From contig JAFRRT010000026.1 in NCBI GenBank assembly GCA_017427945.1, positions 62,001 through 126,000 of the forward strand: DNA of 64,000 nucleotides. The letters run 5' to 3'. The stretch comes from Muribaculaceae bacterium (GTDB taxonomy: Bacteria > Bacteroidota > Bacteroidia > Bacteroidales > Muribaculaceae). The position numbers were made by a program, and so were the translations under genes. The first letter of the stretch is position 1; every line of letters starts with the position of its first letter. The notes below the pieces were generated by a model. It was not told the DNA's origin, did no database searches, and saw only the letters and a list, made by a program, of their open reading frames with translations. Of the stretch, positions 1 to 64,000 are shown piece after piece.

Positions 1-475
1 ATATCACGCCGTGAAAAACGAAGAACTTGCCAACGACATTTTTCAAGACACTTTCTTCAAAGTCATCACGACACTCAAGCAGGGCCGCTATGTCGAGAAT
101 GGCCATTTCCCGGCATGGATTACCCGCATCGCCCATAACCTGATTATCGACTACTTCCGCCAGACCAAGGCCGAGAACCTGCAGTCGACCGACGACGAGG
201 ATGTCAACATCCTGAACCGCAAGGAACTCTCGGGCGGTACCATCGAGGACGACCTGGTGACGACGCAAATCCACAACGACGTGCGCCGCCTGGTGAATGC
301 GCTGCCCGACAGCCAGCGCGAAGTGCTGGAGATGCGTTACTACAAGAACATGAGCTTCAAAGAGATCGCCGACACAACCGGCGTGAGCATCAACACCGCC
401 CTGGGACGCATGCGCTATGCCATCCTGAACATGCGCCGCATCGCCGAGGAGCACAACATCGTGCTGACCATGTAA
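1..475 (+). CDS. ECF-type RNA polymerase sigma factor (5' end outside window)
   Basis: This is a sigma-70 family factor of the extracytoplasmic-function class, which directs RNA polymerase to a specific set of promoters. The reading frame is open from base 2, before the first possible GTG at base 11, so the true start and the beginning of region 2 lie left of the window. Region 2 shows as NEELANDIFQDTFFKV near the start. Region 4 follows from LPDSQREVLEMRYYKNMSF and includes the helix-turn-helix FKEIADTTGVSINTALGRMR. The region between them is short and acidic, with no sigma region 3. No anti-sigma gene follows; a terminator comes directly after. Class assignment is firm, the regulon is unknown. 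Confidence 0.88.
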   Translation, partial: YHAVKNEELANDIFQDTFFKVITTLKQGRYVENGHFPAWITRIAHNLIIDYFRQTKAENLQSTDDEDVNILNRKELSGGTIEDDLVTTQIHNDVRRLVNALPDSQREVLEMRYYKNMSFKEIADTTGVSINTALGRMRYAILNMRRIAEEHNIVLTM

Positions 476-516
476 GCAGTCCTTTCCACCGGAAATATCA
501 ACTTGAAATAACTCTT

Positions 517-560
517 GCCAATAAGCAATCACAGCGCATTGCTTATTGGCATATTTTTTT
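517..560 (+). terminator. Rho-independent terminator after the sigma factor gene
   Basis: A perfect 13-bp stem (517-529 pairs with 538-550, loop of 8) is followed by a T-rich run at 554-560. It separates the sigma factor gene from the 5'-nucleotidase gene. Confidence 0.85.
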
Positions 561-581
561 ACATGAAAAACCACGGCGAAT

Positions 582-612
582 TTTGGGAAAAAGGAAAAAA
601 ATGGTACTTTTG
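582..612 (+). promoter_or_regulatory. Bacteroidota promoter for the 5'-nucleotidase gene
   Basis: TTTG at 582-585 and TACTTTTG at 605-612 are spaced by exactly 19 bases, matching the TTTG-N19-TAnnTTTG consensus. The ATG at 653 lies 40 bases downstream, which excludes the longer open frame starting at 515 because that frame would begin upstream of the promoter. Confidence 0.8.
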
Positions 613-652
613 CACATTAAATAGTAACCATATCAAAAAACATCATACTACT

Positions 653-2170
653 ATGTCAAAGTTCCGCAATCTCCTGTTTTTGTGCCTAGGCGCACTGATG
701 TTATTCCCCTCCATGCGCGCCGAGCACCTGGTCATCGTAGCCGTTAACGACACACATAGCCAGATTGACCCTGCCAGCGACGGCAAGGGGGGTTTGGCTC
801 GCCGACGCGCCATCTACGACCAGCTGCGTGCCGAGAATCCCAACACTGTATTCATTCATGCCGGCGATGCTGTACAAGGCACGCTATACTACTCGCTCTA
901 CCGCGGCGAAGTGGAATATGCACTGATGGACACACTGGGCTATGATGCCATCATCATGGGCAACCATGAGTTTGACAACGGCATGGAAGAACTGGCGGAA
1001 CACTACCGCAATGTCGATGCCGTAAAGATAAGCGCCAACTACGACTTCAGCGCCACACCGCTCGACGGCTTGTTCCAGCCCTACTGGATCAAGGCTGTGG
1101 GCGACAAACGCGTAGCATTCTTCGGCATTAACGTCAACCCTAAAGGACTGATTGCTGACTCGAACTGCGAGGGCCTGAATTACCGTTTTGCTCCCGCCGT
1201 TGCCGATGCCACGGCACGTTACCTGAAGGAGATTCTGGGTATGGACTATGCCATCATGGTGTCACACATAGGCTACAGCAGTTATGAGCCCAGTGAGCCC
1301 AACGACTCACTTATCATTCGCAACAGCCGCTTTATCGATATGGTTATCAGCTCGCACTCCCACACGACCATCAAGCCGGGTGGCGGTATGGACCGTGTGG
1401 CCAATGCCGACGGCAAGATGATACCCATTGGGCAGAACGGCAAGAGCGGCAAGCTGGTCGCTACCTATGACCTGGACCTTGAGACCGGTGAAATCGTGTA
1501 CCAGCACATCCCCGTGGATGCTACCTGGGACGAAGCCGCCAGCCGTTATACCGCCATGAACGAGTGGCTTGTCAAATACCGCCGCGGCGTGGACAGCATC
1601 ATGAACAACCCCGTCGCCACGAGTGCCCGCTTCATGAAGGGCTCGAGCGCCGCCTTGCAGAACTGGGTCAGCGATGCCGCAATGGACATCATCAAGGAGT
1701 TATCGGGTATCAAAAACATCGACTGCGCCATGATGAACAAGGGCGGCATTCGCACCGACATGCCTAAGGGCACCGTGACCGAAGGTGTCATCGGCTCTAT
1801 GTTCCCGTTTGAAAACCGCTTCGTCGTCCTGGAGATGACAGGTGAAGAACTCATCGAGTGCATCAAGTTGTTGTGTGGCCGTGGTGGTGACGCCGTGAGC
1901 AAGGAGTTGAAAGCGACCTATAACAGCAAGGGCGAACTCGTCAAGGCTACCGTTAATGGCAAGAAAATCGTCCTCAACAAAACATATAAAGTTGCCACCA
2001 TCGACTATCTGGCCAATGGCGGTGACTACATGGTACCGATGAAGACCTGCAAGCGGCTGTTTGTCGATGACCAAAAGTATGGCGACCACATTCTCAACTA
2101 CGTGAAGAAGCTGGAGGCTGCTGGCAAGAAGATTGACAGCACCGACGAGGTTAGGATTAAGGGGATTTGA
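653..2170 (+). CDS. UshA-like 5'-nucleotidase / metallophosphatase, secreted
   Basis: A 505-residue periplasmic or surface bifunctional metallophosphatase/5'-nucleotidase. An N-terminal signal peptide (about residues 1-23) precedes a calcineurin-like phosphoesterase domain with the metal-binding motifs NDTHSQ, GDAVQG, GNHEFD and SHSHT. The C-terminal 5'-nucleotidase substrate domain contains NKGGIRTD and a late ANGGD motif. The family removes phosphate from nucleotides and sugar nucleotides for salvage. The ATG at 653 was chosen because it follows a strong promoter and gives a clean signal peptide. The gene probably reads on into the glycosidase gene 47 bases later, since no terminator is seen between them. 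Confidence 0.88.
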   Translation: MSKFRNLLFLCLGALMLFPSMRAEHLVIVAVNDTHSQIDPASDGKGGLARRRAIYDQLRAENPNTVFIHAGDAVQGTLYYSLYRGEVEYALMDTLGYDAIIMGNHEFDNGMEELAEHYRNVDAVKISANYDFSATPLDGLFQPYWIKAVGDKRVAFFGINVNPKGLIADSNCEGLNYRFAPAVADATARYLKEILGMDYAIMVSHIGYSSYEPSEPNDSLIIRNSRFIDMVISSHSHTTIKPGGGMDRVANADGKMIPIGQNGKSGKLVATYDLDLETGEIVYQHIPVDATWDEAASRYTAMNEWLVKYRRGVDSIMNNPVATSARFMKGSSAALQNWVSDAAMDIIKELSGIKNIDCAMMNKGGIRTDMPKGTVTEGVIGSMFPFENRFVVLEMTGEELIECIKLLCGRGGDAVSKELKATYNSKGELVKATVNGKKIVLNKTYKVATIDYLANGGDYMVPMKTCKRLFVDDQKYGDHILNYVKKLEAAGKKIDSTDEVRIKGI

Positions 2171-2217
2171 GGCTTTAGGAAACTGGATAATAAGAATACG
2201 GAAAAAATATTGTGAAT

Positions 2218-5200
2218 ATGACCAAAATAAAAAGTATTCTACTGCTGGCTACGGCCGTGATGCTCTCGTTGAATGTCACGGCACGCGAGTCGGCTAAGCT
2301 GCCCAACATTTTCAATCAGGTAGATCAGGTGGCGATGAACAGCTGGGTGGACAGTGTGTTCAACACAATGTCGCCCGAGGCCCGCATCGGCCAGCTCATC
2401 GTCGCCGCAGTGACGCCGTCGAGCAACGACGCGACACGTGAGCAGGTGCGCCGTCTGGTGACCAAGAATCTGGTGGGCGGTCTTATCTACGAGAACAGCA
2501 CCATGAGCGATCAGGTCGAAGTCACCAACCTGGCACAGTCACTTGCCACGGTGCCCCTGATGATTACCATCGATGGTGAATGGGGCCTGGGCATGCGCCT
2601 GAAGGAAGTGCCTGACTTCCCCCGCAACCTGATACTGGGAGCCATCGACAACGACATGCTGCTCTATGAGTACGGTCGCGAGGTGGCACGCCAGTGCCGC
2701 CGCATGGGCATCCAGGTGAACTTTGCCCCAGTCCTCGACGTGAACGACAATCAGGACAATCCCGTCATCGGGAACCGCTCCTTTGGCGAGAGCCCTGAAT
2801 TGGTGGCTCGCCATGCCATCGCCTTTGCCCGCGGTCTGGAGGACGGCGGCGTTCTGGCAGTGGGTAAGCACTTCCCCGGCCACGGCTCGACGAGCGAGGA
2901 CTCACACAAGACGTTGCCCCTGATCAACAAGACCATGCAGGAAATCAACACCTGCGAACTCGTCCCCTTCCGCAAGTTCATCGAAGCCGGATTGAGTGGT
3001 ATTCTCACGGCCCACCTGCTGGTGCCCGCTATCGACAACGGCAAGGCTCCGAGCAGCCTGTCGGCCGACTGCGTGACCAGGGTGCTGCGCGATGAGTTGC
3101 ACTTCGACGGCATCGTATTCACCGATGCCCTGAACATGAAGGGAGCGACACAGATGCTCAATGGATCGGCATGCGTCAACGCCCTGCTTGCGGGTAACGA
3201 CGTGCTGCTGATGCCCGAGGACATCACCGGTGAAATCGCGGCCGTCCAAAGCGCCGTCAACAACGGCAAACTCAGCCAGAGCATCATCGACGAACGCTGC
3301 AAGAAAATCCTGCGTTACAAATACGTCCTGGGATTGACCGAGCGCCAACACGTCAACACTGCCAACCTCAAAAAAGACGTGAACTCCGACAAGGCTGATG
3401 TCCTGCACCGCCAGCTCACCGCCGGCAGCATCACCGTCATCAAGAATAATGACAACATCCTGCCCGTCCACAACCTGCAGAGCCGCCACATCGCCGTTGC
3501 CACCATCGGCAACCAGAACGGCACGGCCTCCAAGTTCACGAGACGTTGCGCCGACTATGCCGAAGTGAAGCGCTTTGACCTTGCCAAGGCCGGTGGTGCC
3601 GACGCCCTTGCCAGTCAACTGCATGACGGCCACTTCAACACCATCATTGTGGAAGTGAGCGATGACAGCGAAGCCAATCGCGCAGCGCTCAACACGGTTG
3701 TCAAGAAGTGCAAGAACGTTATTGTGGTGCTCATGTGCAAGCCCTATGAGATTCGCAACTACGGCACTGCCATCACCAATAAGCACGTCAAGGCCGTGGT
3801 GCTCACTTATGAGAACTCCACGCTTGCCGAGGACTATGCGGCACAGACCATCTTCGGCGGCAATGCCGCCAACGGCAATCTGCCCATCTCGCTCGTGTTC
3901 AACGGCAAGAAAACGCGTTATGAGGCCGGCGACGGTGTCCACTACGACGCCACCCGCCTGGGTTACACCATTCCTGCCGAGGTGGGTCTGAACAGCCGCC
4001 TTACTGCACAAATCGACTCGGTTTGCCGACTGGGCGTGCAGCAGCATGCTTTCCCCGGTTGCCAGGTGATTGTGGCACGTCATGGCAAGGTGGTTTATAA
4101 GGGTTCGTTCGGTGCCATCAATTATGGCGACCCTCAGAAGGTTGACGACAACACGCTCTTTGGTCTGGCATCGGTTTCCAAGGCCACCGGAACCATCAGC
4201 GGCGTGATGAAGGCCTTTGACGACGGCAAGTTCCGCCTCGACGACAAAGCGAGCGACTACATTCCCGGACTGCGCGACGGCGACAAGGAAGACATCACCT
4301 TCCGCGACCTGCTCTATCACGAGACCGGTATGCCCGCCTCGCTGAACATGTGGTACATGATGATGGACTCCAAGAGCTACACGGGCGACCTCATCGCCGG
4401 TGCCGAGGATGCCAACCACACCGTGAAGATCATGAATGGTGCCTGGGGCCATAAAGATGCCAAACTGCGCACCGACATCCTCTCACGCGTCAAGACCGAC
4501 AAGTTCAACATCGCCATTGCCGACGGACTGTGGGGTGGTCGCGTGACCTATGACTCCATCATGAACCGCATGTACCACGCCAAGCTGGGCAAGAAGAAAT
4601 ACCTGTACAGCTGCTGCAACTTCTCGTTGCTTGCCGATGCCGTGCAGCGCATGACGCACTCGCCGCTGAACTACTATGTGAACAACTACATCTTCGCGCC
4701 GTTGGGAGCCTACCACACGATGTACAGGCCCTTGAGCAAATTCTCGCGCGATGAAATCGCCTACACCGAAGTAGATACCTATCTGCGCCGTCAGCACATC
4801 CACGGCTACGTTCACGATGAGCTGGCCGCCTTCTCGGGCGGTGTGCAGGGCAATGCCGGTCTGTTCTCCAATGCCAACGACCTGGCCAAGCTGTTCCAGA
4901 TGTGGCTCAACGGCGGCACCTATGGCGGCGTGCGCCTGTTGAAGGCCTCGACCGTCGAGACTTTCACAACGCAAAAGAGCCCCAACAGCCACCGCGGCCT
5001 GGGCTTTGACAAGCCCGTCGTGGGCGACCCCGACGCCAGCAACACCTGTGCCGAGGCCACGCCCGAGACGTTTGGCCACACCGGCTTCACGGGAACCTGC
5101 TTCTGGGTGGATCCGAAGAATGACATGTTCTACATCTTCCTGAGCAACCGCGTGTGTCCTACCCGCAACAATCCGAACTTCGGTCGCATCAGCGCCCGCA

Positions 5201-5241
5201 GCCACATCCACTCATTGATTTATAAAGCCATTAAAGAATAA
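2218..5241 (+). CDS. GH3 beta-N-acetylhexosaminidase fused to a class C beta-lactamase-like domain
   Basis: About 1007 residues with a signal peptide; start is ATG at 2218 (an in-frame GTG lies at 2212). The N-terminal half is a NagZ-type GH3 domain with KHFPGHGSTSEDSHKTLP, which carries the Asp-His acid/base dyad of N-acetylhexosaminidases, and the nucleophile Asp in FTDALNM (about residue 303). A GH3 C-terminal domain follows, then from about residue 595 a serine hydrolase domain with Ser-x-x-Lys (SVSK, about residues 652-655) and a late HTGFTG motif. The expected Tyr-x-Asn motif reads YSC. This two-domain arrangement is common in Bacteroidales and is thought to act on peptidoglycan fragments in the periplasm. 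The function of the second domain is inferred only. Confidence 0.85.
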   Translation: MTKIKSILLLATAVMLSLNVTARESAKLPNIFNQVDQVAMNSWVDSVFNTMSPEARIGQLIVAAVTPSSNDATREQVRRLVTKNLVGGLIYENSTMSDQVEVTNLAQSLATVPLMITIDGEWGLGMRLKEVPDFPRNLILGAIDNDMLLYEYGREVARQCRRMGIQVNFAPVLDVNDNQDNPVIGNRSFGESPELVARHAIAFARGLEDGGVLAVGKHFPGHGSTSEDSHKTLPLINKTMQEINTCELVPFRKFIEAGLSGILTAHLLVPAIDNGKAPSSLSADCVTRVLRDELHFDGIVFTDALNMKGATQMLNGSACVNALLAGNDVLLMPEDITGEIAAVQSAVNNGKLSQSIIDERCKKILRYKYVLGLTERQHVNTANLKKDVNSDKADVLHRQLTAGSITVIKNNDNILPVHNLQSRHIAVATIGNQNGTASKFTRRCADYAEVKRFDLAKAGGADALASQLHDGHFNTIIVEVSDDSEANRAALNTVVKKCKNVIVVLMCKPYEIRNYGTAITNKHVKAVVLTYENSTLAEDYAAQTIFGGNAANGNLPISLVFNGKKTRYEAGDGVHYDATRLGYTIPAEVGLNSRLTAQIDSVCRLGVQQHAFPGCQVIVARHGKVVYKGSFGAINYGDPQKVDDNTLFGLASVSKATGTISGVMKAFDDGKFRLDDKASDYIPGLRDGDKEDITFRDLLYHETGMPASLNMWYMMMDSKSYTGDLIAGAEDANHTVKIMNGAWGHKDAKLRTDILSRVKTDKFNIAIADGLWGGRVTYDSIMNRMYHAKLGKKKYLYSCCNFSLLADAVQRMTHSPLNYYVNNYIFAPLGAYHTMYRPLSKFSRDEIAYTEVDTYLRRQHIHGYVHDELAAFSGGVQGNAGLFSNANDLAKLFQMWLNGGTYGGVRLLKASTVETFTTQKSPNSHRGLGFDKPVVGDPDASNTCAEATPETFGHTGFTGTCFWVDPKNDMFYIFLSNRVCPTRNNPNFGRISARSHIHSLIYKAIKE

Positions 5242-5291
5242 CCATCGTCAATAAGGCCTCAGGGCTTTTAGAGACAATAAAACAAGAAAAC

Positions 5292-6293
5292 ATGAAGAAA
5301 TTAGCTTTCCTTTTCACTGCATTGATGTTGCTCGCCTCGTGCTCCAAGGGCTACAAGGTGACCGTTACCTTCCCCGACGAGAGCACCAACGGCGAGACCG
5401 CCTTCCTGACCAACTATGACACTGGCGACACCATTGCCACCGCCACAGTAGAGAACAACGTGTGCACCTTTGAGGGCAATAACGACAAGGGCTTCTTTGC
5501 CCGCCTGTATGCCGGCGGCAACCCTTACGGCTTTATTGTGGAGCCCGGCGAGGTGTTCTTGAACATCGCCGAGGGGAACGCCACTAGCCCCCTCAATGAC
5601 AAAATGGCAGCATGGAGCAAGGAAATGAACGAAATTGCCGACGACACGACAATCACCGAAGCCGAGGGCGAAGCCCGCTATGCCGATGCCTTGAAAAAAT
5701 TATACGAGGAGAACAAGGACAACGCCATCGGACCGTGGGCATTCTGCAATTACCTGATGTATAAAGACTTCAGCGAGAAAGACATTGATGACCTGCTCAA
5801 GGATGCCCCTGAGGGCTATGCCCTGCTGAAGCGCGTGGAGAAAGCCAAAAATGCCGCCCGCCAGCTTACCGTCACCGCCGAGGGCCAGAAGTTCACCGAC
5901 TTTGAGGTCATCGCCGAAGACGGCAGCAAGCAGAAGCTGTCGGACCACGTGGGCAAAGGCAAGGTCACGCTCGTTGACTTCTGGGCCAGCTGGTGTCCTC
6001 CCTGCCGCGCCGAGATTCCAAAACTGCAAGCATTGAAGGCCAAGTATGGCGACAAGTTCGACGTGTTGGGCGTTGCCGTATGGGACAATCCTGACGACAC
6101 CCGCAAGGCCATTGAGGAACTGAAGATCACCTGGCCCGTCATCGTCGGCACCAACAAGCTGACTGAACCGACCGACCTTTACGGCATCAAGGGCACTCCC
6201 CACATCATCATCTTCGCCCCCGATGGAACCATCTATTCGCGCGGCTTGACAGGTGATGACCTCGCCAACAAACTTGCCGAGGCTTTGAAGTAA
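5292..6293 (+). CDS. TlpA-like thioredoxin-fold lipoprotein with DUF4369 domain
   Basis: A 333-residue lipoprotein: the signal peptide ends in the lipobox LASC at Cys17. The N-terminal part (about 25-190) resembles the DUF4369 beta-rich domain common in Bacteroidota. The C-terminal part (about 195-333) is an AhpC/TSA-TlpA thioredoxin fold with the redox motif WASWCPPC and a cis-proline region at KGTPHI. Such proteins act as periplasmic thiol-disulfide reductases. It lies 50 bases after the GH3 fusion gene and is closed by a terminator, so the two are probably co-transcribed. The redox partner is unknown. Confidence 0.85.
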   Translation: MKKLAFLFTALMLLASCSKGYKVTVTFPDESTNGETAFLTNYDTGDTIATATVENNVCTFEGNNDKGFFARLYAGGNPYGFIVEPGEVFLNIAEGNATSPLNDKMAAWSKEMNEIADDTTITEAEGEARYADALKKLYEENKDNAIGPWAFCNYLMYKDFSEKDIDDLLKDAPEGYALLKRVEKAKNAARQLTVTAEGQKFTDFEVIAEDGSKQKLSDHVGKGKVTLVDFWASWCPPCRAEIPKLQALKAKYGDKFDVLGVAVWDNPDDTRKAIEELKITWPVIVGTNKLTEPTDLYGIKGTPHIIIFAPDGTIYSRGLTGDDLANKLAEALK

Positions 6294-6322
6294 GCATTTT
6301 CACATCCTGAATATCGCATCGA

Positions 6323-6354
6323 GCGGCTCATGGTTGACCCATGAGTCGCTTTTT
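6323..6354 (+). terminator. Terminator after the TlpA-like gene
   Basis: An 11-bp near-perfect stem (6323-6333 with 6339-6349, one mismatch) is followed by five T at 6350-6354. Confidence 0.8.
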
Positions 6355-6462
6355 ATACTGACAAAATGCCTATTGGCTCGGTTTGTGCTGGTTTACAAAG
6401 GAAATATCACTTTTTCCTGAAACTTTTTTCATCACATTGACTTCAATTAGAGAAAAAAACAT

Positions 6463-6470
6463 TATCTTTG
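6463..6470 (+). promoter_or_regulatory. -7 promoter element of clpP
   Basis: TATCTTTG matches TAnnTTTG and lies 50 bases before the clpP ATG. A well-spaced -33 TTTG is not seen; TTGA at 6437-6440 is the nearest candidate, with a 22-base spacer. Confidence 0.6.
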
Positions 6471-6520
6471 CATAAACAGCAAAGTGAATTAACATTAACA
6501 ATCAATATTATTTAAGGTTT

Positions 6521-7213
6521 ATGGATAAAGAATTCAGAAAATTCGCAGTGCATCATCTGGGAATGAACGGTCTTGCACTTGACCAGTTCGCCGCAGGGAT
6601 TTCCAACAACTACATTTCCCCCACCATCATGGAGGAGCGCAAGCTCAATGTCACCCAACTTGACGTGTTCTCTCGCCTGATGATGGACCGCATCATCTTC
6701 ATGGGCACCGAGGTGGACGATTATTCGGCCAACGTCATCCAGGCGCAGTTGCTCTACCTCGACAGCGCTGACCCGGGCAAGGACATTTCATTGTACATTA
6801 ACTCCCCCGGTGGTTCGGTATATGCCGGACTTGGCATCTATGACACGATGCAGTACATCCAGAGTGACGTCTCCACCATCTGCACCGGCATGGCTGCCTC
6901 GATGGCTGCCGTGCTGCTCGTCGCCGGCCAAAAAGACAAACGCTTTGCCTTGAAGCACAGCCGCGTGATGATTCACCAGCCGATGGGAGGCATCAGCGGA
7001 CAGGCATCGGACATCGAAATCACGTCGCGCGAAATCCTCAAACTCAAACAAGAACTTTATACCATCATCAGCGAACACTCCGGCCAGCCCTACGACAAGG
7101 TGTATGCCGACAGTGACCGTGACTACTGGATGACCGCTGCCGAGGCCAAGGAGTACGGCATGATTGACAAGGTGCTGGTACGCGAGAATCCTGCTGCCAA
7201 GGCCGCCGAATAA
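6521..7213 (+). CDS. clpP: ATP-dependent Clp protease proteolytic subunit ClpP
   Basis: A 230-residue cytoplasmic serine protease subunit that forms the double-ring chamber and degrades proteins fed by ClpX. The catalytic triad is visible: Ser127 in GMAASMAA, His152 in RVMIHQP and Asp201 in DRDYWM. The oxyanion region SPGGSV is intact. The N-terminal extension of about 30 residues is longer than in E. coli, as is usual in Bacteroidota. clpX follows after 17 bases, so the pair forms an operon. Trigger factor, which precedes clpP in many bacteria, is absent here; a thioredoxin-like gene with its own terminator lies upstream. Confidence 0.97.
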
Positions 7214-7230
7214 CCAACTCCTTGTAGAAG

Positions 7231-8475
7231 ATGGCGAAAAAGAAAGAAAACAACTCGCTGTATTGCAGTTTTTGTGGCCGTTCAGACCGTGAAGTGGAGC
7301 TAATGCTGCCCGGCATGAACGGCTGCATCTGCAACGAGTGTGCCGAGCGGGCGGTAGAGCTCTCGCATGAATACTTAGGCAAGATAGCATCGGCAAAGCT
7401 GACCGACCTCGACATGGACACACTGCCCAAGCCCGAGGAAATCAAAGCCTATCTGGACCAGTATGTCATCGGCCAGGAGACCGCCAAGCGCTACCTTGCC
7501 GTAGCGGTCTACAACCACTACAAACGCCTGAACCAGCACCATGAAGACGACATCGACATCGAGAAGAGCAACATTATCATCGTGGGCCCGACCGGCACAG
7601 GAAAGACGTTGCTGGCCAAGACTATCGCCAAGATGCTGAAAGTGCCCTTCGCTATCGTCGACGCCACGGTGCTCACCGAGGCCGGCTATGTGGGCGAGGA
7701 CATCGAGAGCCTCTTGACGAGGCTGCTCGCTGCCTGTGACTACAACGTCGCCGAGGCCGAACGCGGCATCGTCTTCATCGACGAGATCGACAAGATAGCG
7801 CGCAAGGGCGACAACCCGTCAATCACGCGCGACGTCAGCGGTGAGGGCGTCCAGCAAGGACTCCTCAAACTGCTCGAAGGCTCGATTGTGAACGTTCCGC
7901 CCCAAGGCGGTCGCAAGCACCCCGAGCAAAAGATGATTGCTGTCGATACCAAGAACATCCTGTTCATTTGCGGCGGCGCCTTTGAGGGTATTGAGCGGAA
8001 GATTGCTCAGCGCCTCAACACCCATGTCGTGGGCTACGGTGCCGGTAGCCACGTGAGCAAAGCCGACCGTGACAAACTGCTGCATTTCGTCGCCCCGCAG
8101 GACCTGCGCAGCTACGGTCTGATTCCAGAGATTATCGGCCGTCTGCCCATCCTTACTAATTTGGAGCCGCTGGACCACGATGCCCTGTTGCGCATCCTCA
8201 CCGAGCCCAAGAATGCCATCGTACGCCAGTACAAGAAACTGCTCGAGATGGATGGTGTGGAGCTTGTTATCGAGGATGACGTGCTGGGATTCATCGTTGA
8301 CAAGTCGATTGAGTACAAACTGGGTGCACGCGGTCTGCGCAGCCTGTTTGAGACCATCATGATTGACGTGATGTATGAGGCTCCCACGCTGAAAGACAAA
8401 CGCTATGTGCTGACGCGTGAGTTTGCTGAAAAGCAACTCTCGAAATCAAATTTCGAGCTGTTGTCAGATAAATGA
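7231..8475 (+). CDS. clpX: ATP-dependent Clp protease ATPase subunit ClpX
   Basis: A 414-residue AAA+ unfoldase that delivers substrates to ClpP. The N-terminal zinc-binding domain has CSFC and CNEC cysteine pairs (Cys12, 15, 34, 37). The ATPase module shows Walker A GPTGTGKT (119-126), Walker [11 protein letters not shown], the pore-proximal [13 protein letters not shown] stretch and sensor-2 GARGLRS. Length matches the family. It shares the clpP promoter; no separate promoter is visible in the 17-base gap. Confidence 0.97.
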
Positions 8476-8492
8476 TTTTTTTACAAAAAAAA

Positions 8493-8523
8493 TTGTGCGG
8501 TTCACAAAATCATAGTATATTTG
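8493..8523 (+). promoter_or_regulatory. Promoter of recQ
   Basis: TTGT at 8493-8496 and TATATTTG at 8516-8523 are separated by 19 bases; the -7 box is a full match to TAnnTTTG and the -33 box is a partial one. The recQ ATG follows 31 bases later. Confidence 0.7.
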
Positions 8524-8554
8524 TGAAATCAATGTAACCCTAAACCTGATAAAT

Positions 8555-10732
8555 ATGGCGAAGAACAGTAAGCTGACAGCGGCACTTAAAGAATACTTCG
8601 GCTTTGACACCTTCAAGGGCAACCAGGAGGCTATCATCGAGAATCTGATGGCCGAGCGCGACACATTCGTGCTCATGCCCACTGGCGGCGGCAAGTCGTT
8701 ATGCTACCAGCTACCCGCACGGCTCATGGATGGCATCGCGATTGTCATCTCACCACTGATTGCATTGATGAAAAACCAGGTTGATGCCATGCGCAGTTAC
8801 AGCGAGGAAGACGGCATCGCCCACTTCTTGAACTCCTCTCTCACCAAGCAGGCCATTGAAGAAGTGAAAACCGACGTGCGCAACCGCCGCACAAAGCTGC
8901 TGTATGTCGCCCCTGAATCGCTTACTAAAGAAGACAACGTGGCATTTCTTAAGGATGTGCCCATCTCATTCTATGCCGTTGACGAAGCGCACTGTATCTC
9001 GGAATGGGGCCACGACTTCAGGCCCGAGTACCGCAACATCCGCCCCATCATCAATCGCATTGGTGAGAGGCCCATCATCGCATTGACGGCAACCGCAACG
9101 CCCAAGGTGCAGCACGATATCCAGAAGAACCTGTGCATGACCGATGCCACAGTGTTCAAATCGTCATTTAACCGCCCGAACCTGTACTATGAAGTACGTC
9201 CCAAGACCAAGGACGTGGACCGCGAAATCATCAAGTTCATCAAGGCCAATGAGGGAAAATCGGGCATTATCTACTGCCTGAGCCGCAAGAAGGTCGAGGA
9301 ACTTGCCGAGGTGCTGTGCCTCAACGACATCAAGGCACTACCCTATCACGCCGGCATGGAGAGCGCCACACGCAGCGCCAATCAGGACGCCTTCTTGAGC
9401 GAGGATGTTGATGTGATTGTAGCAACCATTGCCTTCGGTATGGGCATTGACAAGCCCGATGTGCGGTTTGTTATTCACTACGACATTCCCAAGAGCCTTG
9501 AAGGATACTATCAGGAGACCGGACGCGCCGGCCGTGACGGCGGCGAGGGCCGTTGCCTCACGTTCTATTCGCGCAAGGACCTTGACAAACTCGAGAAATT
9601 CATGCAGGGCAAGCCCATCTCGGAGCAGGAAATCGGCAAGCAACTGCTGCTCGAGACACGAGACTATGCCGAGTCGTCGGTTTGCCGTCGCCGCTCGCTG
9701 CTGCACTACTTTGGCGAGACCTACGAGCAGGAGAACTGCGGCAACTGCGACAACTGCCTCAAACCCAAGAAGAGAGTGGAGGCCAGCGAGGAACTGCGAT
9801 GCGCCATCGAGACCATTCTCGTGCTGCGTGAACGCTTCAAACCCGAATACATCGCCCATGTGATGATGGGTGATGCAACCCCCGAAATCAAGGGCTACAA
9901 ACATGACGAGCTGGACATCTTTGGCGGCGCACAAGAACGCGATGAGAAATTCTTGATTGCCGTCATCAGGCAGGGTGTTTTTGCCGACTATCTGGCCAAG
10001 GATATCGAGAATTACGGTGTTATCAAGGTGACCAAAAAAGGAAAGGAGTTCTTGAACAGCCGGGAGAAATTCTGGATTGTCGAAGATAACGAATATACCG
10101 AGATGCTCGACGAGGAGATGCACGGTGGCGGCAGCGGTGCCGTTGACTCACAGCTGTTCAGCATCCTCAAGGACCTGCGCCGCAAGATTGCCAAGCAGAA
10201 CGGCTTGCCCACCTATGTCATCTTCCAGGAGCCCTCGCTCGATGCGATGGCGACCACCTACCCCATCACCCTCGATGAGTTACAGAACATCCCGGGTGTA
10301 GGTCCTGGCAAGGCCAAACGTTACGGCACGGAATTCATCGAAATCATCAAGAAATATGTCGATGAGAACGAGATAGAGCGTCCCGAGGACATGCGTGTTC
10401 GTACCGTTGCCAACAAGAGTAAACTCAAGGTGGAACTCATCACGGCCATTGACCGCAAAGTACCACTTGACACGCTTGCCGAGAGCAAGGACCTTGAATT
10501 TGATGAGTTGCTCGACGAACTCGAAGCTATCGTCTATAGCGGCACTAAAATCAACGTGTCCTACTACATTGACGAGGCCATCGACAATGACATCGAAGAG
10601 GAAATCTTCGACTACTTCAAGGAGAGCGACACCGACGACATCGCCACAGCCATGGAAGAACTCGGAGACGATTTTACCGAGGAGGAAATACGCCTCGTGC
10701 GCATCAAATTCCTGAGCGAAATGGGCAACTAA
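8555..10732 (+). CDS. recQ: ATP-dependent DNA helicase RecQ
   Basis: A 725-residue superfamily 2 helicase for recombination and replication-fork repair. Walker A is MPTGGGKSLCYQLPA, the DEAH box is VDEAHCISEWGHDFRPEY, and motif VI is QETGRAGRDG. The RecQ-Ct zinc site is present (CRRRSLLHYF, then CGNCDNC). An HRDC domain follows around residues 530-610. The protein is about 110 residues longer than E. coli RecQ; the extra acidic C-terminal tail (rich in DD and EE) is typical of Bacteroidota RecQ. It stands alone between its promoter and terminator. Confidence 0.95.
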   Translation: MAKNSKLTAALKEYFGFDTFKGNQEAIIENLMAERDTFVLMPTGGGKSLCYQLPARLMDGIAIVISPLIALMKNQVDAMRSYSEEDGIAHFLNSSLTKQAIEEVKTDVRNRRTKLLYVAPESLTKEDNVAFLKDVPISFYAVDEAHCISEWGHDFRPEYRNIRPIINRIGERPIIALTATATPKVQHDIQKNLCMTDATVFKSSFNRPNLYYEVRPKTKDVDREIIKFIKANEGKSGIIYCLSRKKVEELAEVLCLNDIKALPYHAGMESATRSANQDAFLSEDVDVIVATIAFGMGIDKPDVRFVIHYDIPKSLEGYYQETGRAGRDGGEGRCLTFYSRKDLDKLEKFMQGKPISEQEIGKQLLLETRDYAESSVCRRRSLLHYFGETYEQENCGNCDNCLKPKKRVEASEELRCAIETILVLRERFKPEYIAHVMMGDATPEIKGYKHDELDIFGGAQERDEKFLIAVIRQGVFADYLAKDIENYGVIKVTKKGKEFLNSREKFWIVEDNEYTEMLDEEMHGGGSGAVDSQLFSILKDLRRKIAKQNGLPTYVIFQEPSLDAMATTYPITLDELQNIPGVGPGKAKRYGTEFIEIIKKYVDENEIERPEDMRVRTVANKSKLKVELITAIDRKVPLDTLAESKDLEFDELLDELEAIVYSGTKINVSYYIDEAIDNDIEEEIFDYFKESDTDDIATAMEELGDDFTEEEIRLVRIKFLSEMGN

Positions 10733-10766
10733 TTGCCCTTGTTGAACACCGTCGAAGTACATTCTA

Positions 10767-10810
10767 ATATCCTGCCAAAGTAAAAAAAACTTGGCGGGAT
10801 ATAATTTTTT
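10767..10810 (+). terminator. Terminator after recQ
   Basis: ATATCCTGCCAAAGT pairs imperfectly with ACTTGGCGGGATAT across an A-rich loop, followed by six T at 10805-10810. Confidence 0.7.
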
Positions 10811-10881
10811 GCTCGTGCGTGCGTTACATTATAGTAAATAAGAATGAAAAAACGTAAAATATAGATTTCAAGCCAACTAAG

Positions 10882-12807
10882 ATGAAAGTTAAACTTTTGA
10901 TTTCTTCATTGCTGTTGGGAACTGCGATCCTCGCTTTAGCTAAGGGGGATCCTGTCCTCATGACCATTAACGGCAAAGACATCAAACTCTCGGAGTTTGA
11001 GTACCTCTACCACAAGAACAATCAACAACAAATCGAGAAGGAAACCCTCGAGCAGTATGTGGAGCGCTTCGTGCTTTACAAGCAGAAGGTTGCCGAGGCC
11101 GAGGCCGCAGGCATCGATACCACTCAAGCCTTTATCAAGGAATTTGAGGGATATCAGAAAGACCTCGCCGCACCCTTCATGACCGAAGATACCACTTATT
11201 TGTGGCACTTCATCAACGAGGCTTATGACCGCTACAAGAAGGAGATCAACATCGACCACTTCATGTTGCCGCTGGGTGAGACCGAAGCTGAAACGCAAGC
11301 CAACCTGAACCGCATGGACAGCATCCGTTCCTGCATCCTTGCCGGTGAAGATTGGGCAACCCTCGCAAATACCTACTCAAGCGACCCGTCCAAGCAACGC
11401 AATAAGGGCCACTACGGATTTGTCACTTCAGGAATGTTCCCCTATGACTTCGAGAACATTCTTTACAGCACTCCTGTCGGTGAAATTTCCAAGCCCTTCA
11501 AGACGCAATTCGGTGTTCACATGATCAGGGTGAACGAGACGCGCGACCGCAATGACGTTCATGCACGCCACATCCTGAAGCTCTTCCCCAGAGACAGGGA
11601 AGTGACCGAAGCCGACAAGGCGCTTTGCAAAGCTCAGATTGACTCTATCTACAATCTGCTGCTGGCAGGTGCTGACTTTGAGGAGTTGGCAAAGAAGGAG
11701 TCACAGGATGGCTCGGCCCGTCGTGGCGGCGACCTGGGTTGGTTTGGCCGCGGCCGCATGGTGCAGCCCTTTGAGGACATCGCCTTCAACCTCGCCGACG
11801 GCGCCATCAGCGAACCTTTTGAAACACAGTTCGGCTACCATATCATCAAGAAAGAAGGTCATGGCTGCCCCGCTCTCAGCAATATGCGCAATGCCATTGA
11901 GACCTCCATCAACAGGGACGAGCGCGCTAAGCTCATTCGCGACCATCGTCTGAATGACCTTAAGGCCAAGTGCAACTATCGTCTCAATCCCGAGCTGGAC
12001 GCTTTCTTGACCAATGCTTTGGAAACCAACGGCAAACTGGATTCGATCTTCGTGAACCAATACGTCAAAGGTTCCAGGATGCCCTTGTTCACCTATGGCA
12101 AGAACCAGACCGCGACAATTCAGGATATGGCTCCCGTGTTGAACCCCAAGACCCTTATTCCTGACATCAAGAAGGCCAAGGAACTGCTGCTTTCCAAGGT
12201 TGATGAAGTAGCCGAGAACAAACTTGCAGAATACAACGGCAGGGAAGCGGTCAAGAACAATCCCGAATACCGCAACTTGCTCAACGAATACAAAGACGGC
12301 ATGATGCTGTTCGAAATCAGCAACCGCCGCGTGTGGAAGGCTGCCAGCAAAGACTCAATCGGTCTGGAGCAGTACTATCAGGCCCACCGCGCCAACTACA
12401 CTTGGGATGAGCCCCACTTCAAAGGCATCATCCTGAGCGCCAAGAACGACAGCATCCTCAACTTGGTAAAGGCCGATGTTCAGCAAATGGCTACCGACTC
12501 CCTTACCGAGGCACTCCATAAGAAATACGGCAACGACATCCGTATGGAGCGCATGGTTGTGAAGAAAGGCGAGAACCCCTATGCCGATTATCTGGCATTC
12601 AATGTGGGTGAGAAACCCGAGCGCAAGAACTATCCCGAGTTCATCATTCTCCAGGGCGGTGTCATCAACCAGCCCGAAGAGATGGCAGACGTTCGCGGTG
12701 CCGTTACCAGTGACTACCAGGATGTGCTGGAACAGCGCTGGAAAGAGGAGCTTGCCCAGAAGTACCCTGCCAAGATCAACAAGAAAGTCCTCAAGAAGGT
12801 GAAATGA
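10882..12807 (+). CDS. Periplasmic peptidylprolyl isomerase with two parvulin domains
   Basis: A 641-residue chaperone with a signal peptide (about residues 1-20). After an N-terminal helical chaperone region come two parvulin (PpiC-type) rotamase domains: one around residues 110-215 with [16 protein letters not shown], and one around 220-330 with [18 protein letters not shown] and [10 protein letters not shown] long C-terminal domain of about 300 residues, rich in Lys and Asn, has no motif that I recognise. The layout resembles SurA/PpiD, which help outer-membrane proteins fold. A second, shorter SurA-like gene lies at 20986, so the genome has at least two such chaperones close together. Confidence 0.88.
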
Positions 12808-12840
12808 CCAATGTCACGTCAACTTGACTGAAATATCAAT

Positions 12841-12883
12841 TGTCTGGCGCACCCTCACTGCTGTGGATGCGCCAGACATCTTT
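12841..12883 (+). terminator. Terminator after the double-parvulin gene
   Basis: A perfect 11-bp stem (12841-12851 with 12868-12878) is followed by TCTTTC, a weak T-run. Confidence 0.75.
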
Positions 12884-12924
12884 CTGGAGCAGCCATAAAA
12901 CTTGCTGCTTTAGCTATTTATATG

Positions 12925-12932
12925 TATTTTTG
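12925..12932 (+). promoter_or_regulatory. -7 promoter element of the M16 protease gene
   Basis: TATTTTTG matches TAnnTTTG; CTTG at 12901-12904 is a partial -33 box with a 20-base spacer. The ATG follows 31 bases later. Confidence 0.6.
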
Positions 12933-12963
12933 TTGCCAAAATCTCCAAATTAAATAAAACGAC

Positions 12964-15864
12964 ATGAAAAGAATCGCTTTGATTGCCTTGCTTCAAGCCT
13001 GCCTCATGATGGTGGCAACGGCACAGGGAAATCCAGCCCTGCAGGTGCAGGAATTTGAGTTAAATAACGGTATGAAGGTATGGCTCAATGTCGACCACAG
13101 CCAACCCAAGGTGTTTGGTGCAGTGGTCGTGGGCGCTGGATCCGTCGATTGTCCTAATACAGGCATCGCCCACTACTTTGAACACATCATGTTCAAAGGT
13201 ACCGACGAATTAGGCACCATCGATTATGCCGCCGAACGCGTTTATCTCGACTCCATCTCAATGAAGTATGATGAGTTGTCACGCACAACCGACGATAAAC
13301 AGCGTGCCGCCATCCAGCATGATATCAACCAGTTGAACATCAAGGCATCGGAATATGCTATCCCCAACGAGTTTAATCGCCTGATTACCAAATACGGTGG
13401 TTCGGAGTTGAATGCGGGCACGTCCTATGATTTCACATTCTACCACAACACGTTCTCGCCGCAGTTTATCGAACAATGGTGCGAGCTGAACAGCCATCGC
13501 CTCATCCACCCCGTATTCAGGATGTTCCAAGGGGAGCTGGAGACGGTATATGAGGAAAAGAACATGTACAGCGACAACCCCGCTGCCATGATGCTGGAGC
13601 AGATTACCTCCAAGTTCTTTAACGGTACGCCCTATGCTTATCCCATCGTCGGCAGCACCGAGAATCTGAAGAATCCCAGGCTCTCGGACATGGACGCCTT
13701 TTATAAAAAGTATTATGTGGCATCCAACATGGGGCTGATTCTCTCGGGCGACATTGACCCTGCGACAGTGATTCCCGTACTTGAACGCACCTTCGGCAAC
13801 CTTGACCGCGGCATAAAACCCGTGCGCGAGAAGATTACTGCCCCAGTCATTGCCGGTCAGCCAGTGGAGAAATTCCTTTTCCCCATGCCCATCATCGGCA
13901 TGAGCGCCATGGTATTCCGTGGGCCCACCGAGTTTGATGTTGACGCCCCTGCCCTAAAAGTGGCGATGCGCCTGCTGAGCAACGACAACAACACTGGCCT
14001 GCTTGACGAGTTGACCAACAACAACCGCGTATATATGGCCATGGCCGAACACATGGGACTGAATCAGACCGGAGCCTTGATGGTCATGGTCGTTCCCAAG
14101 ATTCTGTGCAAGGTAAAGACTGCCGAGAACCTGTGCCTTGAGCAGATAGAAAAACTTATGAATGGTGAATTCAGTAACGAACAACTCGAAACCATCAAGC
14201 AGATGCTTGTCCGCGAGAATCAATCAGAGATGGAGAGCATCACCAGCCGCAGTGAGGTGATGGTAACTGCCATGTCGGGAGGCATGAAGTGGGACGACTA
14301 TATGAAACTGAGGTCCAGCGTTGCCGATGTCACCCGCGATGATGTCATCAAAGTGGCACGCACCTATTTCACCGACAACTTCTACAGGTTCCACAAGAAG
14401 AACGGCCGTTGCAAAGTGGAGCAGATTGCGAAACCGGAATACACGCCCGTGACGCCTAAACACGCCGATGCCAAGTCGCAATTTGCCACACAATTGGAGC
14501 AGGTCCCCGTTCAAGACGTAGCACCTAAGTTGATTGACATGGCCAACGATGCCACGAAGACGATCATCAATGGCAGCAACCTGCTGTACAGCAGCAAAAA
14601 TCCGCTGAACAACTATTTCACGCTTTCCATCAACTTCCATAAAGGCACCTTGCAGGACAAACTGCTTGAAGCGGCAGCAGAATATGTGACCCAATTGGGT
14701 ACCGACTCGCTTGACATCAAAACCTTTGGCAGTGCCATGCAAGCCCTTGGAGCCAAGATGGAAGCCGAGATTGACGAGCAAATGTCATCGATTATCCTGA
14801 GAGGCGACGACAACAACCTGGAGGCCACGCTGCTCTTGTTGAGTCATTTCCTTGACCACATGAAGGGCGACAACGACAAACTTGATGACATGAAGAGTTC
14901 GGCCGGCATCGATGAAAAGGCCTTCTGGGAAGACAACACCGAAGTATTTAGTGCCCTCGCATTAAAGGTGGCCAAGGGTGCACGTTCCAATTACCTCACC
15001 CGCCTTACCAGCAAGGAGTTCAAAAAAGTGAAATCTGATGAATTGATTGCCTCGTTCAAGCGGTTGTATGACTGCCAATATCACGTGAATTATTCCGGCA
15101 CACTTCCCGCAGAGCAAGTCGCTGCCGCTATCAACCGATTGTTGCCTCAACTGTCAGGCACACAGGACAATCCCATTCAAGATCTCCTGCTTGAAACGCC
15201 ACAAGAGCCCACGGTTTATGTCTTTGACATGCCCTCGTCTAGGCAGACCGTTTTGGGCCTGTACCGTCCTATCGTCGGTTTGACAAGTGATCGCGACAAG
15301 GCATGCCTTGAATTGTGGAGTGAATACTTTGGTGGAGGCATGTCCTCGGTTCTTTTCCAGGAGGTGCGCGAATTCCGCTCGCTGGCTTATGCATCACAGG
15401 GATTTACGTTAACCCCGTCGATGGCCCATTCGACAGCACCCATCGGCTTTTTGGCATATATCGCCACCCAGGCCGACAAGTCGATGCAAGCCATCAACCT
15501 GCTTGACTCCCTGGTCAATGACATGCCCATGAATGTGGAAAACTTCGAGATTGCCCGTCAGGGAATCCTTAACGACATCAACAACTCCTATCCAACATTC
15601 CGCGGCAAGCCCGCCACGGTGGCAAATGCCGAGCGCTATGGATACAAGTGTGACCCGAACACTGCGGCTGTGAAAGAAACTCCTACCTTGACGCGTGCCG
15701 ATATTGAGACAATCTATAGCCGCAACATCAAGGGACAGCCCTATCAACTGATGATTGTCGGAGACCTCAAGAAACTTGACATGAAGGCGTTATCTCGCTT
15801 TGGCAAACTTGTCAAGGTCAAAAAGGAAGACATATACAAGACCAAAGCAGACAAGAAAAAGTGA
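12964..15864 (+). CDS. M16 family zinc metalloprotease (pitrilysin-like), secreted
   Basis: A 966-residue insulinase-family protease with a signal peptide (about 1-21). The inverted zinc motif HxxEH is His70-Tyr-Phe-Glu73-His74, and the distal zinc ligand Glu lies in GELETVYEEKNMY (about 190-197). The first M16 half is the active one; the second half (about 480-960) keeps the fold but has no HxxEH, as in pitrilysin-type pairs. It likely degrades peptides in the periplasm. Its position between periplasmic chaperones fits a role in envelope protein quality control, but that is inference. Confidence 0.9.
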   Translation: MKRIALIALLQACLMMVATAQGNPALQVQEFELNNGMKVWLNVDHSQPKVFGAVVVGAGSVDCPNTGIAHYFEHIMFKGTDELGTIDYAAERVYLDSISMKYDELSRTTDDKQRAAIQHDINQLNIKASEYAIPNEFNRLITKYGGSELNAGTSYDFTFYHNTFSPQFIEQWCELNSHRLIHPVFRMFQGELETVYEEKNMYSDNPAAMMLEQITSKFFNGTPYAYPIVGSTENLKNPRLSDMDAFYKKYYVASNMGLILSGDIDPATVIPVLERTFGNLDRGIKPVREKITAPVIAGQPVEKFLFPMPIIGMSAMVFRGPTEFDVDAPALKVAMRLLSNDNNTGLLDELTNNNRVYMAMAEHMGLNQTGALMVMVVPKILCKVKTAENLCLEQIEKLMNGEFSNEQLETIKQMLVRENQSEMESITSRSEVMVTAMSGGMKWDDYMKLRSSVADVTRDDVIKVARTYFTDNFYRFHKKNGRCKVEQIAKPEYTPVTPKHADAKSQFATQLEQVPVQDVAPKLIDMANDATKTIINGSNLLYSSKNPLNNYFTLSINFHKGTLQDKLLEAAAEYVTQLGTDSLDIKTFGSAMQALGAKMEAEIDEQMSSIILRGDDNNLEATLLLLSHFLDHMKGDNDKLDDMKSSAGIDEKAFWEDNTEVFSALALKVAKGARSNYLTRLTSKEFKKVKSDELIASFKRLYDCQYHVNYSGTLPAEQVAAAINRLLPQLSGTQDNPIQDLLLETPQEPTVYVFDMPSSRQTVLGLYRPIVGLTSDRDKACLELWSEYFGGGMSSVLFQEVREFRSLAYASQGFTLTPSMAHSTAPIGFLAYIATQADKSMQAINLLDSLVNDMPMNVENFEIARQGILNDINNSYPTFRGKPATVANAERYGYKCDPNTAAVKETPTLTRADIETIYSRNIKGQPYQLMIVGDLKKLDMKALSRFGKLVKVKKEDIYKTKADKKK

Positions 15865-15893
15865 ATATAAATAAACTCTCGTCTAATATGAGT

Positions 15894-15918
15894 GGCCCTC
15901 AATGAGGGCCGCTTTTTT
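15894..15918 (+). terminator. Terminator after the M16 gene
   Basis: GGCCCTC pairs with GAGGGCC across a three-base loop, followed by six T at 15913-15918. Confidence 0.85.
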
Positions 15919-16136
15919 GTTGATAGTATAGACGCGTTTCTCAGCCATTTTGATAATGCACTGGCTGGAAACACCTCACTTTATCTTGTAGTTATGGGCC
16001 CTGATTTTGTTAATTTTCCTTATAATATTTGCATTTTTGTTTTTTTTGGGCTTATTTTGCAACTCGCTTTTGTGTTTAACCTTTTTTATGAAAAAGCAAA
16101 ACGGGCTTATTTTTTTTGTTTAAAAACGTTTTTGTC

Positions 16137-19100
16137 ATGTTTATGAGAATTAACCAAATTTTCAGCAATTCATGTATGGTTTTATGCATGTTGCTTCTTC
16201 CAACTTTAAACATGCGGGCTGAAATTTTTTATGATTACGCCGGAGGCGTTTATTATCAGCCAAACAACGACGGGACAACGGCAGCGATTGCCAACCCCAA
16301 CGGTGACGGTGATTATCAAGGAACCATCATTATTCCCAGCACCATCACTAATAATGCAGGAACGACTTACACTGTTACTTCCATTCTTGGAAGAGCCTTT
16401 GAGGACAGTCCTGAACTGATTTCGGTAAGCATTCCCGAGACGGTTAACGAAATTGGAGCCTGGGCTTTCGGGAATTGCCCCAAACTGACAAAAATTACAA
16501 TCAATGGAGGCATCGCCACCATCGGCAATAACCTATTTGAGGGCACCAATATTGAAGTTCTGATCTTGGGTAAGGATGTTACCAGTATCAAGAATTTAGG
16601 TGTCAATCCTTTGACCATTATATCCTATGCTGTTACTCCCCCCGAGTGCGACGAGAACACCTTCACAGGATATAATGCAGAACTGACCGTTCCTAATGAA
16701 GGCTACAATAACTATCTTGTTGCCGATTACTGGAAAAATTTCTTTGTCGCCGACTCCATTTCCCTGAATGAGGAAAACGTTTCATTATATGTTGGAGACA
16801 CCTATACCCTGACAGCAAATGTATTCTCAGTAAACTTGAAGGACCCGCACGTTGTATGGACGTCATCGGACAAGAACATCGCTATAGTCGATGCTAACGG
16901 AAATATCACAGCTGTAGGCGTCGGCGAGTGCGACATCACTGCCACATGTCAAAACGTGTCGGTAACATGTCACGTTACAGTGCTGCCCGTTCTGCCCGAA
17001 TCCCTCACTCTCAACTGTGAACATGAGTACGTCTTTATCGGTGACACTTTCCAACTGATTGCAACAATATTGCCCGATAACACTACCGACAAGACCGTCA
17101 CATGGTCATCAGGTGATGAGAGCATCGCTACAGTAGATAAAAATGGTTTGGTAACTGCGGTTGGCCTTGGCGAATGCATCATCACAGCAACTTGCCAAAA
17201 CGTATCGAATAAGTGTCATATCACGGTGCTTCCTGTCTTGCCAGTATCCATCACTCTTAATCATGAAGAGGCAAGCGTGTTCATTGGTGAAACTGTACAA
17301 TTGACTGCTACGGTGATTCCTGACAACACCACCGACAAGACCATCACTTGGACATCAAGTAACGAGAGCATTGCAACCGTTGACGATAATGGACTGGTTA
17401 CGGCAGTTGGCGTTGGCGAATGCGAAATCACTGCAACCTGCCAGAACGTTTCTGCAACCTGCCATATTACGGCACTGCCAATCCGGCCACAATCTATCAC
17501 CCTCAATACCGATGAGGAAAGCTTACTCCTCGGAGAGACATTCCAGCTGAGGGCAACCGTTCTGCCTGAGAACACCACCGACAAAACCGTCACATGGTCG
17601 TCTTCAGACGAGAATATCGCGACAGTAGATAAACATGGACTGGTAACAGCCTTAGCTTTTGGCGAATGTGAAATCACCGCTACCTGCCAGAACGTGTCGG
17701 CTACCTGTCACATCACAGTCCGGCCTATCCTACCCCAGTCCATCATCCTCAATACTGATGAGGCAAGCTTACTCCTCGGTGAGACCATCGAACTGACTGC
17801 AACCGTGCGACCTGAGAACACTACCGACAAGACCGTCACATGGACTTCCAGTGACGAGAGCATTGCCACTGTTAATGCTAACGGATTAGTGACCGCGGTT
17901 GGCGTGGGCGAGTGCGACATCACTGCTACCTGCCAAAACGTGTCGGCAACCTGTCACATCACGGTGCTGCCTATCCTACCCCAGTCCATCATCCTTAACA
18001 GCAATAATGAGAGTTTACACATCGCTGAAACCGTACAATTGACTGCAACAGTTATGCCCGAGAGCACAATCGACAAGACTGTCACTTGGTCATCGAGTGA
18101 TGCAAGTGTTGCTACTGTTGATGCAAACGGATTGGTGACCGCTGTAGGTGTCGGCGAGTGTGGCATTACCGCTACTTGCCAGAACGTATCGGCAACCTGC
18201 CACATCACAGTTCTGCCCATCCTGGCTCAATCCATCACGCTGAACTTTGACAGCACCATGGTAAAGGAGGGCAACATCGTTCAACTCAATGCCACTATCC
18301 TACCTGAAAACACCACCGACAAAACCGTTACCTGGTCATCGAGCGACAAAAGGATTGCTATAGTAGATTCCAACGGACTTGTCACGACCATGGCTCCCGG
18401 CGAGTGCGATATTACATCCTCTTGTTCGGCAGTGAACGACATCTGTCATATCTCGGTCATTGACCCTGCCGATATTACGATTCAAATTGAGGCTCCCCAG
18501 ATCTCGTCTTGCCTCCAAAACAAAGCCTCCATCAACATCTCGATGGACCCCATCCCGACCGAACTGAGAGCAGAATCCAGTGACACCACTGTGGCTGTTG
18601 TGCAGATTGAAGACAATATTTTGACCATCGAGGGTCTGGGTATCGGTTATGCCGATATCATCATCGGTTCACAAGACGGCATATCCCAATCAGACACCTG
18701 CCAAGTTAGCATATATACCTATATTGGTGATGCCAATGGTTCCGGCAATACAACTGTTGCCGATGTCACTTTCTTGATTGACCTCCTGTTGACCAACCAA
18801 CCATATAATTACTTGGCAGATACCAATGCTGACGGACGAAACGGCATAGATGATGTAACCTGCCTTATTGACTTGTTGCTTAACGGACAGAGCGAATGTG
18901 AGCTGATAGCTCCTCAGTCTTTGACCTTAAGCCAGCAAGAAGCCAACATCCCCATCGGAAACGCCATCACATTGACTGCTACTATTGAGCCCGAAGACGT
19001 ATATAATACTGTCATTTCATGGGAGTCCACCAACAAATCTGTAGCCACCGTGAATGATGGCGTCATTACTGCAAAAGGAATTGGCTCTTGTGACATTATC

Positions 19101-20822
19101 GCAAAGTGTCTTAACGTTGAGAATGTATGCCACGTCACGGTTTATGAGATCAAGCCCGAGAGTGTGACGCTTGATCATGTCAATGAACAAATGCACGTCG
19201 GTGAACAGTTGACACTCACAGCCACTGTTTATCCCAGCAATGTCACCAATCCCACCATCACCTGGAGCACAACCAACAAGAGTATCGCCAAGGTGGTAAA
19301 TGGTGTAGTGACTGCCATTTCTGTTGGCGAGTGTGACATCACTGCCACTTGCCAGGACAAGCAGGCAACCTGTCATATTTCTGTAGTAGAGATTACCCCT
19401 GACAGTATCGTGCTCAATCATGTCAATGAACAGATGCAAGTGGGAGAACAGCTGACACTTATTGCCACTGTCTATCCCAGCAATGTCACCAATCCCACTA
19501 TCACATGGACCACCACCAACCGTGCGGTTGCCACTGTAACAAATGGAGTGGTGAAAGCCGTTGGTGTGGGAGAATGCGACATCACTGCCACATGCCAGGG
19601 TAAGCAGGCAACCTGCCACATTTCTGTTATTTCGGTTACCCCCGACAGCATCGTGCTTAATCATGTCAATGAGCAAATGCATGTCGGAGAACAGTTGACA
19701 CTTACTGCCACTGTTTATCCCAGCAATGTCACCAACCCCACTATCACATGGGCCACCACCAACCGTTCGGTTGCCACTGTAACCAATGGAGTTGTGAAAG
19801 CCGTTGGTGTGGGAGAATGCGACATCACTGCCACATGCCAGGGCAAGCAGGCGACCTGCCACATTACGGTAGTGGCGGTTCTTCCCGAGAGCATAACTCT
19901 GAATTATACCAACAAGCGCATGAACGTTGGGGACAAGTTGACTCTCATTGCTACAGTATCTCCCAGTAATGTCACTAACCCCACTGTCACATGGAGTTCC
20001 ACCAAGACGTCGGTTGCCACTGTAGCCAATGGAGTTGTGACTGCAGTTGCAGTGGGAGAATGCGATATTAAAGCTACTTGCCAGAACGTTTCGGCAACCT
20101 GCCACATCACAGTCCAAGGGTCTACTACCAGCGGTGAAATCACCGTAAATGGCGTGACATTCGTGATGGTACCTGTTCCGGGCGGAACATTCACAATGGG
20201 TATTTCCATTCAGGGCGACGCCAGCACCGACAACAAGATCCAGCACCAAGTAACCTTATCGGATTTCGCTATCGGTCAGACCGAGGTGACTCAGGAACTG
20301 TGGTACGCCGTCATGGGCTACAACCCGAGCATCAACAAGGCTAACCCGCAATATCCAGTCGAGTATGTCACATGGAATGACTGCCAAAACTTCATTGCCA
20401 CACTGAATGATTTGACCGGTCTGAACTTCAGGCTCCCGACCGAGGCTGAATGGGAGTATGCCGCACGAGGCGGAAAACTTTCACAAGGTTACAGGTTCTC
20501 AGGCAGCAACACGCTATATGAAGTGGCATGGTGCAACGGCAATAGTGGTGGCAGCATACACCCTGTAGGACAGCTGGCACCCAACGAATTAGGGCTTTAT
20601 GACATGACCGGAAACGTCAAGGAGTGGACCAACGATTGGTACGCATATTATACCAGTGCCGCTCAAACAGATCCCACAGGTCCTGCAACCGGTTCCTGGA
20701 AGGTGTTCCGAGGCGGATCATACGATTCAAAGGCCGCTGAGTGTTATGTCACCAAACGCGCCTCAAGAGAAGTTACATTCCATAATACCAACCTGGGATT
20801 GCGCCTTGTACTGGTACCGTAA
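16137..20822 (+). CDS. Giant secreted Ig-repeat protein with dockerin-like and FGE-sulfatase domains
   Basis: About 1561 residues (ATG at 16137 or 16143; the frame extends to a TTG at 16116). Order of parts: signal peptide; BspA-type leucine-rich segment (about 40-195) with IPETVNEIGAWAFGNC; seven bacterial Ig-like (Big_2) domains of 82 residues; a linker; a dockerin-like pair (GDANGSGNTTVADV and ADTNADGRNGIDDV, about 863-922); five more Big_2 domains of 81 residues; and a C-terminal formylglycine-generating-enzyme/C-type-lectin fold (about 1340-1561) with GGTFTMG, RLPTEAEWEYAARGG, YDMTGNVKEWTNDW and GLRLVLV. Each Big_2 domain keeps a GEC...ATCQ...TCH cysteine pattern. The architecture suggests a cell-surface adhesin or scaffold. 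The FGE fold here is more likely a binding module than an active enzyme. Ligand and anchoring are unknown. Confidence 0.85.
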   Translation: MFMRINQIFSNSCMVLCMLLLPTLNMRAEIFYDYAGGVYYQPNNDGTTAAIANPNGDGDYQGTIIIPSTITNNAGTTYTVTSILGRAFEDSPELISVSIPETVNEIGAWAFGNCPKLTKITINGGIATIGNNLFEGTNIEVLILGKDVTSIKNLGVNPLTIISYAVTPPECDENTFTGYNAELTVPNEGYNNYLVADYWKNFFVADSISLNEENVSLYVGDTYTLTANVFSVNLKDPHVVWTSSDKNIAIVDANGNITAVGVGECDITATCQNVSVTCHVTVLPVLPESLTLNCEHEYVFIGDTFQLIATILPDNTTDKTVTWSSGDESIATVDKNGLVTAVGLGECIITATCQNVSNKCHITVLPVLPVSITLNHEEASVFIGETVQLTATVIPDNTTDKTITWTSSNESIATVDDNGLVTAVGVGECEITATCQNVSATCHITALPIRPQSITLNTDEESLLLGETFQLRATVLPENTTDKTVTWSSSDENIATVDKHGLVTALAFGECEITATCQNVSATCHITVRPILPQSIILNTDEASLLLGETIELTATVRPENTTDKTVTWTSSDESIATVNANGLVTAVGVGECDITATCQNVSATCHITVLPILPQSIILNSNNESLHIAETVQLTATVMPESTIDKTVTWSSSDASVATVDANGLVTAVGVGECGITATCQNVSATCHITVLPILAQSITLNFDSTMVKEGNIVQLNATILPENTTDKTVTWSSSDKRIAIVDSNGLVTTMAPGECDITSSCSAVNDICHISVIDPADITIQIEAPQISSCLQNKASINISMDPIPTELRAESSDTTVAVVQIEDNILTIEGLGIGYADIIIGSQDGISQSDTCQVSIYTYIGDANGSGNTTVADVTFLIDLLLTNQPYNYLADTNADGRNGIDDVTCLIDLLLNGQSECELIAPQSLTLSQQEANIPIGNAITLTATIEPEDVYNTVISWESTNKSVATVNDGVITAKGIGSCDIIAKCLNVENVCHVTVYEIKPESVTLDHVNEQMHVGEQLTLTATVYPSNVTNPTITWSTTNKSIAKVVNGVVTAISVGECDITATCQDKQATCHISVVEITPDSIVLNHVNEQMQVGEQLTLIATVYPSNVTNPTITWTTTNRAVATVTNGVVKAVGVGECDITATCQGKQATCHISVISVTPDSIVLNHVNEQMHVGEQLTLTATVYPSNVTNPTITWATTNRSVATVTNGVVKAVGVGECDITATCQGKQATCHITVVAVLPESITLNYTNKRMNVGDKLTLIATVSPSNVTNPTVTWSSTKTSVATVANGVVTAVAVGECDIKATCQNVSATCHITVQGSTTSGEITVNGVTFVMVPVPGGTFTMGISIQGDASTDNKIQHQVTLSDFAIGQTEVTQELWYAVMGYNPSINKANPQYPVEYVTWNDCQNFIATLNDLTGLNFRLPTEAEWEYAARGGKLSQGYRFSGSNTLYEVAWCNGNSGGSIHPVGQLAPNELGLYDMTGNVKEWTNDWYAYYTSAAQTDPTGPATGSWKVFRGGSYDSKAAECYVTKRASREVTFHNTNLGLRLVLVP
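16755..18470 (+). repeat. Seven tandem 246-bp repeats encoding Big_2 domains
   Basis: Unit starts fall at 16755, 17001, 17247, 17493, 17739, 17985 and 18231, an exact 246-base period. The most conserved block in each unit encodes GLVTAVGVGECDITATCQNVSATCHIT or close variants; units 3 to 6 are the most alike. Confidence 0.9.
18918..20119 (+). repeat. Five tandem 243-bp repeats encoding Big_2 domains
   Basis: Unit starts fall at 18918, 19161, 19404, 19647 and 19890, an exact 243-base period, one codon shorter than the first array. Units 2 to 4 (starts 19161 to 19647) are nearly identical at DNA level, which suggests recent duplication or gene conversion. Confidence 0.9.
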
Positions 20823-20846
20823 AGGACTTCCACATCAGTTATCATC

Positions 20847-20887
20847 ATGGGCATTTCATGCACAAGCATGGATGCCCATGTTTTTTA
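20847..20887 (+). terminator. Terminator after the giant repeat protein gene
   Basis: CATGGGCAT (20847-20855) pairs with ATGCCCATG (20873-20881), followed by six T. Confidence 0.85.
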
Positions 20888-20923
20888 TATGGCTTAAAAA
20901 GTCCTAAAAACAACAAGTTGTTT

Positions 20924-20953
20924 TTGTACTGCCCCCGATTTGCACTATCTTTG
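20924..20953 (+). promoter_or_regulatory. Promoter of the SurA-like/OstA/mutL operon
   Basis: TTTG at 20924-20927 and TATCTTTG at 20946-20953 with an 18-base spacer. The GTG start follows 32 bases later. The next four genes have no internal terminator. Confidence 0.8.
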
Positions 20954-20985
20954 CAGATTGAAACAAAACTAAACTGAATTAAGAC

Positions 20986-22347
20986 GTGAAACTGAGATTT
21001 TTATCAGCATTGACACTTGTTGTGGCAGCATTTGCCGCAATAGCGCAAAATAACGTGGCCGAGGAGGTTGCATGGGTCATCGGCGACGAGCCCATTTTCA
21101 AGAGCGACATCGAGGAGCAGTATCATCAAGCGCTTTATGAGCGTGTAGCTATTGACGGAAACCCCTATTGCGTGATTCCCGAACAAATGGCCATTGACAA
21201 GCTGTTTCTGGACCAGGCCCGCATCGACACCGTGGAGGTACAACAGTCATCGGTATCGGCCGAGGTCGAGAGCCGCATCAACTACTTTATCGCCAACTTA
21301 GGCTCGAAGGAGAAGGTGGAAGAATACTTCCGCATGCCATTGCCCCGCCTGCGCGAAAAGCTCAACGAGGTATACAGCGAACAGTACTGCATCCAGCAGG
21401 TGCAGACCAACCTGACCAAGAACGTGAGCGCCACGCCTGCACAGGTGCGCCGCTTCTATAACGGCATTTCCAAGGATTCCCTCCCCTTCATACCCATGCA
21501 GGTGGAGGTTCAGATTATCACGCTCAACCCGGCCATTCCCCAGCAGGAGATTGACGAGGTGAAATCCCGCCTACGCGACTACGCCCAACAAGTTAACAGC
21601 GGTGAACGTGAGTTCTCGACACTTGCTATCCTCTATAGCCAGGACCAGGCCACGGCTGTCTACGGCGGAGAGACCGGCTTCCAGAGCCGTTCAGTGCTGC
21701 TGCCCGAATATGCCAACGCCGCCTTTAACCTTAACGACAACAAGCGCGTGTCAAACATCGTGGAGACCGACGACGGCTACCACATCATCCAGCTTATCGA
21801 GAAGCGAGGCGACCGCATCAATACGCGCCACATCCTGCTGCGTCCTAAGGTGAGCGACAAAGACCTGACCGACGCCATCAACAGGCTCGACTCGGTGCGC
21901 ACCGACATCCTTGCCGGCAAATACACCTTCAACCAAATTGCTTCTTACATCTCACAAGACAAAGACTCCCGTAACAACAACGGCAACATGCTGAACGAGA
22001 AGACTCACAGCAACCGTTATGAGATGGCTGACCTGCCCGCCGAAGTGGGCAAAAAAGTAAGCCTGCTGCAGCCCGGAGACATCAGTGAACCTTTTGTCAT
22101 GCTCAATCCCAAGACGCGTCGCGAACAGGTGGCAATCGTGAAACTTGTGAAGCGCATTGACGGCCACAAAGCCGACCTTGCCGAGGATTATATGATCATC
22201 AAGGAGATGTGTGAAGCGCAAGCCAAGGAGAAGATCCTTCATGATTGGGTCGAGCAAAAGCAGAAAAGTGTATACGTCTATATCGAGGAGGGCTGGCGGA
22301 ACTGTGAATTCAAGTACGACTGGCTGAAGAACAACCAACCGAAATAA
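20986..22347 (+). CDS. SurA-like periplasmic peptidylprolyl isomerase
   Basis: A 453-residue periplasmic chaperone starting at a GTG. The signal peptide (about 1-20) is followed by a SurA-type N-terminal helical domain beginning NNVAEEVAWVIGDEPIFKSDIEEQY written in two parts as NNVAEEVAWVIGDEP then IFKSDIEEQ, and two parvulin-like domains: VEVQIITLNP...GGETGFQSR...DGYHIIQLIEKR and TRHILLRPKVSDKD onward. It would assist outer-membrane beta-barrel assembly. It heads an operon with an OstA-like LPS transport protein, mutL and a PHP phosphatase; the pairing of a chaperone with an LPS-export component suggests a shared outer-membrane biogenesis role. Confidence 0.88.
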   Translation: MKLRFLSALTLVVAAFAAIAQNNVAEEVAWVIGDEPIFKSDIEEQYHQALYERVAIDGNPYCVIPEQMAIDKLFLDQARIDTVEVQQSSVSAEVESRINYFIANLGSKEKVEEYFRMPLPRLREKLNEVYSEQYCIQQVQTNLTKNVSATPAQVRRFYNGISKDSLPFIPMQVEVQIITLNPAIPQQEIDEVKSRLRDYAQQVNSGEREFSTLAILYSQDQATAVYGGETGFQSRSVLLPEYANAAFNLNDNKRVSNIVETDDGYHIIQLIEKRGDRINTRHILLRPKVSDKDLTDAINRLDSVRTDILAGKYTFNQIASYISQDKDSRNNNGNMLNEKTHSNRYEMADLPAEVGKKVSLLQPGDISEPFVMLNPKTRREQVAIVKLVKRIDGHKADLAEDYMIIKEMCEAQAKEKILHDWVEQKQKSVYVYIEEGWRNCEFKYDWLKNNQPK

Positions 22348-22361
22348 TTCCTGCTGTAGTG

Positions 22362-24260
22362 ATGCTTGACCGACACAACAAGCGGCGCATCAGCATTCGC
22401 TGTAAGCACGTCATCGCAGCCTGCTGCATGATGACGCTGATGATGTCGCCCATGGTGTTGGCGCAGAACCCTACCCGTGGCGTCAAGAAGCCAACGACAC
22501 AGTTACAGCAAACCAAGAAGCACACACCCACCAACCCGCAACCTGCTCAGGCTGCACGCAAGGGCTCCAAAGGTCCCAAAGTGAACCGAATCACTCCACA
22601 AATTCCCAAAGCCAACCGCAACCAGACCAACAAGGTCTTTCTCGAAAATGCCGATATTCTGAGTGCCAACGAGGCCGTCAGCACCGACTATCAGGTACTG
22701 AAAGGCAATGTGCGCTTTCGCCGCGGCAACATGTACATGTTCTGTGACAGCGCCTACTTCTATGCCGAGACGAGTTCGCTTGACGCCTTCGGCAATGTGC
22801 GCATGACCGAGGGCGACACCCTGTGGGTCTATAGCGACGTGCTGCACTACTACGGCGATCAGGGCGTGGCCGAGCTGCGCAGCAATGTGCGTCTCGAGAA
22901 CAGGAGCACCACCTTGCTGACAGATGCCCTCGACTACGAAATCAACTCCAACGTGGGTTATTATTTCGACGGCGGCACCATCGTCGACAACCGCAACAAC
23001 ACTGAGCTGTCATCACGATTCGGGCGTTATGAGCTGGACACAAAGCAGGCGGAATTCTCCCGTGACGTCCACCTTGTCAATGACCGTTACGAGATGTTCA
23101 CCGACCTGCTGGATTACAACACGCAGAGCCACATCGCTAAAATCTCGAGTGAGACGCTCATCATTAGCGACAGCAATACCATCAACACCACCAACGGGTG
23201 GTACAACACCAGTGCCGACGATGCCACGCTTTATGAGCGCGCACTGCTCACTGCCAAGGACGGCAAGACACTGGAGGGCGACACTGTCTATTACAACCGC
23301 AGCCGCAACTACGGCGAGGCCCGAGGCAATGTCGTGATTACCGACCCCAGCAACAAAGTCATTCTGGACGGAGACTACGGCTACCACGACGATAATGCCC
23401 ATTACAGTTACGTAACACGCCATGCCCGTGCCCGTGAATTTTCTCAAAAGGACACGATTTACCTGCACGCCGACACCCTGTGCACGCTCATCAACCACAT
23501 CGTGAACGATTCAGTCAACGACTCGGTAAGGGTACTCAGGGCGTTCAATCAGGTGCGTTTTTACCGAAGCGATGTTCAGGGCATCTGTGACTCGCTGCAA
23601 TTGAGCGAAGCCGATACCATCATCAACATGTACAATCATGCCGTGGTGTGGAACCTGGAACGGCAAATCTTCGGTGACGAAATCAATGTCCATCTCAACG
23701 ACAGCGCAGCCGACTGGGCTACGCTGCCCACTGGCGGCTTCATGGCCGAGCATCTGGGCGAGATTTACTATGACCAGCTGAGCGGCAAGAAGATGAAAGC
23801 GTGGTTTGAGGAAAAGGAGCTGCGGCGGCTCGACGTTGACGGCAATGTTCAGGTCATCATGTTCCCCGAGGAAAAAGACTCGACCTATAACAAGATGGTC
23901 AATGCCGAGTCCAGTTATATGCGGCTGAACCTCAAACCCAAGCAGGAAGTTGACCGCGTCACCATGTGGCCCGAAGTGTCGGGCAAGGTCACGCCGCTTT
24001 ATTTAGCGAAGAAATCAGATTTGTATCTGCCTCAATTCCAGTGGTATGACGCACTGAGGCCCAAATCTCCTGAAGATATCTACGACGTGAGCGACGAACT
24101 CAAGCAACTCGTGCAGTCCATTCAGGGCGGCACACGGCGCCGTTCGGGCAGCAACGCGTCACAAACGGTGACTGTCGCCACCGGCAGCGGCCAAAGCGAT
24201 GCCGCGACCACCGACGACAACGCCGCGTCAACAACCCTTCAAACTCCCGACAAGCCATGA
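22362..24260 (+). CDS. OstA/LptA-like LPS transport protein
   Basis: A 632-residue secreted protein starting at ATG 22362 (an in-frame GTG sits at 22359). A positively charged N-terminus and hydrophobic signal segment are followed by a Pro/Lys/Gln-rich linker and then a long OstA-type beta-jellyroll repeat region with recurrent phrases such as VLKGNVRFRRGN, DAFGNVRMTEGD, LEGDTVYYN and ARGNVVITD. Such folds make the periplasmic bridge that carries LPS to the outer membrane. The predicted product lacks a clear LptD barrel. It overlaps mutL by four bases (ATGA), so translation is probably coupled. Confidence 0.82.
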   Translation: MLDRHNKRRISIRCKHVIAACCMMTLMMSPMVLAQNPTRGVKKPTTQLQQTKKHTPTNPQPAQAARKGSKGPKVNRITPQIPKANRNQTNKVFLENADILSANEAVSTDYQVLKGNVRFRRGNMYMFCDSAYFYAETSSLDAFGNVRMTEGDTLWVYSDVLHYYGDQGVAELRSNVRLENRSTTLLTDALDYEINSNVGYYFDGGTIVDNRNNTELSSRFGRYELDTKQAEFSRDVHLVNDRYEMFTDLLDYNTQSHIAKISSETLIISDSNTINTTNGWYNTSADDATLYERALLTAKDGKTLEGDTVYYNRSRNYGEARGNVVITDPSNKVILDGDYGYHDDNAHYSYVTRHARAREFSQKDTIYLHADTLCTLINHIVNDSVNDSVRVLRAFNQVRFYRSDVQGICDSLQLSEADTIINMYNHAVVWNLERQIFGDEINVHLNDSAADWATLPTGGFMAEHLGEIYYDQLSGKKMKAWFEEKELRRLDVDGNVQVIMFPEEKDSTYNKMVNAESSYMRLNLKPKQEVDRVTMWPEVSGKVTPLYLAKKSDLYLPQFQWYDALRPKSPEDIYDVSDELKQLVQSIQGGTRRRSGSNASQTVTVATGSGQSDAATTDDNAASTTLQTPDKP

Positions 24261-26122
24261 GCGATGTGATAAAACTCCTGCCCGACTCTGTCGCCAACCA
24301 GATTGCTGCCGGCGAAGTCATCCAGCGTCCTGCCAGCGTCATCAAGGAACTGGTGGAAAACGCCATTGACGCGCAAGCCACCCACATCCAGATTATTCTC
24401 AAGGATGCAGGGCGTACGCTTATCCAAATCATCGACGACGGCGTGGGCATGAGTGAGACTGACGCCAGACTGGCGTTTGAACGTCACAGCACGAGCAAAA
24501 TCCGCTCTGCCGAAGACCTGTTCACATTGCGAACCATGGGTTTCAGGGGAGAGGCCTTGGCTTCAATCGCCGCCATCTCACAGGTGGAGCTGCGTACGCG
24601 ACGACAGGATGCCCAGTTGGGCACACGCCTTATCATCAACGCCTCGCAGTGCGAGAGTCAGGAGCCTGACATGTGTCCCGCGGGCAGCAATTTCAGTGTC
24701 AAGAACATTTTCTTCAATGTCCCTGCCCGCCGCAAGTTCCTCAAATCCAACCAAGTGGAACTGAGCAATATCGTCAAGGAGTTTGAGAAACTCGCGCTCA
24801 TCAACAACAATGTCGAGTTTACACTCACCCACAACGGCAACCTCATGTACAAGTTGTCAAAAGGGACCTTCAGGCAGCGCATCGCAGCACTCATGGGCAG
24901 CAACATCGACCAACAACTGCTGCCGGTGGATATCGACACGTCGCTCGTGAAGCTGAACGGCTACATCGGCAAACCCGAAAACGCCCGCAAGCGCAATGCC
25001 CTGCAATTCATGTTTGTCAATGAGCGCTACATGCGGCATCCCTATTTCCACAGGGCCGTGATGTCGGCTTATGAGCAACTCATTCCCGAGGGAGAGCAGC
25101 CCAACTACTTCTTGAGGTTCACCGTTGACCCTCAAGCGATTGACGTGAATATTCATCCTACCAAGACCGAGATCAAGTTTGAGGACGAGCAGCCCATCTG
25201 GCAGATACTTGCCGCCGGTATCAAGGAGACGCTGGGACGCTTCAACGAGGTGCCTGCGATAGATTTTGACACCCAGGACGCACCCGCCATTCCCGCCTAC
25301 AGAGGACATGTCGAGGTGCATCACCCCGAAATCGAGGTTGACCCGTCTTACAACCCGTTCAAGAGCCAGTCGCGCAGCGGCGCAGGCCCAGCACGGCACC
25401 ATGGTCCCGAGCGGCAGCAGATGAGCAACTGGGAGGAGCTGTTCGAGAATTTTGAGCGCAAGAAACGCGAAGGCTTGAGCCAGACTGCAGAACAGCCTGC
25501 CGAAGAAAAGGTACCAGTGGCTGACGGTGACACACAAAATCCCGTCCTGCCATTGAGTGACCTGCAATCGGTTTACCTGCAGCTCAAGGGACGATACATC
25601 CTGTCTCCCGCCAAATCAGGCCTGATGATTATCGACCAGCACCGCGCCCATGTGCGCATCCTCTTTGACCGATACATCAGCCGCATACATGCCGGCGACA
25701 TGTCGTCGCAGACCATCCTGTTCCCCGAAGTGCTTCACCTGAGTGCCGCGCAAAGCGTGACTATCCAGGAGTTGTTGCCCGAGATGGAAACAATGGGATT
25801 TTCCCTGTCGTCGCTTGGAGGCAATGACTGGGCGGTGAATGCCATTCCAGCAGGCATCGACGGTGCGAATGCCTCGGCCATGGTTCAGCAGATTCTTGAA
25901 TCGGTTGAAAACGGCGGAATGCCCCTCAAAAAACGTATTCTCGAGCACCTGGCGCTCACCGTGGCGCACTCGGCCGCCATTCCTGCAGGGAAAGTTCTTC
26001 TGCAAGATGAGATGGACATTCTGGTAGCTGACCTGCTGCGACTGCCCGAGCCCAACTACACGCCCGACGGGAAGACCATCATCACCGTCATTCCCATTGA
26101 ACAGATTACAAAATTGTTTTGA
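24257..26122 (+). CDS. mutL: DNA mismatch repair protein MutL
   Basis: A 621-residue GHKL ATPase that links mismatch recognition by MutS to strand removal. The ATP-binding motifs are ELVENAIDAQA, DDGVGM, TMGFRGEAL and the N-terminal IAAGEVIQRP. A variable linker covers about residues 340-430, and the C-terminal dimerisation domain follows. At the site where nuclease-type MutL proteins carry DQHAxxExxxxE the sequence is DQHRAHVRILFDRY, without the two Glu residues, so endonuclease activity by the usual mechanism is doubtful. It starts inside the end of the OstA-like gene. Confidence 0.95.
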   Translation: MSDVIKLLPDSVANQIAAGEVIQRPASVIKELVENAIDAQATHIQIILKDAGRTLIQIIDDGVGMSETDARLAFERHSTSKIRSAEDLFTLRTMGFRGEALASIAAISQVELRTRRQDAQLGTRLIINASQCESQEPDMCPAGSNFSVKNIFFNVPARRKFLKSNQVELSNIVKEFEKLALINNNVEFTLTHNGNLMYKLSKGTFRQRIAALMGSNIDQQLLPVDIDTSLVKLNGYIGKPENARKRNALQFMFVNERYMRHPYFHRAVMSAYEQLIPEGEQPNYFLRFTVDPQAIDVNIHPTKTEIKFEDEQPIWQILAAGIKETLGRFNEVPAIDFDTQDAPAIPAYRGHVEVHHPEIEVDPSYNPFKSQSRSGAGPARHHGPERQQMSNWEELFENFERKKREGLSQTAEQPAEEKVPVADGDTQNPVLPLSDLQSVYLQLKGRYILSPAKSGLMIIDQHRAHVRILFDRYISRIHAGDMSSQTILFPEVLHLSAAQSVTIQELLPEMETMGFSLSSLGGNDWAVNAIPAGIDGANASAMVQQILESVENGGMPLKKRILEHLALTVAHSAAIPAGKVLLQDEMDILVADLLRLPEPNYTPDGKTIITVIPIEQITKLF

Positions 26123-26124
26123 CC

Positions 26125-26940
26125 ATGTTTGACTTCCAGCATATAACCCGCGAAACCGACCTCTATAATCTCCACACCCATACTCAGTTTTGTGACGGCC
26201 ACGCCACGATGGAGGAGTTTGTAACCGAGGCGATTGACCAAGGTTTCACACATCTGGGATTCACCCCCCACTCCCCCGTCTCGGTCGAGAGCCCTTGCAA
26301 CATGGGGCGCGAGGACGTTCAGCCGTTCTTCGACGAGATTGAGAGGCTGCGCACGGCCTATGGCCACCGCATCCATCTCTATACCGCCATGGAGATTGAC
26401 TACATTGGCGTGAACGACGGCCCTGCCAACGAGTATTTCCGTAATTTGCCGCTGGACTATCGCATCGGTTCGGTGCATTTCATCCCCGACATCGACGATC
26501 CTGCAAACATGGTGGACATCGACGGCAAGTTTCACGGTTTCAAAGCCAGGATGGGCAAGAACTTCAACGGCGACATCGAGTATGTGGTCAATACCTTCTT
26601 CTCGCAGATGATGGCAATGGTTGAGGAGGGCGGTTTTGACATTGTGGGTCACATGGATAAAATAGGGTTCAACGCCAGCCAGTACCGCGATGCCATCGAC
26701 GAGGAGCCCTGGTATGACAAACTTGTCATCGACCTGTTTGAGAACATCATGGACCACCACCTCACGATAGAAATCAACACCAAGGCGTGGCTGCAGAACA
26801 ACCGCTTCTACCCTAACCTCAAATACTTCGGGATGCTTAAGCGTTTCAACGCCCCCGTGGTGGTCAACAGCGACGCCCACTATCCCACCCTACTCAACAA
26901 TGGCCGCTTGGAGGCCATTAGGCTGATGAAGGTGTTGTAG
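26125..26940 (+). CDS. PHP-domain phosphatase, histidinol-phosphatase type
   Basis: A 271-residue metal-dependent phosphatase of the polymerase-and-histidinol-phosphatase superfamily. Metal ligands are visible in NLHTHTQFCDGHATMEEF, GFTPHSP, AMEIDYI, GSVHFI, VGHMDKI and NSDAHYP. This set fits histidinol-phosphatase (HisJ/HisK type), the last phosphatase step of histidine synthesis, but no his genes are in the window. The ATG at 26125 is two bases after the mutL stop, so the gene ends the operon that starts at 20986. Confidence 0.85.
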   Translation: MFDFQHITRETDLYNLHTHTQFCDGHATMEEFVTEAIDQGFTHLGFTPHSPVSVESPCNMGREDVQPFFDEIERLRTAYGHRIHLYTAMEIDYIGVNDGPANEYFRNLPLDYRIGSVHFIPDIDDPANMVDIDGKFHGFKARMGKNFNGDIEYVVNTFFSQMMAMVEEGGFDIVGHMDKIGFNASQYRDAIDEEPWYDKLVIDLFENIMDHHLTIEINTKAWLQNNRFYPNLKYFGMLKRFNAPVVVNSDAHYPTLLNNGRLEAIRLMKVL

Positions 26941-27031
26941 TATCGCATTGTTATCTGATAGCCAGCTATATAGCAAATATGCAACTTAACCCCTCATTCG
27001 GCAAAAGTCGGAGTTAAAACAATAGATAATT

Positions 27032-28210
27032 ATGATAAGGAATTTCAAATTTTTCGGGCTGTTGATGGTAATTCTGACCCTCATACCCAATGTGCTGAAG
27101 GCACAGGATTTCACCAATAAGGACACGTTGCGTTATGTTGACGCCATGGAGTTCAGGATGATCAACTACGCCTTTAACCACACGTTGGCCTCACGCATCC
27201 CCCTGAATTTCAAGGACAGCGTGCGTCCCACGCTTTGGGACCGCGCCTACTGCACAAGCGGCAAGGGCTTTAGGTTTGCCACCAACTCCACGGCGATTGC
27301 CGTTCGTTACAACCTGTTGACCAACATGCACATGATGCACATGGCCGACACCGGCATCAAGGGTACCGACCTTTACATCTGGGACGAGGACACGCAGAGC
27401 TGGCAATTTGTGAACTGTAACCGCCCGGTGCGCATCGACAACGACATCCGTCCGCGTCAGGACTCCATCCAGAGCAAGGTGTATGTGGACCGGCTCGACG
27501 GTAAGATGCACGAGTACATGATTTATCTGCCGCTGTACGATGGCGTGCGGTGGCTGGAAATAGGCGTGGACAGCACAGCAGTACTGCGCCAGCCAATGCT
27601 TGATTCGCCCAAACAGGGCAAAAAGTTCATATTCTACGGTACAAGTATCATGCAGGGTGGCTGCGCCTGTCGTCCAGGCATGGTGGCAACGAGCATCATC
27701 CAACGCGACCTCGATGTAGAATGTGTGAACCTGGGCTTCAGCGGTGAGGGCAAGATGGACTCCTGTATGGCCCATGCCATGGCCAGCATTCCCGATGTGG
27801 CTGCCTACATCCTCGACCCCATCCCCAACTGCACCAAGGACATGTGCGACACGCTCACCTATGGCTTTGTGAACATCCTGCGCACGATGCGTCCTGAGGT
27901 ACCCATCTTCATGGTCGAGGGACAGATGTACAGCTACGCCAAATACAGTGCCTTCTACAGCGAGTACTTGCCCGCAAAGAACAACGAGTACCACAAGAAC
28001 TACCTGAAACTCAAGGCCGATAATCCCAAGAACCTCTACTACATCACCTGCAAGGACCTGTATGGTCCCAACAACGAGGGAACGGTCGATGGCATCCACT
28101 TGACCGACATCGGCTTCTGGTGGTATGCCCAAAAGTTGGAACCCTACTTGCGCGCTGTACTCGACGGCACTCCCATTCCCCAGGAGCCGGGCGTAGACGA
28201 TCCCCGCTAA
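27032..28210 (+). CDS. SGNH/GDSL-type hydrolase, secreted
   Basis: A 392-residue protein with a signal peptide (about 1-25), an N-terminal beta-sandwich region (about 30-190) and a C-terminal SGNH hydrolase domain. Block I is YGTSIMQGGCACRPG with the likely nucleophile Ser, block II is NLGFSGEG, block III is DPIPNCT, and the catalytic Asp-x-x-His is DGIHLTD. Such enzymes remove acyl groups, often acetyl, from glycans or peptidoglycan. Substrate is not evident. It lies between a PHP phosphatase and an AlbA_2 gene with about 90-100 base gaps on both sides. Confidence 0.85.
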   Translation: MIRNFKFFGLLMVILTLIPNVLKAQDFTNKDTLRYVDAMEFRMINYAFNHTLASRIPLNFKDSVRPTLWDRAYCTSGKGFRFATNSTAIAVRYNLLTNMHMMHMADTGIKGTDLYIWDEDTQSWQFVNCNRPVRIDNDIRPRQDSIQSKVYVDRLDGKMHEYMIYLPLYDGVRWLEIGVDSTAVLRQPMLDSPKQGKKFIFYGTSIMQGGCACRPGMVATSIIQRDLDVECVNLGFSGEGKMDSCMAHAMASIPDVAAYILDPIPNCTKDMCDTLTYGFVNILRTMRPEVPIFMVEGQMYSYAKYSAFYSEYLPAKNNEYHKNYLKLKADNPKNLYYITCKDLYGPNNEGTVDGIHLTDIGFWWYAQKLEPYLRAVLDGTPIPQEPGVDDPR

Positions 28211-28311
28211 CTACGACTAACTTACGCGAGGCATAGCCAAACTTAGCGTGAGTATCATGCGGCTGCCACTTAAAAACTGAGTGTCTTAACAAGAGGCAAA
28301 AATCAGAAAAA

Positions 28312-28959
28312 ATGAGACCAAAGAAGAGTCACTACATACAGGACCTCATTGCCGAGGGCGAACACGAGCATCAGGACTTCAAGTACCAGATTACCGATGC
28401 CCGCAAGATTGCCCGCTCGATAGCGGCGTTTGCCAACAACAGCGGCGGACACCTGCTTATCGGCGTTAAGGACAACGGCAATATCACCGGTGTGCGCAGC
28501 GATGAGGAAATCTACATGATCGAGACCGCGGCACAAATGTACTGTCGTCCTGAGCAGCACGTGACATTCAAGGTCTTCAACATCAACGGCAAGTCGGTGG
28601 TCAAGGCCGATATTGCCGAGGCCGCCGTGAAGCCCGTCGAGGCCCCCGACGACAACGGCGTATGGCACACCTACTACCGCGTCGCCGACGAGAACGTGCT
28701 GGCCAGCCGCCTGCATGAGCACATCCTCAAGTCCAGCGCCAGCGTGGACTCCCAGGCCGATGAAACCATCAGCTACAGCGACCGCGAGAAAGTCCTGCTC
28801 GACTACTTGCGTGACCACGGCGGCATCACCCTCGAGGGCTATATGAAACTCGCCCACATCAGCGAGGAGAGCGCCATGCAGACCGTTGTCACCCTGCACA
28901 GCATGAACGTGGTCACCATCGAGTATCACGACGGCCAATGCCTGATTGTAGGCACCTGA
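28312..28959 (+). CDS. AlbA_2 (Schlafen-type) domain protein
   Basis: A 215-residue cytoplasmic protein with an AlbA_2/divergent-AAA_4 domain: the N-terminal EHEHQDFKYQI strand and FANNSGGHLLIGVKDNG glycine-rich core are characteristic. The C-terminal 60 residues (REKVLLDYLRDHGG onward) look like a small winged-helix region. In Bacteroidales such short proteins are common single genes of unknown role; larger relatives are transcriptional regulators or anti-phage factors. The methyltransferase gene follows after 31 bases and may be co-transcribed. Confidence 0.75.
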   Translation: MRPKKSHYIQDLIAEGEHEHQDFKYQITDARKIARSIAAFANNSGGHLLIGVKDNGNITGVRSDEEIYMIETAAQMYCRPEQHVTFKVFNINGKSVVKADIAEAAVKPVEAPDDNGVWHTYYRVADENVLASRLHEHILKSSASVDSQADETISYSDREKVLLDYLRDHGGITLEGYMKLAHISEESAMQTVVTLHSMNVVTIEYHDGQCLIVGT

Positions 28960-28990
28960 GCAACCATCCACCTTTTATAACCCACAAGAG

Positions 28991-29701
28991 ATGATCAAGG
29001 AGAAAGATCCCATGGGCAGCGCCATCGCCGACTTCCATGCCACAAGCAAGGCGGCACGTCTGCGCGTGTTCTCGCCCATGTTCGACGAGGACGAGATTCC
29101 TGTGACCACGCTCTTCCGCTCTTACGACGCCATGCCCGCCATCGAGCAGGAAGCCTTGCAACAGGCCCGTGGTGCCATTCTCGACGTGGGGGCAGGCTCG
29201 GGTTGCCACTCACTGGCACTGCAACAGTTAGGCAAGCAGGTCACCGCCATCGATATCTCGCCCCTGGCGGTCGAGACCATGAGACAACGCGGCGTGCGCG
29301 ACGTGCGCCAGCAGGACTACTTCACCCTCGACGGCCATTTCGACACTATTCTCATGCTCATGAACGGCATCGGCATCGTGGGCACCCTCGCCCGCATGCA
29401 AGCATTCTTTATGCAGGTGGACCACCTGTTGGCACCCGGCGGACAACTGCTGTGCGACTCCAGCGACATCAGCTACGTCTTTGAAGATGAGGATGGCATC
29501 ATCGACCTCACCGGCGTTGAGGGTTATTATGGAGAACTCACCTACCGTATGCGCTACAAGGACGTGATTGGCGACGAGTTTCCGTGGCTGTTCATTGACC
29601 CCGAGACTTTGCGCGACTGCGCCGCCAGCAACGGGTTTAACTGCGACATCATCGCCCACGGCGAACACTACGACTATTTGGCACGGCTCACGCGCCGCTA
29701 A
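28991..29701 (+). CDS. Class I SAM-dependent methyltransferase
   Basis: A 236-residue methyltransferase. Motif I is ILDVGAGSGCHSLAL, followed by an acidic residue at AIDISPLAVE for ribose binding and the motif IV region DTILMLMNGIGIVGTL. The substrate cannot be read from the sequence. The N-terminal 60 residues are charged and specific to this subgroup. Confidence 0.82.
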   Translation: MIKEKDPMGSAIADFHATSKAARLRVFSPMFDEDEIPVTTLFRSYDAMPAIEQEALQQARGAILDVGAGSGCHSLALQQLGKQVTAIDISPLAVETMRQRGVRDVRQQDYFTLDGHFDTILMLMNGIGIVGTLARMQAFFMQVDHLLAPGGQLLCDSSDISYVFEDEDGIIDLTGVEGYYGELTYRMRYKDVIGDEFPWLFIDPETLRDCAASNGFNCDIIAHGEHYDYLARLTRR

Positions 29702-29826
29702 CTGCCACTGCATGATGGCATGGTTTTTGCGTTGGTAAAGGTGATTGCAGGGATTAAAAAATCAAAAAATCAGGCGGTCGCCACAATAACATTGCGCAAA
29801 TGGCCGCTATAATGAAAAAATTATCT

Positions 29827-29834
29827 TATCTTTG
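29827..29834 (+). promoter_or_regulatory. -7 promoter element of the glycosyltransferase gene
   Basis: TATCTTTG matches TAnnTTTG and lies 37 bases before the ATG at 29872. No well-spaced -33 TTTG is visible. Confidence 0.6.
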
Positions 29835-29871
29835 CAGTTTAGATGTGACGAACATTAATCATTAGGCACCA

Positions 29872-30642
29872 ATGAAGTCAGACAGCTTAGTTATCATCCC
29901 TACCTACAACGAGAAAGAGAACATCAGGGACATCATCAACGCCGTGCTCAGCATCAGCGAGCACCAGTTTGATGTGCTCATCGTTGACGACAACTCTCCC
30001 GACGGCACAGGCGCTATCGTCGATGAGATGATTGCCGAACAGCCCGAACGTATCCATATCCTCAAGCGTGCGGGCAAGCAGGGATTGGGAACAGCCTATA
30101 TCGCTGGCTTCAAGTGGGCTCTTGAACGCCCCTACGAGTACATCATCGAGATGGATGCCGACTTCTCGCATCCCGTCGAAAAGCTGCCCGAAATGCAGGC
30201 CATGTGTGCGACAGGAGGTGCCGATGTCGCCGTAGGCTCAAGATACCTGACCGGCGTAAATGTCGTCAACTGGCCGATGGGCAGAATGCTCATGAGCTAC
30301 TGCGCATCGGCCTACGTGAGGATGATTACGGGCATGAAGGTTTGCGACGCCACCGCTGGCTATGTATGCTACCGCCGCGAGGTGCTGCAGTCCATGAATC
30401 TCGATGCAATCGAGTTCAAGGGTTACGCCTTCCAAATCGAGATGAAGTTCACCGCCTACTGCATGGGCTTCATCATTAAGGAGGTACCCATTGTCTTCAT
30501 CAACCGTGTCAAGGGCACAAGCAAGATGAACACCAGCATCTTCTTTGAGGCGCTATGGGGCGTTATCAAGCTGCGCTGGGACTCCATCTTCAACAAGAGA
30601 CGCTTTGAGCGCAAACCGCTTCCCAAGCAACTCACCGCGTAA
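29872..30642 (+). CDS. Polyprenol monophosphomannose synthase-type GT2 glycosyltransferase
   Basis: A 256-residue GT2 enzyme of the dolichol-phosphate mannose synthase group. It shows IIPTYNEKENI, VDDNSPDGTG, the DxD-type metal motif EMDADFSHP, and GSRYLTG. No C-terminal membrane segments are present, so it is the short soluble/peripheral form. It transfers a sugar, usually mannose, from its nucleotide donor to polyprenyl phosphate at the inner membrane, feeding protein or glycan mannosylation. The gene is flanked by its own promoter and terminator. Confidence 0.85.
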   Translation: MKSDSLVIIPTYNEKENIRDIINAVLSISEHQFDVLIVDDNSPDGTGAIVDEMIAEQPERIHILKRAGKQGLGTAYIAGFKWALERPYEYIIEMDADFSHPVEKLPEMQAMCATGGADVAVGSRYLTGVNVVNWPMGRMLMSYCASAYVRMITGMKVCDATAGYVCYRREVLQSMNLDAIEFKGYAFQIEMKFTAYCMGFIIKEVPIVFINRVKGTSKMNTSIFFEALWGVIKLRWDSIFNKRRFERKPLPKQLTA

Positions 30643-30656
30643 AGAAATACAGCATG

Positions 30657-30705
30657 AACCGATTTGACCTCGAACCGCGAAGGGATCAAATCGGTTTATG
30701 TTTTT
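30657..30705 (+). terminator. Terminator after the GT2 gene
   Basis: AACCGATTTGA (30657-30667) pairs with TCAAATCGGTT (30686-30696), followed by TATGTTTTT. Confidence 0.75.
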
Positions 30706-30761
30706 GGCACGGTATTTGCTGCTGAAAATGGCGTTGCTCCGCGTAAACTGAGACTATTAAA

Positions 30762-33455
30762 ATGGCAAAATCAAAGCACTATACAGGATTGTCCGACGAG
30801 CAAGTGATTGTTAGTCGGCAAGAGCATGGAACAAATGTGCTCACGCCTCCCGAGCGTGAGCCGTTGTGGAAACAGTTCCTTGGAAAATTCAACGACCCCC
30901 TTATCAAGATTTTACTGGTGGCCCTGGTCCTGTCGGTAGGGCTGTCCTGCTACGAGTTCTTTGGACTCGAATCGGGGGTGAGTGTACTGTTTGAGCCCAT
31001 CGGCATCTTTATCGCTATTGTGCTTGCCACGCTCGTGGGCTTCCTGGTTGAGGTGAACGCCAACAAGAAATTCCGTCTGCTCAACCAGACCGATGACCAC
31101 CTGATGGTGAAGGTAAAACGTGGCGGCCATGTGACGCAGGTGCCGCGCTGCGACATCGTTGTGGGCGACATCGTTATCCTGGAGGCGGGCGAGAAAGTGC
31201 CTGCCGACGGCACCGTCATCGACAGTTTCAGCCTCACCGTCGACGAGAGTTCCTTCACCGGCGAGCCTTCGGCATGGAAAACCCATGACACCGAAGCTGC
31301 CGCAAAGGAAAAAGACGCGACCTATCCCGCCAACATGCTGCTGCGTGCCAGTACCATCATCGACGGCAGCGCCACCATGCGGGTTGAGCGCGTGGGCGAC
31401 AAGACCGAGTACGGCAAAGTATATCGCGATGCCCAAATCGACAACAATATCAAGACCCCGCTTACCCAACAGCTCGACCGCCTGGGACGCACTATTGCCC
31501 GCGGCAGCTACGTGATGGCTGGACTGCTTGTGCTGGGCCGTCTGGTGGAATACTTTGTGGCGGGCAGCGAGGGTATCGTCGCCGATGCACAATACTTTAT
31601 CGAGACCGTCATGCTCGCCGTCACGCTTATCGTGGTGTCGGTACCTGAAGGTCTGCCCATGAGCGTCACGCTGTCACTGGCGTTGAGTATGCGCAAGATG
31701 TTGAAGCACAACAACCTGGTGAGGCGCATGCACGCTTGCGAGACAATGGGCGCCGCTACGGTTATCTGTACCGACAAGACCGGCACGCTCACGCAGAACA
31801 AGATGCAGGTCTATCAGGCACACTTCTATGGCCTGCCTGACGGTGAGAAGCTCAGCAATGACGAGATGAGCCGCATCGTCACCACAGGCATCGCCTGCAA
31901 CAGCACGGCATTCCTTGACGACAGCGACCCGAACAACATCATGGCTCTGGGTAACCCCACTGAGGGTGCCTTGCTACTGTGGCTGCAAGATGCCGGGGTG
32001 GATTACCTCACGCTACGCGAAAATAACGAGACACTGGCACAGATGCCGTTCTCGACGATGACAAAATACATGGCTACGGTCATCGGCACCGATGACGGAA
32101 AGCGTTTGCTGCTGGTCAAGGGAGCACCCGAAATCGTCATGAGGCTATGTAACAAGACCGTTGGCGACGTGTCTTTCCAGCAAGTGACCGACGAGTTGAC
32201 CGAGTTCCAGATCAAGGCCATGCGCACTCTGGCCTTTGCCTACCGCGAGCTGGGCGAAAATGAAGAACCCGAACAGGCACTTAAGGACCTCAAATCGGGC
32301 AACCAGCCGGTGCTGTGCTTTGTGGGCATTGTCGCCATCAGCGACCCCGTGCGCACCGATGTGCCCGCCGCCATCCAGGACTGCCGCAATGCTGGCGTGA
32401 AGGTGAAAATCGTCACAGGCGACACCAGTGCCACGGCACGCGAAATCGGTCGCCAAGTGGGTCTTTGGACCAATGATGACACTGACGATGCAATCATCTC
32501 AGGTCCCGACTTTGCCGCTCTCGACGACGATGAAGCCGCCAAACGCGCCCAAGCCATCAAAATCATGGCACGTGCCCGCCCCGACGACAAGGCTCGCCTC
32601 GTGCGCCTGCTCCAGCAGCAGGGCGAGGTGGTAGCAGTCACCGGCGACGGCACCAACGACGCACCCGCCCTCAATGCCGCCCAGGTGGGCCTCTCGATGG
32701 GCGACGGCACCGCCGTTGCCAAGGAGGCCAGCGACATCACTATCCTGGACAACTCCTTTATGAGCATCAACAAGGCCGTGCTGTGGGGCCGCTCACTGTA
32801 CAGCAACATCCAGCGTTTCATCCTCTTCCAGCTGGCGGTCAACGTGTGTGCCTGTCTGGTGGTCGCCATCTGCTCGTTCTTCAGCAAGCAGCCCGCGCTC
32901 ACGGTCACTCAGATGCTGTGGGTCAACCTCATCATGGACACCTTTGCAGCCCTTGCGCTGGCCTCGTTGCCGCCCAACAGCGTGCTGATGCGCCAACAGC
33001 CCCGCAATTCCCATGCAAGCATCATCACACCGATGATGAAGAAATTCATCCTGATAAGCGGTGTCATCTTTGCCGTGCTCATGATAGGTCTGTACTACTA
33101 TTTCGTGCGTGAGGCCAATGGAGGTCCGGTCTTCGTGCGCGGCATTAATCCCAATATCAACCCGCATGAGATGGGCATCTACTTCAGCGTGTTTGTCTTC
33201 CTGCAATTCTGGAACATGCTGAACGCGAGGTCATTCGCAACCGGCAAATCGGCATTCAACAACATGGAGGACAGCAAGGTCTTCTGGGCCGTGGCTGCAG
33301 TAATCTTTGCGGGACAGATTATCCTCGTACAGTACTTCTACCCGTTCTTTAACTGCGCTCCGCTCGACTTCATGACCTGGTTCTGGATTATCCTGGGCAC
33401 CTTCCCTGTATTCATCGTCGGCCAGATTTTTGTCAAACACATCAAGAACACATAG
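30762..33455 (+). CDS. Calcium-translocating P-type ATPase
   Basis: An 897-residue P2-type ATPase, PMCA-like, that exports cations (probably calcium) across the inner membrane. The phosphorylated Asp is about residue 338 in CTDKTGTLT. Other hallmarks are TGEP, the VPEGLPM transmembrane-4 motif, ARARPDDKARLV and GDGTNDAPALN. Ten membrane segments are expected: N-terminal pairs near 45-90 and 245-300 and six after residue 690. The start at 30762 gives a normal N-terminal cation-ATPase domain. Calcium rather than magnesium or sodium is an inference from the family. Confidence 0.92.
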   Translation: MAKSKHYTGLSDEQVIVSRQEHGTNVLTPPEREPLWKQFLGKFNDPLIKILLVALVLSVGLSCYEFFGLESGVSVLFEPIGIFIAIVLATLVGFLVEVNANKKFRLLNQTDDHLMVKVKRGGHVTQVPRCDIVVGDIVILEAGEKVPADGTVIDSFSLTVDESSFTGEPSAWKTHDTEAAAKEKDATYPANMLLRASTIIDGSATMRVERVGDKTEYGKVYRDAQIDNNIKTPLTQQLDRLGRTIARGSYVMAGLLVLGRLVEYFVAGSEGIVADAQYFIETVMLAVTLIVVSVPEGLPMSVTLSLALSMRKMLKHNNLVRRMHACETMGAATVICTDKTGTLTQNKMQVYQAHFYGLPDGEKLSNDEMSRIVTTGIACNSTAFLDDSDPNNIMALGNPTEGALLLWLQDAGVDYLTLRENNETLAQMPFSTMTKYMATVIGTDDGKRLLLVKGAPEIVMRLCNKTVGDVSFQQVTDELTEFQIKAMRTLAFAYRELGENEEPEQALKDLKSGNQPVLCFVGIVAISDPVRTDVPAAIQDCRNAGVKVKIVTGDTSATAREIGRQVGLWTNDDTDDAIISGPDFAALDDDEAAKRAQAIKIMARARPDDKARLVRLLQQQGEVVAVTGDGTNDAPALNAAQVGLSMGDGTAVAKEASDITILDNSFMSINKAVLWGRSLYSNIQRFILFQLAVNVCACLVVAICSFFSKQPALTVTQMLWVNLIMDTFAALALASLPPNSVLMRQQPRNSHASIITPMMKKFILISGVIFAVLMIGLYYYFVREANGGPVFVRGINPNINPHEMGIYFSVFVFLQFWNMLNARSFATGKSAFNNMEDSKVFWAVAAVIFAGQIILVQYFYPFFNCAPLDFMTWFWIILGTFPVFIVGQIFVKHIKNT

Positions 33456-33485
33456 AACACCATAACGATTGGGGTTCCTTTAAGG

Positions 33486-33527
33486 AATAATCGATTTTTT
33501 TGCAATTTTGCTTTGAAATCGATTATT
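33486..33527 (+). terminator. Inverted repeat that ends the ATPase unit and overlaps the next promoter
   Basis: AATAATCGATTT (33486-33497) pairs perfectly with AAATCGATTATT (33516-33527) and is followed by TTCTTTG. It may end the ATPase transcript, but its right arm lies in the spacer of the promoter for the next gene, so it could also be an operator. Confidence 0.55.
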
Positions 33528-33542
33528 TTCTTTGTATCTTTG
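33512..33542 (+). promoter_or_regulatory. Promoter of the carboxypeptidase-regulatory-like gene
   Basis: TTTG at 33512-33515 and TATCTTTG at 33535-33542 with an exact 19-base spacer; ATG 41 bases downstream. Confidence 0.8.
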
Positions 33543-33583
33543 CGCCGATACTAAATATTTATTAATCTAAACATTCAATCATT

Positions 33584-34009
33584 ATGGTACGAAAATCCTA
33601 CATCTTCATTTTGCTGCTGGTGCTCGGGATTGGAGTCGCATCGGCCCAATCCAATAAGGGCAACAGGCAAAGCAGCACGGTAACCGGCAAAGTCGTGAGT
33701 GTAACCGATGACGAACCGTTAATTGGAGCGATCGTCGCTGTGAAAGGAACTAATAAATCTGTGACTACAGATCTTGAAGGCAATTTCAGCATCGTAGCAC
33801 CGCAGGGTTCAACTCTCGTAGTTTCTTACGCCGGGTATGATAAAGCCGAGGTGACTGTAACCGACAAGCCAAAAATCATTCGGCTCATACCGGCCAAACC
33901 TATAAGTGGGTGGATTTATATATCGGAAAATCCCAACCCACGGGATGAACTCCAAGAGTCAACTGACAGTGTTTCTTCTTCTGTTGCATGCCCACTCAAG
34001 GGTAAATAA
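33584..34009 (+). CDS. Stand-alone carboxypeptidase-D regulatory-like domain protein, secreted
   Basis: A 141-residue protein with a signal peptide (about 1-22) and one CarboxypepD_reg-like beta-sandwich, reading TVTGKVVSVTDDEPLIGAI through TLVVSYAGYDKAEV. This is the same domain that opens SusC-type receptors, including the one 322 bases downstream, but here it is not followed by a plug or barrel. The last 40 residues are Ser/Pro-rich and not recognised. It could be a small independent periplasmic protein or the relic of a SusC gene. Its own promoter and terminator favour a working gene. Confidence 0.7.
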   Translation: MVRKSYIFILLLVLGIGVASAQSNKGNRQSSTVTGKVVSVTDDEPLIGAIVAVKGTNKSVTTDLEGNFSIVAPQGSTLVVSYAGYDKAEVTVTDKPKIIRLIPAKPISGWIYISENPNPRDELQESTDSVSSSVACPLKGK

Positions 34010-34029
34010 TGGACAAGAGTGAATTATGA

Positions 34030-34061
34030 TGTACCAAAGGGACCTCTCTTTGGTACATTTT
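34030..34061 (+). terminator. Terminator after the carboxypeptidase-regulatory-like gene
   Basis: TGTACCAAAG (34030-34039) pairs perfectly with CTTTGGTACA (34048-34057), followed by TTTTAT. Confidence 0.8.
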
Positions 34062-34133
34062 ATATATGGCTGAAGAGAGATGAAATCTGGGAATAATTGA
34101 CTGACTTTCCCTTCGGGCACTTCGCGCCTTCGG

Positions 34134-34305
34134 CGAAGATAGGCGGCGCCTCGGGATAAAAAACAAAAAACTGTGTTTTTCGTTTTGTTCTCCGCTCGGC
34201 TTGCGCTACGCTGCCTCGGGCGAAGATAGGCGGCGCCTTGGGATAAAAAAACAAAAAACTGTGTTTTTCGTTTTGTTCTCCGCTCGGCTTGCGCTATCTT
34301 TGCCA
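34134..34305 (+). repeat. Two tandem copies of an 87-bp promoter-bearing repeat
   Basis: Copy 1 is 34134-34220 and copy 2 begins at 34221. Each reads CGAAGATAGGCGGCGCC, then an A-rich/T-rich arm pair able to form a hairpin around ACTGTGTTTTT, then TTTTGTTCTCCGCTCGGCTT. Copy 2 ends in an intact TATCTTTG; copy 1 has TACGCTGC in the same place. Confidence 0.85.
34272..34302 (+). promoter_or_regulatory. Promoter of the SusC gene, inside repeat copy 2
   Basis: TTTG at 34272-34275 and TATCTTTG at 34295-34302 with an exact 19-base spacer, 29 bases before the SusC start. The whole promoter lies within the repeat. Confidence 0.8.
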
Positions 34306-34331
34306 GCAGAACATCAACCAACAAATAGTAT

Positions 34332-37300
34332 ATGATGAAAAAAACGAGATTTAAGTGTCCCGTTCTTCTACGCTTGCTTTTGCTGCTGGCTCTTGCCGTG
34401 GGCGGAGGTGTGGCTATTGCCGCACCTGTAACGCAGGCGCAGAGTGGCACGGCGCAGCCGTCGGCGGTGACAGGACAGGTGCTTGACGAGAACGGCGAAC
34501 CTCTTATCGGGGCGACCGTGATTGTCAAGGGCACTATTGTGGGCACCGCCACCGATTTTGATGGCCGTTTCAGCATCAACGCGCAGCAGGGCGCAACCCT
34601 CACGGTGAGTTATGTGGGCTATAGCACGCTTAATGTGCAAGTTGACGGCAGTGTCTTGACCATCAATCTGACTCCGGCTGATGATTTTTATCTGGGCGAG
34701 GTAGTAGTGACCGCCTTGGGTATCAAAAAGGAGGCAAAATCGCTGTCCTACAACGTGCAGCAGGTGGACGGTGATGCTTTGATGAGGGTACAGGACGCAA
34801 ACTTCGTCAACTCCTTGTCGGGCAAGGTCGCCGGCGTAACCATCAACAGCAGTGCGGCAGGTGCAGGCGGCAGCAGCCGCGTGGTGATGCGTGGCGCCAA
34901 GTCCATCAACGGCAACAACAATGTGCTTTACGTCGTTGACGGCATCCCCATGCAGAACCTGAGTAGCGAGCAGCCCGAGGGCATCTTTGCCGGTGCAGGT
35001 CAGACGGGTGATGCCACCAGCAACATCAACCCCGATGACATTGAGAGTATCAGTGCCTTGACGGGTCCGTCGGCGGCAGCCCTCTATGGTGCCAATGCCG
35101 CCAATGGTGTCATCATCATCACCACCAAGCGCGGCCGTGCCGGCAAGGTGGATGTAACCTATAACGGCAGTTTCCAGTTCTCCAAGCCCTTTGTGTTGCC
35201 TCGCTTCCAGAACCAATACGGCCCGAGCGAGACAGGCAGCTACTTCAGTTGGGGCGAGAAATTGGCGACACCCAGCGACTACAATCCCGCTGACTTCTTC
35301 CAGACGGGCACCAGTATCGCCAACTCGGTAAGCCTGAGCACCGGTACCGAGAAGAACCAGACCTACTTATCGCTTGGCGCTACCAACGCTCAGGGCATCA
35401 TCCACAGCAACAATTACGACCGTTATAACGTGAGCGTGCGCAACACCACCAACTTCCTCGACAACCGCATGACGCTCGACCTAAGTTACATGCTCACAGC
35501 CGTCAAGGAACAGAACATGATCAGCCAGGGTCAGTACCACAATCCGCTGGTGCCTGTCTATCTGTTCCCTGTGGGTGACGACTTCAGCAAGTTGGGCTAC
35601 TACGAGCGCTACGACACTGGCCGCAATTTCCCCGTGCAGTATTGGCCCTACAATTACGATATCTCGATGGAGAACCCCTATTGGGAGACCGAGCGCGAGC
35701 GCTTCATCAATCACAAGGAGCGCCACCAGGCGACCATCTCGCTCAACTGGCGCATCAACCCGTGGCTGGACATCACGGGACGCGTAAAATATGACAAGAG
35801 CAGCGACAAGTACGAGGAGAAGTTCTTTGCCTCGACCAACACGCTCTACGCCTCCAAATACGGCCATTACGGCTTGCGCAACGTCAGCAACCGCCAGATG
35901 TATGCCGAGGCCTTCGCCAAGTTTGACAAATACTTTTACGTTGCCGATGGACACTTGAGTTTGAGCGGTGTGCTGGGCACGAGTTTTGACCAGCGTGACA
36001 ATGCCATCGAGGGTTTTAGCGGCCATTTGAAAGGCACTGCCAACAAGTTCACCCTGGCCAACGTAGAGACGTCCAACTCGACTTTCAAGCCCGTGCAGAG
36101 CGGCTACCGCACCCAGTTGCAGAGCGTGTATGCCACCGCCCAGGTGGGTGGCGCTGATATGGTCTATATTGATCTTACTGCCCGCAATGACTGGTCGAGC
36201 AAACTAGAAAAGAGTTACTTCTACTGGTCGGCTGGTCTTTCTTGTATATGGACCGAAGCGCTGCGTCAGATTGGTGTGGAACTTGATTGGCTCAATTTCT
36301 TCAAGACCCGCATAGGCTACTCCCAGGTGGGTAATGAGCCGGGCGAGCCTTTCCTGACGCGTGAGACCTATGCTATCAACCCCTCGACCGGTCTTGCCGA
36401 GACCTCAACACGGATGCTCACCGATCTCAAGCCCGAGCGCACTCACTCGCAGGAGGCCGGTATCGACCTGTATATGTTCCGCAGCCGTCTGAAAATGAAT
36501 ATGACTCTATATAAATCCATCACGCGCAACCAGTTCTTCTATCCCACGCTGCCCGCTTCATCGGGTTACACGAGTGCGGTAGTCAACGGCGGTCGCGTGG
36601 ACAACGAGGGCGTGGAACTGACGGCACGCTACACGCAGCCCATCGGGGCGCTCACGTGGGAAACCTACGTGACCTGGACGCTCAACCGCAACAAGGTGAA
36701 GGAACTACTTCGCAACTGGCGCAACCCCATCGACGGCGAGATTTATAACCTCGATGAACTCTACATGGGTGGCACCTCGGGCTACCAGATTCGCTTGACC
36801 GAAGGAGGCACGTTGAGCGACGTGTATGTCTCCACGCTCAAGACCGACGAGCACGGCGCCATCTACGTCAACCCCGAGCGCCAGACCGTCGAGGCCAATC
36901 CCAACAACAACGCCTATTACATCTATGCAGGACAGGCGGCTCCCCGCTATAACCTCTCGTGGGGCAACACATTGTCATTCAATGGCATTACCGCCTCGGC
37001 ACTGCTGGCCTATCGCAACGGCGGCATCGTCGTGAGCGAGACGCAGGCTATCCTGGACTACTATGGCGCCTCGGAGGCCACTCAGAACGCCCGCAACGAC
37101 GGCGGTGTAGTCATCAACGGCAAGAAAATCAACGCCCAGGGCTATTATCAGACCGTGGGCAACCCCAACGGTACAGTGGATTCCCGCTACGTCTATAGCG
37201 CGACCAACCTAAGGCTTGCCGAGTTGAGCATCGGCTATGACGTGCCTGTCAACAGATGGGTGAAGTGGGTCAAGGGCCTGAATGTCTCCTTCGTTGCCCA

Positions 37301-37439
37301 CAACCTGTGCATGCTTTACAACAAGGCACCCTATGACCCCGAGGCGACCGCCAACACAGGCACCTACTACCAGGGCATCGACTACTTCATGCAGCCCAGC
37401 CTGCGGTCGATGGGATTTAACTTGAAACTCAAATTCTGA
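34332..37439 (+). CDS. SusC-like TonB-dependent outer-membrane receptor
   Basis: A 1035-residue SusC/RagA transporter that imports oligosaccharides with its SusD partner. A signal peptide (about 1-35) is followed by a CarboxypepD_reg-like domain (VTGQVLDENGEPLIGATV), a plug domain (SLSGKVAGVTINSSAAGAGG, VVMRGAKSINGNN, YVVDGIP) and a 22-strand barrel ending in the aromatic LKLKF. The typical SusC phrase ANAANGVIIITTKRG is present. It opens the glycan locus and is followed 7 bases later by the SusD gene. No anti-sigma interaction domain is present at the N-terminus. Confidence 0.95.
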   Translation: MMKKTRFKCPVLLRLLLLLALAVGGGVAIAAPVTQAQSGTAQPSAVTGQVLDENGEPLIGATVIVKGTIVGTATDFDGRFSINAQQGATLTVSYVGYSTLNVQVDGSVLTINLTPADDFYLGEVVVTALGIKKEAKSLSYNVQQVDGDALMRVQDANFVNSLSGKVAGVTINSSAAGAGGSSRVVMRGAKSINGNNNVLYVVDGIPMQNLSSEQPEGIFAGAGQTGDATSNINPDDIESISALTGPSAAALYGANAANGVIIITTKRGRAGKVDVTYNGSFQFSKPFVLPRFQNQYGPSETGSYFSWGEKLATPSDYNPADFFQTGTSIANSVSLSTGTEKNQTYLSLGATNAQGIIHSNNYDRYNVSVRNTTNFLDNRMTLDLSYMLTAVKEQNMISQGQYHNPLVPVYLFPVGDDFSKLGYYERYDTGRNFPVQYWPYNYDISMENPYWETERERFINHKERHQATISLNWRINPWLDITGRVKYDKSSDKYEEKFFASTNTLYASKYGHYGLRNVSNRQMYAEAFAKFDKYFYVADGHLSLSGVLGTSFDQRDNAIEGFSGHLKGTANKFTLANVETSNSTFKPVQSGYRTQLQSVYATAQVGGADMVYIDLTARNDWSSKLEKSYFYWSAGLSCIWTEALRQIGVELDWLNFFKTRIGYSQVGNEPGEPFLTRETYAINPSTGLAETSTRMLTDLKPERTHSQEAGIDLYMFRSRLKMNMTLYKSITRNQFFYPTLPASSGYTSAVVNGGRVDNEGVELTARYTQPIGALTWETYVTWTLNRNKVKELLRNWRNPIDGEIYNLDELYMGGTSGYQIRLTEGGTLSDVYVSTLKTDEHGAIYVNPERQTVEANPNNNAYYIYAGQAAPRYNLSWGNTLSFNGITASALLAYRNGGIVVSETQAILDYYGASEATQNARNDGGVVINGKKINAQGYYQTVGNPNGTVDSRYVYSATNLRLAELSIGYDVPVNRWVKWVKGLNVSFVAHNLCMLYNKAPYDPEATANTGTYYQGIDYFMQPSLRSMGFNLKLKF

Positions 37440-37446
37440 TGCGGCT

Positions 37447-39078
37447 ATGAAGACAAGAATTTTGATATATATGTGTGCAATGCTGGTGATGGCTGCCGGC
37501 TGCACCAAATCATTTGACGATATCAACACCAACCAGCACGAGCTCACCGACGAGGAACTCGCCAACGACTACCAAAACGTGGGTGCTTTCTTCTCGCAGA
37601 TGGTATCGAGGGTGGTCCTCTTTGACGACGGTTCGGGTAACTGCCTGTCGTCGGACTATCAGGTGGCGCAGGGCCTGAGCGCTGACCCGTTCTCGGGTTA
37701 TGTGGCCTTGACTGGTACCTGGCGCAACGGCGTCCACAACGGTTCCTACAGTTTTGTGAGCGGCTGGTATGACCAGATGTTCACGCGCGCCTTCAGCGAG
37801 GTGATGCCCGCTTGGCAACGCATCACAAAGGTGGCCGAAGAGATGGGGCAACCTGCCGTAGCGGCATTGGCGACTATCGTCAAGGTCGAGGCCTTGCACC
37901 GCGTAACCGACATGTATGGCCCTATCCCCTACCTCAACTTCGGCAGCGGAACACTGGGCACCGCCTATGACCGCCAGCAGGACGTCTATAAAAGATTCTT
38001 CGAGGAGCTTGACCAGGCGATTGACGTGCTCACGCCGCTGGCCGAGTCGGGCGGGTCATTGCTGCCTGACTATGACAACGTCTATGAGGGCAACGTGACG
38101 CGTTGGGTAAAATTTGCCAACACCTTAAGGCTGCGATTGGCGCTGCGTGTGGTCTATGCCGACCCCGCACTGGCACAACAGGAGGCCGAGAAGTCTGCAG
38201 CATGCACTGTGGGCTTCATCGAGACGGCTGCTGACCGTGCCCAACTGTTGCACGGCCGCCTCACCTATTTCCACCCCAACTATGACATGGCCTACAACTT
38301 CAACGCCGGCGAGGTGCGCATGGGCGCCACGATGGACTGTTACATGAACGGCTACAGCGACCCGCGTCTGTCGGCTTACTTCGTGCCCGCCAGCAACGAC
38401 AACAAGTACCACGGTGTGCGTCTGGGTGTCCACAACATGAATCCCACGCGCTATGCGGGCGTGTATGTATCCAATCTGAACATCGACCGCGCCACCACAC
38501 CCATCGTGTGGATGACAGCCGCCGAGGGTTACTTCCTGCGTGCCGAGGCGGCGCTGCGTGGCTGGAACATGGGCGGCACGGCAAAGGCTTTCTACGAAGC
38601 CGGTATCCGCGCCTCGTTCAGCGAGAACAACGTGAGCGGCGAGGACACTTATATTACCAATTCCTCATTGAAGCCCACACGCTATGTGGACCGCACCAAC
38701 GGCGGCAATGCGGCTAATGCCCCCAGTGACATCACCATTGCCTGGAACGATGAGGCTGACTTCGAGGCCAACCTGGAACGCATCATCACCCAAAAATGGA
38801 TTGCGATGTACCCCGACGGCTGCGAGGGCTGGGCGGAATTCCGCCGCACGGGCTATCCGCGTCTGTTGCCTGTGGTGAACAACGATAGTCAGGGCTTGAT
38901 TGACACCGAGATTCAGGTGCGCCGCTGCCCCTTCCCCGTGCAGGAGTACAACACCAACGAGGCCGCTGTGCAGGCCGCTATCCAGCTGCTTGACAGCGAG
39001 GCCATGGGCGGAGGTCAGGACAATGGTGGCACCAGACTGTGGTGGGACCGCAAGGATTTGATAGTTGATAGTGAATAG
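37447..39078 (+). CDS. SusD/RagB-like glycan-binding lipoprotein
   Basis: A 543-residue outer-membrane lipoprotein; the signal ends in AAGC at Cys19. It is the lid of the SusC transporter and binds glycan. Typical features are FDDINTNQHELTDEE near the N-terminus, the TPR-like helices around residues 90-330 with TDMYGPIPY, and a late WAEFRRTGYPRLLP. The last codons and the stop (LIVDSE, then TAG at 39076-39078) come from a short heptamer repeat, so the native C-terminus may have been altered slightly. The length is normal for this branch. Confidence 0.93.
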   Translation: MKTRILIYMCAMLVMAAGCTKSFDDINTNQHELTDEELANDYQNVGAFFSQMVSRVVLFDDGSGNCLSSDYQVAQGLSADPFSGYVALTGTWRNGVHNGSYSFVSGWYDQMFTRAFSEVMPAWQRITKVAEEMGQPAVAALATIVKVEALHRVTDMYGPIPYLNFGSGTLGTAYDRQQDVYKRFFEELDQAIDVLTPLAESGGSLLPDYDNVYEGNVTRWVKFANTLRLRLALRVVYADPALAQQEAEKSAACTVGFIETAADRAQLLHGRLTYFHPNYDMAYNFNAGEVRMGATMDCYMNGYSDPRLSAYFVPASNDNKYHGVRLGVHNMNPTRYAGVYVSNLNIDRATTPIVWMTAAEGYFLRAEAALRGWNMGGTAKAFYEAGIRASFSENNVSGEDTYITNSSLKPTRYVDRTNGGNAANAPSDITIAWNDEADFEANLERIITQKWIAMYPDGCEGWAEFRRTGYPRLLPVVNNDSQGLIDTEIQVRRCPFPVQEYNTNEAAVQAAIQLLDSEAMGGGQDNGGTRLWWDRKDLIVDSE

Positions 39079-39087
39079 TTAATAGTT
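39061..39087 (+). repeat. Heptamer-type repeat (ATAGTTA/ATAGTGA) at the end of the SusD gene
   Basis: About four imperfect copies of a 7-base unit (ATAGTTG, ATAGTGA, ATAGTTA, ATAGTT). It provides the SusD stop codon. A related array lies at 46039-46072 at the end of the portal gene. Confidence 0.75.
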
Positions 39088-39091
39088 GGAA

Positions 39092-40030
39092 ATGATGAAA
39101 ACATCAAGATATATCATTGCAACAGTGTTGTTGGCATTGGGCTTGAGCGGTTGTGATACTGAGCCCGAGGCGCTGGACCTGCAGCCATTGAAAGAATACA
39201 GCGAGGAGTATTACCAGGCCTTGCGGGACTACAAGGCAAGTGCGCACGAGATTTGCTACGTCTATTATGCCGACTGGGCGCCCATCGAGGGTGCCAGCGG
39301 CTACAAGGACCCCGCCTCGTGGGGCGAGCGCATCATTGGCCTGCCCGACAGCATCGACATCGTAAACTTGTGGATGGGCATCCCGACTGCCGAGACGCAC
39401 CCCATCGCATATCAGGACATGATAGAGACGCGCGAGAAGAAGGGCACCCGCTTTGTCTTCCATGCCGACGCATCGAACTACAACCACCGTTTTACCGTTG
39501 ACGGTGTCTCGTATGACCTCTCGAGCGACCGCAGCGAGGAAGCCATCCGTGCCTATGCCCGCTGGGTGTGTGACACGGTCATCGAGACGGGCCTCGACGG
39601 AGCCGACTTCGACTACGAGGGCTGGAACGGACAGCACCTCAGCTGGGCCATCGAGGAGTGCGACAAGATCTTCGGCCCCAATGGAACGTATCCCGAGAAA
39701 CTGGTCATTGTCGATTACTTCTCGGTATCACCGCCAGTTGCGTGTGACCCCTTTGTGGATTACTACGTCAAGCAGGCTTACAGCCAGCAGGGCGCTGGTG
39801 TAGGTGCTATGGGACATCCCGATGAGAAGACGATTTATTGCGAGTCCTTTGGCCAAAAGCCCACAGGCGGAGAAATTCTGAACTATGCCGCTTGGGAGCC
39901 CGAAACGGGGCACAAGGGCGGCTGCGGCGCCTACTATGTGGAACGCAATTACTATAACACGAGCGACGGTGTTCCCTACGGGGCCATTCGCCGTGCCATC
40001 CAGATTATGAACCCGGCCAAGGAGAATTAG
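39092..40030 (+). CDS. GH18 family lipoprotein, endo-beta-N-acetylglucosaminidase-like
   Basis: About 312 residues starting at ATG 39092 (or 39095); the signal peptide ends in LSGC. The GH18 catalytic signature DGxDxDxE is present as DGADFDYEGW, with the catalytic Glu intact; a second strand motif VIVDYFSVSP and a late GGCGAYYVERNYY fit the barrel. Members of this group in Bacteroides loci cut the chitobiose core of N-glycans. The position right after SusC/SusD and before a DUF1735-LamG protein matches N-glycan utilisation loci such as the one around B. thetaiotaomicron BT3987. Substrate assignment is inference. Confidence 0.82.
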   Translation: MMKTSRYIIATVLLALGLSGCDTEPEALDLQPLKEYSEEYYQALRDYKASAHEICYVYYADWAPIEGASGYKDPASWGERIIGLPDSIDIVNLWMGIPTAETHPIAYQDMIETREKKGTRFVFHADASNYNHRFTVDGVSYDLSSDRSEEAIRAYARWVCDTVIETGLDGADFDYEGWNGQHLSWAIEECDKIFGPNGTYPEKLVIVDYFSVSPPVACDPFVDYYVKQAYSQQGAGVGAMGHPDEKTIYCESFGQKPTGGEILNYAAWEPETGHKGGCGAYYVERNYYNTSDGVPYGAIRRAIQIMNPAKEN

Positions 40031-40050
40031 GAGTTAGAAATTATTTGACT

Positions 40051-41274
40051 ATGAACAAGATAGTATTAAGCATAATGATGTTTCTCGTGGCGGTTACCAT
40101 GTTAATGGTGGCTTGTGACAGCGAGGGCGACAAGTTTGACTATGAGAAGGTGGGACTGCTCATTACGGGCACCGAGCAGGTGCCGGTGCAGCGATTTACC
40201 GTCGATGAACTGCCTGCGGCCTATGCCGTCACCGTCAAGGCGACGCGCCGCTGTGAGCAGGCAGTGACCATGCGTCTTGCCATCGATACGGCACTGGTAA
40301 GGGCCTATAACGCGCGTTACGGCACTGCCTATTATGCCGTGCCTCCCGCCGATGTCATGCTCGAGGACAGTGAGGTGACCATCCAGCAGGGCGAGGCGAT
40401 ATCCTCGGCAGCACAGGTGAAGGTCATCAGCACCGATGACTTCATCGAGGGCGCCACCTATGTCATTCCTGTAACTATCCAGCAGGTGAGCAGCGACGGC
40501 GGCGAGGTCATCGAGAGCAGCCGCACGATTTTCCTGCAGATTTCGCGCATCATCTCTTTCTACTCGCTCGAGAACAACCAGAACGCTTCGTCCAACTACA
40601 TCTTCCCCGACGAGAAGATGGTGAACCTGACTAACTACACCATCGAGTTCAAAGTGTATTCCTACAAGTTCGGCAACGTGGGCAACATCAAGCGTGTGCT
40701 GTCCATCGAGGGCAAGAACGAGGAAGAGGCTAACATGTTCCGCTTTGGTGAGAATGGCTCGGCTGGCGGTGACATCCTGCAATGGGTGCTGCCCGGCGGC
40801 AGGTGCTTCTCATCGACGCACTTCAAAACCAACCGCTGGTATCTTGTCTCTTGCACCTATGACGGCTCGACCTTCAAGATGTATGTCGATGGCGTGGAAG
40901 ATGCCCAGACGAGCGGCAGCGGCAAGGCTACGCCGTTCCAGCGCTTTGAATTAGGCATGTCTTGGGGCAGTTACCGCAATCAACAGTTCTTCCAGGGAAG
41001 ATTGTGCGAGGTGCGCGTGTGGAACCGTGCCCTCACGGCGAGCGAGATTTCCACAGGCTTTGCGGGCGTGAACGCCCACAGCGACGGTCTTGTTGCCTAC
41101 TGGAAGATGAACGAGGGCGAAGGCCACATCTTCCATGACGCCACCGGTCACGGCTACGACATGGACTGGACCGACACCTGGCGAGACGACCGCGAGAACG
41201 GGGTCCTCGTCCCCCACGACTACAGCCAGTACATCAAGTGGATCAAGGACGATAACAACAAGGTGGTGCAGTAG
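40051..41274 (+). CDS. DUF1735 and LamG-domain surface lipoprotein
   Basis: About 407 residues starting at ATG 40051; lipobox LMVAC. The N-terminal part (about 30-165) is a DUF1735/BT3987-type beta domain, with YAVTVKATRRCEQAVTM and ATYVIPVTIQQV. The C-terminal part (about 170-380) is a LamG/concanavalin-like domain with YTIEFKVYSY, NRWYLVSCTYDG, FKMYVDG and VRVWNRALTASEI. It is probably a surface glycan-binding protein that works with SusD and the GH18 enzyme. It ends the locus; no terminator is evident before the repeat that follows. Confidence 0.8.
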   Translation: MNKIVLSIMMFLVAVTMLMVACDSEGDKFDYEKVGLLITGTEQVPVQRFTVDELPAAYAVTVKATRRCEQAVTMRLAIDTALVRAYNARYGTAYYAVPPADVMLEDSEVTIQQGEAISSAAQVKVISTDDFIEGATYVIPVTIQQVSSDGGEVIESSRTIFLQISRIISFYSLENNQNASSNYIFPDEKMVNLTNYTIEFKVYSYKFGNVGNIKRVLSIEGKNEEEANMFRFGENGSAGGDILQWVLPGGRCFSSTHFKTNRWYLVSCTYDGSTFKMYVDGVEDAQTSGSGKATPFQRFELGMSWGSYRNQQFFQGRLCEVRVWNRALTASEISTGFAGVNAHSDGLVAYWKMNEGEGHIFHDATGHGYDMDWTDTWRDDRENGVLVPHDYSQYIKWIKDDNNKVVQ

Positions 41275-41292
41275 TGAGGGTTTAGGGGCCGT

Positions 41293-41428
41293 GGCTGCGT
41301 CTCGGGAAAATCAAAATAAATTTTGTTTTCCGCTCGACTTGCACTCCGTTGACCTGCAGCCGAAGGTAGGCTGCGTCTCGGGAAAACCAAAATAAATTTT
41401 GTTTTCCGCTCGACTTGCACTACCTTTG
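41293..41428 (+). repeat. Two tandem copies of a 76-bp promoter-bearing repeat
   Basis: Copy 1 starts at 41293 and copy 2 at 41369. Each reads GGCTGCGTCTCGGGAAAA, an A/T-rich arm pair around AAATAAATTTTG, and TTTTGTTTTCCGCTCGACTT. Copy 2 ends in intact TACCTTTG; copy 1 has TCCGTTGA. The core is clearly related to the repeat at 34134-34305. Confidence 0.85.
41398..41428 (+). promoter_or_regulatory. Promoter of manA, inside repeat copy 2
   Basis: TTTG at 41398-41401 and TACCTTTG at 41421-41428 with a 19-base spacer. The ATG at 41448 follows 19 bases later, which supports that start over a longer upstream frame. Confidence 0.8.
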
Positions 41429-41447
41429 TGGGTTAATACTATCAGCT

Positions 41448-42440
41448 ATGCAGATTTATCGCTTCAACAACATATTGAAACCCGTCTTGTGGGGCGGCGA
41501 CAAACTGGTGACTTTCAAGGGATTGCCAGCCAGCGATACACCCATTGGCGAGAGCTGGGAGCTGTCTGCATTGCCGGGACGTGAATCAGTAGTGGCCGAT
41601 GGCCCTGACAAGGGACTGACGCTTACCGAACTTGTTAGGCGTTATGGCCCTGACCTGGTGGGCGAAGATGTCTATCTCCGTTACGGAGACCAATTCCCCC
41701 TGCTCATCAAACTGATTGACGCCAAGCGCGACCTGTCGGTCCAGGTGCACCCAGGTGACCAGCAGGCCATGCGTGACCATGGCTGCAAAGGCAAAAACGA
41801 GATGTGGTACATCATCGACGCCGATGAGGGAGCGACCATCACAACAGGCTTCAAGCAGTCGCTGACACCTGCCGAGTTTGACCGCCACCTTGCCGAAGGC
41901 ACCATCCTTGATGTGGTGAACAGAACACCCTCCAAGCCTGGCGACACATTCTACATACCTGCGGGGCAGATTCACGCCATTGGAGCGGGCAATCTGTTGG
42001 TCGAGGTGCAGCAGTCGTGTGACATCACCTATCGCGTGTGGGACTACAACCGCCGCGATGCCGACGGCAACCTGCGCGAGTTACACACGGCACAGGCCCG
42101 CGAGGCACTCAATTTCGAATCTAGCAACGGCCATGTGGAGGTCATGCCCCATAGCATAGCAGGCGGCTCGGAAGTGCTTTTCACCCGCGACTTCAGCGTG
42201 GACCACTACAACATTGATGGCCTCTTCAGGCTGGAGATTCCTCAATCGCACTCCTTTCTTGCAATCACCTGCATCCAGGGCGAGACGCTTCTTGATGCCG
42301 AGAGCATGCAACCTGTGACCGTTAAGCAGGGCGAGACCGTTCTCATCCCCGCCATTGCCCACTGGTTTGAATTTACGGGACATGCGCAACTGCTCATCAC
42401 CGCTATCCCCAACCGAACATTGACCGAAAACAGACCATAA
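41448..42440 (+). CDS. manA: Class I mannose-6-phosphate isomerase
   Basis: A 330-residue zinc enzyme that interconverts mannose-6-phosphate and fructose-6-phosphate. Visible hallmarks are LKPVLWGGDKL, WELSALPG, LIKLIDAKRDLSVQVHPGD with the zinc-binding HP, KNEMWYIIDA, FYIPAGQIHAIGAG and VWDYNRRD. The length fits the short bacterial form. Its place directly after a GH18 glycan locus suggests that mannose released from imported glycans enters glycolysis here, although it has its own promoter. Confidence 0.92.
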   Translation: MQIYRFNNILKPVLWGGDKLVTFKGLPASDTPIGESWELSALPGRESVVADGPDKGLTLTELVRRYGPDLVGEDVYLRYGDQFPLLIKLIDAKRDLSVQVHPGDQQAMRDHGCKGKNEMWYIIDADEGATITTGFKQSLTPAEFDRHLAEGTILDVVNRTPSKPGDTFYIPAGQIHAIGAGNLLVEVQQSCDITYRVWDYNRRDADGNLRELHTAQAREALNFESSNGHVEVMPHSIAGGSEVLFTRDFSVDHYNIDGLFRLEIPQSHSFLAITCIQGETLLDAESMQPVTVKQGETVLIPAIAHWFEFTGHAQLLITAIPNRTLTENRP

Positions 42441-42453
42441 AACCTGACAAGAT

Positions 42454-43467
42454 ATGAATAAAAAGAAGAAATTGATCGCCGGCATCATCGCCGCAATAGC
42501 AGTTACCCTCGTGGCATGCGCCTTCCCCTATCTTTTTGAGGGGGCTCCTGCCGACGGCATCATCAAGATTCGCAAGGGCAGCACCATCGAACAGATTGGG
42601 GACAGCATCAAGGACAAAGTAGATGGCACTTACGGCAACCGCGTCGAGACCATGCTGCGTCTCATGAGGGCCAAGGTTGACAACCGCGAGGGCGCCTTCC
42701 GCATCTCTGAGGGTACATCGCCGTTCACGCTTGCACGCCACATCAAGAACGGCATGCAGAGCGGTGTGCGTTTCACCTTCAACAACGTGCGCACCCTTGA
42801 CGAGTGGGCACAGCGCTGGGGCGACACCTTCATGGACGAAGCCGATGACATGCGCAAGGTGTTGAACGACAGCGCCATCTGCGCCAAATATAACAAAACG
42901 CCGCAGACCATTGCCTGCCTGTTGATGCCCGACACCTATGAGTTCTACTGGGACATCTCGCCCGAGAAAACTCTGGACAGGCTCTATGAGTACTATAAAG
43001 ACTTCTGGAGCAACAAGCGCAAAGAAAAAGCCGAGAAACTGGGACTCACACCCGACGAGGTGGCGACCATCGCCTCAATTGTCGAAGAGGAGACCAGCAA
43101 GGCCGACGAGCGCGGCAAGGTGGCACGTCTGTACCTGAACCGTTATCAACAGGGCATGCGTCTGCAGGCCGATCCCACAGTGAAATATGCACTGGGCGAC
43201 TTCTCCATCAAGCGAATTACGGTGGAGATGACTCAGGTGAATAATCCCTACAACACCTATCGCGTGAACGGTCTGCCTCCCGGCCCCATCCGTCTGCCCG
43301 AGAAATCCACCATCGATGCCGTGCTCGATGCACCCATGCATGACTACCTGTACATGTGTGCACGTTCCGACTTCAGCGGCTATCACGATTTCTCGCGCGA
43401 CTATGACGCACACCTCGATAACGCTCACCGCTATCAGGATGCGCTCAATTCGCGTGGCATCAAGTAA
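42454..43467 (+). CDS. mltG: Endolytic murein transglycosylase MltG
   Basis: A 337-residue inner-membrane enzyme that cuts nascent glycan strands and ends their growth. One N-terminal membrane segment (about 6-28) is followed by a LysM-like region and the YceG domain. The catalytic Glu lies in ASIVEEET; the substrate motifs LQADPTVKYAL, NPYNTYRV and GLPPGPI are intact. It begins 13 bases after manA and is probably in the same transcript. Confidence 0.93.
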   Translation: MNKKKKLIAGIIAAIAVTLVACAFPYLFEGAPADGIIKIRKGSTIEQIGDSIKDKVDGTYGNRVETMLRLMRAKVDNREGAFRISEGTSPFTLARHIKNGMQSGVRFTFNNVRTLDEWAQRWGDTFMDEADDMRKVLNDSAICAKYNKTPQTIACLLMPDTYEFYWDISPEKTLDRLYEYYKDFWSNKRKEKAEKLGLTPDEVATIASIVEEETSKADERGKVARLYLNRYQQGMRLQADPTVKYALGDFSIKRITVEMTQVNNPYNTYRVNGLPPGPIRLPEKSTIDAVLDAPMHDYLYMCARSDFSGYHDFSRDYDAHLDNAHRYQDALNSRGIK

Positions 43468-43483
43468 TCTGCTGGCCTAACGG

Positions 43484-44011
43484 CTATAATTTCGTCATGT
43501 GGTAGCCCATCGCGTTGAGTTGGACTGCCATTCCCATCTGATACATCACCTTCAGGCAGGCGACGTAGGCCTTGAAGGCATCGGCTGTGCCCGGTTCGAC
43601 ATCCAGCCTGAACAATTCCCGCTTTACACGCTCGGCGCAGTCTCCGACAAGCGTCTGCGTCTCTTCGGCCGTGTCGCCGTGCACGTCGAGCACCTCGTCG
43701 AGGATATACTCGTCAAGGTTATCAAAGCCACGTTGATCACGCAACGGGGTATAAAGGTCTTCGACGGCGGCATAGCGTTCCCAGTCGGTATCCCAAAACT
43801 TCGCCACCGCCATGCCGATGAACATCATCCATCCCAGCGAGGCGATGGGATAGCTGGCGAACTCACGTGCTCCGTCGGGCAGATAAGCCTCGGCGACTGC
43901 GGGCCATTTGGCCTCAACATCGGGACATTCGGGCAGGCGCTCGTCAACGACGCCCCGCTCCACCAGGTAGCGGTGCAGGTCGTCAAGCAACCTTGCAGCA
44001 AACTCTTCCAT
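43484..44011 (-). CDS. Conserved protein of unknown function
   Basis: A 175-residue protein that I do not recognise. It is acidic and mostly helical by eye, with a central hydrophobic stretch ASLGWMMFIGMAVAKFW that is too polar at its edges for a confident membrane helix. No cysteine motif or nucleotide-binding loop is visible. ATG at 44011 was preferred over a GTG one codon upstream. It begins four bases after the stop of the flavin-type oxidase gene, so the two form an operon convergent with mltG. Confidence 0.7.
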   Translation of the reverse strand: MEEFAARLLDDLHRYLVERGVVDERLPECPDVEAKWPAVAEAYLPDGAREFASYPIASLGWMMFIGMAVAKFWDTDWERYAAVEDLYTPLRDQRGFDNLDEYILDEVLDVHGDTAEETQTLVGDCAERVKRELFRLDVEPGTADAFKAYVACLKVMYQMGMAVQLNAMGYHMTKL

Positions 44012-44015
44012 CACA

Positions 44016-44420
44016 TCAGAATTTCACGCGGCGCTCAGGGTCGCTATAAGAGAAGAAGCGTGCCTCTCCATCGGTGATGTACAGGGCCGCCATGTTGTCA
44101 TCGGCCTGATAGAACTGCTTGAGTTCGGGGTTCTGGTCGAGGATGAACTGCTTCATCTCGAGGTCATCATCGTTGACCAGCTTGCCGCTCACGCGGATCC
44201 ACTCGGCCTCGTTGGCCTTGGTGGCGCTCACCTCAAACTTGGGATTTGCCACCAGCTGCTTGAACACGTCCTTGTTCTTGGCGGTCATGAAGTAAAGACG
44301 GCCATTGTAAATCTCACTGACACCAAAGGGGCGCACCCTGGCATTGTCGCCATCGACAGTGGCGAGATAAAACACCTTGCACTCGGCAAGATACTCTTTG
44401 ATTTCCTGTAAAATGTCCAT
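44016..44420 (-). CDS. Pyridoxamine 5'-phosphate oxidase family protein
   Basis: A 134-residue split-barrel flavin-binding protein. It shows FYLATVDGDNARVRPFGV, LYFMTAKNKDVFKQL, AEWIRVSGKL and a C-terminal SYSDPERRVKF. Such small members usually bind FMN or F420-like cofactors, with an unknown substrate, and are not the biosynthetic PdxH, which is longer. It has a strong minus-strand promoter and precedes the 43484-44011 gene. Confidence 0.85.
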   Translation of the reverse strand: MDILQEIKEYLAECKVFYLATVDGDNARVRPFGVSEIYNGRLYFMTAKNKDVFKQLVANPKFEVSATKANEAEWIRVSGKLVNDDDLEMKQFILDQNPELKQFYQADDNMAALYITDGEARFFSYSDPERRVKF

Positions 44421-44442
44421 AATAACACAATTTTTGCTGCCA

Positions 44443-44473
44443 CAAAGGTAGCATAAAATATTACGATTTCAAA
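44443..44473 (-). promoter_or_regulatory. Promoter of the oxidase-family gene (minus strand)
   Basis: On the minus strand TTTG (44470-44473) and TACCTTTG (44443-44450) are spaced by exactly 19 bases; the ATG at 44420 follows 22 bases later. Confidence 0.8.
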
Positions 44474-44578
44474 TTTTTGGGCCTATTCTGTGATTAGGCT
44501 TTAGGGGTTAGGGGGCGAGTATTTCAAAAAAAAGTGGTTTTGTGCTTTTTGTCATGGCGGAGGGTTTTGCGAGCGATG

Positions 44579-44586
44579 TAATTTTG
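44579..44586 (+). promoter_or_regulatory. Possible -7 element of the phage portal cassette
   Basis: TAATTTTG matches TAnnTTTG, 54 bases before the portal ATG, in an A/T-rich 220-base gap. No -33 box at the right spacing is seen, so the call is weak. Confidence 0.4.
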
Positions 44587-44640
44587 CAGCGTCAACAATG
44601 ACAAACACTTTCATTAAACGACAATACATTTATTATTACC

Positions 44641-46053
44641 ATGAAAACACCAACCACCAACGAACAGCACACCCGCGTGCTGCATGCCGCCTATCAGGCC
44701 TGGATGAACGCGGCAGGTTTGCGACAGGCCCGCCTGCGCAACAAGCGGTTCACCTATGGCGACCAATGGGGTGACCTGATTCGCAACAACGAGGGTCGCG
44801 TCGTCACCGAGCGGGAACACCTCGCCGCCCAGGGTTGCGAGAGCATCACCAACAACCTCATCCGCCAGATGGTGAAGACCATCGTGGGACGTTTCAGGAG
44901 TCAGTACATCAAGCATGACGAAGCCGAGGAAGCGACGACACTCAGCGAAGTCGGCCGCGCCAATGAACTCGATGAACTCGACAGTCGTGCCCTTGAGGAG
45001 TTTTTGATTTCGGGCTGCTGCATCCAGCGCGTGGATACCTGTCGCGAGCCCGGCGCCAGCGAGCACATCAGGGTCGATAACGTGAACGTGAACAAGTTCT
45101 TTGTCAATGCGCTGAACGACACCCGCTCGTGGGACTGCGAACTCGTGGGCGAGCTGCATGACCTGAACATCGCCCAGTTGCTGCGACGCGTGGCGGGCGG
45201 CAACCAGCGCAAGGCGGCATGGGTGAGGCGACTCTATACCGACGGCGCCGAGGAACGCCTGGCCGACTTCACTGCCCAATTGGGTGCCGACACGCAGCTG
45301 GGCAGCGACTTCTGGCACGCCCGCGACGGCAAGTGCCGCGCCATCGAGGTGTGGGCACTCGAGAGCCGCGAAGTGATGGTGTGCCACAACCGCCGTGAGG
45401 GCACACTCACCGTGGAACCCGCCCATGCATCCCACCGCATGAGGAATCGTGCCGATGTATCGGTCCGCTGGGACATCGCTACCGTGTGGCACTGCCGCTG
45501 GTTCAGCCCCATGGGCGACCTTCTGTGCGAGTATGATTCGCCCTGGCAACACGGGAGCCATCCCTTTGTCATCAAACTTTATCCGCTCACCGACGGCGAG
45601 GTGCATGCCGTTGTCGAGGACATCATCGACGCGCAGAAGCACGTCAACCGCATGATATCGCTGCTGGACCAGGTGATGCGCTCGAGCGCCAAGGGAGTGC
45701 TGCTCTTTCCCGAGACGGCTCTGCCCGACGGATGGACCTGGGAGGATGCACGCCGCTGCTGGTCAAGCGCTAACGGCCTGCTGCCCTACAACCCCAACTA
45801 CGGCGAGGCCAAACCCGAACAGATCAGCGCCAACAACACGGGGCTGGGAGCATACCAGATGATTGAACTGCAGATGAAACTGTTTGAGGAAATCAGCGGT
45901 GTGAGCGGTGCCCTACAGGGCAAGAACCCCACTGTAAACAGCGCTAACGTCTATCAGTTGCAGAGCGAGAACGCCAACATCGCTTTGAGCGACGTGTATG
46001 ACTCCTTCCAGGCCTTCCGCCGACAACGAGACCGGAAAATAGTTAATAGTTAA
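44641..46053 (+). CDS. Phage portal protein, possibly truncated at its C-terminus
   Basis: A 470-residue portal-like protein, which in phages forms the ring through which DNA enters the capsid. Typical parts are ESITNNLIRQMVKTIVGRF near residue 70, RVDNVNVNKFFVNALNDTR, a beta-rich wing region with VWALESREVMVCHNR, and the helical YQMIELQMKLFEEISGVSG followed by ALQGK near the C-terminus. The end of the protein (KIVNS and the stop) is encoded by a heptamer repeat array, and related portals usually continue past RDRK, so a C-terminal loss is likely. It heads the cassette portal, small acidic protein, capsid protein, peptidase. Confidence 0.82.
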   Translation: MKTPTTNEQHTRVLHAAYQAWMNAAGLRQARLRNKRFTYGDQWGDLIRNNEGRVVTEREHLAAQGCESITNNLIRQMVKTIVGRFRSQYIKHDEAEEATTLSEVGRANELDELDSRALEEFLISGCCIQRVDTCREPGASEHIRVDNVNVNKFFVNALNDTRSWDCELVGELHDLNIAQLLRRVAGGNQRKAAWVRRLYTDGAEERLADFTAQLGADTQLGSDFWHARDGKCRAIEVWALESREVMVCHNRREGTLTVEPAHASHRMRNRADVSVRWDIATVWHCRWFSPMGDLLCEYDSPWQHGSHPFVIKLYPLTDGEVHAVVEDIIDAQKHVNRMISLLDQVMRSSAKGVLLFPETALPDGWTWEDARRCWSSANGLLPYNPNYGEAKPEQISANNTGLGAYQMIELQMKLFEEISGVSGALQGKNPTVNSANVYQLQSENANIALSDVYDSFQAFRRQRDRKIVNS

Positions 46054-46072
46054 TAGAGAATAGTTAATAGTT
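46039..46072 (+). repeat. Heptamer-type repeat (ATAGTTA) at the end of the portal gene
   Basis: About five copies of ATAGTTA or ATAGAGA. The portal stop codon TAA (46051-46053) lies inside it. It resembles the array at 39061-39087. Confidence 0.75.
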
Positions 46073-46100
46073 TTAGTAACCGTTTTAAATTTTATATGCC

Positions 46101-46505
46101 ATGAATGAACAGCATGATTTAGAAAACGTGGCGAAAGACGAGGCCATGACGCCACCGCCTTTTCGCCTCAGTGAAGAACCACAAGAGGAGCAACAGCCGC
46201 AGCCGTGCGCCTCCCCCACCCTTGCCGAACAGATTGCGGCGCTGGCACTCGACGAGAGTACGTCACAGCGCCTGGCTACACTCACCTGCGGTATCGAGCC
46301 GCAGGCAGTAACACCCGACCTGCTCACCACCCTCGCTCGCGGCATCACCCACGACGAGGACGTGCAAAACGCCGATGCGGCGGGCTATCTGCGCGGTCGC
46401 AACGAGCATATCGAGGCCGTATTGCATCCACAACCTCAAGACGAGGAGCAAGCCGAAAGCGCACCCGTCTTTCCCCGTTACTGCCGACGCAGCATTTGGG
46501 ATTAA
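46101..46505 (+). CDS. Small acidic protein between portal and capsid genes, scaffold candidate
   Basis: A 134-residue acidic protein with a Pro/Glu/Gln-rich N-terminal third, a helical middle (LAEQIAALALDESTSQ; TPDLLTTLARGITHD) and the phrase AAGYLRGRNEHIEAVLH. I do not recognise the family. Its place between portal and major capsid genes, its charge and its low complexity fit a scaffolding or capsid-accessory protein, but no protease or decoration motif is visible. Starts 47 bases after the portal stop. Confidence 0.6.
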   Translation: MNEQHDLENVAKDEAMTPPPFRLSEEPQEEQQPQPCASPTLAEQIAALALDESTSQRLATLTCGIEPQAVTPDLLTTLARGITHDEDVQNADAAGYLRGRNEHIEAVLHPQPQDEEQAESAPVFPRYCRRSIWD

Positions 46506-46582
46506 TCAGTTAGCAGTTTCTCTTAACAACTACAGACAATACACTTATACACAAAAACACAAATCTTTAAAAACAACAAACC

Positions 46583-47989
46583 ATGAACATCATCATTTTA
46601 ACAAAGACTCTGCGCTGGATGCGCAACCACAAGAAGTTAGTCATCTTTGCCATCGTTATGATCCTTATTGCCATTCTCGCGTCCTGCATGGGCGGTGACC
46701 ATGGCGCCGCAAGCCTCGCCGTGGGTATGCTCATCGGTGGCGTCGAGGATGGTCAGCATGTCGTTGACGGCCCGCTCACCACCGACCTGACCCGCGAGGG
46801 CTCGCCCGACCTGTTGCTCAACGAGATTGACCAGCAAATCGTGAAAATCCGCCCCATGTCCACCCCCATCGACCAGATTTCGCGCTATGGCGGCAGCAAG
46901 CATGCCGGTAGCATGACTGTCGATTTCTATAGTGTGGACACCAAGCCCACAAAAACGCGTCTGAACGGTGCCATCGAGGAATCGGACCCCAGTGAAGGTG
47001 ACGAAACGCCCGTCATCACCATCAACACCGACAACAATGACATCTTTGATGCCACCGACACGATTCTCGTGCAAAGTGTGTCGGGCTACGAGAAAGATGG
47101 CGTCACCGAGAGCGGACAGGACCTGATGCTCTACGTCTTGAACCGCGACACCAACGGCGTCACCGTCATGGCTGTGAACGGCCCCACGCTGAACGGTGTG
47201 CCCAACTGCTTCCCCGGCATCAACAACGGCGTTACCCTGGTGCGCATGGGACGTGCCGCCAGCGAACTCGACGTGCAGTCACCACAGTTCGAGGCCCTTC
47301 CCAAGAAGAGCCGCAACCTGTGTCAGATCTTTAAAATGCAGGTGGAGCAAAGCACATTGCAGCGCCTTGCCAACAAGGAAGTGGGCTGGACGATGAGCGA
47401 CCAGGAAGAGGCAGCCGTCTATGATATGCGCCTGGGCATGGAGAAGTCGTTCCTCTTCGGTACCGCCCGCCAGCTGTGGGACAATTTTAAGAAAGAATAC
47501 GTCTATTTCACTGGCGGCATCTGGAGCCAGGCAGGCAAGGACTTCTACATTGAGTCATCGACGGGCCTGACGGCCGCCAGGATGGTGGACCTGATGCACG
47601 ATGCCTTCACCGGCAACGCCGGCAGCAAGCGCAAGATTCTGATTGGCGGCAGCGGCCTCATCAGCAGCATCAGCAAGCTCGACTATGACCGCGTCATCAC
47701 CGCTGGTCAGCATGTAAGTAAATGGGGAATAGACTTCACTGAATTGAGGTCAAAATTCGGCTGCATCTACCTGATGCTCAGCGAGGTGTTTGACGAGGTT
47801 GGCATGACCGATGCCGGTATTGTCATCGACCCCGAGTATATCCAGAAGTACACCCACATCCCCTTCAGTACCGAGCAGCTCAACCTCAAGAAGAGCGGCG
47901 TGCGCAACGTTGACGCGCTGGTGATGACCGAGGCATCGTGCCTGGTGCTGCGCTACCCCAACGCTCACATGCGTGTCACCACCCGATGA
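46583..47989 (+). CDS. Phage major capsid protein (SU10/DUF5309-like) with lipoprotein-type N-terminus
   Basis: A 468-residue protein. The body from about residue 60 resembles the SU10-type HK97-fold major capsid proteins: DLLLNEIDQQIVKIRPMSTP, KHAGSMTVDFYSVDTKPTKT, MEKSFLFGTARQLWDN, YFTGGIWSQAG, RKILIGGSGLISSI and the C-terminal YPNAHMRV. Residues 13-38 read as a secretion signal: Arg/Lys start, hydrophobic LVIFAIVMILIAI, then the lipobox LASC at Cys35. Translation could begin at Met1, Met13 or the internal Met36 (ATG 46688), which would remove the signal. A capsid protein with such an N-terminus is unusual. The peptidase gene overlaps its stop by four bases. Confidence 0.8.
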   Translation: MNIIILTKTLRWMRNHKKLVIFAIVMILIAILASCMGGDHGAASLAVGMLIGGVEDGQHVVDGPLTTDLTREGSPDLLLNEIDQQIVKIRPMSTPIDQISRYGGSKHAGSMTVDFYSVDTKPTKTRLNGAIEESDPSEGDETPVITINTDNNDIFDATDTILVQSVSGYEKDGVTESGQDLMLYVLNRDTNGVTVMAVNGPTLNGVPNCFPGINNGVTLVRMGRAASELDVQSPQFEALPKKSRNLCQIFKMQVEQSTLQRLANKEVGWTMSDQEEAAVYDMRLGMEKSFLFGTARQLWDNFKKEYVYFTGGIWSQAGKDFYIESSTGLTAARMVDLMHDAFTGNAGSKRKILIGGSGLISSISKLDYDRVITAGQHVSKWGIDFTELRSKFGCIYLMLSEVFDEVGMTDAGIVIDPEYIQKYTHIPFSTEQLNLKKSGVRNVDALVMTEASCLVLRYPNAHMRVTTR

Positions 47990-48384
47990 AGTATTTCACC
48001 ATTCAGGAACTGACACGCTCGGTGACAGCACGTCGGCTGGGCATCGACAACACGCCGCCAGCCAGTGCCGTCAAAGCGCTGCATGAACTGGTAGATTGTG
48101 TGCTCGATCCCTTGCGCGAGGCTTGGGGCGGACCTATCAGGGTCAATAGCGGCTACCGCTGCCCCGAGCTGAACCAGGCAGTGGGAGGCACGCCGACGAG
48201 CCAGCACCAGAGCGGCGAGGCCGCCGACATCACTGTGGGCTCACGCTCCGGCAACCGTCGCCTGCTGTCGCTCATCAAGCAGCTTAATCTGCCCGTTGAC
48301 CAGTGCATCGACGAGAAAGGCTGCCGCTGGATCCATGTGAGCCACCGCCGTGGCCGCAACCGCCGCCTCTACATGAAATTCTGA
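47986..48384 (+). CDS. M15 family D-Ala-D-Ala carboxypeptidase-like endolysin
   Basis: A 132-residue zinc peptidase of family M15, the type used as phage endolysin or as a murein carboxypeptidase. The zinc ligands are complete: His74 in SQHQSGEAADI, Asp81 in the same motif, and His117 in WIHVSH. The substrate strand VNSGYRCPELNQAVGG is typical. The ATG at 47986 overlaps the capsid stop (ATGA), so translation is coupled to the capsid gene. No signal peptide is present and no holin gene follows. It is the last gene of the cassette. Confidence 0.88.
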   Translation: MKYFTIQELTRSVTARRLGIDNTPPASAVKALHELVDCVLDPLREAWGGPIRVNSGYRCPELNQAVGGTPTSQHQSGEAADITVGSRSGNRRLLSLIKQLNLPVDQCIDEKGCRWIHVSHRRGRNRRLYMKF

Positions 48385-48408
48385 CCTGGAACGGTTCAGA
48401 CTATCTTA

Positions 48409-48486
48409 ACTACGGATTACACCGATTTAACGAATTGATTGACAAACAATTAATTCGCTCAAAAACGGGTGATTCGTAGTTTTTTG
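48409..48486. terminator. Inverted repeat between the convergent peptidase and transporter genes
   Basis: AACTACGGATTACACCG pairs imperfectly with CGGGTGATTCGTAGTT, enclosing CGAATTG/CAATTAATTCG; T-run at 48480-48485. It probably ends transcripts from both sides. Confidence 0.6.
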
Positions 48487-48487
48487 T

Positions 48488-50152
48488 TTACAGGAAGATG
48501 AGGAGGAGTACCTGGGCGATGATGACGCGCAGGAACATGCTCAGGGGATAGACGGCGGCATAGGCCACCGAGGGGCGGTCGCTGCCAAGCGTCTCGTTGG
48601 CGTAGTTCATGGCCATGGGATTTGCCATCGCGCCGCTAAGCATACCACTAACCGAGGCATAGTCGATATGCGCCATGCGCAGCGCTATCCAACCCACAAT
48701 CAGCACAGGGATAATGGTGAGCAGGAAGCCCGTACCCACCCACAGCAGGCCCTCGGGACGAATGACGGTGGCAAAGAAGTCGGGGCCCGATGCCAGTCCC
48801 AGGCAAGCAAGATACAGGGCAAGGCCGATGGAGCGCAGCATCAGGTTGGCGCTCGACGTGGTATAGGCGTTGATGTGGATACGGGGGCCAAAGGCACCGA
48901 TGAGGATGCCGGCGATGATGGGGCCTCCTGCCAGTCCCAACTTCACGGGGGCGGTGATGCCCGGTAAGACGATGGGTATGGAACCCAAAATGAGACCAAA
49001 CGTCATACCCAGGAAAACGGTGATGAGGTTAGGTTCGTCGAGCATCTTGACGGCGTTGCCCACCTCTTTCTCTACATTTTTGATGGCCTCGCTGTGACCG
49101 ACGACGATGATGCGGTCGCCAATAAGCAGTCGCAAGTCGGGCGTGGCAAGCAACTGCAGGCCGCCACGGTTCACGCGGCTGATGTTCACGCCATAGTTGC
49201 GGCGCAAACGCAGGGAGCCCAGTTTGCGGCCGTTGATTTCGGGTTTAGTAATCAGGATGGCCTGCGAGACGAGGTCGCTGTCGATGGCGTTCCAGTCAAT
49301 ATCATCCTTGTTCCAGTCGGTCGCCTCCTGCTTGCCGAAGAGGACTTCCATCGCCTCGGCAGCATCTTGGTCCCTCATGGTCACCAGCAGGCGGTCGTCG
49401 GCCATGAGGACCGTTCCGGCCTCAGGAATGGTCACCTTGCCGTCACGCCACAGGCGTGAGATGACGAACTGACGGGGGCTGATGCGTGCCAAGTCGCCTA
49501 CGGTCTTGCCGATGATGCCCTCGTTGCGCACGCGGTAAGCGGCAATGAACGTGTGGTCGGCTTCATCCTCGCTCTCGTCGATAAGGTGATCGCTGTGGCG
49601 CACCAGCACCTTGCGGATGAGTGCCAATGCCAAGATGACACCCACCACACCCAAAGGATAGGTCACCGCACAACCCAATGCCGCGCCACTCTCGGGGCTA
49701 TGCAGCTGGGCCAACGTCTGCTGTGCCGCTGCCAGTGCAGGGGTGTTGGTCGTGGCACCACACATGATGCCCACCGCGTCACTCAGGTTAATGCCCAGTA
49801 AGGGCAACAACAGCGTGAGCACTGTTCCCACCAGTACCACACCTATCGCCAACATATTGAGCGTGAGGCCCGACTTGTGGAACGAGCTGAAGAAACCAGG
49901 TCCCACCTGCAAACCTAAAGCATAGACAAAGAGCACCAGACCGAAGTTCTGGGCATATTGCAACATGCGGGGCTCGATGGAGATGCCCAAATGTCCCGCG
50001 AGGATGCCGAGGAAGAAGACAAAAGCCACACCGAGCGAAACGCCCAGCACCTTAATCTTGCCAAGCGCCAAGCCGCAGGCACACAGCAGCGAAAGTATCA
50101 CCACCGCCTGCACCGCCGAGTGCGTCAAGAATATGTCAGTCAGCCACTGCAT
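48488..50152 (-). CDS. AspT/YidE/YbjL-family transporter
   Basis: A 554-residue membrane protein of the aspartate-alanine exchanger family. Two blocks of hydrophobic segments (about 1-180 and 370-554), each holding an AspT/YidE/YbjL duplication, flank two cytoplasmic TrkA-C domains (about 200-360), seen as NEGIIGKTVGDL, PEAGTVLMADDRLLVTM and RKLGSLRLRRNYG. The glycine-rich motifs GLVLFVYALGLQVGPGFF and CGATTNTPALAAAQ are characteristic. Transport substrate is unknown. It is the last gene of a minus-strand operon that starts near 54002. Confidence 0.88.
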   Translation of the reverse strand: MQWLTDIFLTHSAVQAVVILSLLCACGLALGKIKVLGVSLGVAFVFFLGILAGHLGISIEPRMLQYAQNFGLVLFVYALGLQVGPGFFSSFHKSGLTLNMLAIGVVLVGTVLTLLLPLLGINLSDAVGIMCGATTNTPALAAAQQTLAQLHSPESGAALGCAVTYPLGVVGVILALALIRKVLVRHSDHLIDESEDEADHTFIAAYRVRNEGIIGKTVGDLARISPRQFVISRLWRDGKVTIPEAGTVLMADDRLLVTMRDQDAAEAMEVLFGKQEATDWNKDDIDWNAIDSDLVSQAILITKPEINGRKLGSLRLRRNYGVNISRVNRGGLQLLATPDLRLLIGDRIIVVGHSEAIKNVEKEVGNAVKMLDEPNLITVFLGMTFGLILGSIPIVLPGITAPVKLGLAGGPIIAGILIGAFGPRIHINAYTTSSANLMLRSIGLALYLACLGLASGPDFFATVIRPEGLLWVGTGFLLTIIPVLIVGWIALRMAHIDYASVSGMLSGAMANPMAMNYANETLGSDRPSVAYAAVYPLSMFLRVIIAQVLLLIFL

Positions 50153-50172
50153 TAAGTCAATGAAATATCATA

Positions 50173-51288
50173 TTAAGATTGAAATTGCGTCACAATGTCG
50201 CGAACTGCCGCAGCCACACGACAGCGCGTGCCGTCGGGGGCCATCGCCTCGGCTTCCGCCAGCCCTTCGCTGACAGCGACTGCCGCGCAAAAGCCCGCTT
50301 CACGCGGGTCAAAGCCTTGCGCTATCTTGCCGCAGACGGCAGCCACGGGAACACCCCGCTCCTGAGCCATCTTAGCAACACAGCCAGGTCCCTTACCCAT
50401 CATGGTCTGGCGGTCCAGTTGACCCTCGCCCGTGATGACGAGGTCGGCACCCATAAGTGCCTCGTTCAGGCCGTTGCGGGCGAGTACATAGGGTGCGCCC
50501 TCCAGCAGTTCACAGTTCAGCAGATGCAGCATCAACGAGGGGATACCGCCCGCCGCGCCACAACCGGGTGTGGTGGCAATTTCCTCGCCGACGATGTCGG
50601 CCACGCGGCACATGCCGCGCTCCAGTTGCCTTACCTGCTCAGGGTCAGCCCCTTTTTGAGGTCCGAAAATCTTTGCAGTCCCCAATTCGCCGCACAGCGG
50701 GTTATCGACATCGGCCAAAAGGGTGAAACGGCTTTCAAGCACCTCATGCGGTATGCCGCCGGTCCCGATATGGTCAAGTTCCTGCAGATTACCACCGCAA
50801 GGAAAGAGCATTCGCCCCTCGGCATTGAAAAACTCCGCGCCCAGGGCACTCATGATACCCATCGCCGCGTCGCAGGTTGCCGAGCCACCCAAGCCTAGCA
50901 CGATGTGACGACTGCCACGCTCCATGGCGTCGCGCATCATCAGTCCCGTGCCAAACGTGTTCAGGCGAAAGATGTCACGCATCTCGTCGGGCACCCGCGA
51001 CATGCCGCTGGCGGCAGCCACCTCAATCAGGGCTGTGCCATCGTCACACAGGAAATAAGATGCCTCAACGGGCGGCAGGGTGATTAACGGAGCTATTGTG
51101 GGGACGGTCACCCGCACGCCCTTTAGGGTAGATGCGAGCACCTCGGTTGTGCCGTCGCCACCGTCGGCGACAGGCACACAAGTCACATTGAGCCCATCGC
51201 AGTCATGGAGTGCCAGATGGGCCGACTCGTTCAAGTCGCTTGCTGTCGCTGATCCTTTGAACTTATCAAACGCCAGGACAACCTTCAT
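50173..51288 (-). CDS. Glycerate 2-kinase (GlxK/GarK type)
   Basis: A 371-residue kinase that makes phosphoglycerate from glycerate. Hallmarks are AFDKFKGSATASD, PVADGGDGTTEV, IEVAAASGM, LGLGGSATCDAAMG, FGPQKGAD, GCGAAGGIP and ITGEGQLDRQT. Its ATG shares one base with the stop of the upstream coiled-coil lipoprotein gene, and the transporter follows after 20 bases, so all are in one transcript. Whether the transporter brings in a glycerate-like acid is a guess from adjacency. Confidence 0.92.
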   Translation of the reverse strand: MKVVLAFDKFKGSATASDLNESAHLALHDCDGLNVTCVPVADGGDGTTEVLASTLKGVRVTVPTIAPLITLPPVEASYFLCDDGTALIEVAAASGMSRVPDEMRDIFRLNTFGTGLMMRDAMERGSRHIVLGLGGSATCDAAMGIMSALGAEFFNAEGRMLFPCGGNLQELDHIGTGGIPHEVLESRFTLLADVDNPLCGELGTAKIFGPQKGADPEQVRQLERGMCRVADIVGEEIATTPGCGAAGGIPSLMLHLLNCELLEGAPYVLARNGLNEALMGADLVITGEGQLDRQTMMGKGPGCVAKMAQERGVPVAAVCGKIAQGFDPREAGFCAAVAVSEGLAEAEAMAPDGTRCRVAAAVRDIVTQFQS

Positions 51289-52175
51289 CAGTCAACCTTG
51301 ACAACAAGGAAATTGGATTTCTCCCAGAAGCGGTCAGCATTCAGGATGTGCAACGTCTTGACATTGCCATGGTCCACCAACTCGTAGGAGTCCTTGGGGT
51401 GGTTGGTCAAGAGCTGTGCCTTATTGCTGTGAAGGGGAATCTCGCTCAAGGTGCGGCGGTCGGCCTTGGTGAAATAGGACATCTCAAAGTCGCCCTCGAG
51501 GATTCGTGTCTTGCGCAGGAAACCGCTCTCAATGATTTTGTTGGCCTTGAGTTCCTTCTTCGAGCCAACAACATAATAGCAGGTGTTGAGGTTGTTCACC
51601 TCGGCGGTCAAGTTCTTGGACTGCTCCTGAGCAGCCTCTTTCTCCTTGATGACAGCCTTGTTGACGGTGTTCAACGAGTCAACGCTCTGATTCAGATTTT
51701 TAATCTGGATGTGCGCAGCCGCCAATTGCTCGGTCAGGCCGTTAATGGTGGTCTGCTGGTCTTCGAGCTGACGCTTGAGGCTGGCGATGGTCTTTTCCAT
51801 CTTACCGTTGTAGTTGGTGGACTGTTTCAGTCGTTTCTCCAACTCCTCGAGACGAGCTTTGTGCTTGTTGATGGACTGCTGGATGAGCACGATGTCATCG
51901 CGCAGCTGTTTCTTGCGGTCGGGCGTCTCGCTACTCAGATTGTTGACCGAGACGATGTCTTCCAGTTCCTTGATCTGCGTCATACCCTCGCTGATGTCGT
52001 TCATCAGATCCATGAGGCTGTCACGTTCAGCATTGGCAGTATTGATGGAGTCTTGCAAGGCGGCGTTGATGGAATCCTGACGCATCGCCTCCTGCTCCAG
52101 TTGATTGGCGCGCTTGCAAGCGGGCAGCAATGCCAGGCCAATCATCAACCACACTAAATAAAAAATCTTTTTCAT
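51288..52175 (-). CDS. Coiled-coil lipoprotein of unknown function
   Basis: A 295-residue lipoprotein; signal ends in LPAC at Cys20. Residues 30-195 form a long heptad-rich coiled coil (for example HKARLEELEKRLKQS and IASLKRQLEDQQTTINGL). The C-terminal 95 residues, from CYYVVGSKKELKANKI, form a compact domain with FEMSYFTKADRR and ILNADRFWEKS. The same overall form is seen in uncharacterised Bacteroidales proteins. It probably sits in the periplasm, anchored in a membrane. Role unknown. Confidence 0.8.
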   Translation of the reverse strand: MKKIFYLVWLMIGLALLPACKRANQLEQEAMRQDSINAALQDSINTANAERDSLMDLMNDISEGMTQIKELEDIVSVNNLSSETPDRKKQLRDDIVLIQQSINKHKARLEELEKRLKQSTNYNGKMEKTIASLKRQLEDQQTTINGLTEQLAAAHIQIKNLNQSVDSLNTVNKAVIKEKEAAQEQSKNLTAEVNNLNTCYYVVGSKKELKANKIIESGFLRKTRILEGDFEMSYFTKADRRTLSEIPLHSNKAQLLTNHPKDSYELVDHGNVKTLHILNADRFWEKSNFLVVKVD

Positions 52176-52220
52176 ATCCGTCTGTTTTGTTATAGTCTTG
52201 TTCTATAAGTGCTTAAAATA

Positions 52221-52967
52221 TCACTCTTCTTGTTTTACTTTACTATTCTTTTGCTTAAAAGCGGCATATTTATCGACCTTCGCATTGGCCTGTTGCGGGC
52301 AACCGGCTACCACGATGACGATTTCGCCACGGGGCGCGTTGGCGGTAAAATGCTCCACCAGTTCGCCCAGTGTGCCGTTATGCGTTGTGTTGTGAAGTTT
52401 GCTGATTTCGCGCACCACGCTTGCCTCGCGCTCAGCGCCAAAGACGTCGGCAAACTGCTGCAAAGTCTTGAGTAACCTGACGGGTGATTCATAGAACACC
52501 ATCGTCAACGGCTGGTCTTTCAACTCGGCAAGGCGGGTGGCACGGCCTTTCTTCTGGGGCAGGAAGCCCTCGAAGACAAAGCGGTCGCAAGGCAGTCCCG
52601 AATTGACTAGGGCAGGCACAAAGGCAGTTGCACCCGGCAACGTCTCGACCTCGATACCCTGACGGCGACATTCGCGCGAAAGCAGAAATCCCGGGTCACT
52701 GATGCCCGGTGTGCCGGCATCGCTGATGAGTGCCATCACGGCCCCACCCTGCAACTGACCGACCACTGCGGCCACTGCTTCATGTTCGTTGAACTTGTGG
52801 TGGCTGCGCATGGGTGTGGCGATGCCGAAGTGCTTGAGCAGCACGCCGCTCGTGCGTGTATCCTCGGCAAGGATGGTGTCAACGTCCTTGAGCACCTCGA
52901 CGGCACGTGGTGTCATGTCGTTGAGGTTCCCCACGGGAGTAGGCACTATGTACAACTTGCCTGCCAT
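52221..52967 (-). CDS. rsmI: 16S rRNA 2'-O-methyltransferase RsmI
   Basis: A 248-residue tetrapyrrole-methylase-fold enzyme that methylates the ribose of C1402 in 16S rRNA. The signature motifs are LYIVPTPVGNLNDMT, ILAEDTRTS, ALISDAGTPGISDPG, LPGATAFVPAL and VFYESPVRLLKTL. The short form without the C-terminal extension of E. coli RsmI is usual in Bacteroidota; the last residues are Lys-rich. Confidence 0.95.
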   Translation of the reverse strand: MAGKLYIVPTPVGNLNDMTPRAVEVLKDVDTILAEDTRTSGVLLKHFGIATPMRSHHKFNEHEAVAAVVGQLQGGAVMALISDAGTPGISDPGFLLSRECRRQGIEVETLPGATAFVPALVNSGLPCDRFVFEGFLPQKKGRATRLAELKDQPLTMVFYESPVRLLKTLQQFADVFGAEREASVVREISKLHNTTHNGTLGELVEHFTANAPRGEIVIVVAGCPQQANAKVDKYAAFKQKNSKVKQEE

Positions 52968-52982
52968 GAGACGAGCAAAAAA

Positions 52983-54002
52983 TTACTGCTGATAATGGTT
53001 ACGCACGATGGCCATGAAATCCTTCACGTCCTCGTTGTCGCGGTCCCAATGCAACTGGCTGAAGAAGTACAGCTCGGCGTTGCCATAGCTGCTCATCATC
53101 TCGATGTGCTCGATGGCCGTGTTCATCGCACTGGCACTGCCGGCGAATAGCTCACGCTGGAAGCGGAAGCGATCGTTCAGCGAGAAGGCCTTGCGGATGT
53201 CCTTTGACATGGAACGCTGCAGCTTCTCATCGACGCGCAACGGGGCAGGTTCTTCAACGAGCGTAGGAAATTCGGTGGGGACAGGGGGCTGCGGCATCTC
53301 ATCCTCGGGTTCGGGGAGATAGTCGTCATCGGCCTCGATGAACTCTACCGTAATGTCGGGCTCTTCATCGGCCACGGGAACGACAGCAGGATCGGGGTCG
53401 GGCATCGGCTCCTCGATAGGCGCCTCTTTAGGGGCTGCTACAGGTTCCTCCTTGGGAGCAACGACGGGCTCCTCTTTGGGTTCCTCCTTGGGCTCCTCAA
53501 CTACGGCATCCTCCTGGGGAGCATGGAATACCGGGGGCACCACCATTTTTGGTGCGGCAGAAGCGGCTTCAGCAGCGGGCGCTACGGGTGCGGGAGCAGC
53601 AGGAGCGGGCTCCTCGGCTTTTTCGGGCTCCTCAAAATCCAGGCTGAAAACTTCCTTGAATTCCTCGCCGTTATCGTGCTGCCAAGTCTCGTCGGCATCA
53701 TAGTCCTCCTCGGGGAGATGAACCGCAGGCTTCTCAACAGGTTCATTCTTCTCGGGGAGGTCGGCGGACTCGGATTTCTCGGCGGGAGCGGGAGCGGCGG
53801 GGGGTACAGGGGCCGTCGGCTCCTCGGGGGCGTCGGCCGGCTGTATCGTCATTCCGCACATCTCGGCCAACTCGCGCACCTTGCGGTACATTTTATTGGT
53901 GATGACGTCGGGTGTATTTTCCTCACCTAAACGGCGAGACACCAACATCAACCCTTCTATCTCATATACATGAGATAACATTTTCTCTATCGACATGTTC
54001 AT
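52983..54002 (-). CDS. Protein with Pro/Glu/Ala-rich middle and conserved ends
   Basis: A 339-residue cytoplasmic protein not assigned to a named family. Residues 1-55 form a folded N-terminal part (MLSHVYEIEGLMLVSRR; VRELAEMCGM). Residues 56-255 are low-complexity, with EEPKEEP and APKEEP type repeats, probably disordered. Residues 256-339 (SMSKDIRKAFSLNDRFRFQR, then ELFAGSASAMN and LHWDRDNEDV) form a conserved-looking C-terminal domain found in many Bacteroidales proteins of unknown role. It is the first gene of the operon that includes rsmI. Confidence 0.75.
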   Translation of the reverse strand: MNMSIEKMLSHVYEIEGLMLVSRRLGEENTPDVITNKMYRKVRELAEMCGMTIQPADAPEEPTAPVPPAAPAPAEKSESADLPEKNEPVEKPAVHLPEEDYDADETWQHDNGEEFKEVFSLDFEEPEKAEEPAPAAPAPVAPAAEAASAAPKMVVPPVFHAPQEDAVVEEPKEEPKEEPVVAPKEEPVAAPKEAPIEEPMPDPDPAVVPVADEEPDITVEFIEADDDYLPEPEDEMPQPPVPTEFPTLVEEPAPLRVDEKLQRSMSKDIRKAFSLNDRFRFQRELFAGSASAMNTAIEHIEMMSSYGNAELYFFSQLHWDRDNEDVKDFMAIVRNHYQQ

Positions 54003-54064
54003 AATACTCTGTTTCTTTGCTGCTTAGCGACTTAACGCCAAGGATTTGCTTCACATCCAATCTG

Positions 54065-54072
54065 CAAAGATA
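54065..54072 (-). promoter_or_regulatory. -7 element for the 52983-54002 operon (minus strand)
   Basis: TATCTTTG on the minus strand, 62 bases before the start codon. CAAA at 54089-54092 is a -33 candidate with a short 16-base spacer. Confidence 0.6.
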
Positions 54073-54151
54073 ATGCAAAATATCGATTCAAATAGAACAA
54101 AGGGAATTTTATTTTCGGCCCTCAATCGGGTTTGGCGCGCAAGCGCCTGAT

Positions 54152-57034
54152 TTACTTGACCGAAGGACGTGCCTGGGTGGGGGTGATGCCGTAATACTGG
54201 CGGAAGACACGTGAGAAATAGGCAACATCCTGGTATCCGCACTGTTCGGCGACATCGCCGATGAGCAGTTTAGGCTCTTCTTGCTGCAGGAGACGCATCG
54301 CCTTTTTCATGCGCAATTGCGTGATAAACGACACGGGATTCTTACCGAGTATGGTCTGCACCTTGTTCCTGAGCTGCGTTTCTCCCATCTTGAACGAACG
54401 CGCCACCTTGTCAAGGTCCAACTTGGTACCAGAAGCGAACTGCTCCTCCACCTCACGGACGAACTTCTCCAAAAACTCCTTATCATCGTCCTGAACATCA
54501 ATATCGTCGGGCAGGAACTCAGTATCGCTTTCTTTGGGCATCGCGTCGGCAGCGAACACCTCACGCAAAGCTTCGCGACTCTCTATCAGTCGTTTGGCCC
54601 ATGCACGCAGTTCGTCGGACGAGAATGGTTTCACCAGATAGGCGTCGGCTCCAGCCTCGATACCAAGAATGCGGTCGGCGTCGCTGTTACGTGCGCTGAT
54701 AATGATGACCGGGACATGGCAAAGTGACTTGTCCCGACGCACGCGGCGGCACAACTCAATACCGTCCATAATCGGCATTTTAACATCGGTGATGATGATA
54801 TCGGGGACTGTATCAAGCGCTTTGGCAAAGCCCTGCTCACCGTCGGTGGCATAGAGCACCGTATAGCCGTCACCCAACATGGTACCCACCAGCGAAGCCA
54901 CGTCGTTGTGGTCCTCCACCACCAGGGCCACGGGGCCACCCGCGCACACTTCATCGACATTGGAAGGCTCGGAGGAAAGATGCGGAATCGGCACCGTTTT
55001 CAAGATAGGTTTCACAGCCTCGGTCAGACGCTTTTTAACGTCATGCGTACGGGAACAAGGCAGTTTTACCGTGAAGACCGATCCTACGTCGCTCTTGCTG
55101 TCGGCCGATACGGTGCCGCCCATGACCATCGTCATGTCGCGTACCACCGTCAGACCGATGCCCACACCATCGGCTCTACGCTCGGCCTCAGCACTGCGAT
55201 AAAACGGCTCAAAGACATGCGGCAGGTCCTCAGTACTGATGCCCATGCCCTCGTCGGCCACCTTGATGACGAGCATATCGTCCTCGACGCGCGATGTAAC
55301 GGTAATGCGTCCACCGTCACGGCTATAGAGGATGGCGTTCTCGATAAGATTGCCGACAATGGTAGTCAGGTAACGAGGCACGGTGTCGGCCTCCACGCCG
55401 GTTTCATAGGGGGCATAACTCAACTCGATGTTGCGCTCGATGCAGCGGTCTCTAAAGCCCTCTACAATCATGCGGATGTAGGCTATGACATCTCCGCGAT
55501 GCCAATCAGGGTCCTTGATAGCGCTGCGCACACCACCTACCTCAAGAATACGGTCAACCAGCGTCAGCAGGTTATTTCCTTGTCGCTCAATGATTTCTAC
55601 ATATTCGCGTTGAGCATTGGTAGGCTCATATTGGATTGATTGTGCATCAGAGATGAGGTTGTCGGTGGCGCCCATGATGGCGCTCAGCGGGGTACGCAGC
55701 TGGTGTACGACATTGGTAAAGAACAGCGAGCGCGTTTCCTCGACCTGACGCATCCGGCGCTGTGTACGGTTGCGCATGCGCATGACATAGGCCAAGGCGG
55801 CGATGATGGCTGCGGCCATGAGTACCAGCAATGTAGTCAAAATACCCTGGATGTTGCGCATGCGTTTCAGGCGATTGATGTCGCGGTTGAGCATATTGGC
55901 CTCGTCCATGTCGCGGGATTTCACATATTCGATATGCTGATTCTGCACCTCGTCGAGTGTTACACGGCCATAGATGGTGTCATATAGTTCAGTGCTGCGC
56001 ACATATTGATCCAAGGCCTCGGCGGTGTTTCCCTGCAACCGCAACAACTCATAATGAATCATGCTGGCCTCGGCCTGATGCACCTTGCTGCCGATGCGCT
56101 TAGCCTCGGCTTCGACTTCTTGGATATAACCATGGGCATCGTCATACTCACCAAGCTTGAGGGCCATTCTAGCCAAGCCCATACAGGATTGCAGCCAGAA
56201 CCAATTGTCATTCATGTTGCGCAAATCGTTATAGGCCTGCTTGTACTCTTCCATGGCATGAGAATAATTGTTCTCTTGCTCATACACTTCGCCAAAGTGC
56301 AGATGGTTGAGTGCAACTCCCGTTGGGCTCCCACACAATTTATTGAATTCCAATGACTTGTTGCTAAAATACCATGCCGAATCGCTCTCGCCAATCTCAC
56401 TCTTGAGAATGCCCAGGTCGCTGTAAGACTTCGCAAGTTCCTGATTGTTGCCCAGCCGGCAATCAAGGTCAATAGCCATACGGAGCAGGCTGTCGGCAGT
56501 CGAATAACGGCAAAGCGTCATTTCAATCTTGGCAATACCGTTCAACGCGATCGAGCGCATTTCGGCCATGTGCGGCTCATTCTGGTTACTGTAGGCGTCA
56601 CACAGCTTCAGCACTCGGTAATAGTTAGTGCATGCATAACCATATTCGCCAATGCGGCGGTACACTGTCGCCAGATTGTTGCACGCATCGGCCATTCCCA
56701 GGGTATCGGCGGCATTAGTGGCAATATTCAGCCACTGGGAAATAACTTCTAACGACTTAGCAAAGTGAACCTGATTGGACAAGAGTAGGCCTTGATGCTT
56801 GAGGGCGAGCATCTCGCCCATCACGTCGTTCTGCTCACGCGACTGGCGGGCCAGGTTCATCAGGGAGTCAACGTCATGGATGCGGTCCATCATGCTGTCG
56901 ATGACGGCATAGCGCGACGCATCTTCCTGGGTATTATTGCCATTGCTGCATGAAGACACGACAAGCAGCATGACCAGCACGACAAGTGCCGCCACGCAGC
57001 ATGCAATTCCACGGTCAAAGCAATGGTTTTTCAT
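54152..57034 (-). CDS. Hybrid two-component system regulator with TPR sensor domain
   Basis: A 960-residue one-protein signal pathway. N-terminal signal or anchor (about 8-29, ending SSC), periplasmic TPR-like helical repeats (about 40-390), membrane segment (397-418), histidine kinase with His444 in VVHQLRTPLSAIMG, ATPase N-box NLIENAILYSRD (562-573), receiver domain (702-815) with phospho-Asp750 in IITDVKMPIMDG, and an AraC-type DNA-binding domain (about 880-956) with GDVAEQCGYQDVAYFSRVF. Most glycan-sensing hybrids have a beta-propeller sensor; this one has TPRs instead. ATG 57034 was chosen over a longer frame because it follows a -7 box. No glycan locus is directly beside it. Confidence 0.92.
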   Translation of the reverse strand: MKNHCFDRGIACCVAALVVLVMLLVVSSCSNGNNTQEDASRYAVIDSMMDRIHDVDSLMNLARQSREQNDVMGEMLALKHQGLLLSNQVHFAKSLEVISQWLNIATNAADTLGMADACNNLATVYRRIGEYGYACTNYYRVLKLCDAYSNQNEPHMAEMRSIALNGIAKIEMTLCRYSTADSLLRMAIDLDCRLGNNQELAKSYSDLGILKSEIGESDSAWYFSNKSLEFNKLCGSPTGVALNHLHFGEVYEQENNYSHAMEEYKQAYNDLRNMNDNWFWLQSCMGLARMALKLGEYDDAHGYIQEVEAEAKRIGSKVHQAEASMIHYELLRLQGNTAEALDQYVRSTELYDTIYGRVTLDEVQNQHIEYVKSRDMDEANMLNRDINRLKRMRNIQGILTTLLVLMAAAIIAALAYVMRMRNRTQRRMRQVEETRSLFFTNVVHQLRTPLSAIMGATDNLISDAQSIQYEPTNAQREYVEIIERQGNNLLTLVDRILEVGGVRSAIKDPDWHRGDVIAYIRMIVEGFRDRCIERNIELSYAPYETGVEADTVPRYLTTIVGNLIENAILYSRDGGRITVTSRVEDDMLVIKVADEGMGISTEDLPHVFEPFYRSAEAERRADGVGIGLTVVRDMTMVMGGTVSADSKSDVGSVFTVKLPCSRTHDVKKRLTEAVKPILKTVPIPHLSSEPSNVDEVCAGGPVALVVEDHNDVASLVGTMLGDGYTVLYATDGEQGFAKALDTVPDIIITDVKMPIMDGIELCRRVRRDKSLCHVPVIIISARNSDADRILGIEAGADAYLVKPFSSDELRAWAKRLIESREALREVFAADAMPKESDTEFLPDDIDVQDDDKEFLEKFVREVEEQFASGTKLDLDKVARSFKMGETQLRNKVQTILGKNPVSFITQLRMKKAMRLLQQEEPKLLIGDVAEQCGYQDVAYFSRVFRQYYGITPTQARPSVK

Positions 57035-57065
57035 TACAGCAAGCAGAAAACTTGAATTGTGGCGG

Positions 57066-57073
57066 CAAAAATA
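57066..57073 (-). promoter_or_regulatory. -7 element of the hybrid regulator gene (minus strand)
   Basis: TATTTTTG on the minus strand, 31 bases upstream of the chosen ATG; the base group at the -33 position is TTTC, one mismatch. Confidence 0.55.
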
Positions 57074-57229
57074 GAGTATTTTTTTCGAAACTGAAAACAT
57101 TTCTTTCGAAATTTCCAGCCCCCCCCCATTTTCGGTAGTACCCTGCGCATCAATCTCTTCAATGAATGGCCTTCGCCAGGAAAAAAACAAAAAAATCACT
57201 CACGATAACGCCATATCGATTAAAATGAC

Positions 57230-57237
57230 TAATTTTG
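57230..57237 (+). promoter_or_regulatory. -7 element of the DUF4199 gene
   Basis: TAATTTTG matches TAnnTTTG and ends only 9 bases before the ATG at 57247, which predicts a very short or absent 5' leader. Confidence 0.55.
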
Positions 57238-57246
57238 CAGGTTATT

Positions 57247-57786
57247 ATGTCAGAACCGAAGAAAAGCATCTATCAGCGGGCGGGCGAATGGGGCATCCCC
57301 TTCGGCCTGTACCTGTCGTGTGCCGCTGTCGCGTCGATTTATGCCGACAAGTTCCAACCCTTGAGCCTGGTATTCTTTATCTTGCTCATAGGGACACCGT
57401 TGCTGACCTATTATTACCAGCGTCGCAAATTCATCGAGGATGACGGCTTCACCGAGTATGCCGGCTTGTGGATGCTCGGCATCCTGCTGTTCATCCTGGG
57501 CTCGGTCATTTCCAGCCTCGTCGTCTATCTCGTGCTGCAGTACTGGCGGCCCGAGTTCATGTATGAGCAGGCGCAACTTGTGCTCGACACCTACAAGGAC
57601 ATGCCCGAGATGAAGGACAGTGATGTCATGCTAGTACTGCGGCGACTGGTTGACGAGCGGTTGATGCCGTCACCCATCCAGACGGTGTTCAACGCCTTTT
57701 GGTTCGTCACCTTTGGCGGCTCGATGGTGAGCGCCATCACGGCATTGATTGCCCAGCGCAAGCCTAAGAAACGCGACAGTCTTTAA
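57247..57786 (+). CDS. DUF4199 family inner-membrane protein
   Basis: A 179-residue membrane protein. Four hydrophobic segments are visible: near residues 16-34, 42-56, 72-97 and 146-166. The loop between the third and fourth carries WRPEFMYEQAQ and MKDSDVMLVLRRLVD. This matches the DUF4199 family of Bacteroidota, often encoded next to a GT2 glycosyltransferase as here. Function unknown. A TTG 12 bases upstream is inside the -7 box and is not a likely start. Confidence 0.85.
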   Translation: MSEPKKSIYQRAGEWGIPFGLYLSCAAVASIYADKFQPLSLVFFILLIGTPLLTYYYQRRKFIEDDGFTEYAGLWMLGILLFILGSVISSLVVYLVLQYWRPEFMYEQAQLVLDTYKDMPEMKDSDVMLVLRRLVDERLMPSPIQTVFNAFWFVTFGGSMVSAITALIAQRKPKKRDSL

Positions 57787-57840
57787 TGACAATTCAAGTG
57801 GATTTTTAAAACGATATCATCATTTTATAAGTGGCAGGAT

Positions 57841-58899
57841 ATGGACATTTCAGTAGTAGTACCGTTGTATAACGAGGCAGAGTCACTGCCGGAACTTGCC
57901 GAATGGATTGAGCGTGTCATGAACGAGAACGGTTTCTCTTACGAGGTGCTGTTCATTAACGACGGCAGCACCGACGACTCTTGGGACGTCATCAAGGAAC
58001 TGCATGCCAAGAACCCCCGGATGAAGGGCATCGCCTTCCGCCGCAACTACGGCAAGTCACCGGCGCTGAACACCGGCTTTGAGCGGGCTCAGGGCGATGT
58101 CATCATCACGATGGACGCCGACCTGCAGGACAGCCCCGATGAGATTCCCGAACTCTACCACATGATTACCCGTGACGGGTATGACCTGGTGAGCGGATGG
58201 AAGAAGAAACGCTATGACCCGCTCAGCAAGACCATCCCCACCAAGCTCTTCAACGCTACTGCCCGCCGCGTTACCGGCATCCACAACCTGCACGACTTCA
58301 ACTGCGGCCTGAAAGCCTACCGCCGCGATGTCGTCAAGCACATCGAGGTGTATGGCGACATGCACCGCTATGTGCCCTATCTTGCCAAGATTGCGGGTTT
58401 CACTAAAATCGGAGAGAAAGAAGTGAAGCACCGCGCGCGCAAGTACGGCTCGACCAAGTTCGGCCTTGACCGCTTTGTCAACGGCTATCTCGACCTGCTC
58501 ACGCTGTGGTTCCAGGGCAGGTTCGGCGTCAAGCCGATGCACTTCTTCGGCCTGCTGGGCAGCTTCATGTTCCTGTTAGGTTTCGCCGCTGTAATTCTTG
58601 TCGGTGCCCTCAAGTTGTATAACATGTATAGCGGCAACAGTTACAGGCTGGTGACCGATTCACCCTACTTTTACCTTGCCTTGACCTCGATGTTGCTGGG
58701 TACTCAACTTTTCCTCACAGGATTCCTGGGAGAGCTCATCATTCGCCACAGCAACGATCGCAACCACTACGAGATCAGCGAGGAAATCATCGATGAAGGT
58801 CGGCCTGCCATCGCCGCCCGCCAGCAGGTGGACGTGCTCGATACGCTGCCCAAGCAACAGCCTGTGAAACAGGAAGTTCACATCGAGAAGGAGCTATGA
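57841..58899 (+). CDS. Membrane GT2 glycosyltransferase (DPM/ArnC/GtrB type)
   Basis: A 352-residue enzyme. The N-terminal GT-A domain shows VVPLYNEAESL, INDGSTDDSWD, RRNYGKSPALN, the metal motif MDADLQDSP and GWKKKRYDPL. Two C-terminal membrane segments lie at about 236-262 and 277-300. Such enzymes move a sugar onto undecaprenyl phosphate on the cytoplasmic side of the inner membrane. It is 54 bases after DUF4199 and overlaps the DUF6452 gene by four bases. Confidence 0.9.
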   Translation: MDISVVVPLYNEAESLPELAEWIERVMNENGFSYEVLFINDGSTDDSWDVIKELHAKNPRMKGIAFRRNYGKSPALNTGFERAQGDVIITMDADLQDSPDEIPELYHMITRDGYDLVSGWKKKRYDPLSKTIPTKLFNATARRVTGIHNLHDFNCGLKAYRRDVVKHIEVYGDMHRYVPYLAKIAGFTKIGEKEVKHRARKYGSTKFGLDRFVNGYLDLLTLWFQGRFGVKPMHFFGLLGSFMFLLGFAAVILVGALKLYNMYSGNSYRLVTDSPYFYLALTSMLLGTQLFLTGFLGELIIRHSNDRNHYEISEEIIDEGRPAIAARQQVDVLDTLPKQQPVKQEVHIEKEL

Positions 58900-59393
58900 G
58901 CCGCCTATTGCACATAGCCACGTTGATGTTGCTCGCCCTGTGCCTCTTTACGGCGGCGTGCAGCGACGAGAGTTGCTATGAGAACGGCAGCAGCCTGCCC
59001 CTTGCCACACTCTATCTGGGAGAAGCCCAACAGACCATCACTGGGCTTACCGTCATGGGCATCGGGGCTCCCGGCGACAGCCTGTTGCTCAACAATGGCG
59101 CCGTCAAGGAGCTTTACCTGCCGCTGCGTGCCAGTGTTCAATCCACATCGTTCATGTTCGGCAGATGGCTCATCAACGGCACCGATACAGTGATGGTGAG
59201 AGATACTGTTACTCTTGACTATCAGCCCGTTGAATACTTCCACTCGGCAGAGTGCGGCGCGATGTTCAACTTCAACATGAAGAACGTGCGCCACACGACA
59301 CACGGCATCGATTCGGTTGTGCTGATGACCGACGTGGTCACCAACTCGCAGCTGCCCGCATTACGCATCCATTTCACCGATTTCGCACTATGA
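58896..59393 (+). CDS. DUF6452-like lipoprotein
   Basis: A 165-residue lipoprotein, lipobox TAAC at Cys22. The mature part is a small beta-rich domain starting SDESCYENGSS, with LLLNNGAVKELYLPL and a late HSAECGAMFNF. It matches the DUF6452 group that is commonly encoded just before DUF6048 genes in Bacteroidales, as here. ATGA overlaps on both sides show tight translational coupling. Function unknown. Confidence 0.8.
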   Translation: MSRLLHIATLMLLALCLFTAACSDESCYENGSSLPLATLYLGEAQQTITGLTVMGIGAPGDSLLLNNGAVKELYLPLRASVQSTSFMFGRWLINGTDTVMVRDTVTLDYQPVEYFHSAECGAMFNFNMKNVRHTTHGIDSVVLMTDVVTNSQLPALRIHFTDFAL

Positions 59394-60262
59394 AGACGAC
59401 CGCACATACAAGAAATCACATCAAAGGGACGCTTCTTTTGATGACATTCATCTTGTCGGCCGTTTTCACCATCGGCGCCCAGGAGCCTGACCGCCGCCAT
59501 GTCACCCCCGTCAAGCCCGAGACCAATGAGGTGAAACCGCCGCCCAAGGGCACCGACGACAAAATCATCCAGCAATACATCAGCGGCGACAGCGCTGCCG
59601 CCGTTGCCGAGGCTCGCAAAGACTCGCTTCGACGCGTGTATAAACGCTACCCCAGATTGACCGACATCGCCTACGGCATCAACTTCATCGAGCCGCTTTT
59701 CATGGCCTTCGGGCAGTCCTATGCCAGCGCCGACGTGAATGCCACCCTCAACATGTGGAATAGGTTCCAACCTACTGTTGAGCTGGGTATGGGATGGGCA
59801 AAATCCACCCCCGACGGCATGAACTTCACCTATCGCGGCAAGCCCTCCCCCTACGTCAAGGTAGGCGCCAACTACAACTTCATGTTTAAGAACAGCCCCG
59901 ACTACCAGGCACTGATTGGTATCAGACTGGGATACAGCACCTTTGGCTACGACATCAAAGACGTTAATTACAGCAACAGTTACTGGCAGGAGAGCATCGG
60001 GTACGACATCACCGGAGAGCGTTCCCACGCCCTGTGGGGAGAGGCGGGCGTTGGCCTCAAGGTCAAGATCAGCGGCCCCTGGTCACTGGGGTGGATGATT
60101 CGTTACCACGGCATCTTCAACTATGGCAAGAGCGACCATTCCAAGCCGTGGTTCATCCCCGGCTACGGTCCCCGCGAGAGTTCCTTAGGACTCTCCTTGA
60201 CGCTGCAATACACATTGCCGCTCTATCACGAGAATACCCCATCACCACAACCCAAAGAATAA
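59390..60262 (+). CDS. DUF6048-like outer-membrane beta-barrel protein
   Basis: A 290-residue secreted protein starting at ATG 59390, which overlaps the previous stop. The signal peptide (about 1-30) is followed by a Lys/Pro-rich linker (TPVKPETNEVKPPPKG), then alternating beta-strands with glycine-rich turns (LGMGWAK, YVKVGANYNFMF, LIGIRLGYSTFGYD, GEAGVGLKVKI) and a C-terminal LSLTLQYTLPLY, as expected for a small outer-membrane barrel. Together with the lipoprotein before it, it forms a conserved unknown pair. Confidence 0.82.
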   Translation: MKTTAHTRNHIKGTLLLMTFILSAVFTIGAQEPDRRHVTPVKPETNEVKPPPKGTDDKIIQQYISGDSAAAVAEARKDSLRRVYKRYPRLTDIAYGINFIEPLFMAFGQSYASADVNATLNMWNRFQPTVELGMGWAKSTPDGMNFTYRGKPSPYVKVGANYNFMFKNSPDYQALIGIRLGYSTFGYDIKDVNYSNSYWQESIGYDITGERSHALWGEAGVGLKVKISGPWSLGWMIRYHGIFNYGKSDHSKPWFIPGYGPRESSLGLSLTLQYTLPLYHENTPSPQPKE

Positions 60263-60272
60263 CACTACAGCC

Positions 60273-60410
60273 ATGATGATTAAAAAGCAACAACGACACT
60301 TCGGCCAGCAGGCACGCATCCCAAAAATCAGGCCTGCGGGCAACCCCGACTGGTACAAACGCTTTAGGCAGCTTGCCAGACTCTCGGGCAACATCTTCAG
60401 AATGAAATGA
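60273..60410 (+). CDS. Possible small basic protein, 45 residues
   Basis: An open frame of 45 codons, ATG ATG at 60273, ending TGA at 60410, located 10 bases after the barrel gene. The product is strongly basic with NPDWYKRFRQLARLSG in the middle, which could be an amphipathic helix. No family recognised; the close spacing and amino-acid pattern favour a real gene, but chance is not excluded. Confidence 0.4.
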   Translation: MMIKKQQRHFGQQARIPKIRPAGNPDWYKRFRQLARLSGNIFRMK

Positions 60411-60716
60411 GATGAGTCCCAATGCGAGACACATGCAGCACACCTAAATCGGCGCCAAATGCTACTTGTTAATAGTTTTTTTGCCGATTTTTCAAAAAAA
60501 TTTTGCCAGTTCAAAAAAAGTTCGTAATATTGTAGTCTGAAAAGCGGGAAAAACCGCTCGTTTTGAGCCTATTTCTTTGATTTTCAACATAATAATATCA
60601 TAGTACCTCCTTTCGGCATACTATGCCCGGACGGAGAGAAGCGGATTTAAACAAAGAACAAAAAAAACAAAACATATTAAATTAACATTATTACTAACTA
60701 TTTAACTCATTAAACT
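60411..60716 (+). other. Long leader region before the secreted protein gene
   Basis: These 306 bases hold no supported gene. They contain a promoter at 60502-60532 and then about 175 bases of predicted 5' untranslated leader with two small hairpins: AGCGG/CCGCT near 60543-60558 and CATAGTA/TACTATG at 60599-60625, followed by an A-rich stretch before the ATG. No known riboswitch recognised. Confidence 0.55.
60502..60532 (+). promoter_or_regulatory. Promoter of the secreted protein gene at 60717
   Basis: TTTG at 60502-60505 and TAATATTG at 60525-60532 (one mismatch to TAnnTTTG) with an exact 19-base spacer. Confidence 0.65.
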
Positions 60717-61688
60717 ATGAAGATTAAAAATTTACTTCTTTTCGCTGCCGCTGCATCGCTGAGCCTTAGCGCTTTCGCTGACGAGCTCTCGACTGGCGAG
60801 CTTGCTGTCCTGTCAACCGGCGAACCCGCTACCTCTGGTCAGCCCACCAACGACCACTTCTTCGTACGTGGTGACTATGATGACATGGGTTCGATGATGA
60901 CCTTCGACAACCAGGTTAGCTTCAAGGCTGGTGACACCCAGTTGGTATGGTTCTACCTTGATGATGATGAGATCTATCTGAACGAGGCTGTTCAGGCTCT
61001 CACCCCCATCGCTTACAATGCCGCTGGTGACCTCTACAACGAAATTACTTACAACTCATTCCAGTTCGACCTTTACCTCCCGCAGAGGTTGCAGGTCATC
61101 GTCGGTGAAGACGAGGATGGTGAGGAGATTACCTTCGAGCAGGGTGACCGTCTTCCCTCAAACGCTACCCTGACTTGGGGTTTGAAGGAAGAGACCAAGG
61201 TTATCGATGGTATCACCTACAACATCTATACCGTAGTAAGCTACAACTCGAACGCTTATGGCAGCCACCTGTCAGCTAAGAACGCCAGCAAGTACAAAAA
61301 CAACGGCGCTCTGAAGAAAGACTACAGCGTATTTGCACTGCAGATCAAGGACACCCAGGCCGACGGTGAGAACCACATCGACGACATGATCATCGCTAAC
61401 CAGATGCTCAACCTGCGTGAGACCGCTATCGCTGAGTGGGATCCCAACAGCAGCACCTTCTTCTATGGCACCGGTGGTAACCTGGAGACCCAGCGCTTCC
61501 AGAACTACAACCGTGTTAAGATGCACGGCAGCGCCAATGTTGTTGAGAATCTGGCCGAGAAGACCATCAACAACGTGAAGTACTACAACATTGCCGGTAT
61601 GGAGAGCAATGTTCCCTTCGACGGTGTTAACATCATGGTAACCACCTACAACGATGGTACTACCAGCACCTGCAAGGTGATGAAGTAA
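60717..61688 (+). CDS. Abundant-type secreted protein with Bacteroidales C-terminal tail domain
   Basis: A 323-residue protein with a clear signal peptide cut after AFA (about residue 21). The middle is rich in Asp, Asn and Tyr and has no recognised enzyme motif. The last 45 residues (INNVKYYNIAGMESNVPFDG, then VNIMVTTYNDGTTST and CKVMK) match the short C-terminal beta-domain common on secreted proteins of Prevotella and related genera. Codon use is visibly different from neighbours, with many GCT, GGT and CGT codons, as in highly expressed genes. A long leader and a strong terminator surround it. It may be an abundant surface or exported protein; role unknown. Confidence 0.8.
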   Translation: MKIKNLLLFAAAASLSLSAFADELSTGELAVLSTGEPATSGQPTNDHFFVRGDYDDMGSMMTFDNQVSFKAGDTQLVWFYLDDDEIYLNEAVQALTPIAYNAAGDLYNEITYNSFQFDLYLPQRLQVIVGEDEDGEEITFEQGDRLPSNATLTWGLKEETKVIDGITYNIYTVVSYNSNAYGSHLSAKNASKYKNNGALKKDYSVFALQIKDTQADGENHIDDMIIANQMLNLRETAIAEWDPNSSTFFYGTGGNLETQRFQNYNRVKMHGSANVVENLAEKTINNVKYYNIAGMESNVPFDGVNIMVTTYNDGTTSTCKVMK

Positions 61689-61712
61689 GAAATTACTGAA
61701 CATCAAAATACA

Positions 61713-61747
61713 AATAACCGCGGGCTTAACGCTCGCGGTTATTTTTT
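61713..61747. terminator. Strong terminator after the secreted protein gene
   Basis: AATAACCGCGGGC pairs with GCTCGCGGTTATT (one mismatch) across TTAAC, then six T at 61742-61747. The A-rich left flank means that it could also act on minus-strand transcripts. Confidence 0.85.
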
Positions 61748-61754
61748 GTGTAAA

Positions 61755-61773
61755 GCCGTGGCAGAGCCACGGC
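61755..61773 (-). terminator. Hairpin just downstream of the terminase gene
   Basis: GCCGTGGC (61755-61762) pairs perfectly with GCCACGGC (61766-61773) across a three-base loop, 25 bases past the terminase stop on the minus strand. It is followed there by only a short T stretch (TTTACAC), so it may be a weak terminator or an mRNA 3' stabiliser. Confidence 0.5.
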
Positions 61774-61798
61774 ACGGAGTGGAGAGATAAGGAAGCGG

Positions 61799-63676
61799 CT
61801 ACAGTTTCTCGCCGAGCCACACATCGCTGGCCAGTGACTTGTCGGGAGGGGTTTCCTTAGGCACCACACGCTTGTCCTTCATCACCAGCAAGCCGATGGC
61901 GCGCGTCATCAGGATGTCGTCGTGCTTGCCGGGACGGGCAGCATAGCGTCCGTTGTACTCCTGATAGTCACGCATCTCGTTCACCGCATCCATGTCACGC
62001 TCGACATAGGCACCTTCCCTCACCGCCTCGATCAAAGCGGTGACGGCTTCACGCTTGGTTTTGACATTGGTGTGGAAACCCAACTTCTTGCCGTCGCGCT
62101 TATAGACATTTCCATAGCATCGCGACACCTGCTGCATGATGTACTCGCTCTCACCGGCACGCGCCGCCTCGTTAGTCAGTGTGTTGCTCTCGATGACGAG
62201 GGCAGCGTTGTTGTAAAGGATGGCCAGCTGCATCGACTTCCAGCCCAACTGGTCATGGTCGATATGGCCGCGCCACTGTGCCACGATGGCCGGCGGGTGC
62301 CCTTGTGCGGCAAAACGCCACACGGCAATGACCGAATAGTCACTGCCCTCGGACCTGCCGCCGACATCAACCACCACTGCATATTTCGCCAACCGGGGGC
62401 CGCGACTCTCGGGCATCTCCCAGACGCGCAACAAGCCGTTGGAAGCCCGCACCAGCCTGACATTCCGCTTGGCCTCATGCCCGCTGGCGCCGTCGGCCTG
62501 GATGTCGCCCACCAGGACGGGAGGCTTGTCACAGCTTTTCTCCATGGCGTCCAGGTGCTCACTGGCAAAGGGACAATGAGTCGTTGTGGCAAAAGCCTCG
62601 TTGGCGGTGCCGGGATACTCGGCCATCATCAGTTCGTGGGTGCGGTATTCTTTGCGCTTGCTGTGGTACCAGTTTACCTGTTCCAGGGTGCAGCCCGTCT
62701 GCCACAGCATCTGCTCATACTCATCCATCGACTCCCACAATGCCCACGCATCATCGACAGGTAGCGAGTAGATGCCTATCTCATGCCACGGCACAAAGAC
62801 GGGAACCTTGTAGCTGCGGTCGAGCTGGGCACGTTGCCACTCATCATGGAAATAGTCCCCCACCCCGTTGGCGGTCGATTCCAGAACGATGACAGTCTCG
62901 GGCTTGAGCGCCACGCTGCCACAGACGCTACGCACCACATCGTCGGGGCTGTGCATCGGTGTCTCGGGCCAATATGCCACCTCGCTGAGGTGCGCCATTG
63001 CGATATCATAGCCTCGCGCAGCATCCTCGCTGCGAGAACTGCCCGTCAGCACCAGGCAGTCGCGGGAAGTAATCTGCTGTACGTTGGGCTGTCCCTCCAG
63101 TTTGGCAAAGCGCGGCACATCGTCCTTGTCATCAAGCAGCTCGCGGGGATAGTGTCGCAACAGCAGGTTATACATCCGCTTGATGCTCTTGCTCGTCGCA
63201 TGCAGGTGGCCGCAAATCAGGCTGTTCCACCCCGTGTGGCGCACGAGCTGCATCCATGCCAAATACATCTGTACCAACGTCGATCCACCCCACTGACGCG
63301 CCTTGAGCAAGATAACTCGCACAGGAAGTCCCGCCGTACGCTGCTCCTCCATGACTGCGAGCAGGCGGCGCTGCGGTCGGTTGAGGACAAACTTCACGTT
63401 CTTGCCGCTCATCTTGTCCTTGATGGTCACGCAACGGGCACACCAGAATTCAAAGTCCTCCCGTATGCGGGCCTTGTCCTGCTCGACCGGCGTCAACATG
63501 GCGTAGTGGGGGCATTGCTCCAGCACCACACGGGGAATGTGGCGGCCGCCCACCTCAACACGGTCTCCCCAACAGCCGACGCCCGCCAGCGGGTCATAGC
63601 CTCTATCGTCAAGCAGCGCCAAGCGCCGCTTGTTTTCGACGAGGAGTTCATCCACATTATTATATATATGGTTCAT
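61799..63676 (-). CDS. Phage terminase large subunit (ATPase and nuclease)
   Basis: A 625-residue DNA-packaging motor. The ATPase part has a terminase-type Walker A, LLKARQWGGST (123-133), Walker B with catalytic Glu, IAMAHLSE (225-232), and the coupling motif ESTANG (266-271). The RNaseH-like nuclease part has Asp437 in VVVDVGGRSEGSDYS, Glu496 in VIESNT and the HDD pair at 585-587. All catalytic positions appear intact and the length is normal, so this is not an obvious pseudogene. It lies on the opposite strand and 13.4 kb from the portal/capsid cassette, with ordinary chromosomal genes between. No small terminase gene is visible in the window. Confidence 0.92.
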   Translation of the reverse strand: MNHIYNNVDELLVENKRRLALLDDRGYDPLAGVGCWGDRVEVGGRHIPRVVLEQCPHYAMLTPVEQDKARIREDFEFWCARCVTIKDKMSGKNVKFVLNRPQRRLLAVMEEQRTAGLPVRVILLKARQWGGSTLVQMYLAWMQLVRHTGWNSLICGHLHATSKSIKRMYNLLLRHYPRELLDDKDDVPRFAKLEGQPNVQQITSRDCLVLTGSSRSEDAARGYDIAMAHLSEVAYWPETPMHSPDDVVRSVCGSVALKPETVIVLESTANGVGDYFHDEWQRAQLDRSYKVPVFVPWHEIGIYSLPVDDAWALWESMDEYEQMLWQTGCTLEQVNWYHSKRKEYRTHELMMAEYPGTANEAFATTTHCPFASEHLDAMEKSCDKPPVLVGDIQADGASGHEAKRNVRLVRASNGLLRVWEMPESRGPRLAKYAVVVDVGGRSEGSDYSVIAVWRFAAQGHPPAIVAQWRGHIDHDQLGWKSMQLAILYNNAALVIESNTLTNEAARAGESEYIMQQVSRCYGNVYKRDGKKLGFHTNVKTKREAVTALIEAVREGAYVERDMDAVNEMRDYQEYNGRYAARPGKHDDILMTRAIGLLVMKDKRVVPKETPPDKSLASDVWLGEKL

Positions 63677-63686
63677 GAGGGCAAAT

Positions 63687-64000
63687 TCAAGGGTGATACA
63701 GGAGGGTTGGCAAGAAAAGGGTACCTGTAGAGGCAGTTCCTGTGGCCGACAGGCAGACTGTGCGGGCGCGGGCAGCGACCATGGGTGTTGCCAACGGCTG
63801 ATCCACAGCGCCTGTCACCGTCACCACACTCATTTCGCCGTCCTGGGCCATGATACCGCGCTGACCTGTTACCTTGAGCGTCAAGTCCACGTCTTCACTC
63901 CTCACATGCCACGCCACACGATGCAGCGCCTTGCCCAACAAGGGATGCAACTCAATGGGATGGCTGAGCCACGACACCGGTTGCACTAAAGCGTTTTCCT
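63687..64000 (-). CDS. Partial unknown gene upstream of the terminase gene
   Basis: The minus-strand frame is open through the window edge, past a possible GTG at 63986, so the start probably lies outside. The visible 100-odd residues include PIELHPLLGKALHRVAWHVR and a Thr/Ala/Val-rich part (VVTVTGAVDQPLATPMV) that looks beta-rich. Family not recognised. It ends 10 bases before the terminase ATG, so it belongs to the same transcript and may be another phage-derived gene. Confidence 0.6.
   Translation of the reverse strand, partial: ENALVQPVSWLSHPIELHPLLGKALHRVAWHVRSEDVDLTLKVTGQRGIMAQDGEMSVVTVTGAVDQPLATPMVAARARTVCLSATGTASTGTLFLPTLLYHP

Follow-up and report, generated by a model that had tools for sequence, protein, structure and literature searches.

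A dispersed, conserved set of phage-derived head and packaging genes in Sodaliphilus, probably encoding a gene-transfer-agent-like particle

Introduction

In the 64,000-nt stretch of Sodaliphilus (Muribaculaceae) chromosome analysed here (the window), genes for a phage portal and capsid stand apart from the gene for a large terminase, and the question is whether they are the remains of a prophage or a system that the bacterium keeps. The first-pass annotation had proposed a Bacteroidales gene transfer agent (GTA)-like or capsid-based domesticated system, and named a decayed prophage, favoured by an apparent truncation of the portal, as the main alternative.

Results

Gene content of the two loci

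The features of the window are listed in Table 1. All four open reading frames of the plus-strand cassette previously described at 44641-48384 (locus A) were found in place, as was the complete terL on the minus strand (locus B).

Table 1. Features of the window and the evidence for their assignment.
Feature	Position	Strand	Evidence or remark
Putative promoter element GCTTTTTGTCATGG	44544..44557	+	97 nt upstream of portal start
Portal protein, 470 aa, short form	44641..46053	+	phrog_156 9.1e-42; Pfam P22_portal 3.4e-17
Scaffold-like small acidic protein, 134 aa	46101..46505	+	shortened relative of phage gp48
Major capsid protein (MCP), 468 aa, SU10/HK97 type	46583..47989	+	Pfam SU10_MCP 8.7e-49; phrog_26635 1.6e-92
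MCP hydrophobic N-terminal segment, residues 19-35	46637..46687	+	
M15 peptidase, 132 aa, endolysin-like	47986..48384	+	Peptidase_M15_3 5.4e-20; phrog_894 4e-35
Large terminase, terL	61799..63676	-	phrog_2 2.7e-22; ATPase and nuclease residues intact
Nozzle-like virion protein, C-terminal part	63687..64000	-	phrog_32516 5.3e-10; full protein 664 aa

At locus A, the M15 peptidase probably starts with the ATG of position 47986, which overlaps the capsid stop codon, and not at 47938. The scaffold-like protein has the motif GYLRGRNxxIE...SIWD partly in common with phage gp48, and both genes take the same place ahead of the capsid gene; its direct HMM match was weak (0.067). The scaffold-like gene was present at 25/25 clade-1 capsid loci and the M15 peptidase gene at 22/25 (within the flanks fetched), and in G084, G015 and G063 the M15 gene adjoins the portal gene. 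A hydrophobic MCP N-terminus (18-mer with a mean KD of at least 1.8) was observed in 76 of the 80 MCPs of the genus, in 67 of the 72 phage-type IMG/VR MCPs with a complete 5' end, and in 6 of the 8 MCPs from other families and sister genera.

The portal is short in that it is without the C-terminal stretch that phage portals have. The same stretch is missing genus-wide, in three genomes from other genera of Muribaculaceae (G199, G295, and G085), and in three IMG/VR contigs that carry related compact clusters (L215, L216, and L218). Judged by this distribution, the short portal is a conserved, shared derived loss and not a product of decay, and its reading as a sign of decay is withdrawn.

At locus B, the nozzle-like gene lies upstream of terL, is cut by the right edge of the window and continues on G000:C21 to 127681. 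Its product is a distant homologue of phage gp34, the gene of which adjoins the portal gene in the G066 prophage, and the nozzle-like gene was next to terL at 27/30 terL loci. The Walker A/B and acidic nuclease residues of TerL were kept in 47/47 Sodaliphilus frames and in 33/33 further frames, mostly from other genera and families (with genomes repeated), indicating that both catalytic centres, ATPase and nuclease, are intact. A second TerL with 40-42% identity was present in 5/61 genomes of the genus, and its nuclease residues were lost in all four copies read. In addition, profile searches revealed gp49-like and S159-like genes at a third locus, which lies on a different contig of the window's genome (G000:C15); the gp49-like gene was found in 59/61 genomes, usually adjoining an S159-like gene.

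A Pfam scan of 11 neighbouring ORFs (rsmI and the regulator lying outside the scan) recognised an Asp-Al_Ex permease, glycerate kinase, glycosyltransferase, and pyridoxamine-oxidase-like, DUF4199, DUF6452, and DUF6048 proteins, the remainder being without a clear family. The description of the genes between the loci as ordinary host genes thus held for the scanned ORFs except the nozzle ORF at the window edge, which is phage-like. No integrase, repressor or replication gene was recognised among the neighbours sampled with Pfam, in agreement with the earlier annotation. In clade 1 (defined below), the host neighbours were preserved in 5/7 stretches compared for locus A and 5/5 for locus B, as expected for loci that keep the same chromosomal positions.

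A putative promoter element upstream of both loci

The pattern GCTTTTTG-NNN-T[GT][GC] has a single match in the 64-kb window, upstream of the portal gene. In clade 1, the element lies 0-400 nt ahead of the portal match at 30/32 loci, and upstream of the nozzle gene of the nozzle-terL locus in 5/6 stretches. Five gp49 stretches gave no match, and neither did the clade-2 stretches with the portal (L104, L123, and L127) or terL (L107, L110, and L126). These matches indicate that the portal and nozzle-terL promoters in the window's clade have a common, otherwise rare element.

Distribution and dispersal

The genus sample comprised 61 Sodaliphilus genomes, 28 in clade 1 (including that of the window) and 33 in clade 2. 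The portal was found in 59, the MCP in 59 and TerL in 57 of the 61, mostly single-copy and intact, and the co-occurrence anticipated for a domesticated system was thereby observed; as a control, the same tool found rpoB in 50/61. Further head and tail genes, also anticipated, were found at further loci, three loci being known in the window's genome and up to five in its relatives. In the single-contig genome G084, the set occupies five places between 0.94 and 1.89 Mb, namely TerL (0.937 Mb), M15-portal (1.358 Mb), connector (1.540 Mb), gp49 (1.818 Mb), and scaffold-MCP (1.894 Mb). Misassembly cannot explain the dispersal in this and two other single-contig genomes (G319 and G352).

At E 0.001, the search for a gp45-type connector matched 28/33 clade-2 genomes and 0/28 clade-1 genomes. 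Clade 1 gave three weak matches only (E 0.017-0.041 in G007, G032, and G073), which contain internal stops and look like noise.

Homologues were found in six other Bacteroidales families, where they are mostly dispersed, and fumarase lies near scaffold-MCP in 11/16 of these genomes, from five of the families. The contiguous relatives G066:C41 and G195:C32 are distinct and distant from the dispersed set, and related prophage genes occur within the genus on G066:C41 and on G008:C283 and C102. Since the capsid of the phage-type IMG/VR contig L214 is 53% identical, the free relatives are not all remote.

Selection and lesions

Median dN/dS values were 0.14-0.35 (NG86, 21 of the 61 genomes, with dS near saturation), well below 1, indicating that selection on the gene set is purifying. 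Within clade 1, the correlation of gene distances with those of rpoB was not significant (r 0.09-0.32). Lesions were few: the MCP was fragmented or carried a stop in G007, G015, and G066 and was not found in G033 (93% complete) and G020 (74% complete), while a TAG lay inside TerL of G064 and G077 and TerL was not found in four of the 61 genomes.

Discussion

The gene set is almost certainly a domesticated phage system and not a decaying prophage, because of its conservation, its dispersal, purifying selection, the catalytic residues of TerL, the shared element, the conserved short portal, and the homologues in other families. An ordinary decayed, rearranged prophage would be in keeping with the few broken or missing copies and with a portal short relative to those of phages, and is nonetheless highly improbable: patchy presence, broken frames and relaxed selection do not characterise the set, which is present in nearly all genomes with frames nearly always open and low dN/dS, and the short portal and the surroundings are themselves conserved. 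Its earlier place as the main alternative is contradicted by these results. Nor is the set an intact prophage, which would be one continuous genome including genes for replication and integration, since the genes lie at several places.

By its protein matches, the set goes back to a short-tailed phage of the P22/SU10-like type. The set appears to be inherited vertically, phage-derived and dispersed, and it probably makes a small GTA-like DNA-packaging particle. Consistent with a GTA, phage-derived head, portal and terminase genes lie in the chromosome without replication or integration genes among the sampled neighbours, inheritance is vertical with purifying selection, and the catalytic residues of the terminase are kept. 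Portal, scaffold, MCP, nozzle-like, and S159 genes are present, the connector following the clade counts above. The near-universal presence of intact, scattered genes suggests that these bacteria may make a particle of their own, one that packages bacterial DNA and perhaps passes it on.

A domesticated capsid system with another purpose, such as a kin-killing or lysing particle, a decoy with DNA inside or a DNA store without a tail, is a less likely reading. It would suit the reduced portal and scaffold and a clade 1 without a convincing connector, with the nozzle-like gene as the only tail candidate and no tail-fibre or receptor-binding gene identified in the general searches made; however, TerL and portal are parts of a packaging motor, both TerL catalytic centres are intact, and a decoy or killing device has no obvious need for either protein. 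It is improbable that the genes are kept to poison virion assembly of related phages through defective capsid, portal or terminase subunits. The related prophage genes in the same genus and the extra TerL without nuclease residues point that way, but the main TerL retains all its catalytic residues, and one virion gene would do for interference, whereas about eight are retained jointly.

For the GTA-like particle, the following working is proposed. The common promoter element would turn on the portal-scaffold-capsid-M15 and nozzle-terL loci jointly. The portal would form a short ring, probably without a barrel, on which scaffold and MCP would build the shell; the hydrophobic MCP N-terminus may place this assembly at the inner membrane. 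The terminase, perhaps helped by gp49, would fill the head with cellular DNA, which would come from the host because there is no longer a virus genome to select. The nozzle protein and S159 may seal the head and make a short tail, the M15 peptidase may aid cell lysis and particle release, and the DNA would go to relatives or serve repair. A more far-reaching history can be put forward only tentatively: one ancient domestication before several Bacteroidales families split may have given a core, vertical GTA, the genes of which drifted apart (in five families near fumarase, in Sodaliphilus to as many as five loci) and still form one regulon, with a capsid whose shell protein is anchored in the membrane and whose portal has no barrel.

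Among known systems, encapsulins are HK97-type shell proteins kept by the cell and are not known to have a portal or terminase. Sodaliphilus likewise keeps such a shell protein but also a conserved portal and terminase, and an encapsulin (shell protein alone) was therefore rejected. The head and tail genes of RcGTA form one main cluster, and its architecture is long-tailed and HK97-type, whereas the Sodaliphilus ancestor appears to be P22/SU10-like and short-tailed, and capsid, portal and terminase can each stand apart. As excerpts of PMC7947584 describe them, the RcGTA-type GTAs of Alphaproteobacteria have phage-derived head and packaging genes in the chromosome and package host DNA, not their own genome; such genes are likewise kept chromosomally here, and would package host DNA.

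The genes of FpGTA, from the gut anaerobe Faecalibacterium, form two operons, which a closed genome places about 125 kb from each other; one of them, of 10.5 kb, holds terL, portal, scaffold, and capsid, and particles with about 9-kb DNA were demonstrated (excerpts of PMC12946183). The gut-anaerobe host, the separated genes and the short-tailed-phage-like proteins are similar in Sodaliphilus, which belongs to another phylum, spreads the counterparts of this one operon over at least two places, and has a particle that is predicted where that of FpGTA was observed. According to partial records, the Bacteroides phages BF1-TP2 (PQ571263), BKO1-TP3 (PQ571269), and BS-TP4 (PQ571277; matches only) have homologous portal, TerL, MCP, scaffold, connector, gp49, and nozzle genes and the hydrophobic MCP N-terminus, but contiguous 64-68-kb genomes, longer portals (622-656 aa) and scaffolds (259-283 aa), and identities of only 33-42%; BKO1-TP3 also encodes very large proteins and has genes for replication and recombination.

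Among the literature matches listed, no GTA of Bacteroidota was found. Excerpts of PMC12946183 report GTA-like packaging in Ruminococcaceae, Oscillospiraceae, and Christensenellaceae (23/25 events) and lateral transduction in Bacteroides. The type strain Sodaliphilus pleomorphus DSM 108610 is in culture and its genome is closed (PMC7738495), so the system is directly testable. The set shows the extent to which a domesticated virus may be dismantled with its parts still under selection, and cluster-based GTA and prophage finders would therefore miss such systems. If DNA is packaged, this would be a GTA in Bacteroidota, one of the dominant phyla of animal guts, and could help explain gene flow in this phylum.

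Phage-Type Genes of the Window and Their Host Genus

The five phage-type genes that the first-pass annotation had reported, namely portal, small acidic protein, capsid, M15 peptidase and large terminase (terL), were recovered with the positions and identities it had claimed. In addition, the ORF truncated by the right edge of the window was the final part of a phage-related protein of 664 aa (phrog_32516, 5.3e-10), whose gene shares the strand of terL and lies upstream of it. This gene is referred to as the nozzle gene because of its distant homology to phage gp34 (20-33% identity in blast pieces, with profiles joining both), and its function is predicted from that homology. In the prophage of G066, gp34 adjoins the portal.

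Coordinates of the features discussed
Feature	Sequence	Position	Remark
Portal, small acidic protein, capsid, M15	window	44641-48384	plus strand
Likeliest M15 start	window	47986	ATG overlapping capsid stop codon
terL	window	61799-63676	minus strand
TerL	G084 (single contig, 3.34 Mb)	0.937 Mb	
M15-portal	G084	1.358 Mb	
gp45-type connector	G084	1.540 Mb	
gp49	G084	1.818 Mb	
Scaffold-capsid	G084	1.894 Mb	
Portal	G352 (single contig)	1.149 Mb	
Capsid	G352	1.395 Mb	
TerL	G352	1.427 Mb	
Stray capsid 3' end and M15 gene	L100 (G061)	4137-4732	about 4 kb from intact capsid gene, other genes between
Two dockerin-bearing proteins	L093	11868-14825	442 and 466 aa; adjoin nozzle-terL locus
gp49 promoter	L514	7850-8028	clade 1
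Rhomboid-type gene	L091	18145-18612	
Rhomboid-type gene	L092	37361-37879	

The genome holding the window (G000) comprises 2.77 Mb in 39 contigs, the window being positions 62001-126000 of contig C21. In a capsid scan of named genomes, the best 80 of 209 relatives, all with at least 60% identity, were labelled Muribaculaceae, Prevotellaceae, Porphyromonadaceae or Bacteroidales, three being Candidatus Sodaliphilus species, and, among those with a stated source, many were of ruminant or horse origin. The host genus is taken to be Sodaliphilus, a described genus of Muribaculaceae that, according to passages of PMC7738495, has a closed genome and an isolate cultured from a pig.

Conservation and Selection in the Genus

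Of 61 genomes sampled evenly from the genus, among them G000, 59 had the portal, 59 the capsid and 57 TerL, and in the genomes at least 90% complete the counts were 31/31, 30/31 and 30/31. The universal gene rpoB was detected by the same search tool in 50/61 genomes and in 29/31 of those at least 90% complete, and the phage genes are therefore as regular as a core gene in the genus. gp49 was present in 59/61 genomes, the weakest best match having an E value of 5.6e-14. Clade 1 contained 28 genomes with capsid or portal about 80% identical to that of the window, and clade 2 contained 33 at about 60%.

The capsid gene was broken into pieces in G007 and G015, carried one TAG in G066 and, in G016 and G027, was missing the initial 45-48 residues; two of the 61 genomes, G033 (93% complete) and G020 (74% complete), gave no capsid match. 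The portal was a contig-end fragment in G031, was partial in G070, and gave a match split in two within a single open frame in four genomes (G012, G013, G016, G029); across the 61 genomes it was not found in G020 and G064, and no portal match had an internal stop. A single TAG occurred within TerL in each of G064 and G077, and four of the 61 genomes (G023, G031, G075, G080) gave no TerL match.

Selection was estimated in 21 genomes (12 of clade 1, 9 of clade 2) chosen for whole readable portal, capsid, TerL and rpoB. Median NG86 dN/dS values for clade 1 and clade 2 were 0.18 and 0.24 (capsid), 0.14 and 0.27 (portal), 0.17 and 0.35 (TerL), and 0.04 and 0.085 (rpoB), ratios that are rough because median pS was high (0.40-0.63). 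Across all 21 genomes, amino-acid distances correlated with those of rpoB (r 0.95-0.96), a value driven by the separation of the two clades. Within clade 2, r was 0.79-0.89, a level reached by 0 to 5 of 2000 permutations; within clade 1, the distances did not follow rpoB (r 0.09-0.32, reached by 136 to 604 of 2000 permutations).

A TerL match was found at 156 loci, 145 of which yielded frames of at least 560 aa, and the TerL profile matched T4 gp17 in the PDB (1.4e-16). Residues were compared in 47 Sodaliphilus frames, with genomes repeated, and in 33 further frames, mostly of other genera or families, with two from Sodaliphilus, many genomes twice and a few prophage copies. K125, R127, Q128, G130, T133, E232, D437, E496, D586 and D587 were kept in all of them, while S132 was T in one frame and T268 was S in two. 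A second TerL gene, 40-42% identical with frames of 605-641 aa, occurred in 5/61 genomes (G035:C10, G033:C15, G061:C5 and G024:C13, fetched as L114-L117, and G082:C76). In the four copies read, the ATPase residues were kept and nuclease residues were replaced (D437 by T, D586 by Q, D587 by Q or N), and none of the reference phage genes was found in the fetched stretches.

Dispersal over the Chromosome and a Shared Promoter Element

In clade 1, the genes occupied two loci, portal-scaffold-capsid-M15 and nozzle-terL, and the host neighbours seen in the window were kept in 5/7 and 5/5 of the clade-1 stretches compared, respectively. M15 was present in 22/25 clade-1 capsid loci, and the nozzle gene adjoined terL in 27/30 terL loci. 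In G000, gp49 lies on contig C15 and is followed by an S159-like gene, a relative of which occurred in 27/30 fetched gp49 loci. Portal and capsid were also separated in the clade-2 genomes read, and in G084 the set was spread over five positions. Dockerin-bearing proteins, found beside one nozzle-terL locus, also occurred close to terL in G014 and to gp49 in G084.

The element GCTTTTTG-NNN-T[GT][GC] gave 33 matches on both strands in 631 kb from 32 clade-1 loci, 31 of which lay within 400 nt upstream of a portal match (30/32 loci) and two elsewhere. In 48 other loci, nearly all of clade 2 and mostly without portal, there were 4 matches in 809 kb. The same element preceded the nozzle gene in 5/6 clade-1 stretches, with a degenerate form, judged by eye, in the sixth (L096); it was absent from the five gp49 stretches and from the six clade-2 portal and terL stretches scanned. 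A looser search (up to 2 mismatches to GCTTTTTGACATGG) gave 3 matches in the window against 0.51 expected, and the stricter pattern therefore matters. A full -7 box (TAnnTTTG) followed the element at fixed spacing in only 4 portal cases. An element common to two promoters that are not orthologous to each other argues for the portal and nozzle loci forming one regulon.

The clade-1 gp49 promoter (L514 and ten further loci) appeared strongly conserved by eye and contains TTGACA or similar, the inverted-repeat-like CAACAATRTTG, and TGTAATTTTGCAA; this conserved stretch may be an operator.

Phage Relatives and Other Bacteroidales Families

The closest cultured phages were Bacteroides phages BF1-TP2, BKO1-TP3 and BS-TP4 (33-42% identity), and the phage-type IMG/VR contig L214 encoded a capsid 53% identical. 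The gene between portal and capsid partly has the motif GYLRGRNxxIE...SIWD of phage gp48 and stands in the same place, and as judged from these features it is a shortened scaffold relative. Direct HMM matches were weak (E 0.0064-0.067), the gp48 family was matched by 3/5 further copies of the genus, and an iterated gp48 profile matched clade-2 copies at 1e-15 to 8e-22. In the records of PQ571263 (gp60) and PQ571269 (gp51), large terminase genes are annotated as 'tail spike protein'.

A compact contiguous order, nozzle-TerL-scaffold-capsid-connector-portal-gp49-S159, was complete in G199, which belongs to a different genus within the family; there, an AcrB/OEP efflux pair flanks the set on one side and HipA/sulfate permease genes on the other. 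The compact order was partly present on IMG/VR contigs L215-L218 and was split into two pieces in G085 and at least two in G295. The more distant, contiguous prophage-type sets G066:C41 and G195:C32 show the appearance of the free form. One 42.9-kb IMG/VR contig (L219, 3300011002_000616) carried a clade-1-like portal-scaffold-capsid cassette (82%, 60% and 77%); host loci of this kind can therefore be mistaken for viruses.

Among 295 genomes drawn across the order, the portal profile matched in 22. Besides G000, these were three genomes with short portals from different genera within the family, and 18 genomes spread over eight other families. For six of the eight (f22, f28, f60, f68, f88, f109; 16 genomes), TerL and capsid were also present in each genome, mostly far apart or on different contigs, and a second, prophage-type set was present in G195 and G292. 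In G352, the three genes stand along a single contig at the positions tabulated above. For G319, G148, G088 and G297, where portal, capsid and TerL lie within about 38-49 kb, the case against a rearranged prophage is less sharp; in the G319 stretches, however, the neighbours that could be recognised belong to the host (fumarase, histidine kinase, MFS, OEP). Fumarase stood near scaffold-capsid in 11/16 genomes (within 0.5 kb in 10, at 3.5 kb in G269); it was found in 0/3 genomes of f22 and not within the 10 kb read in G202, and in G338 the capsid stands at a contig end. Its recurrence across five of the six families points to one old insertion, the alternative being a favoured insertion site.

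Capsid N-Terminus

A hydrophobic N-terminus (18-mer mean hydropathy of at least 1.8) was found in 76/80 capsid proteins of the genus, in 67/72 IMG/VR phage-type proteins with complete 5' ends and in 6/8 of other families and sister genera. Capsid proteins of Bacteroides SU10-like phages also have it. A rhomboid-type gene lies beside terL in these phages (BF1-TP2, annotated rhomboid protease; BKO1-TP3, with a rhomboid note; L091 and L092). Together these features suggest, as an idea and not a result, that heads might be assembled at a membrane anchor and released by protease cleavage.

Implications for Sodaliphilus

According to passages of PMC12946183, GTA-like packaging is known for the most part from Ruminococcaceae and Oscillospiraceae, and Bacteroides shows lateral transduction. 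Among the open-licence PMC papers listed, which include PMC7947584 and PMC12946183, no GTA of Bacteroidetes, Bacteroidota or Bacteroidales was found, and those listed for Muribaculaceae yielded no report on domesticated prophages. The main weakness of a GTA-like reading is that no convincing connector was found in the 28 genomes of clade 1, the window's own. Domestication of the phage gene set is well supported, and because the parts that selection maintains are motor, portal and shell, a putative GTA-like packaging particle is the best reading.
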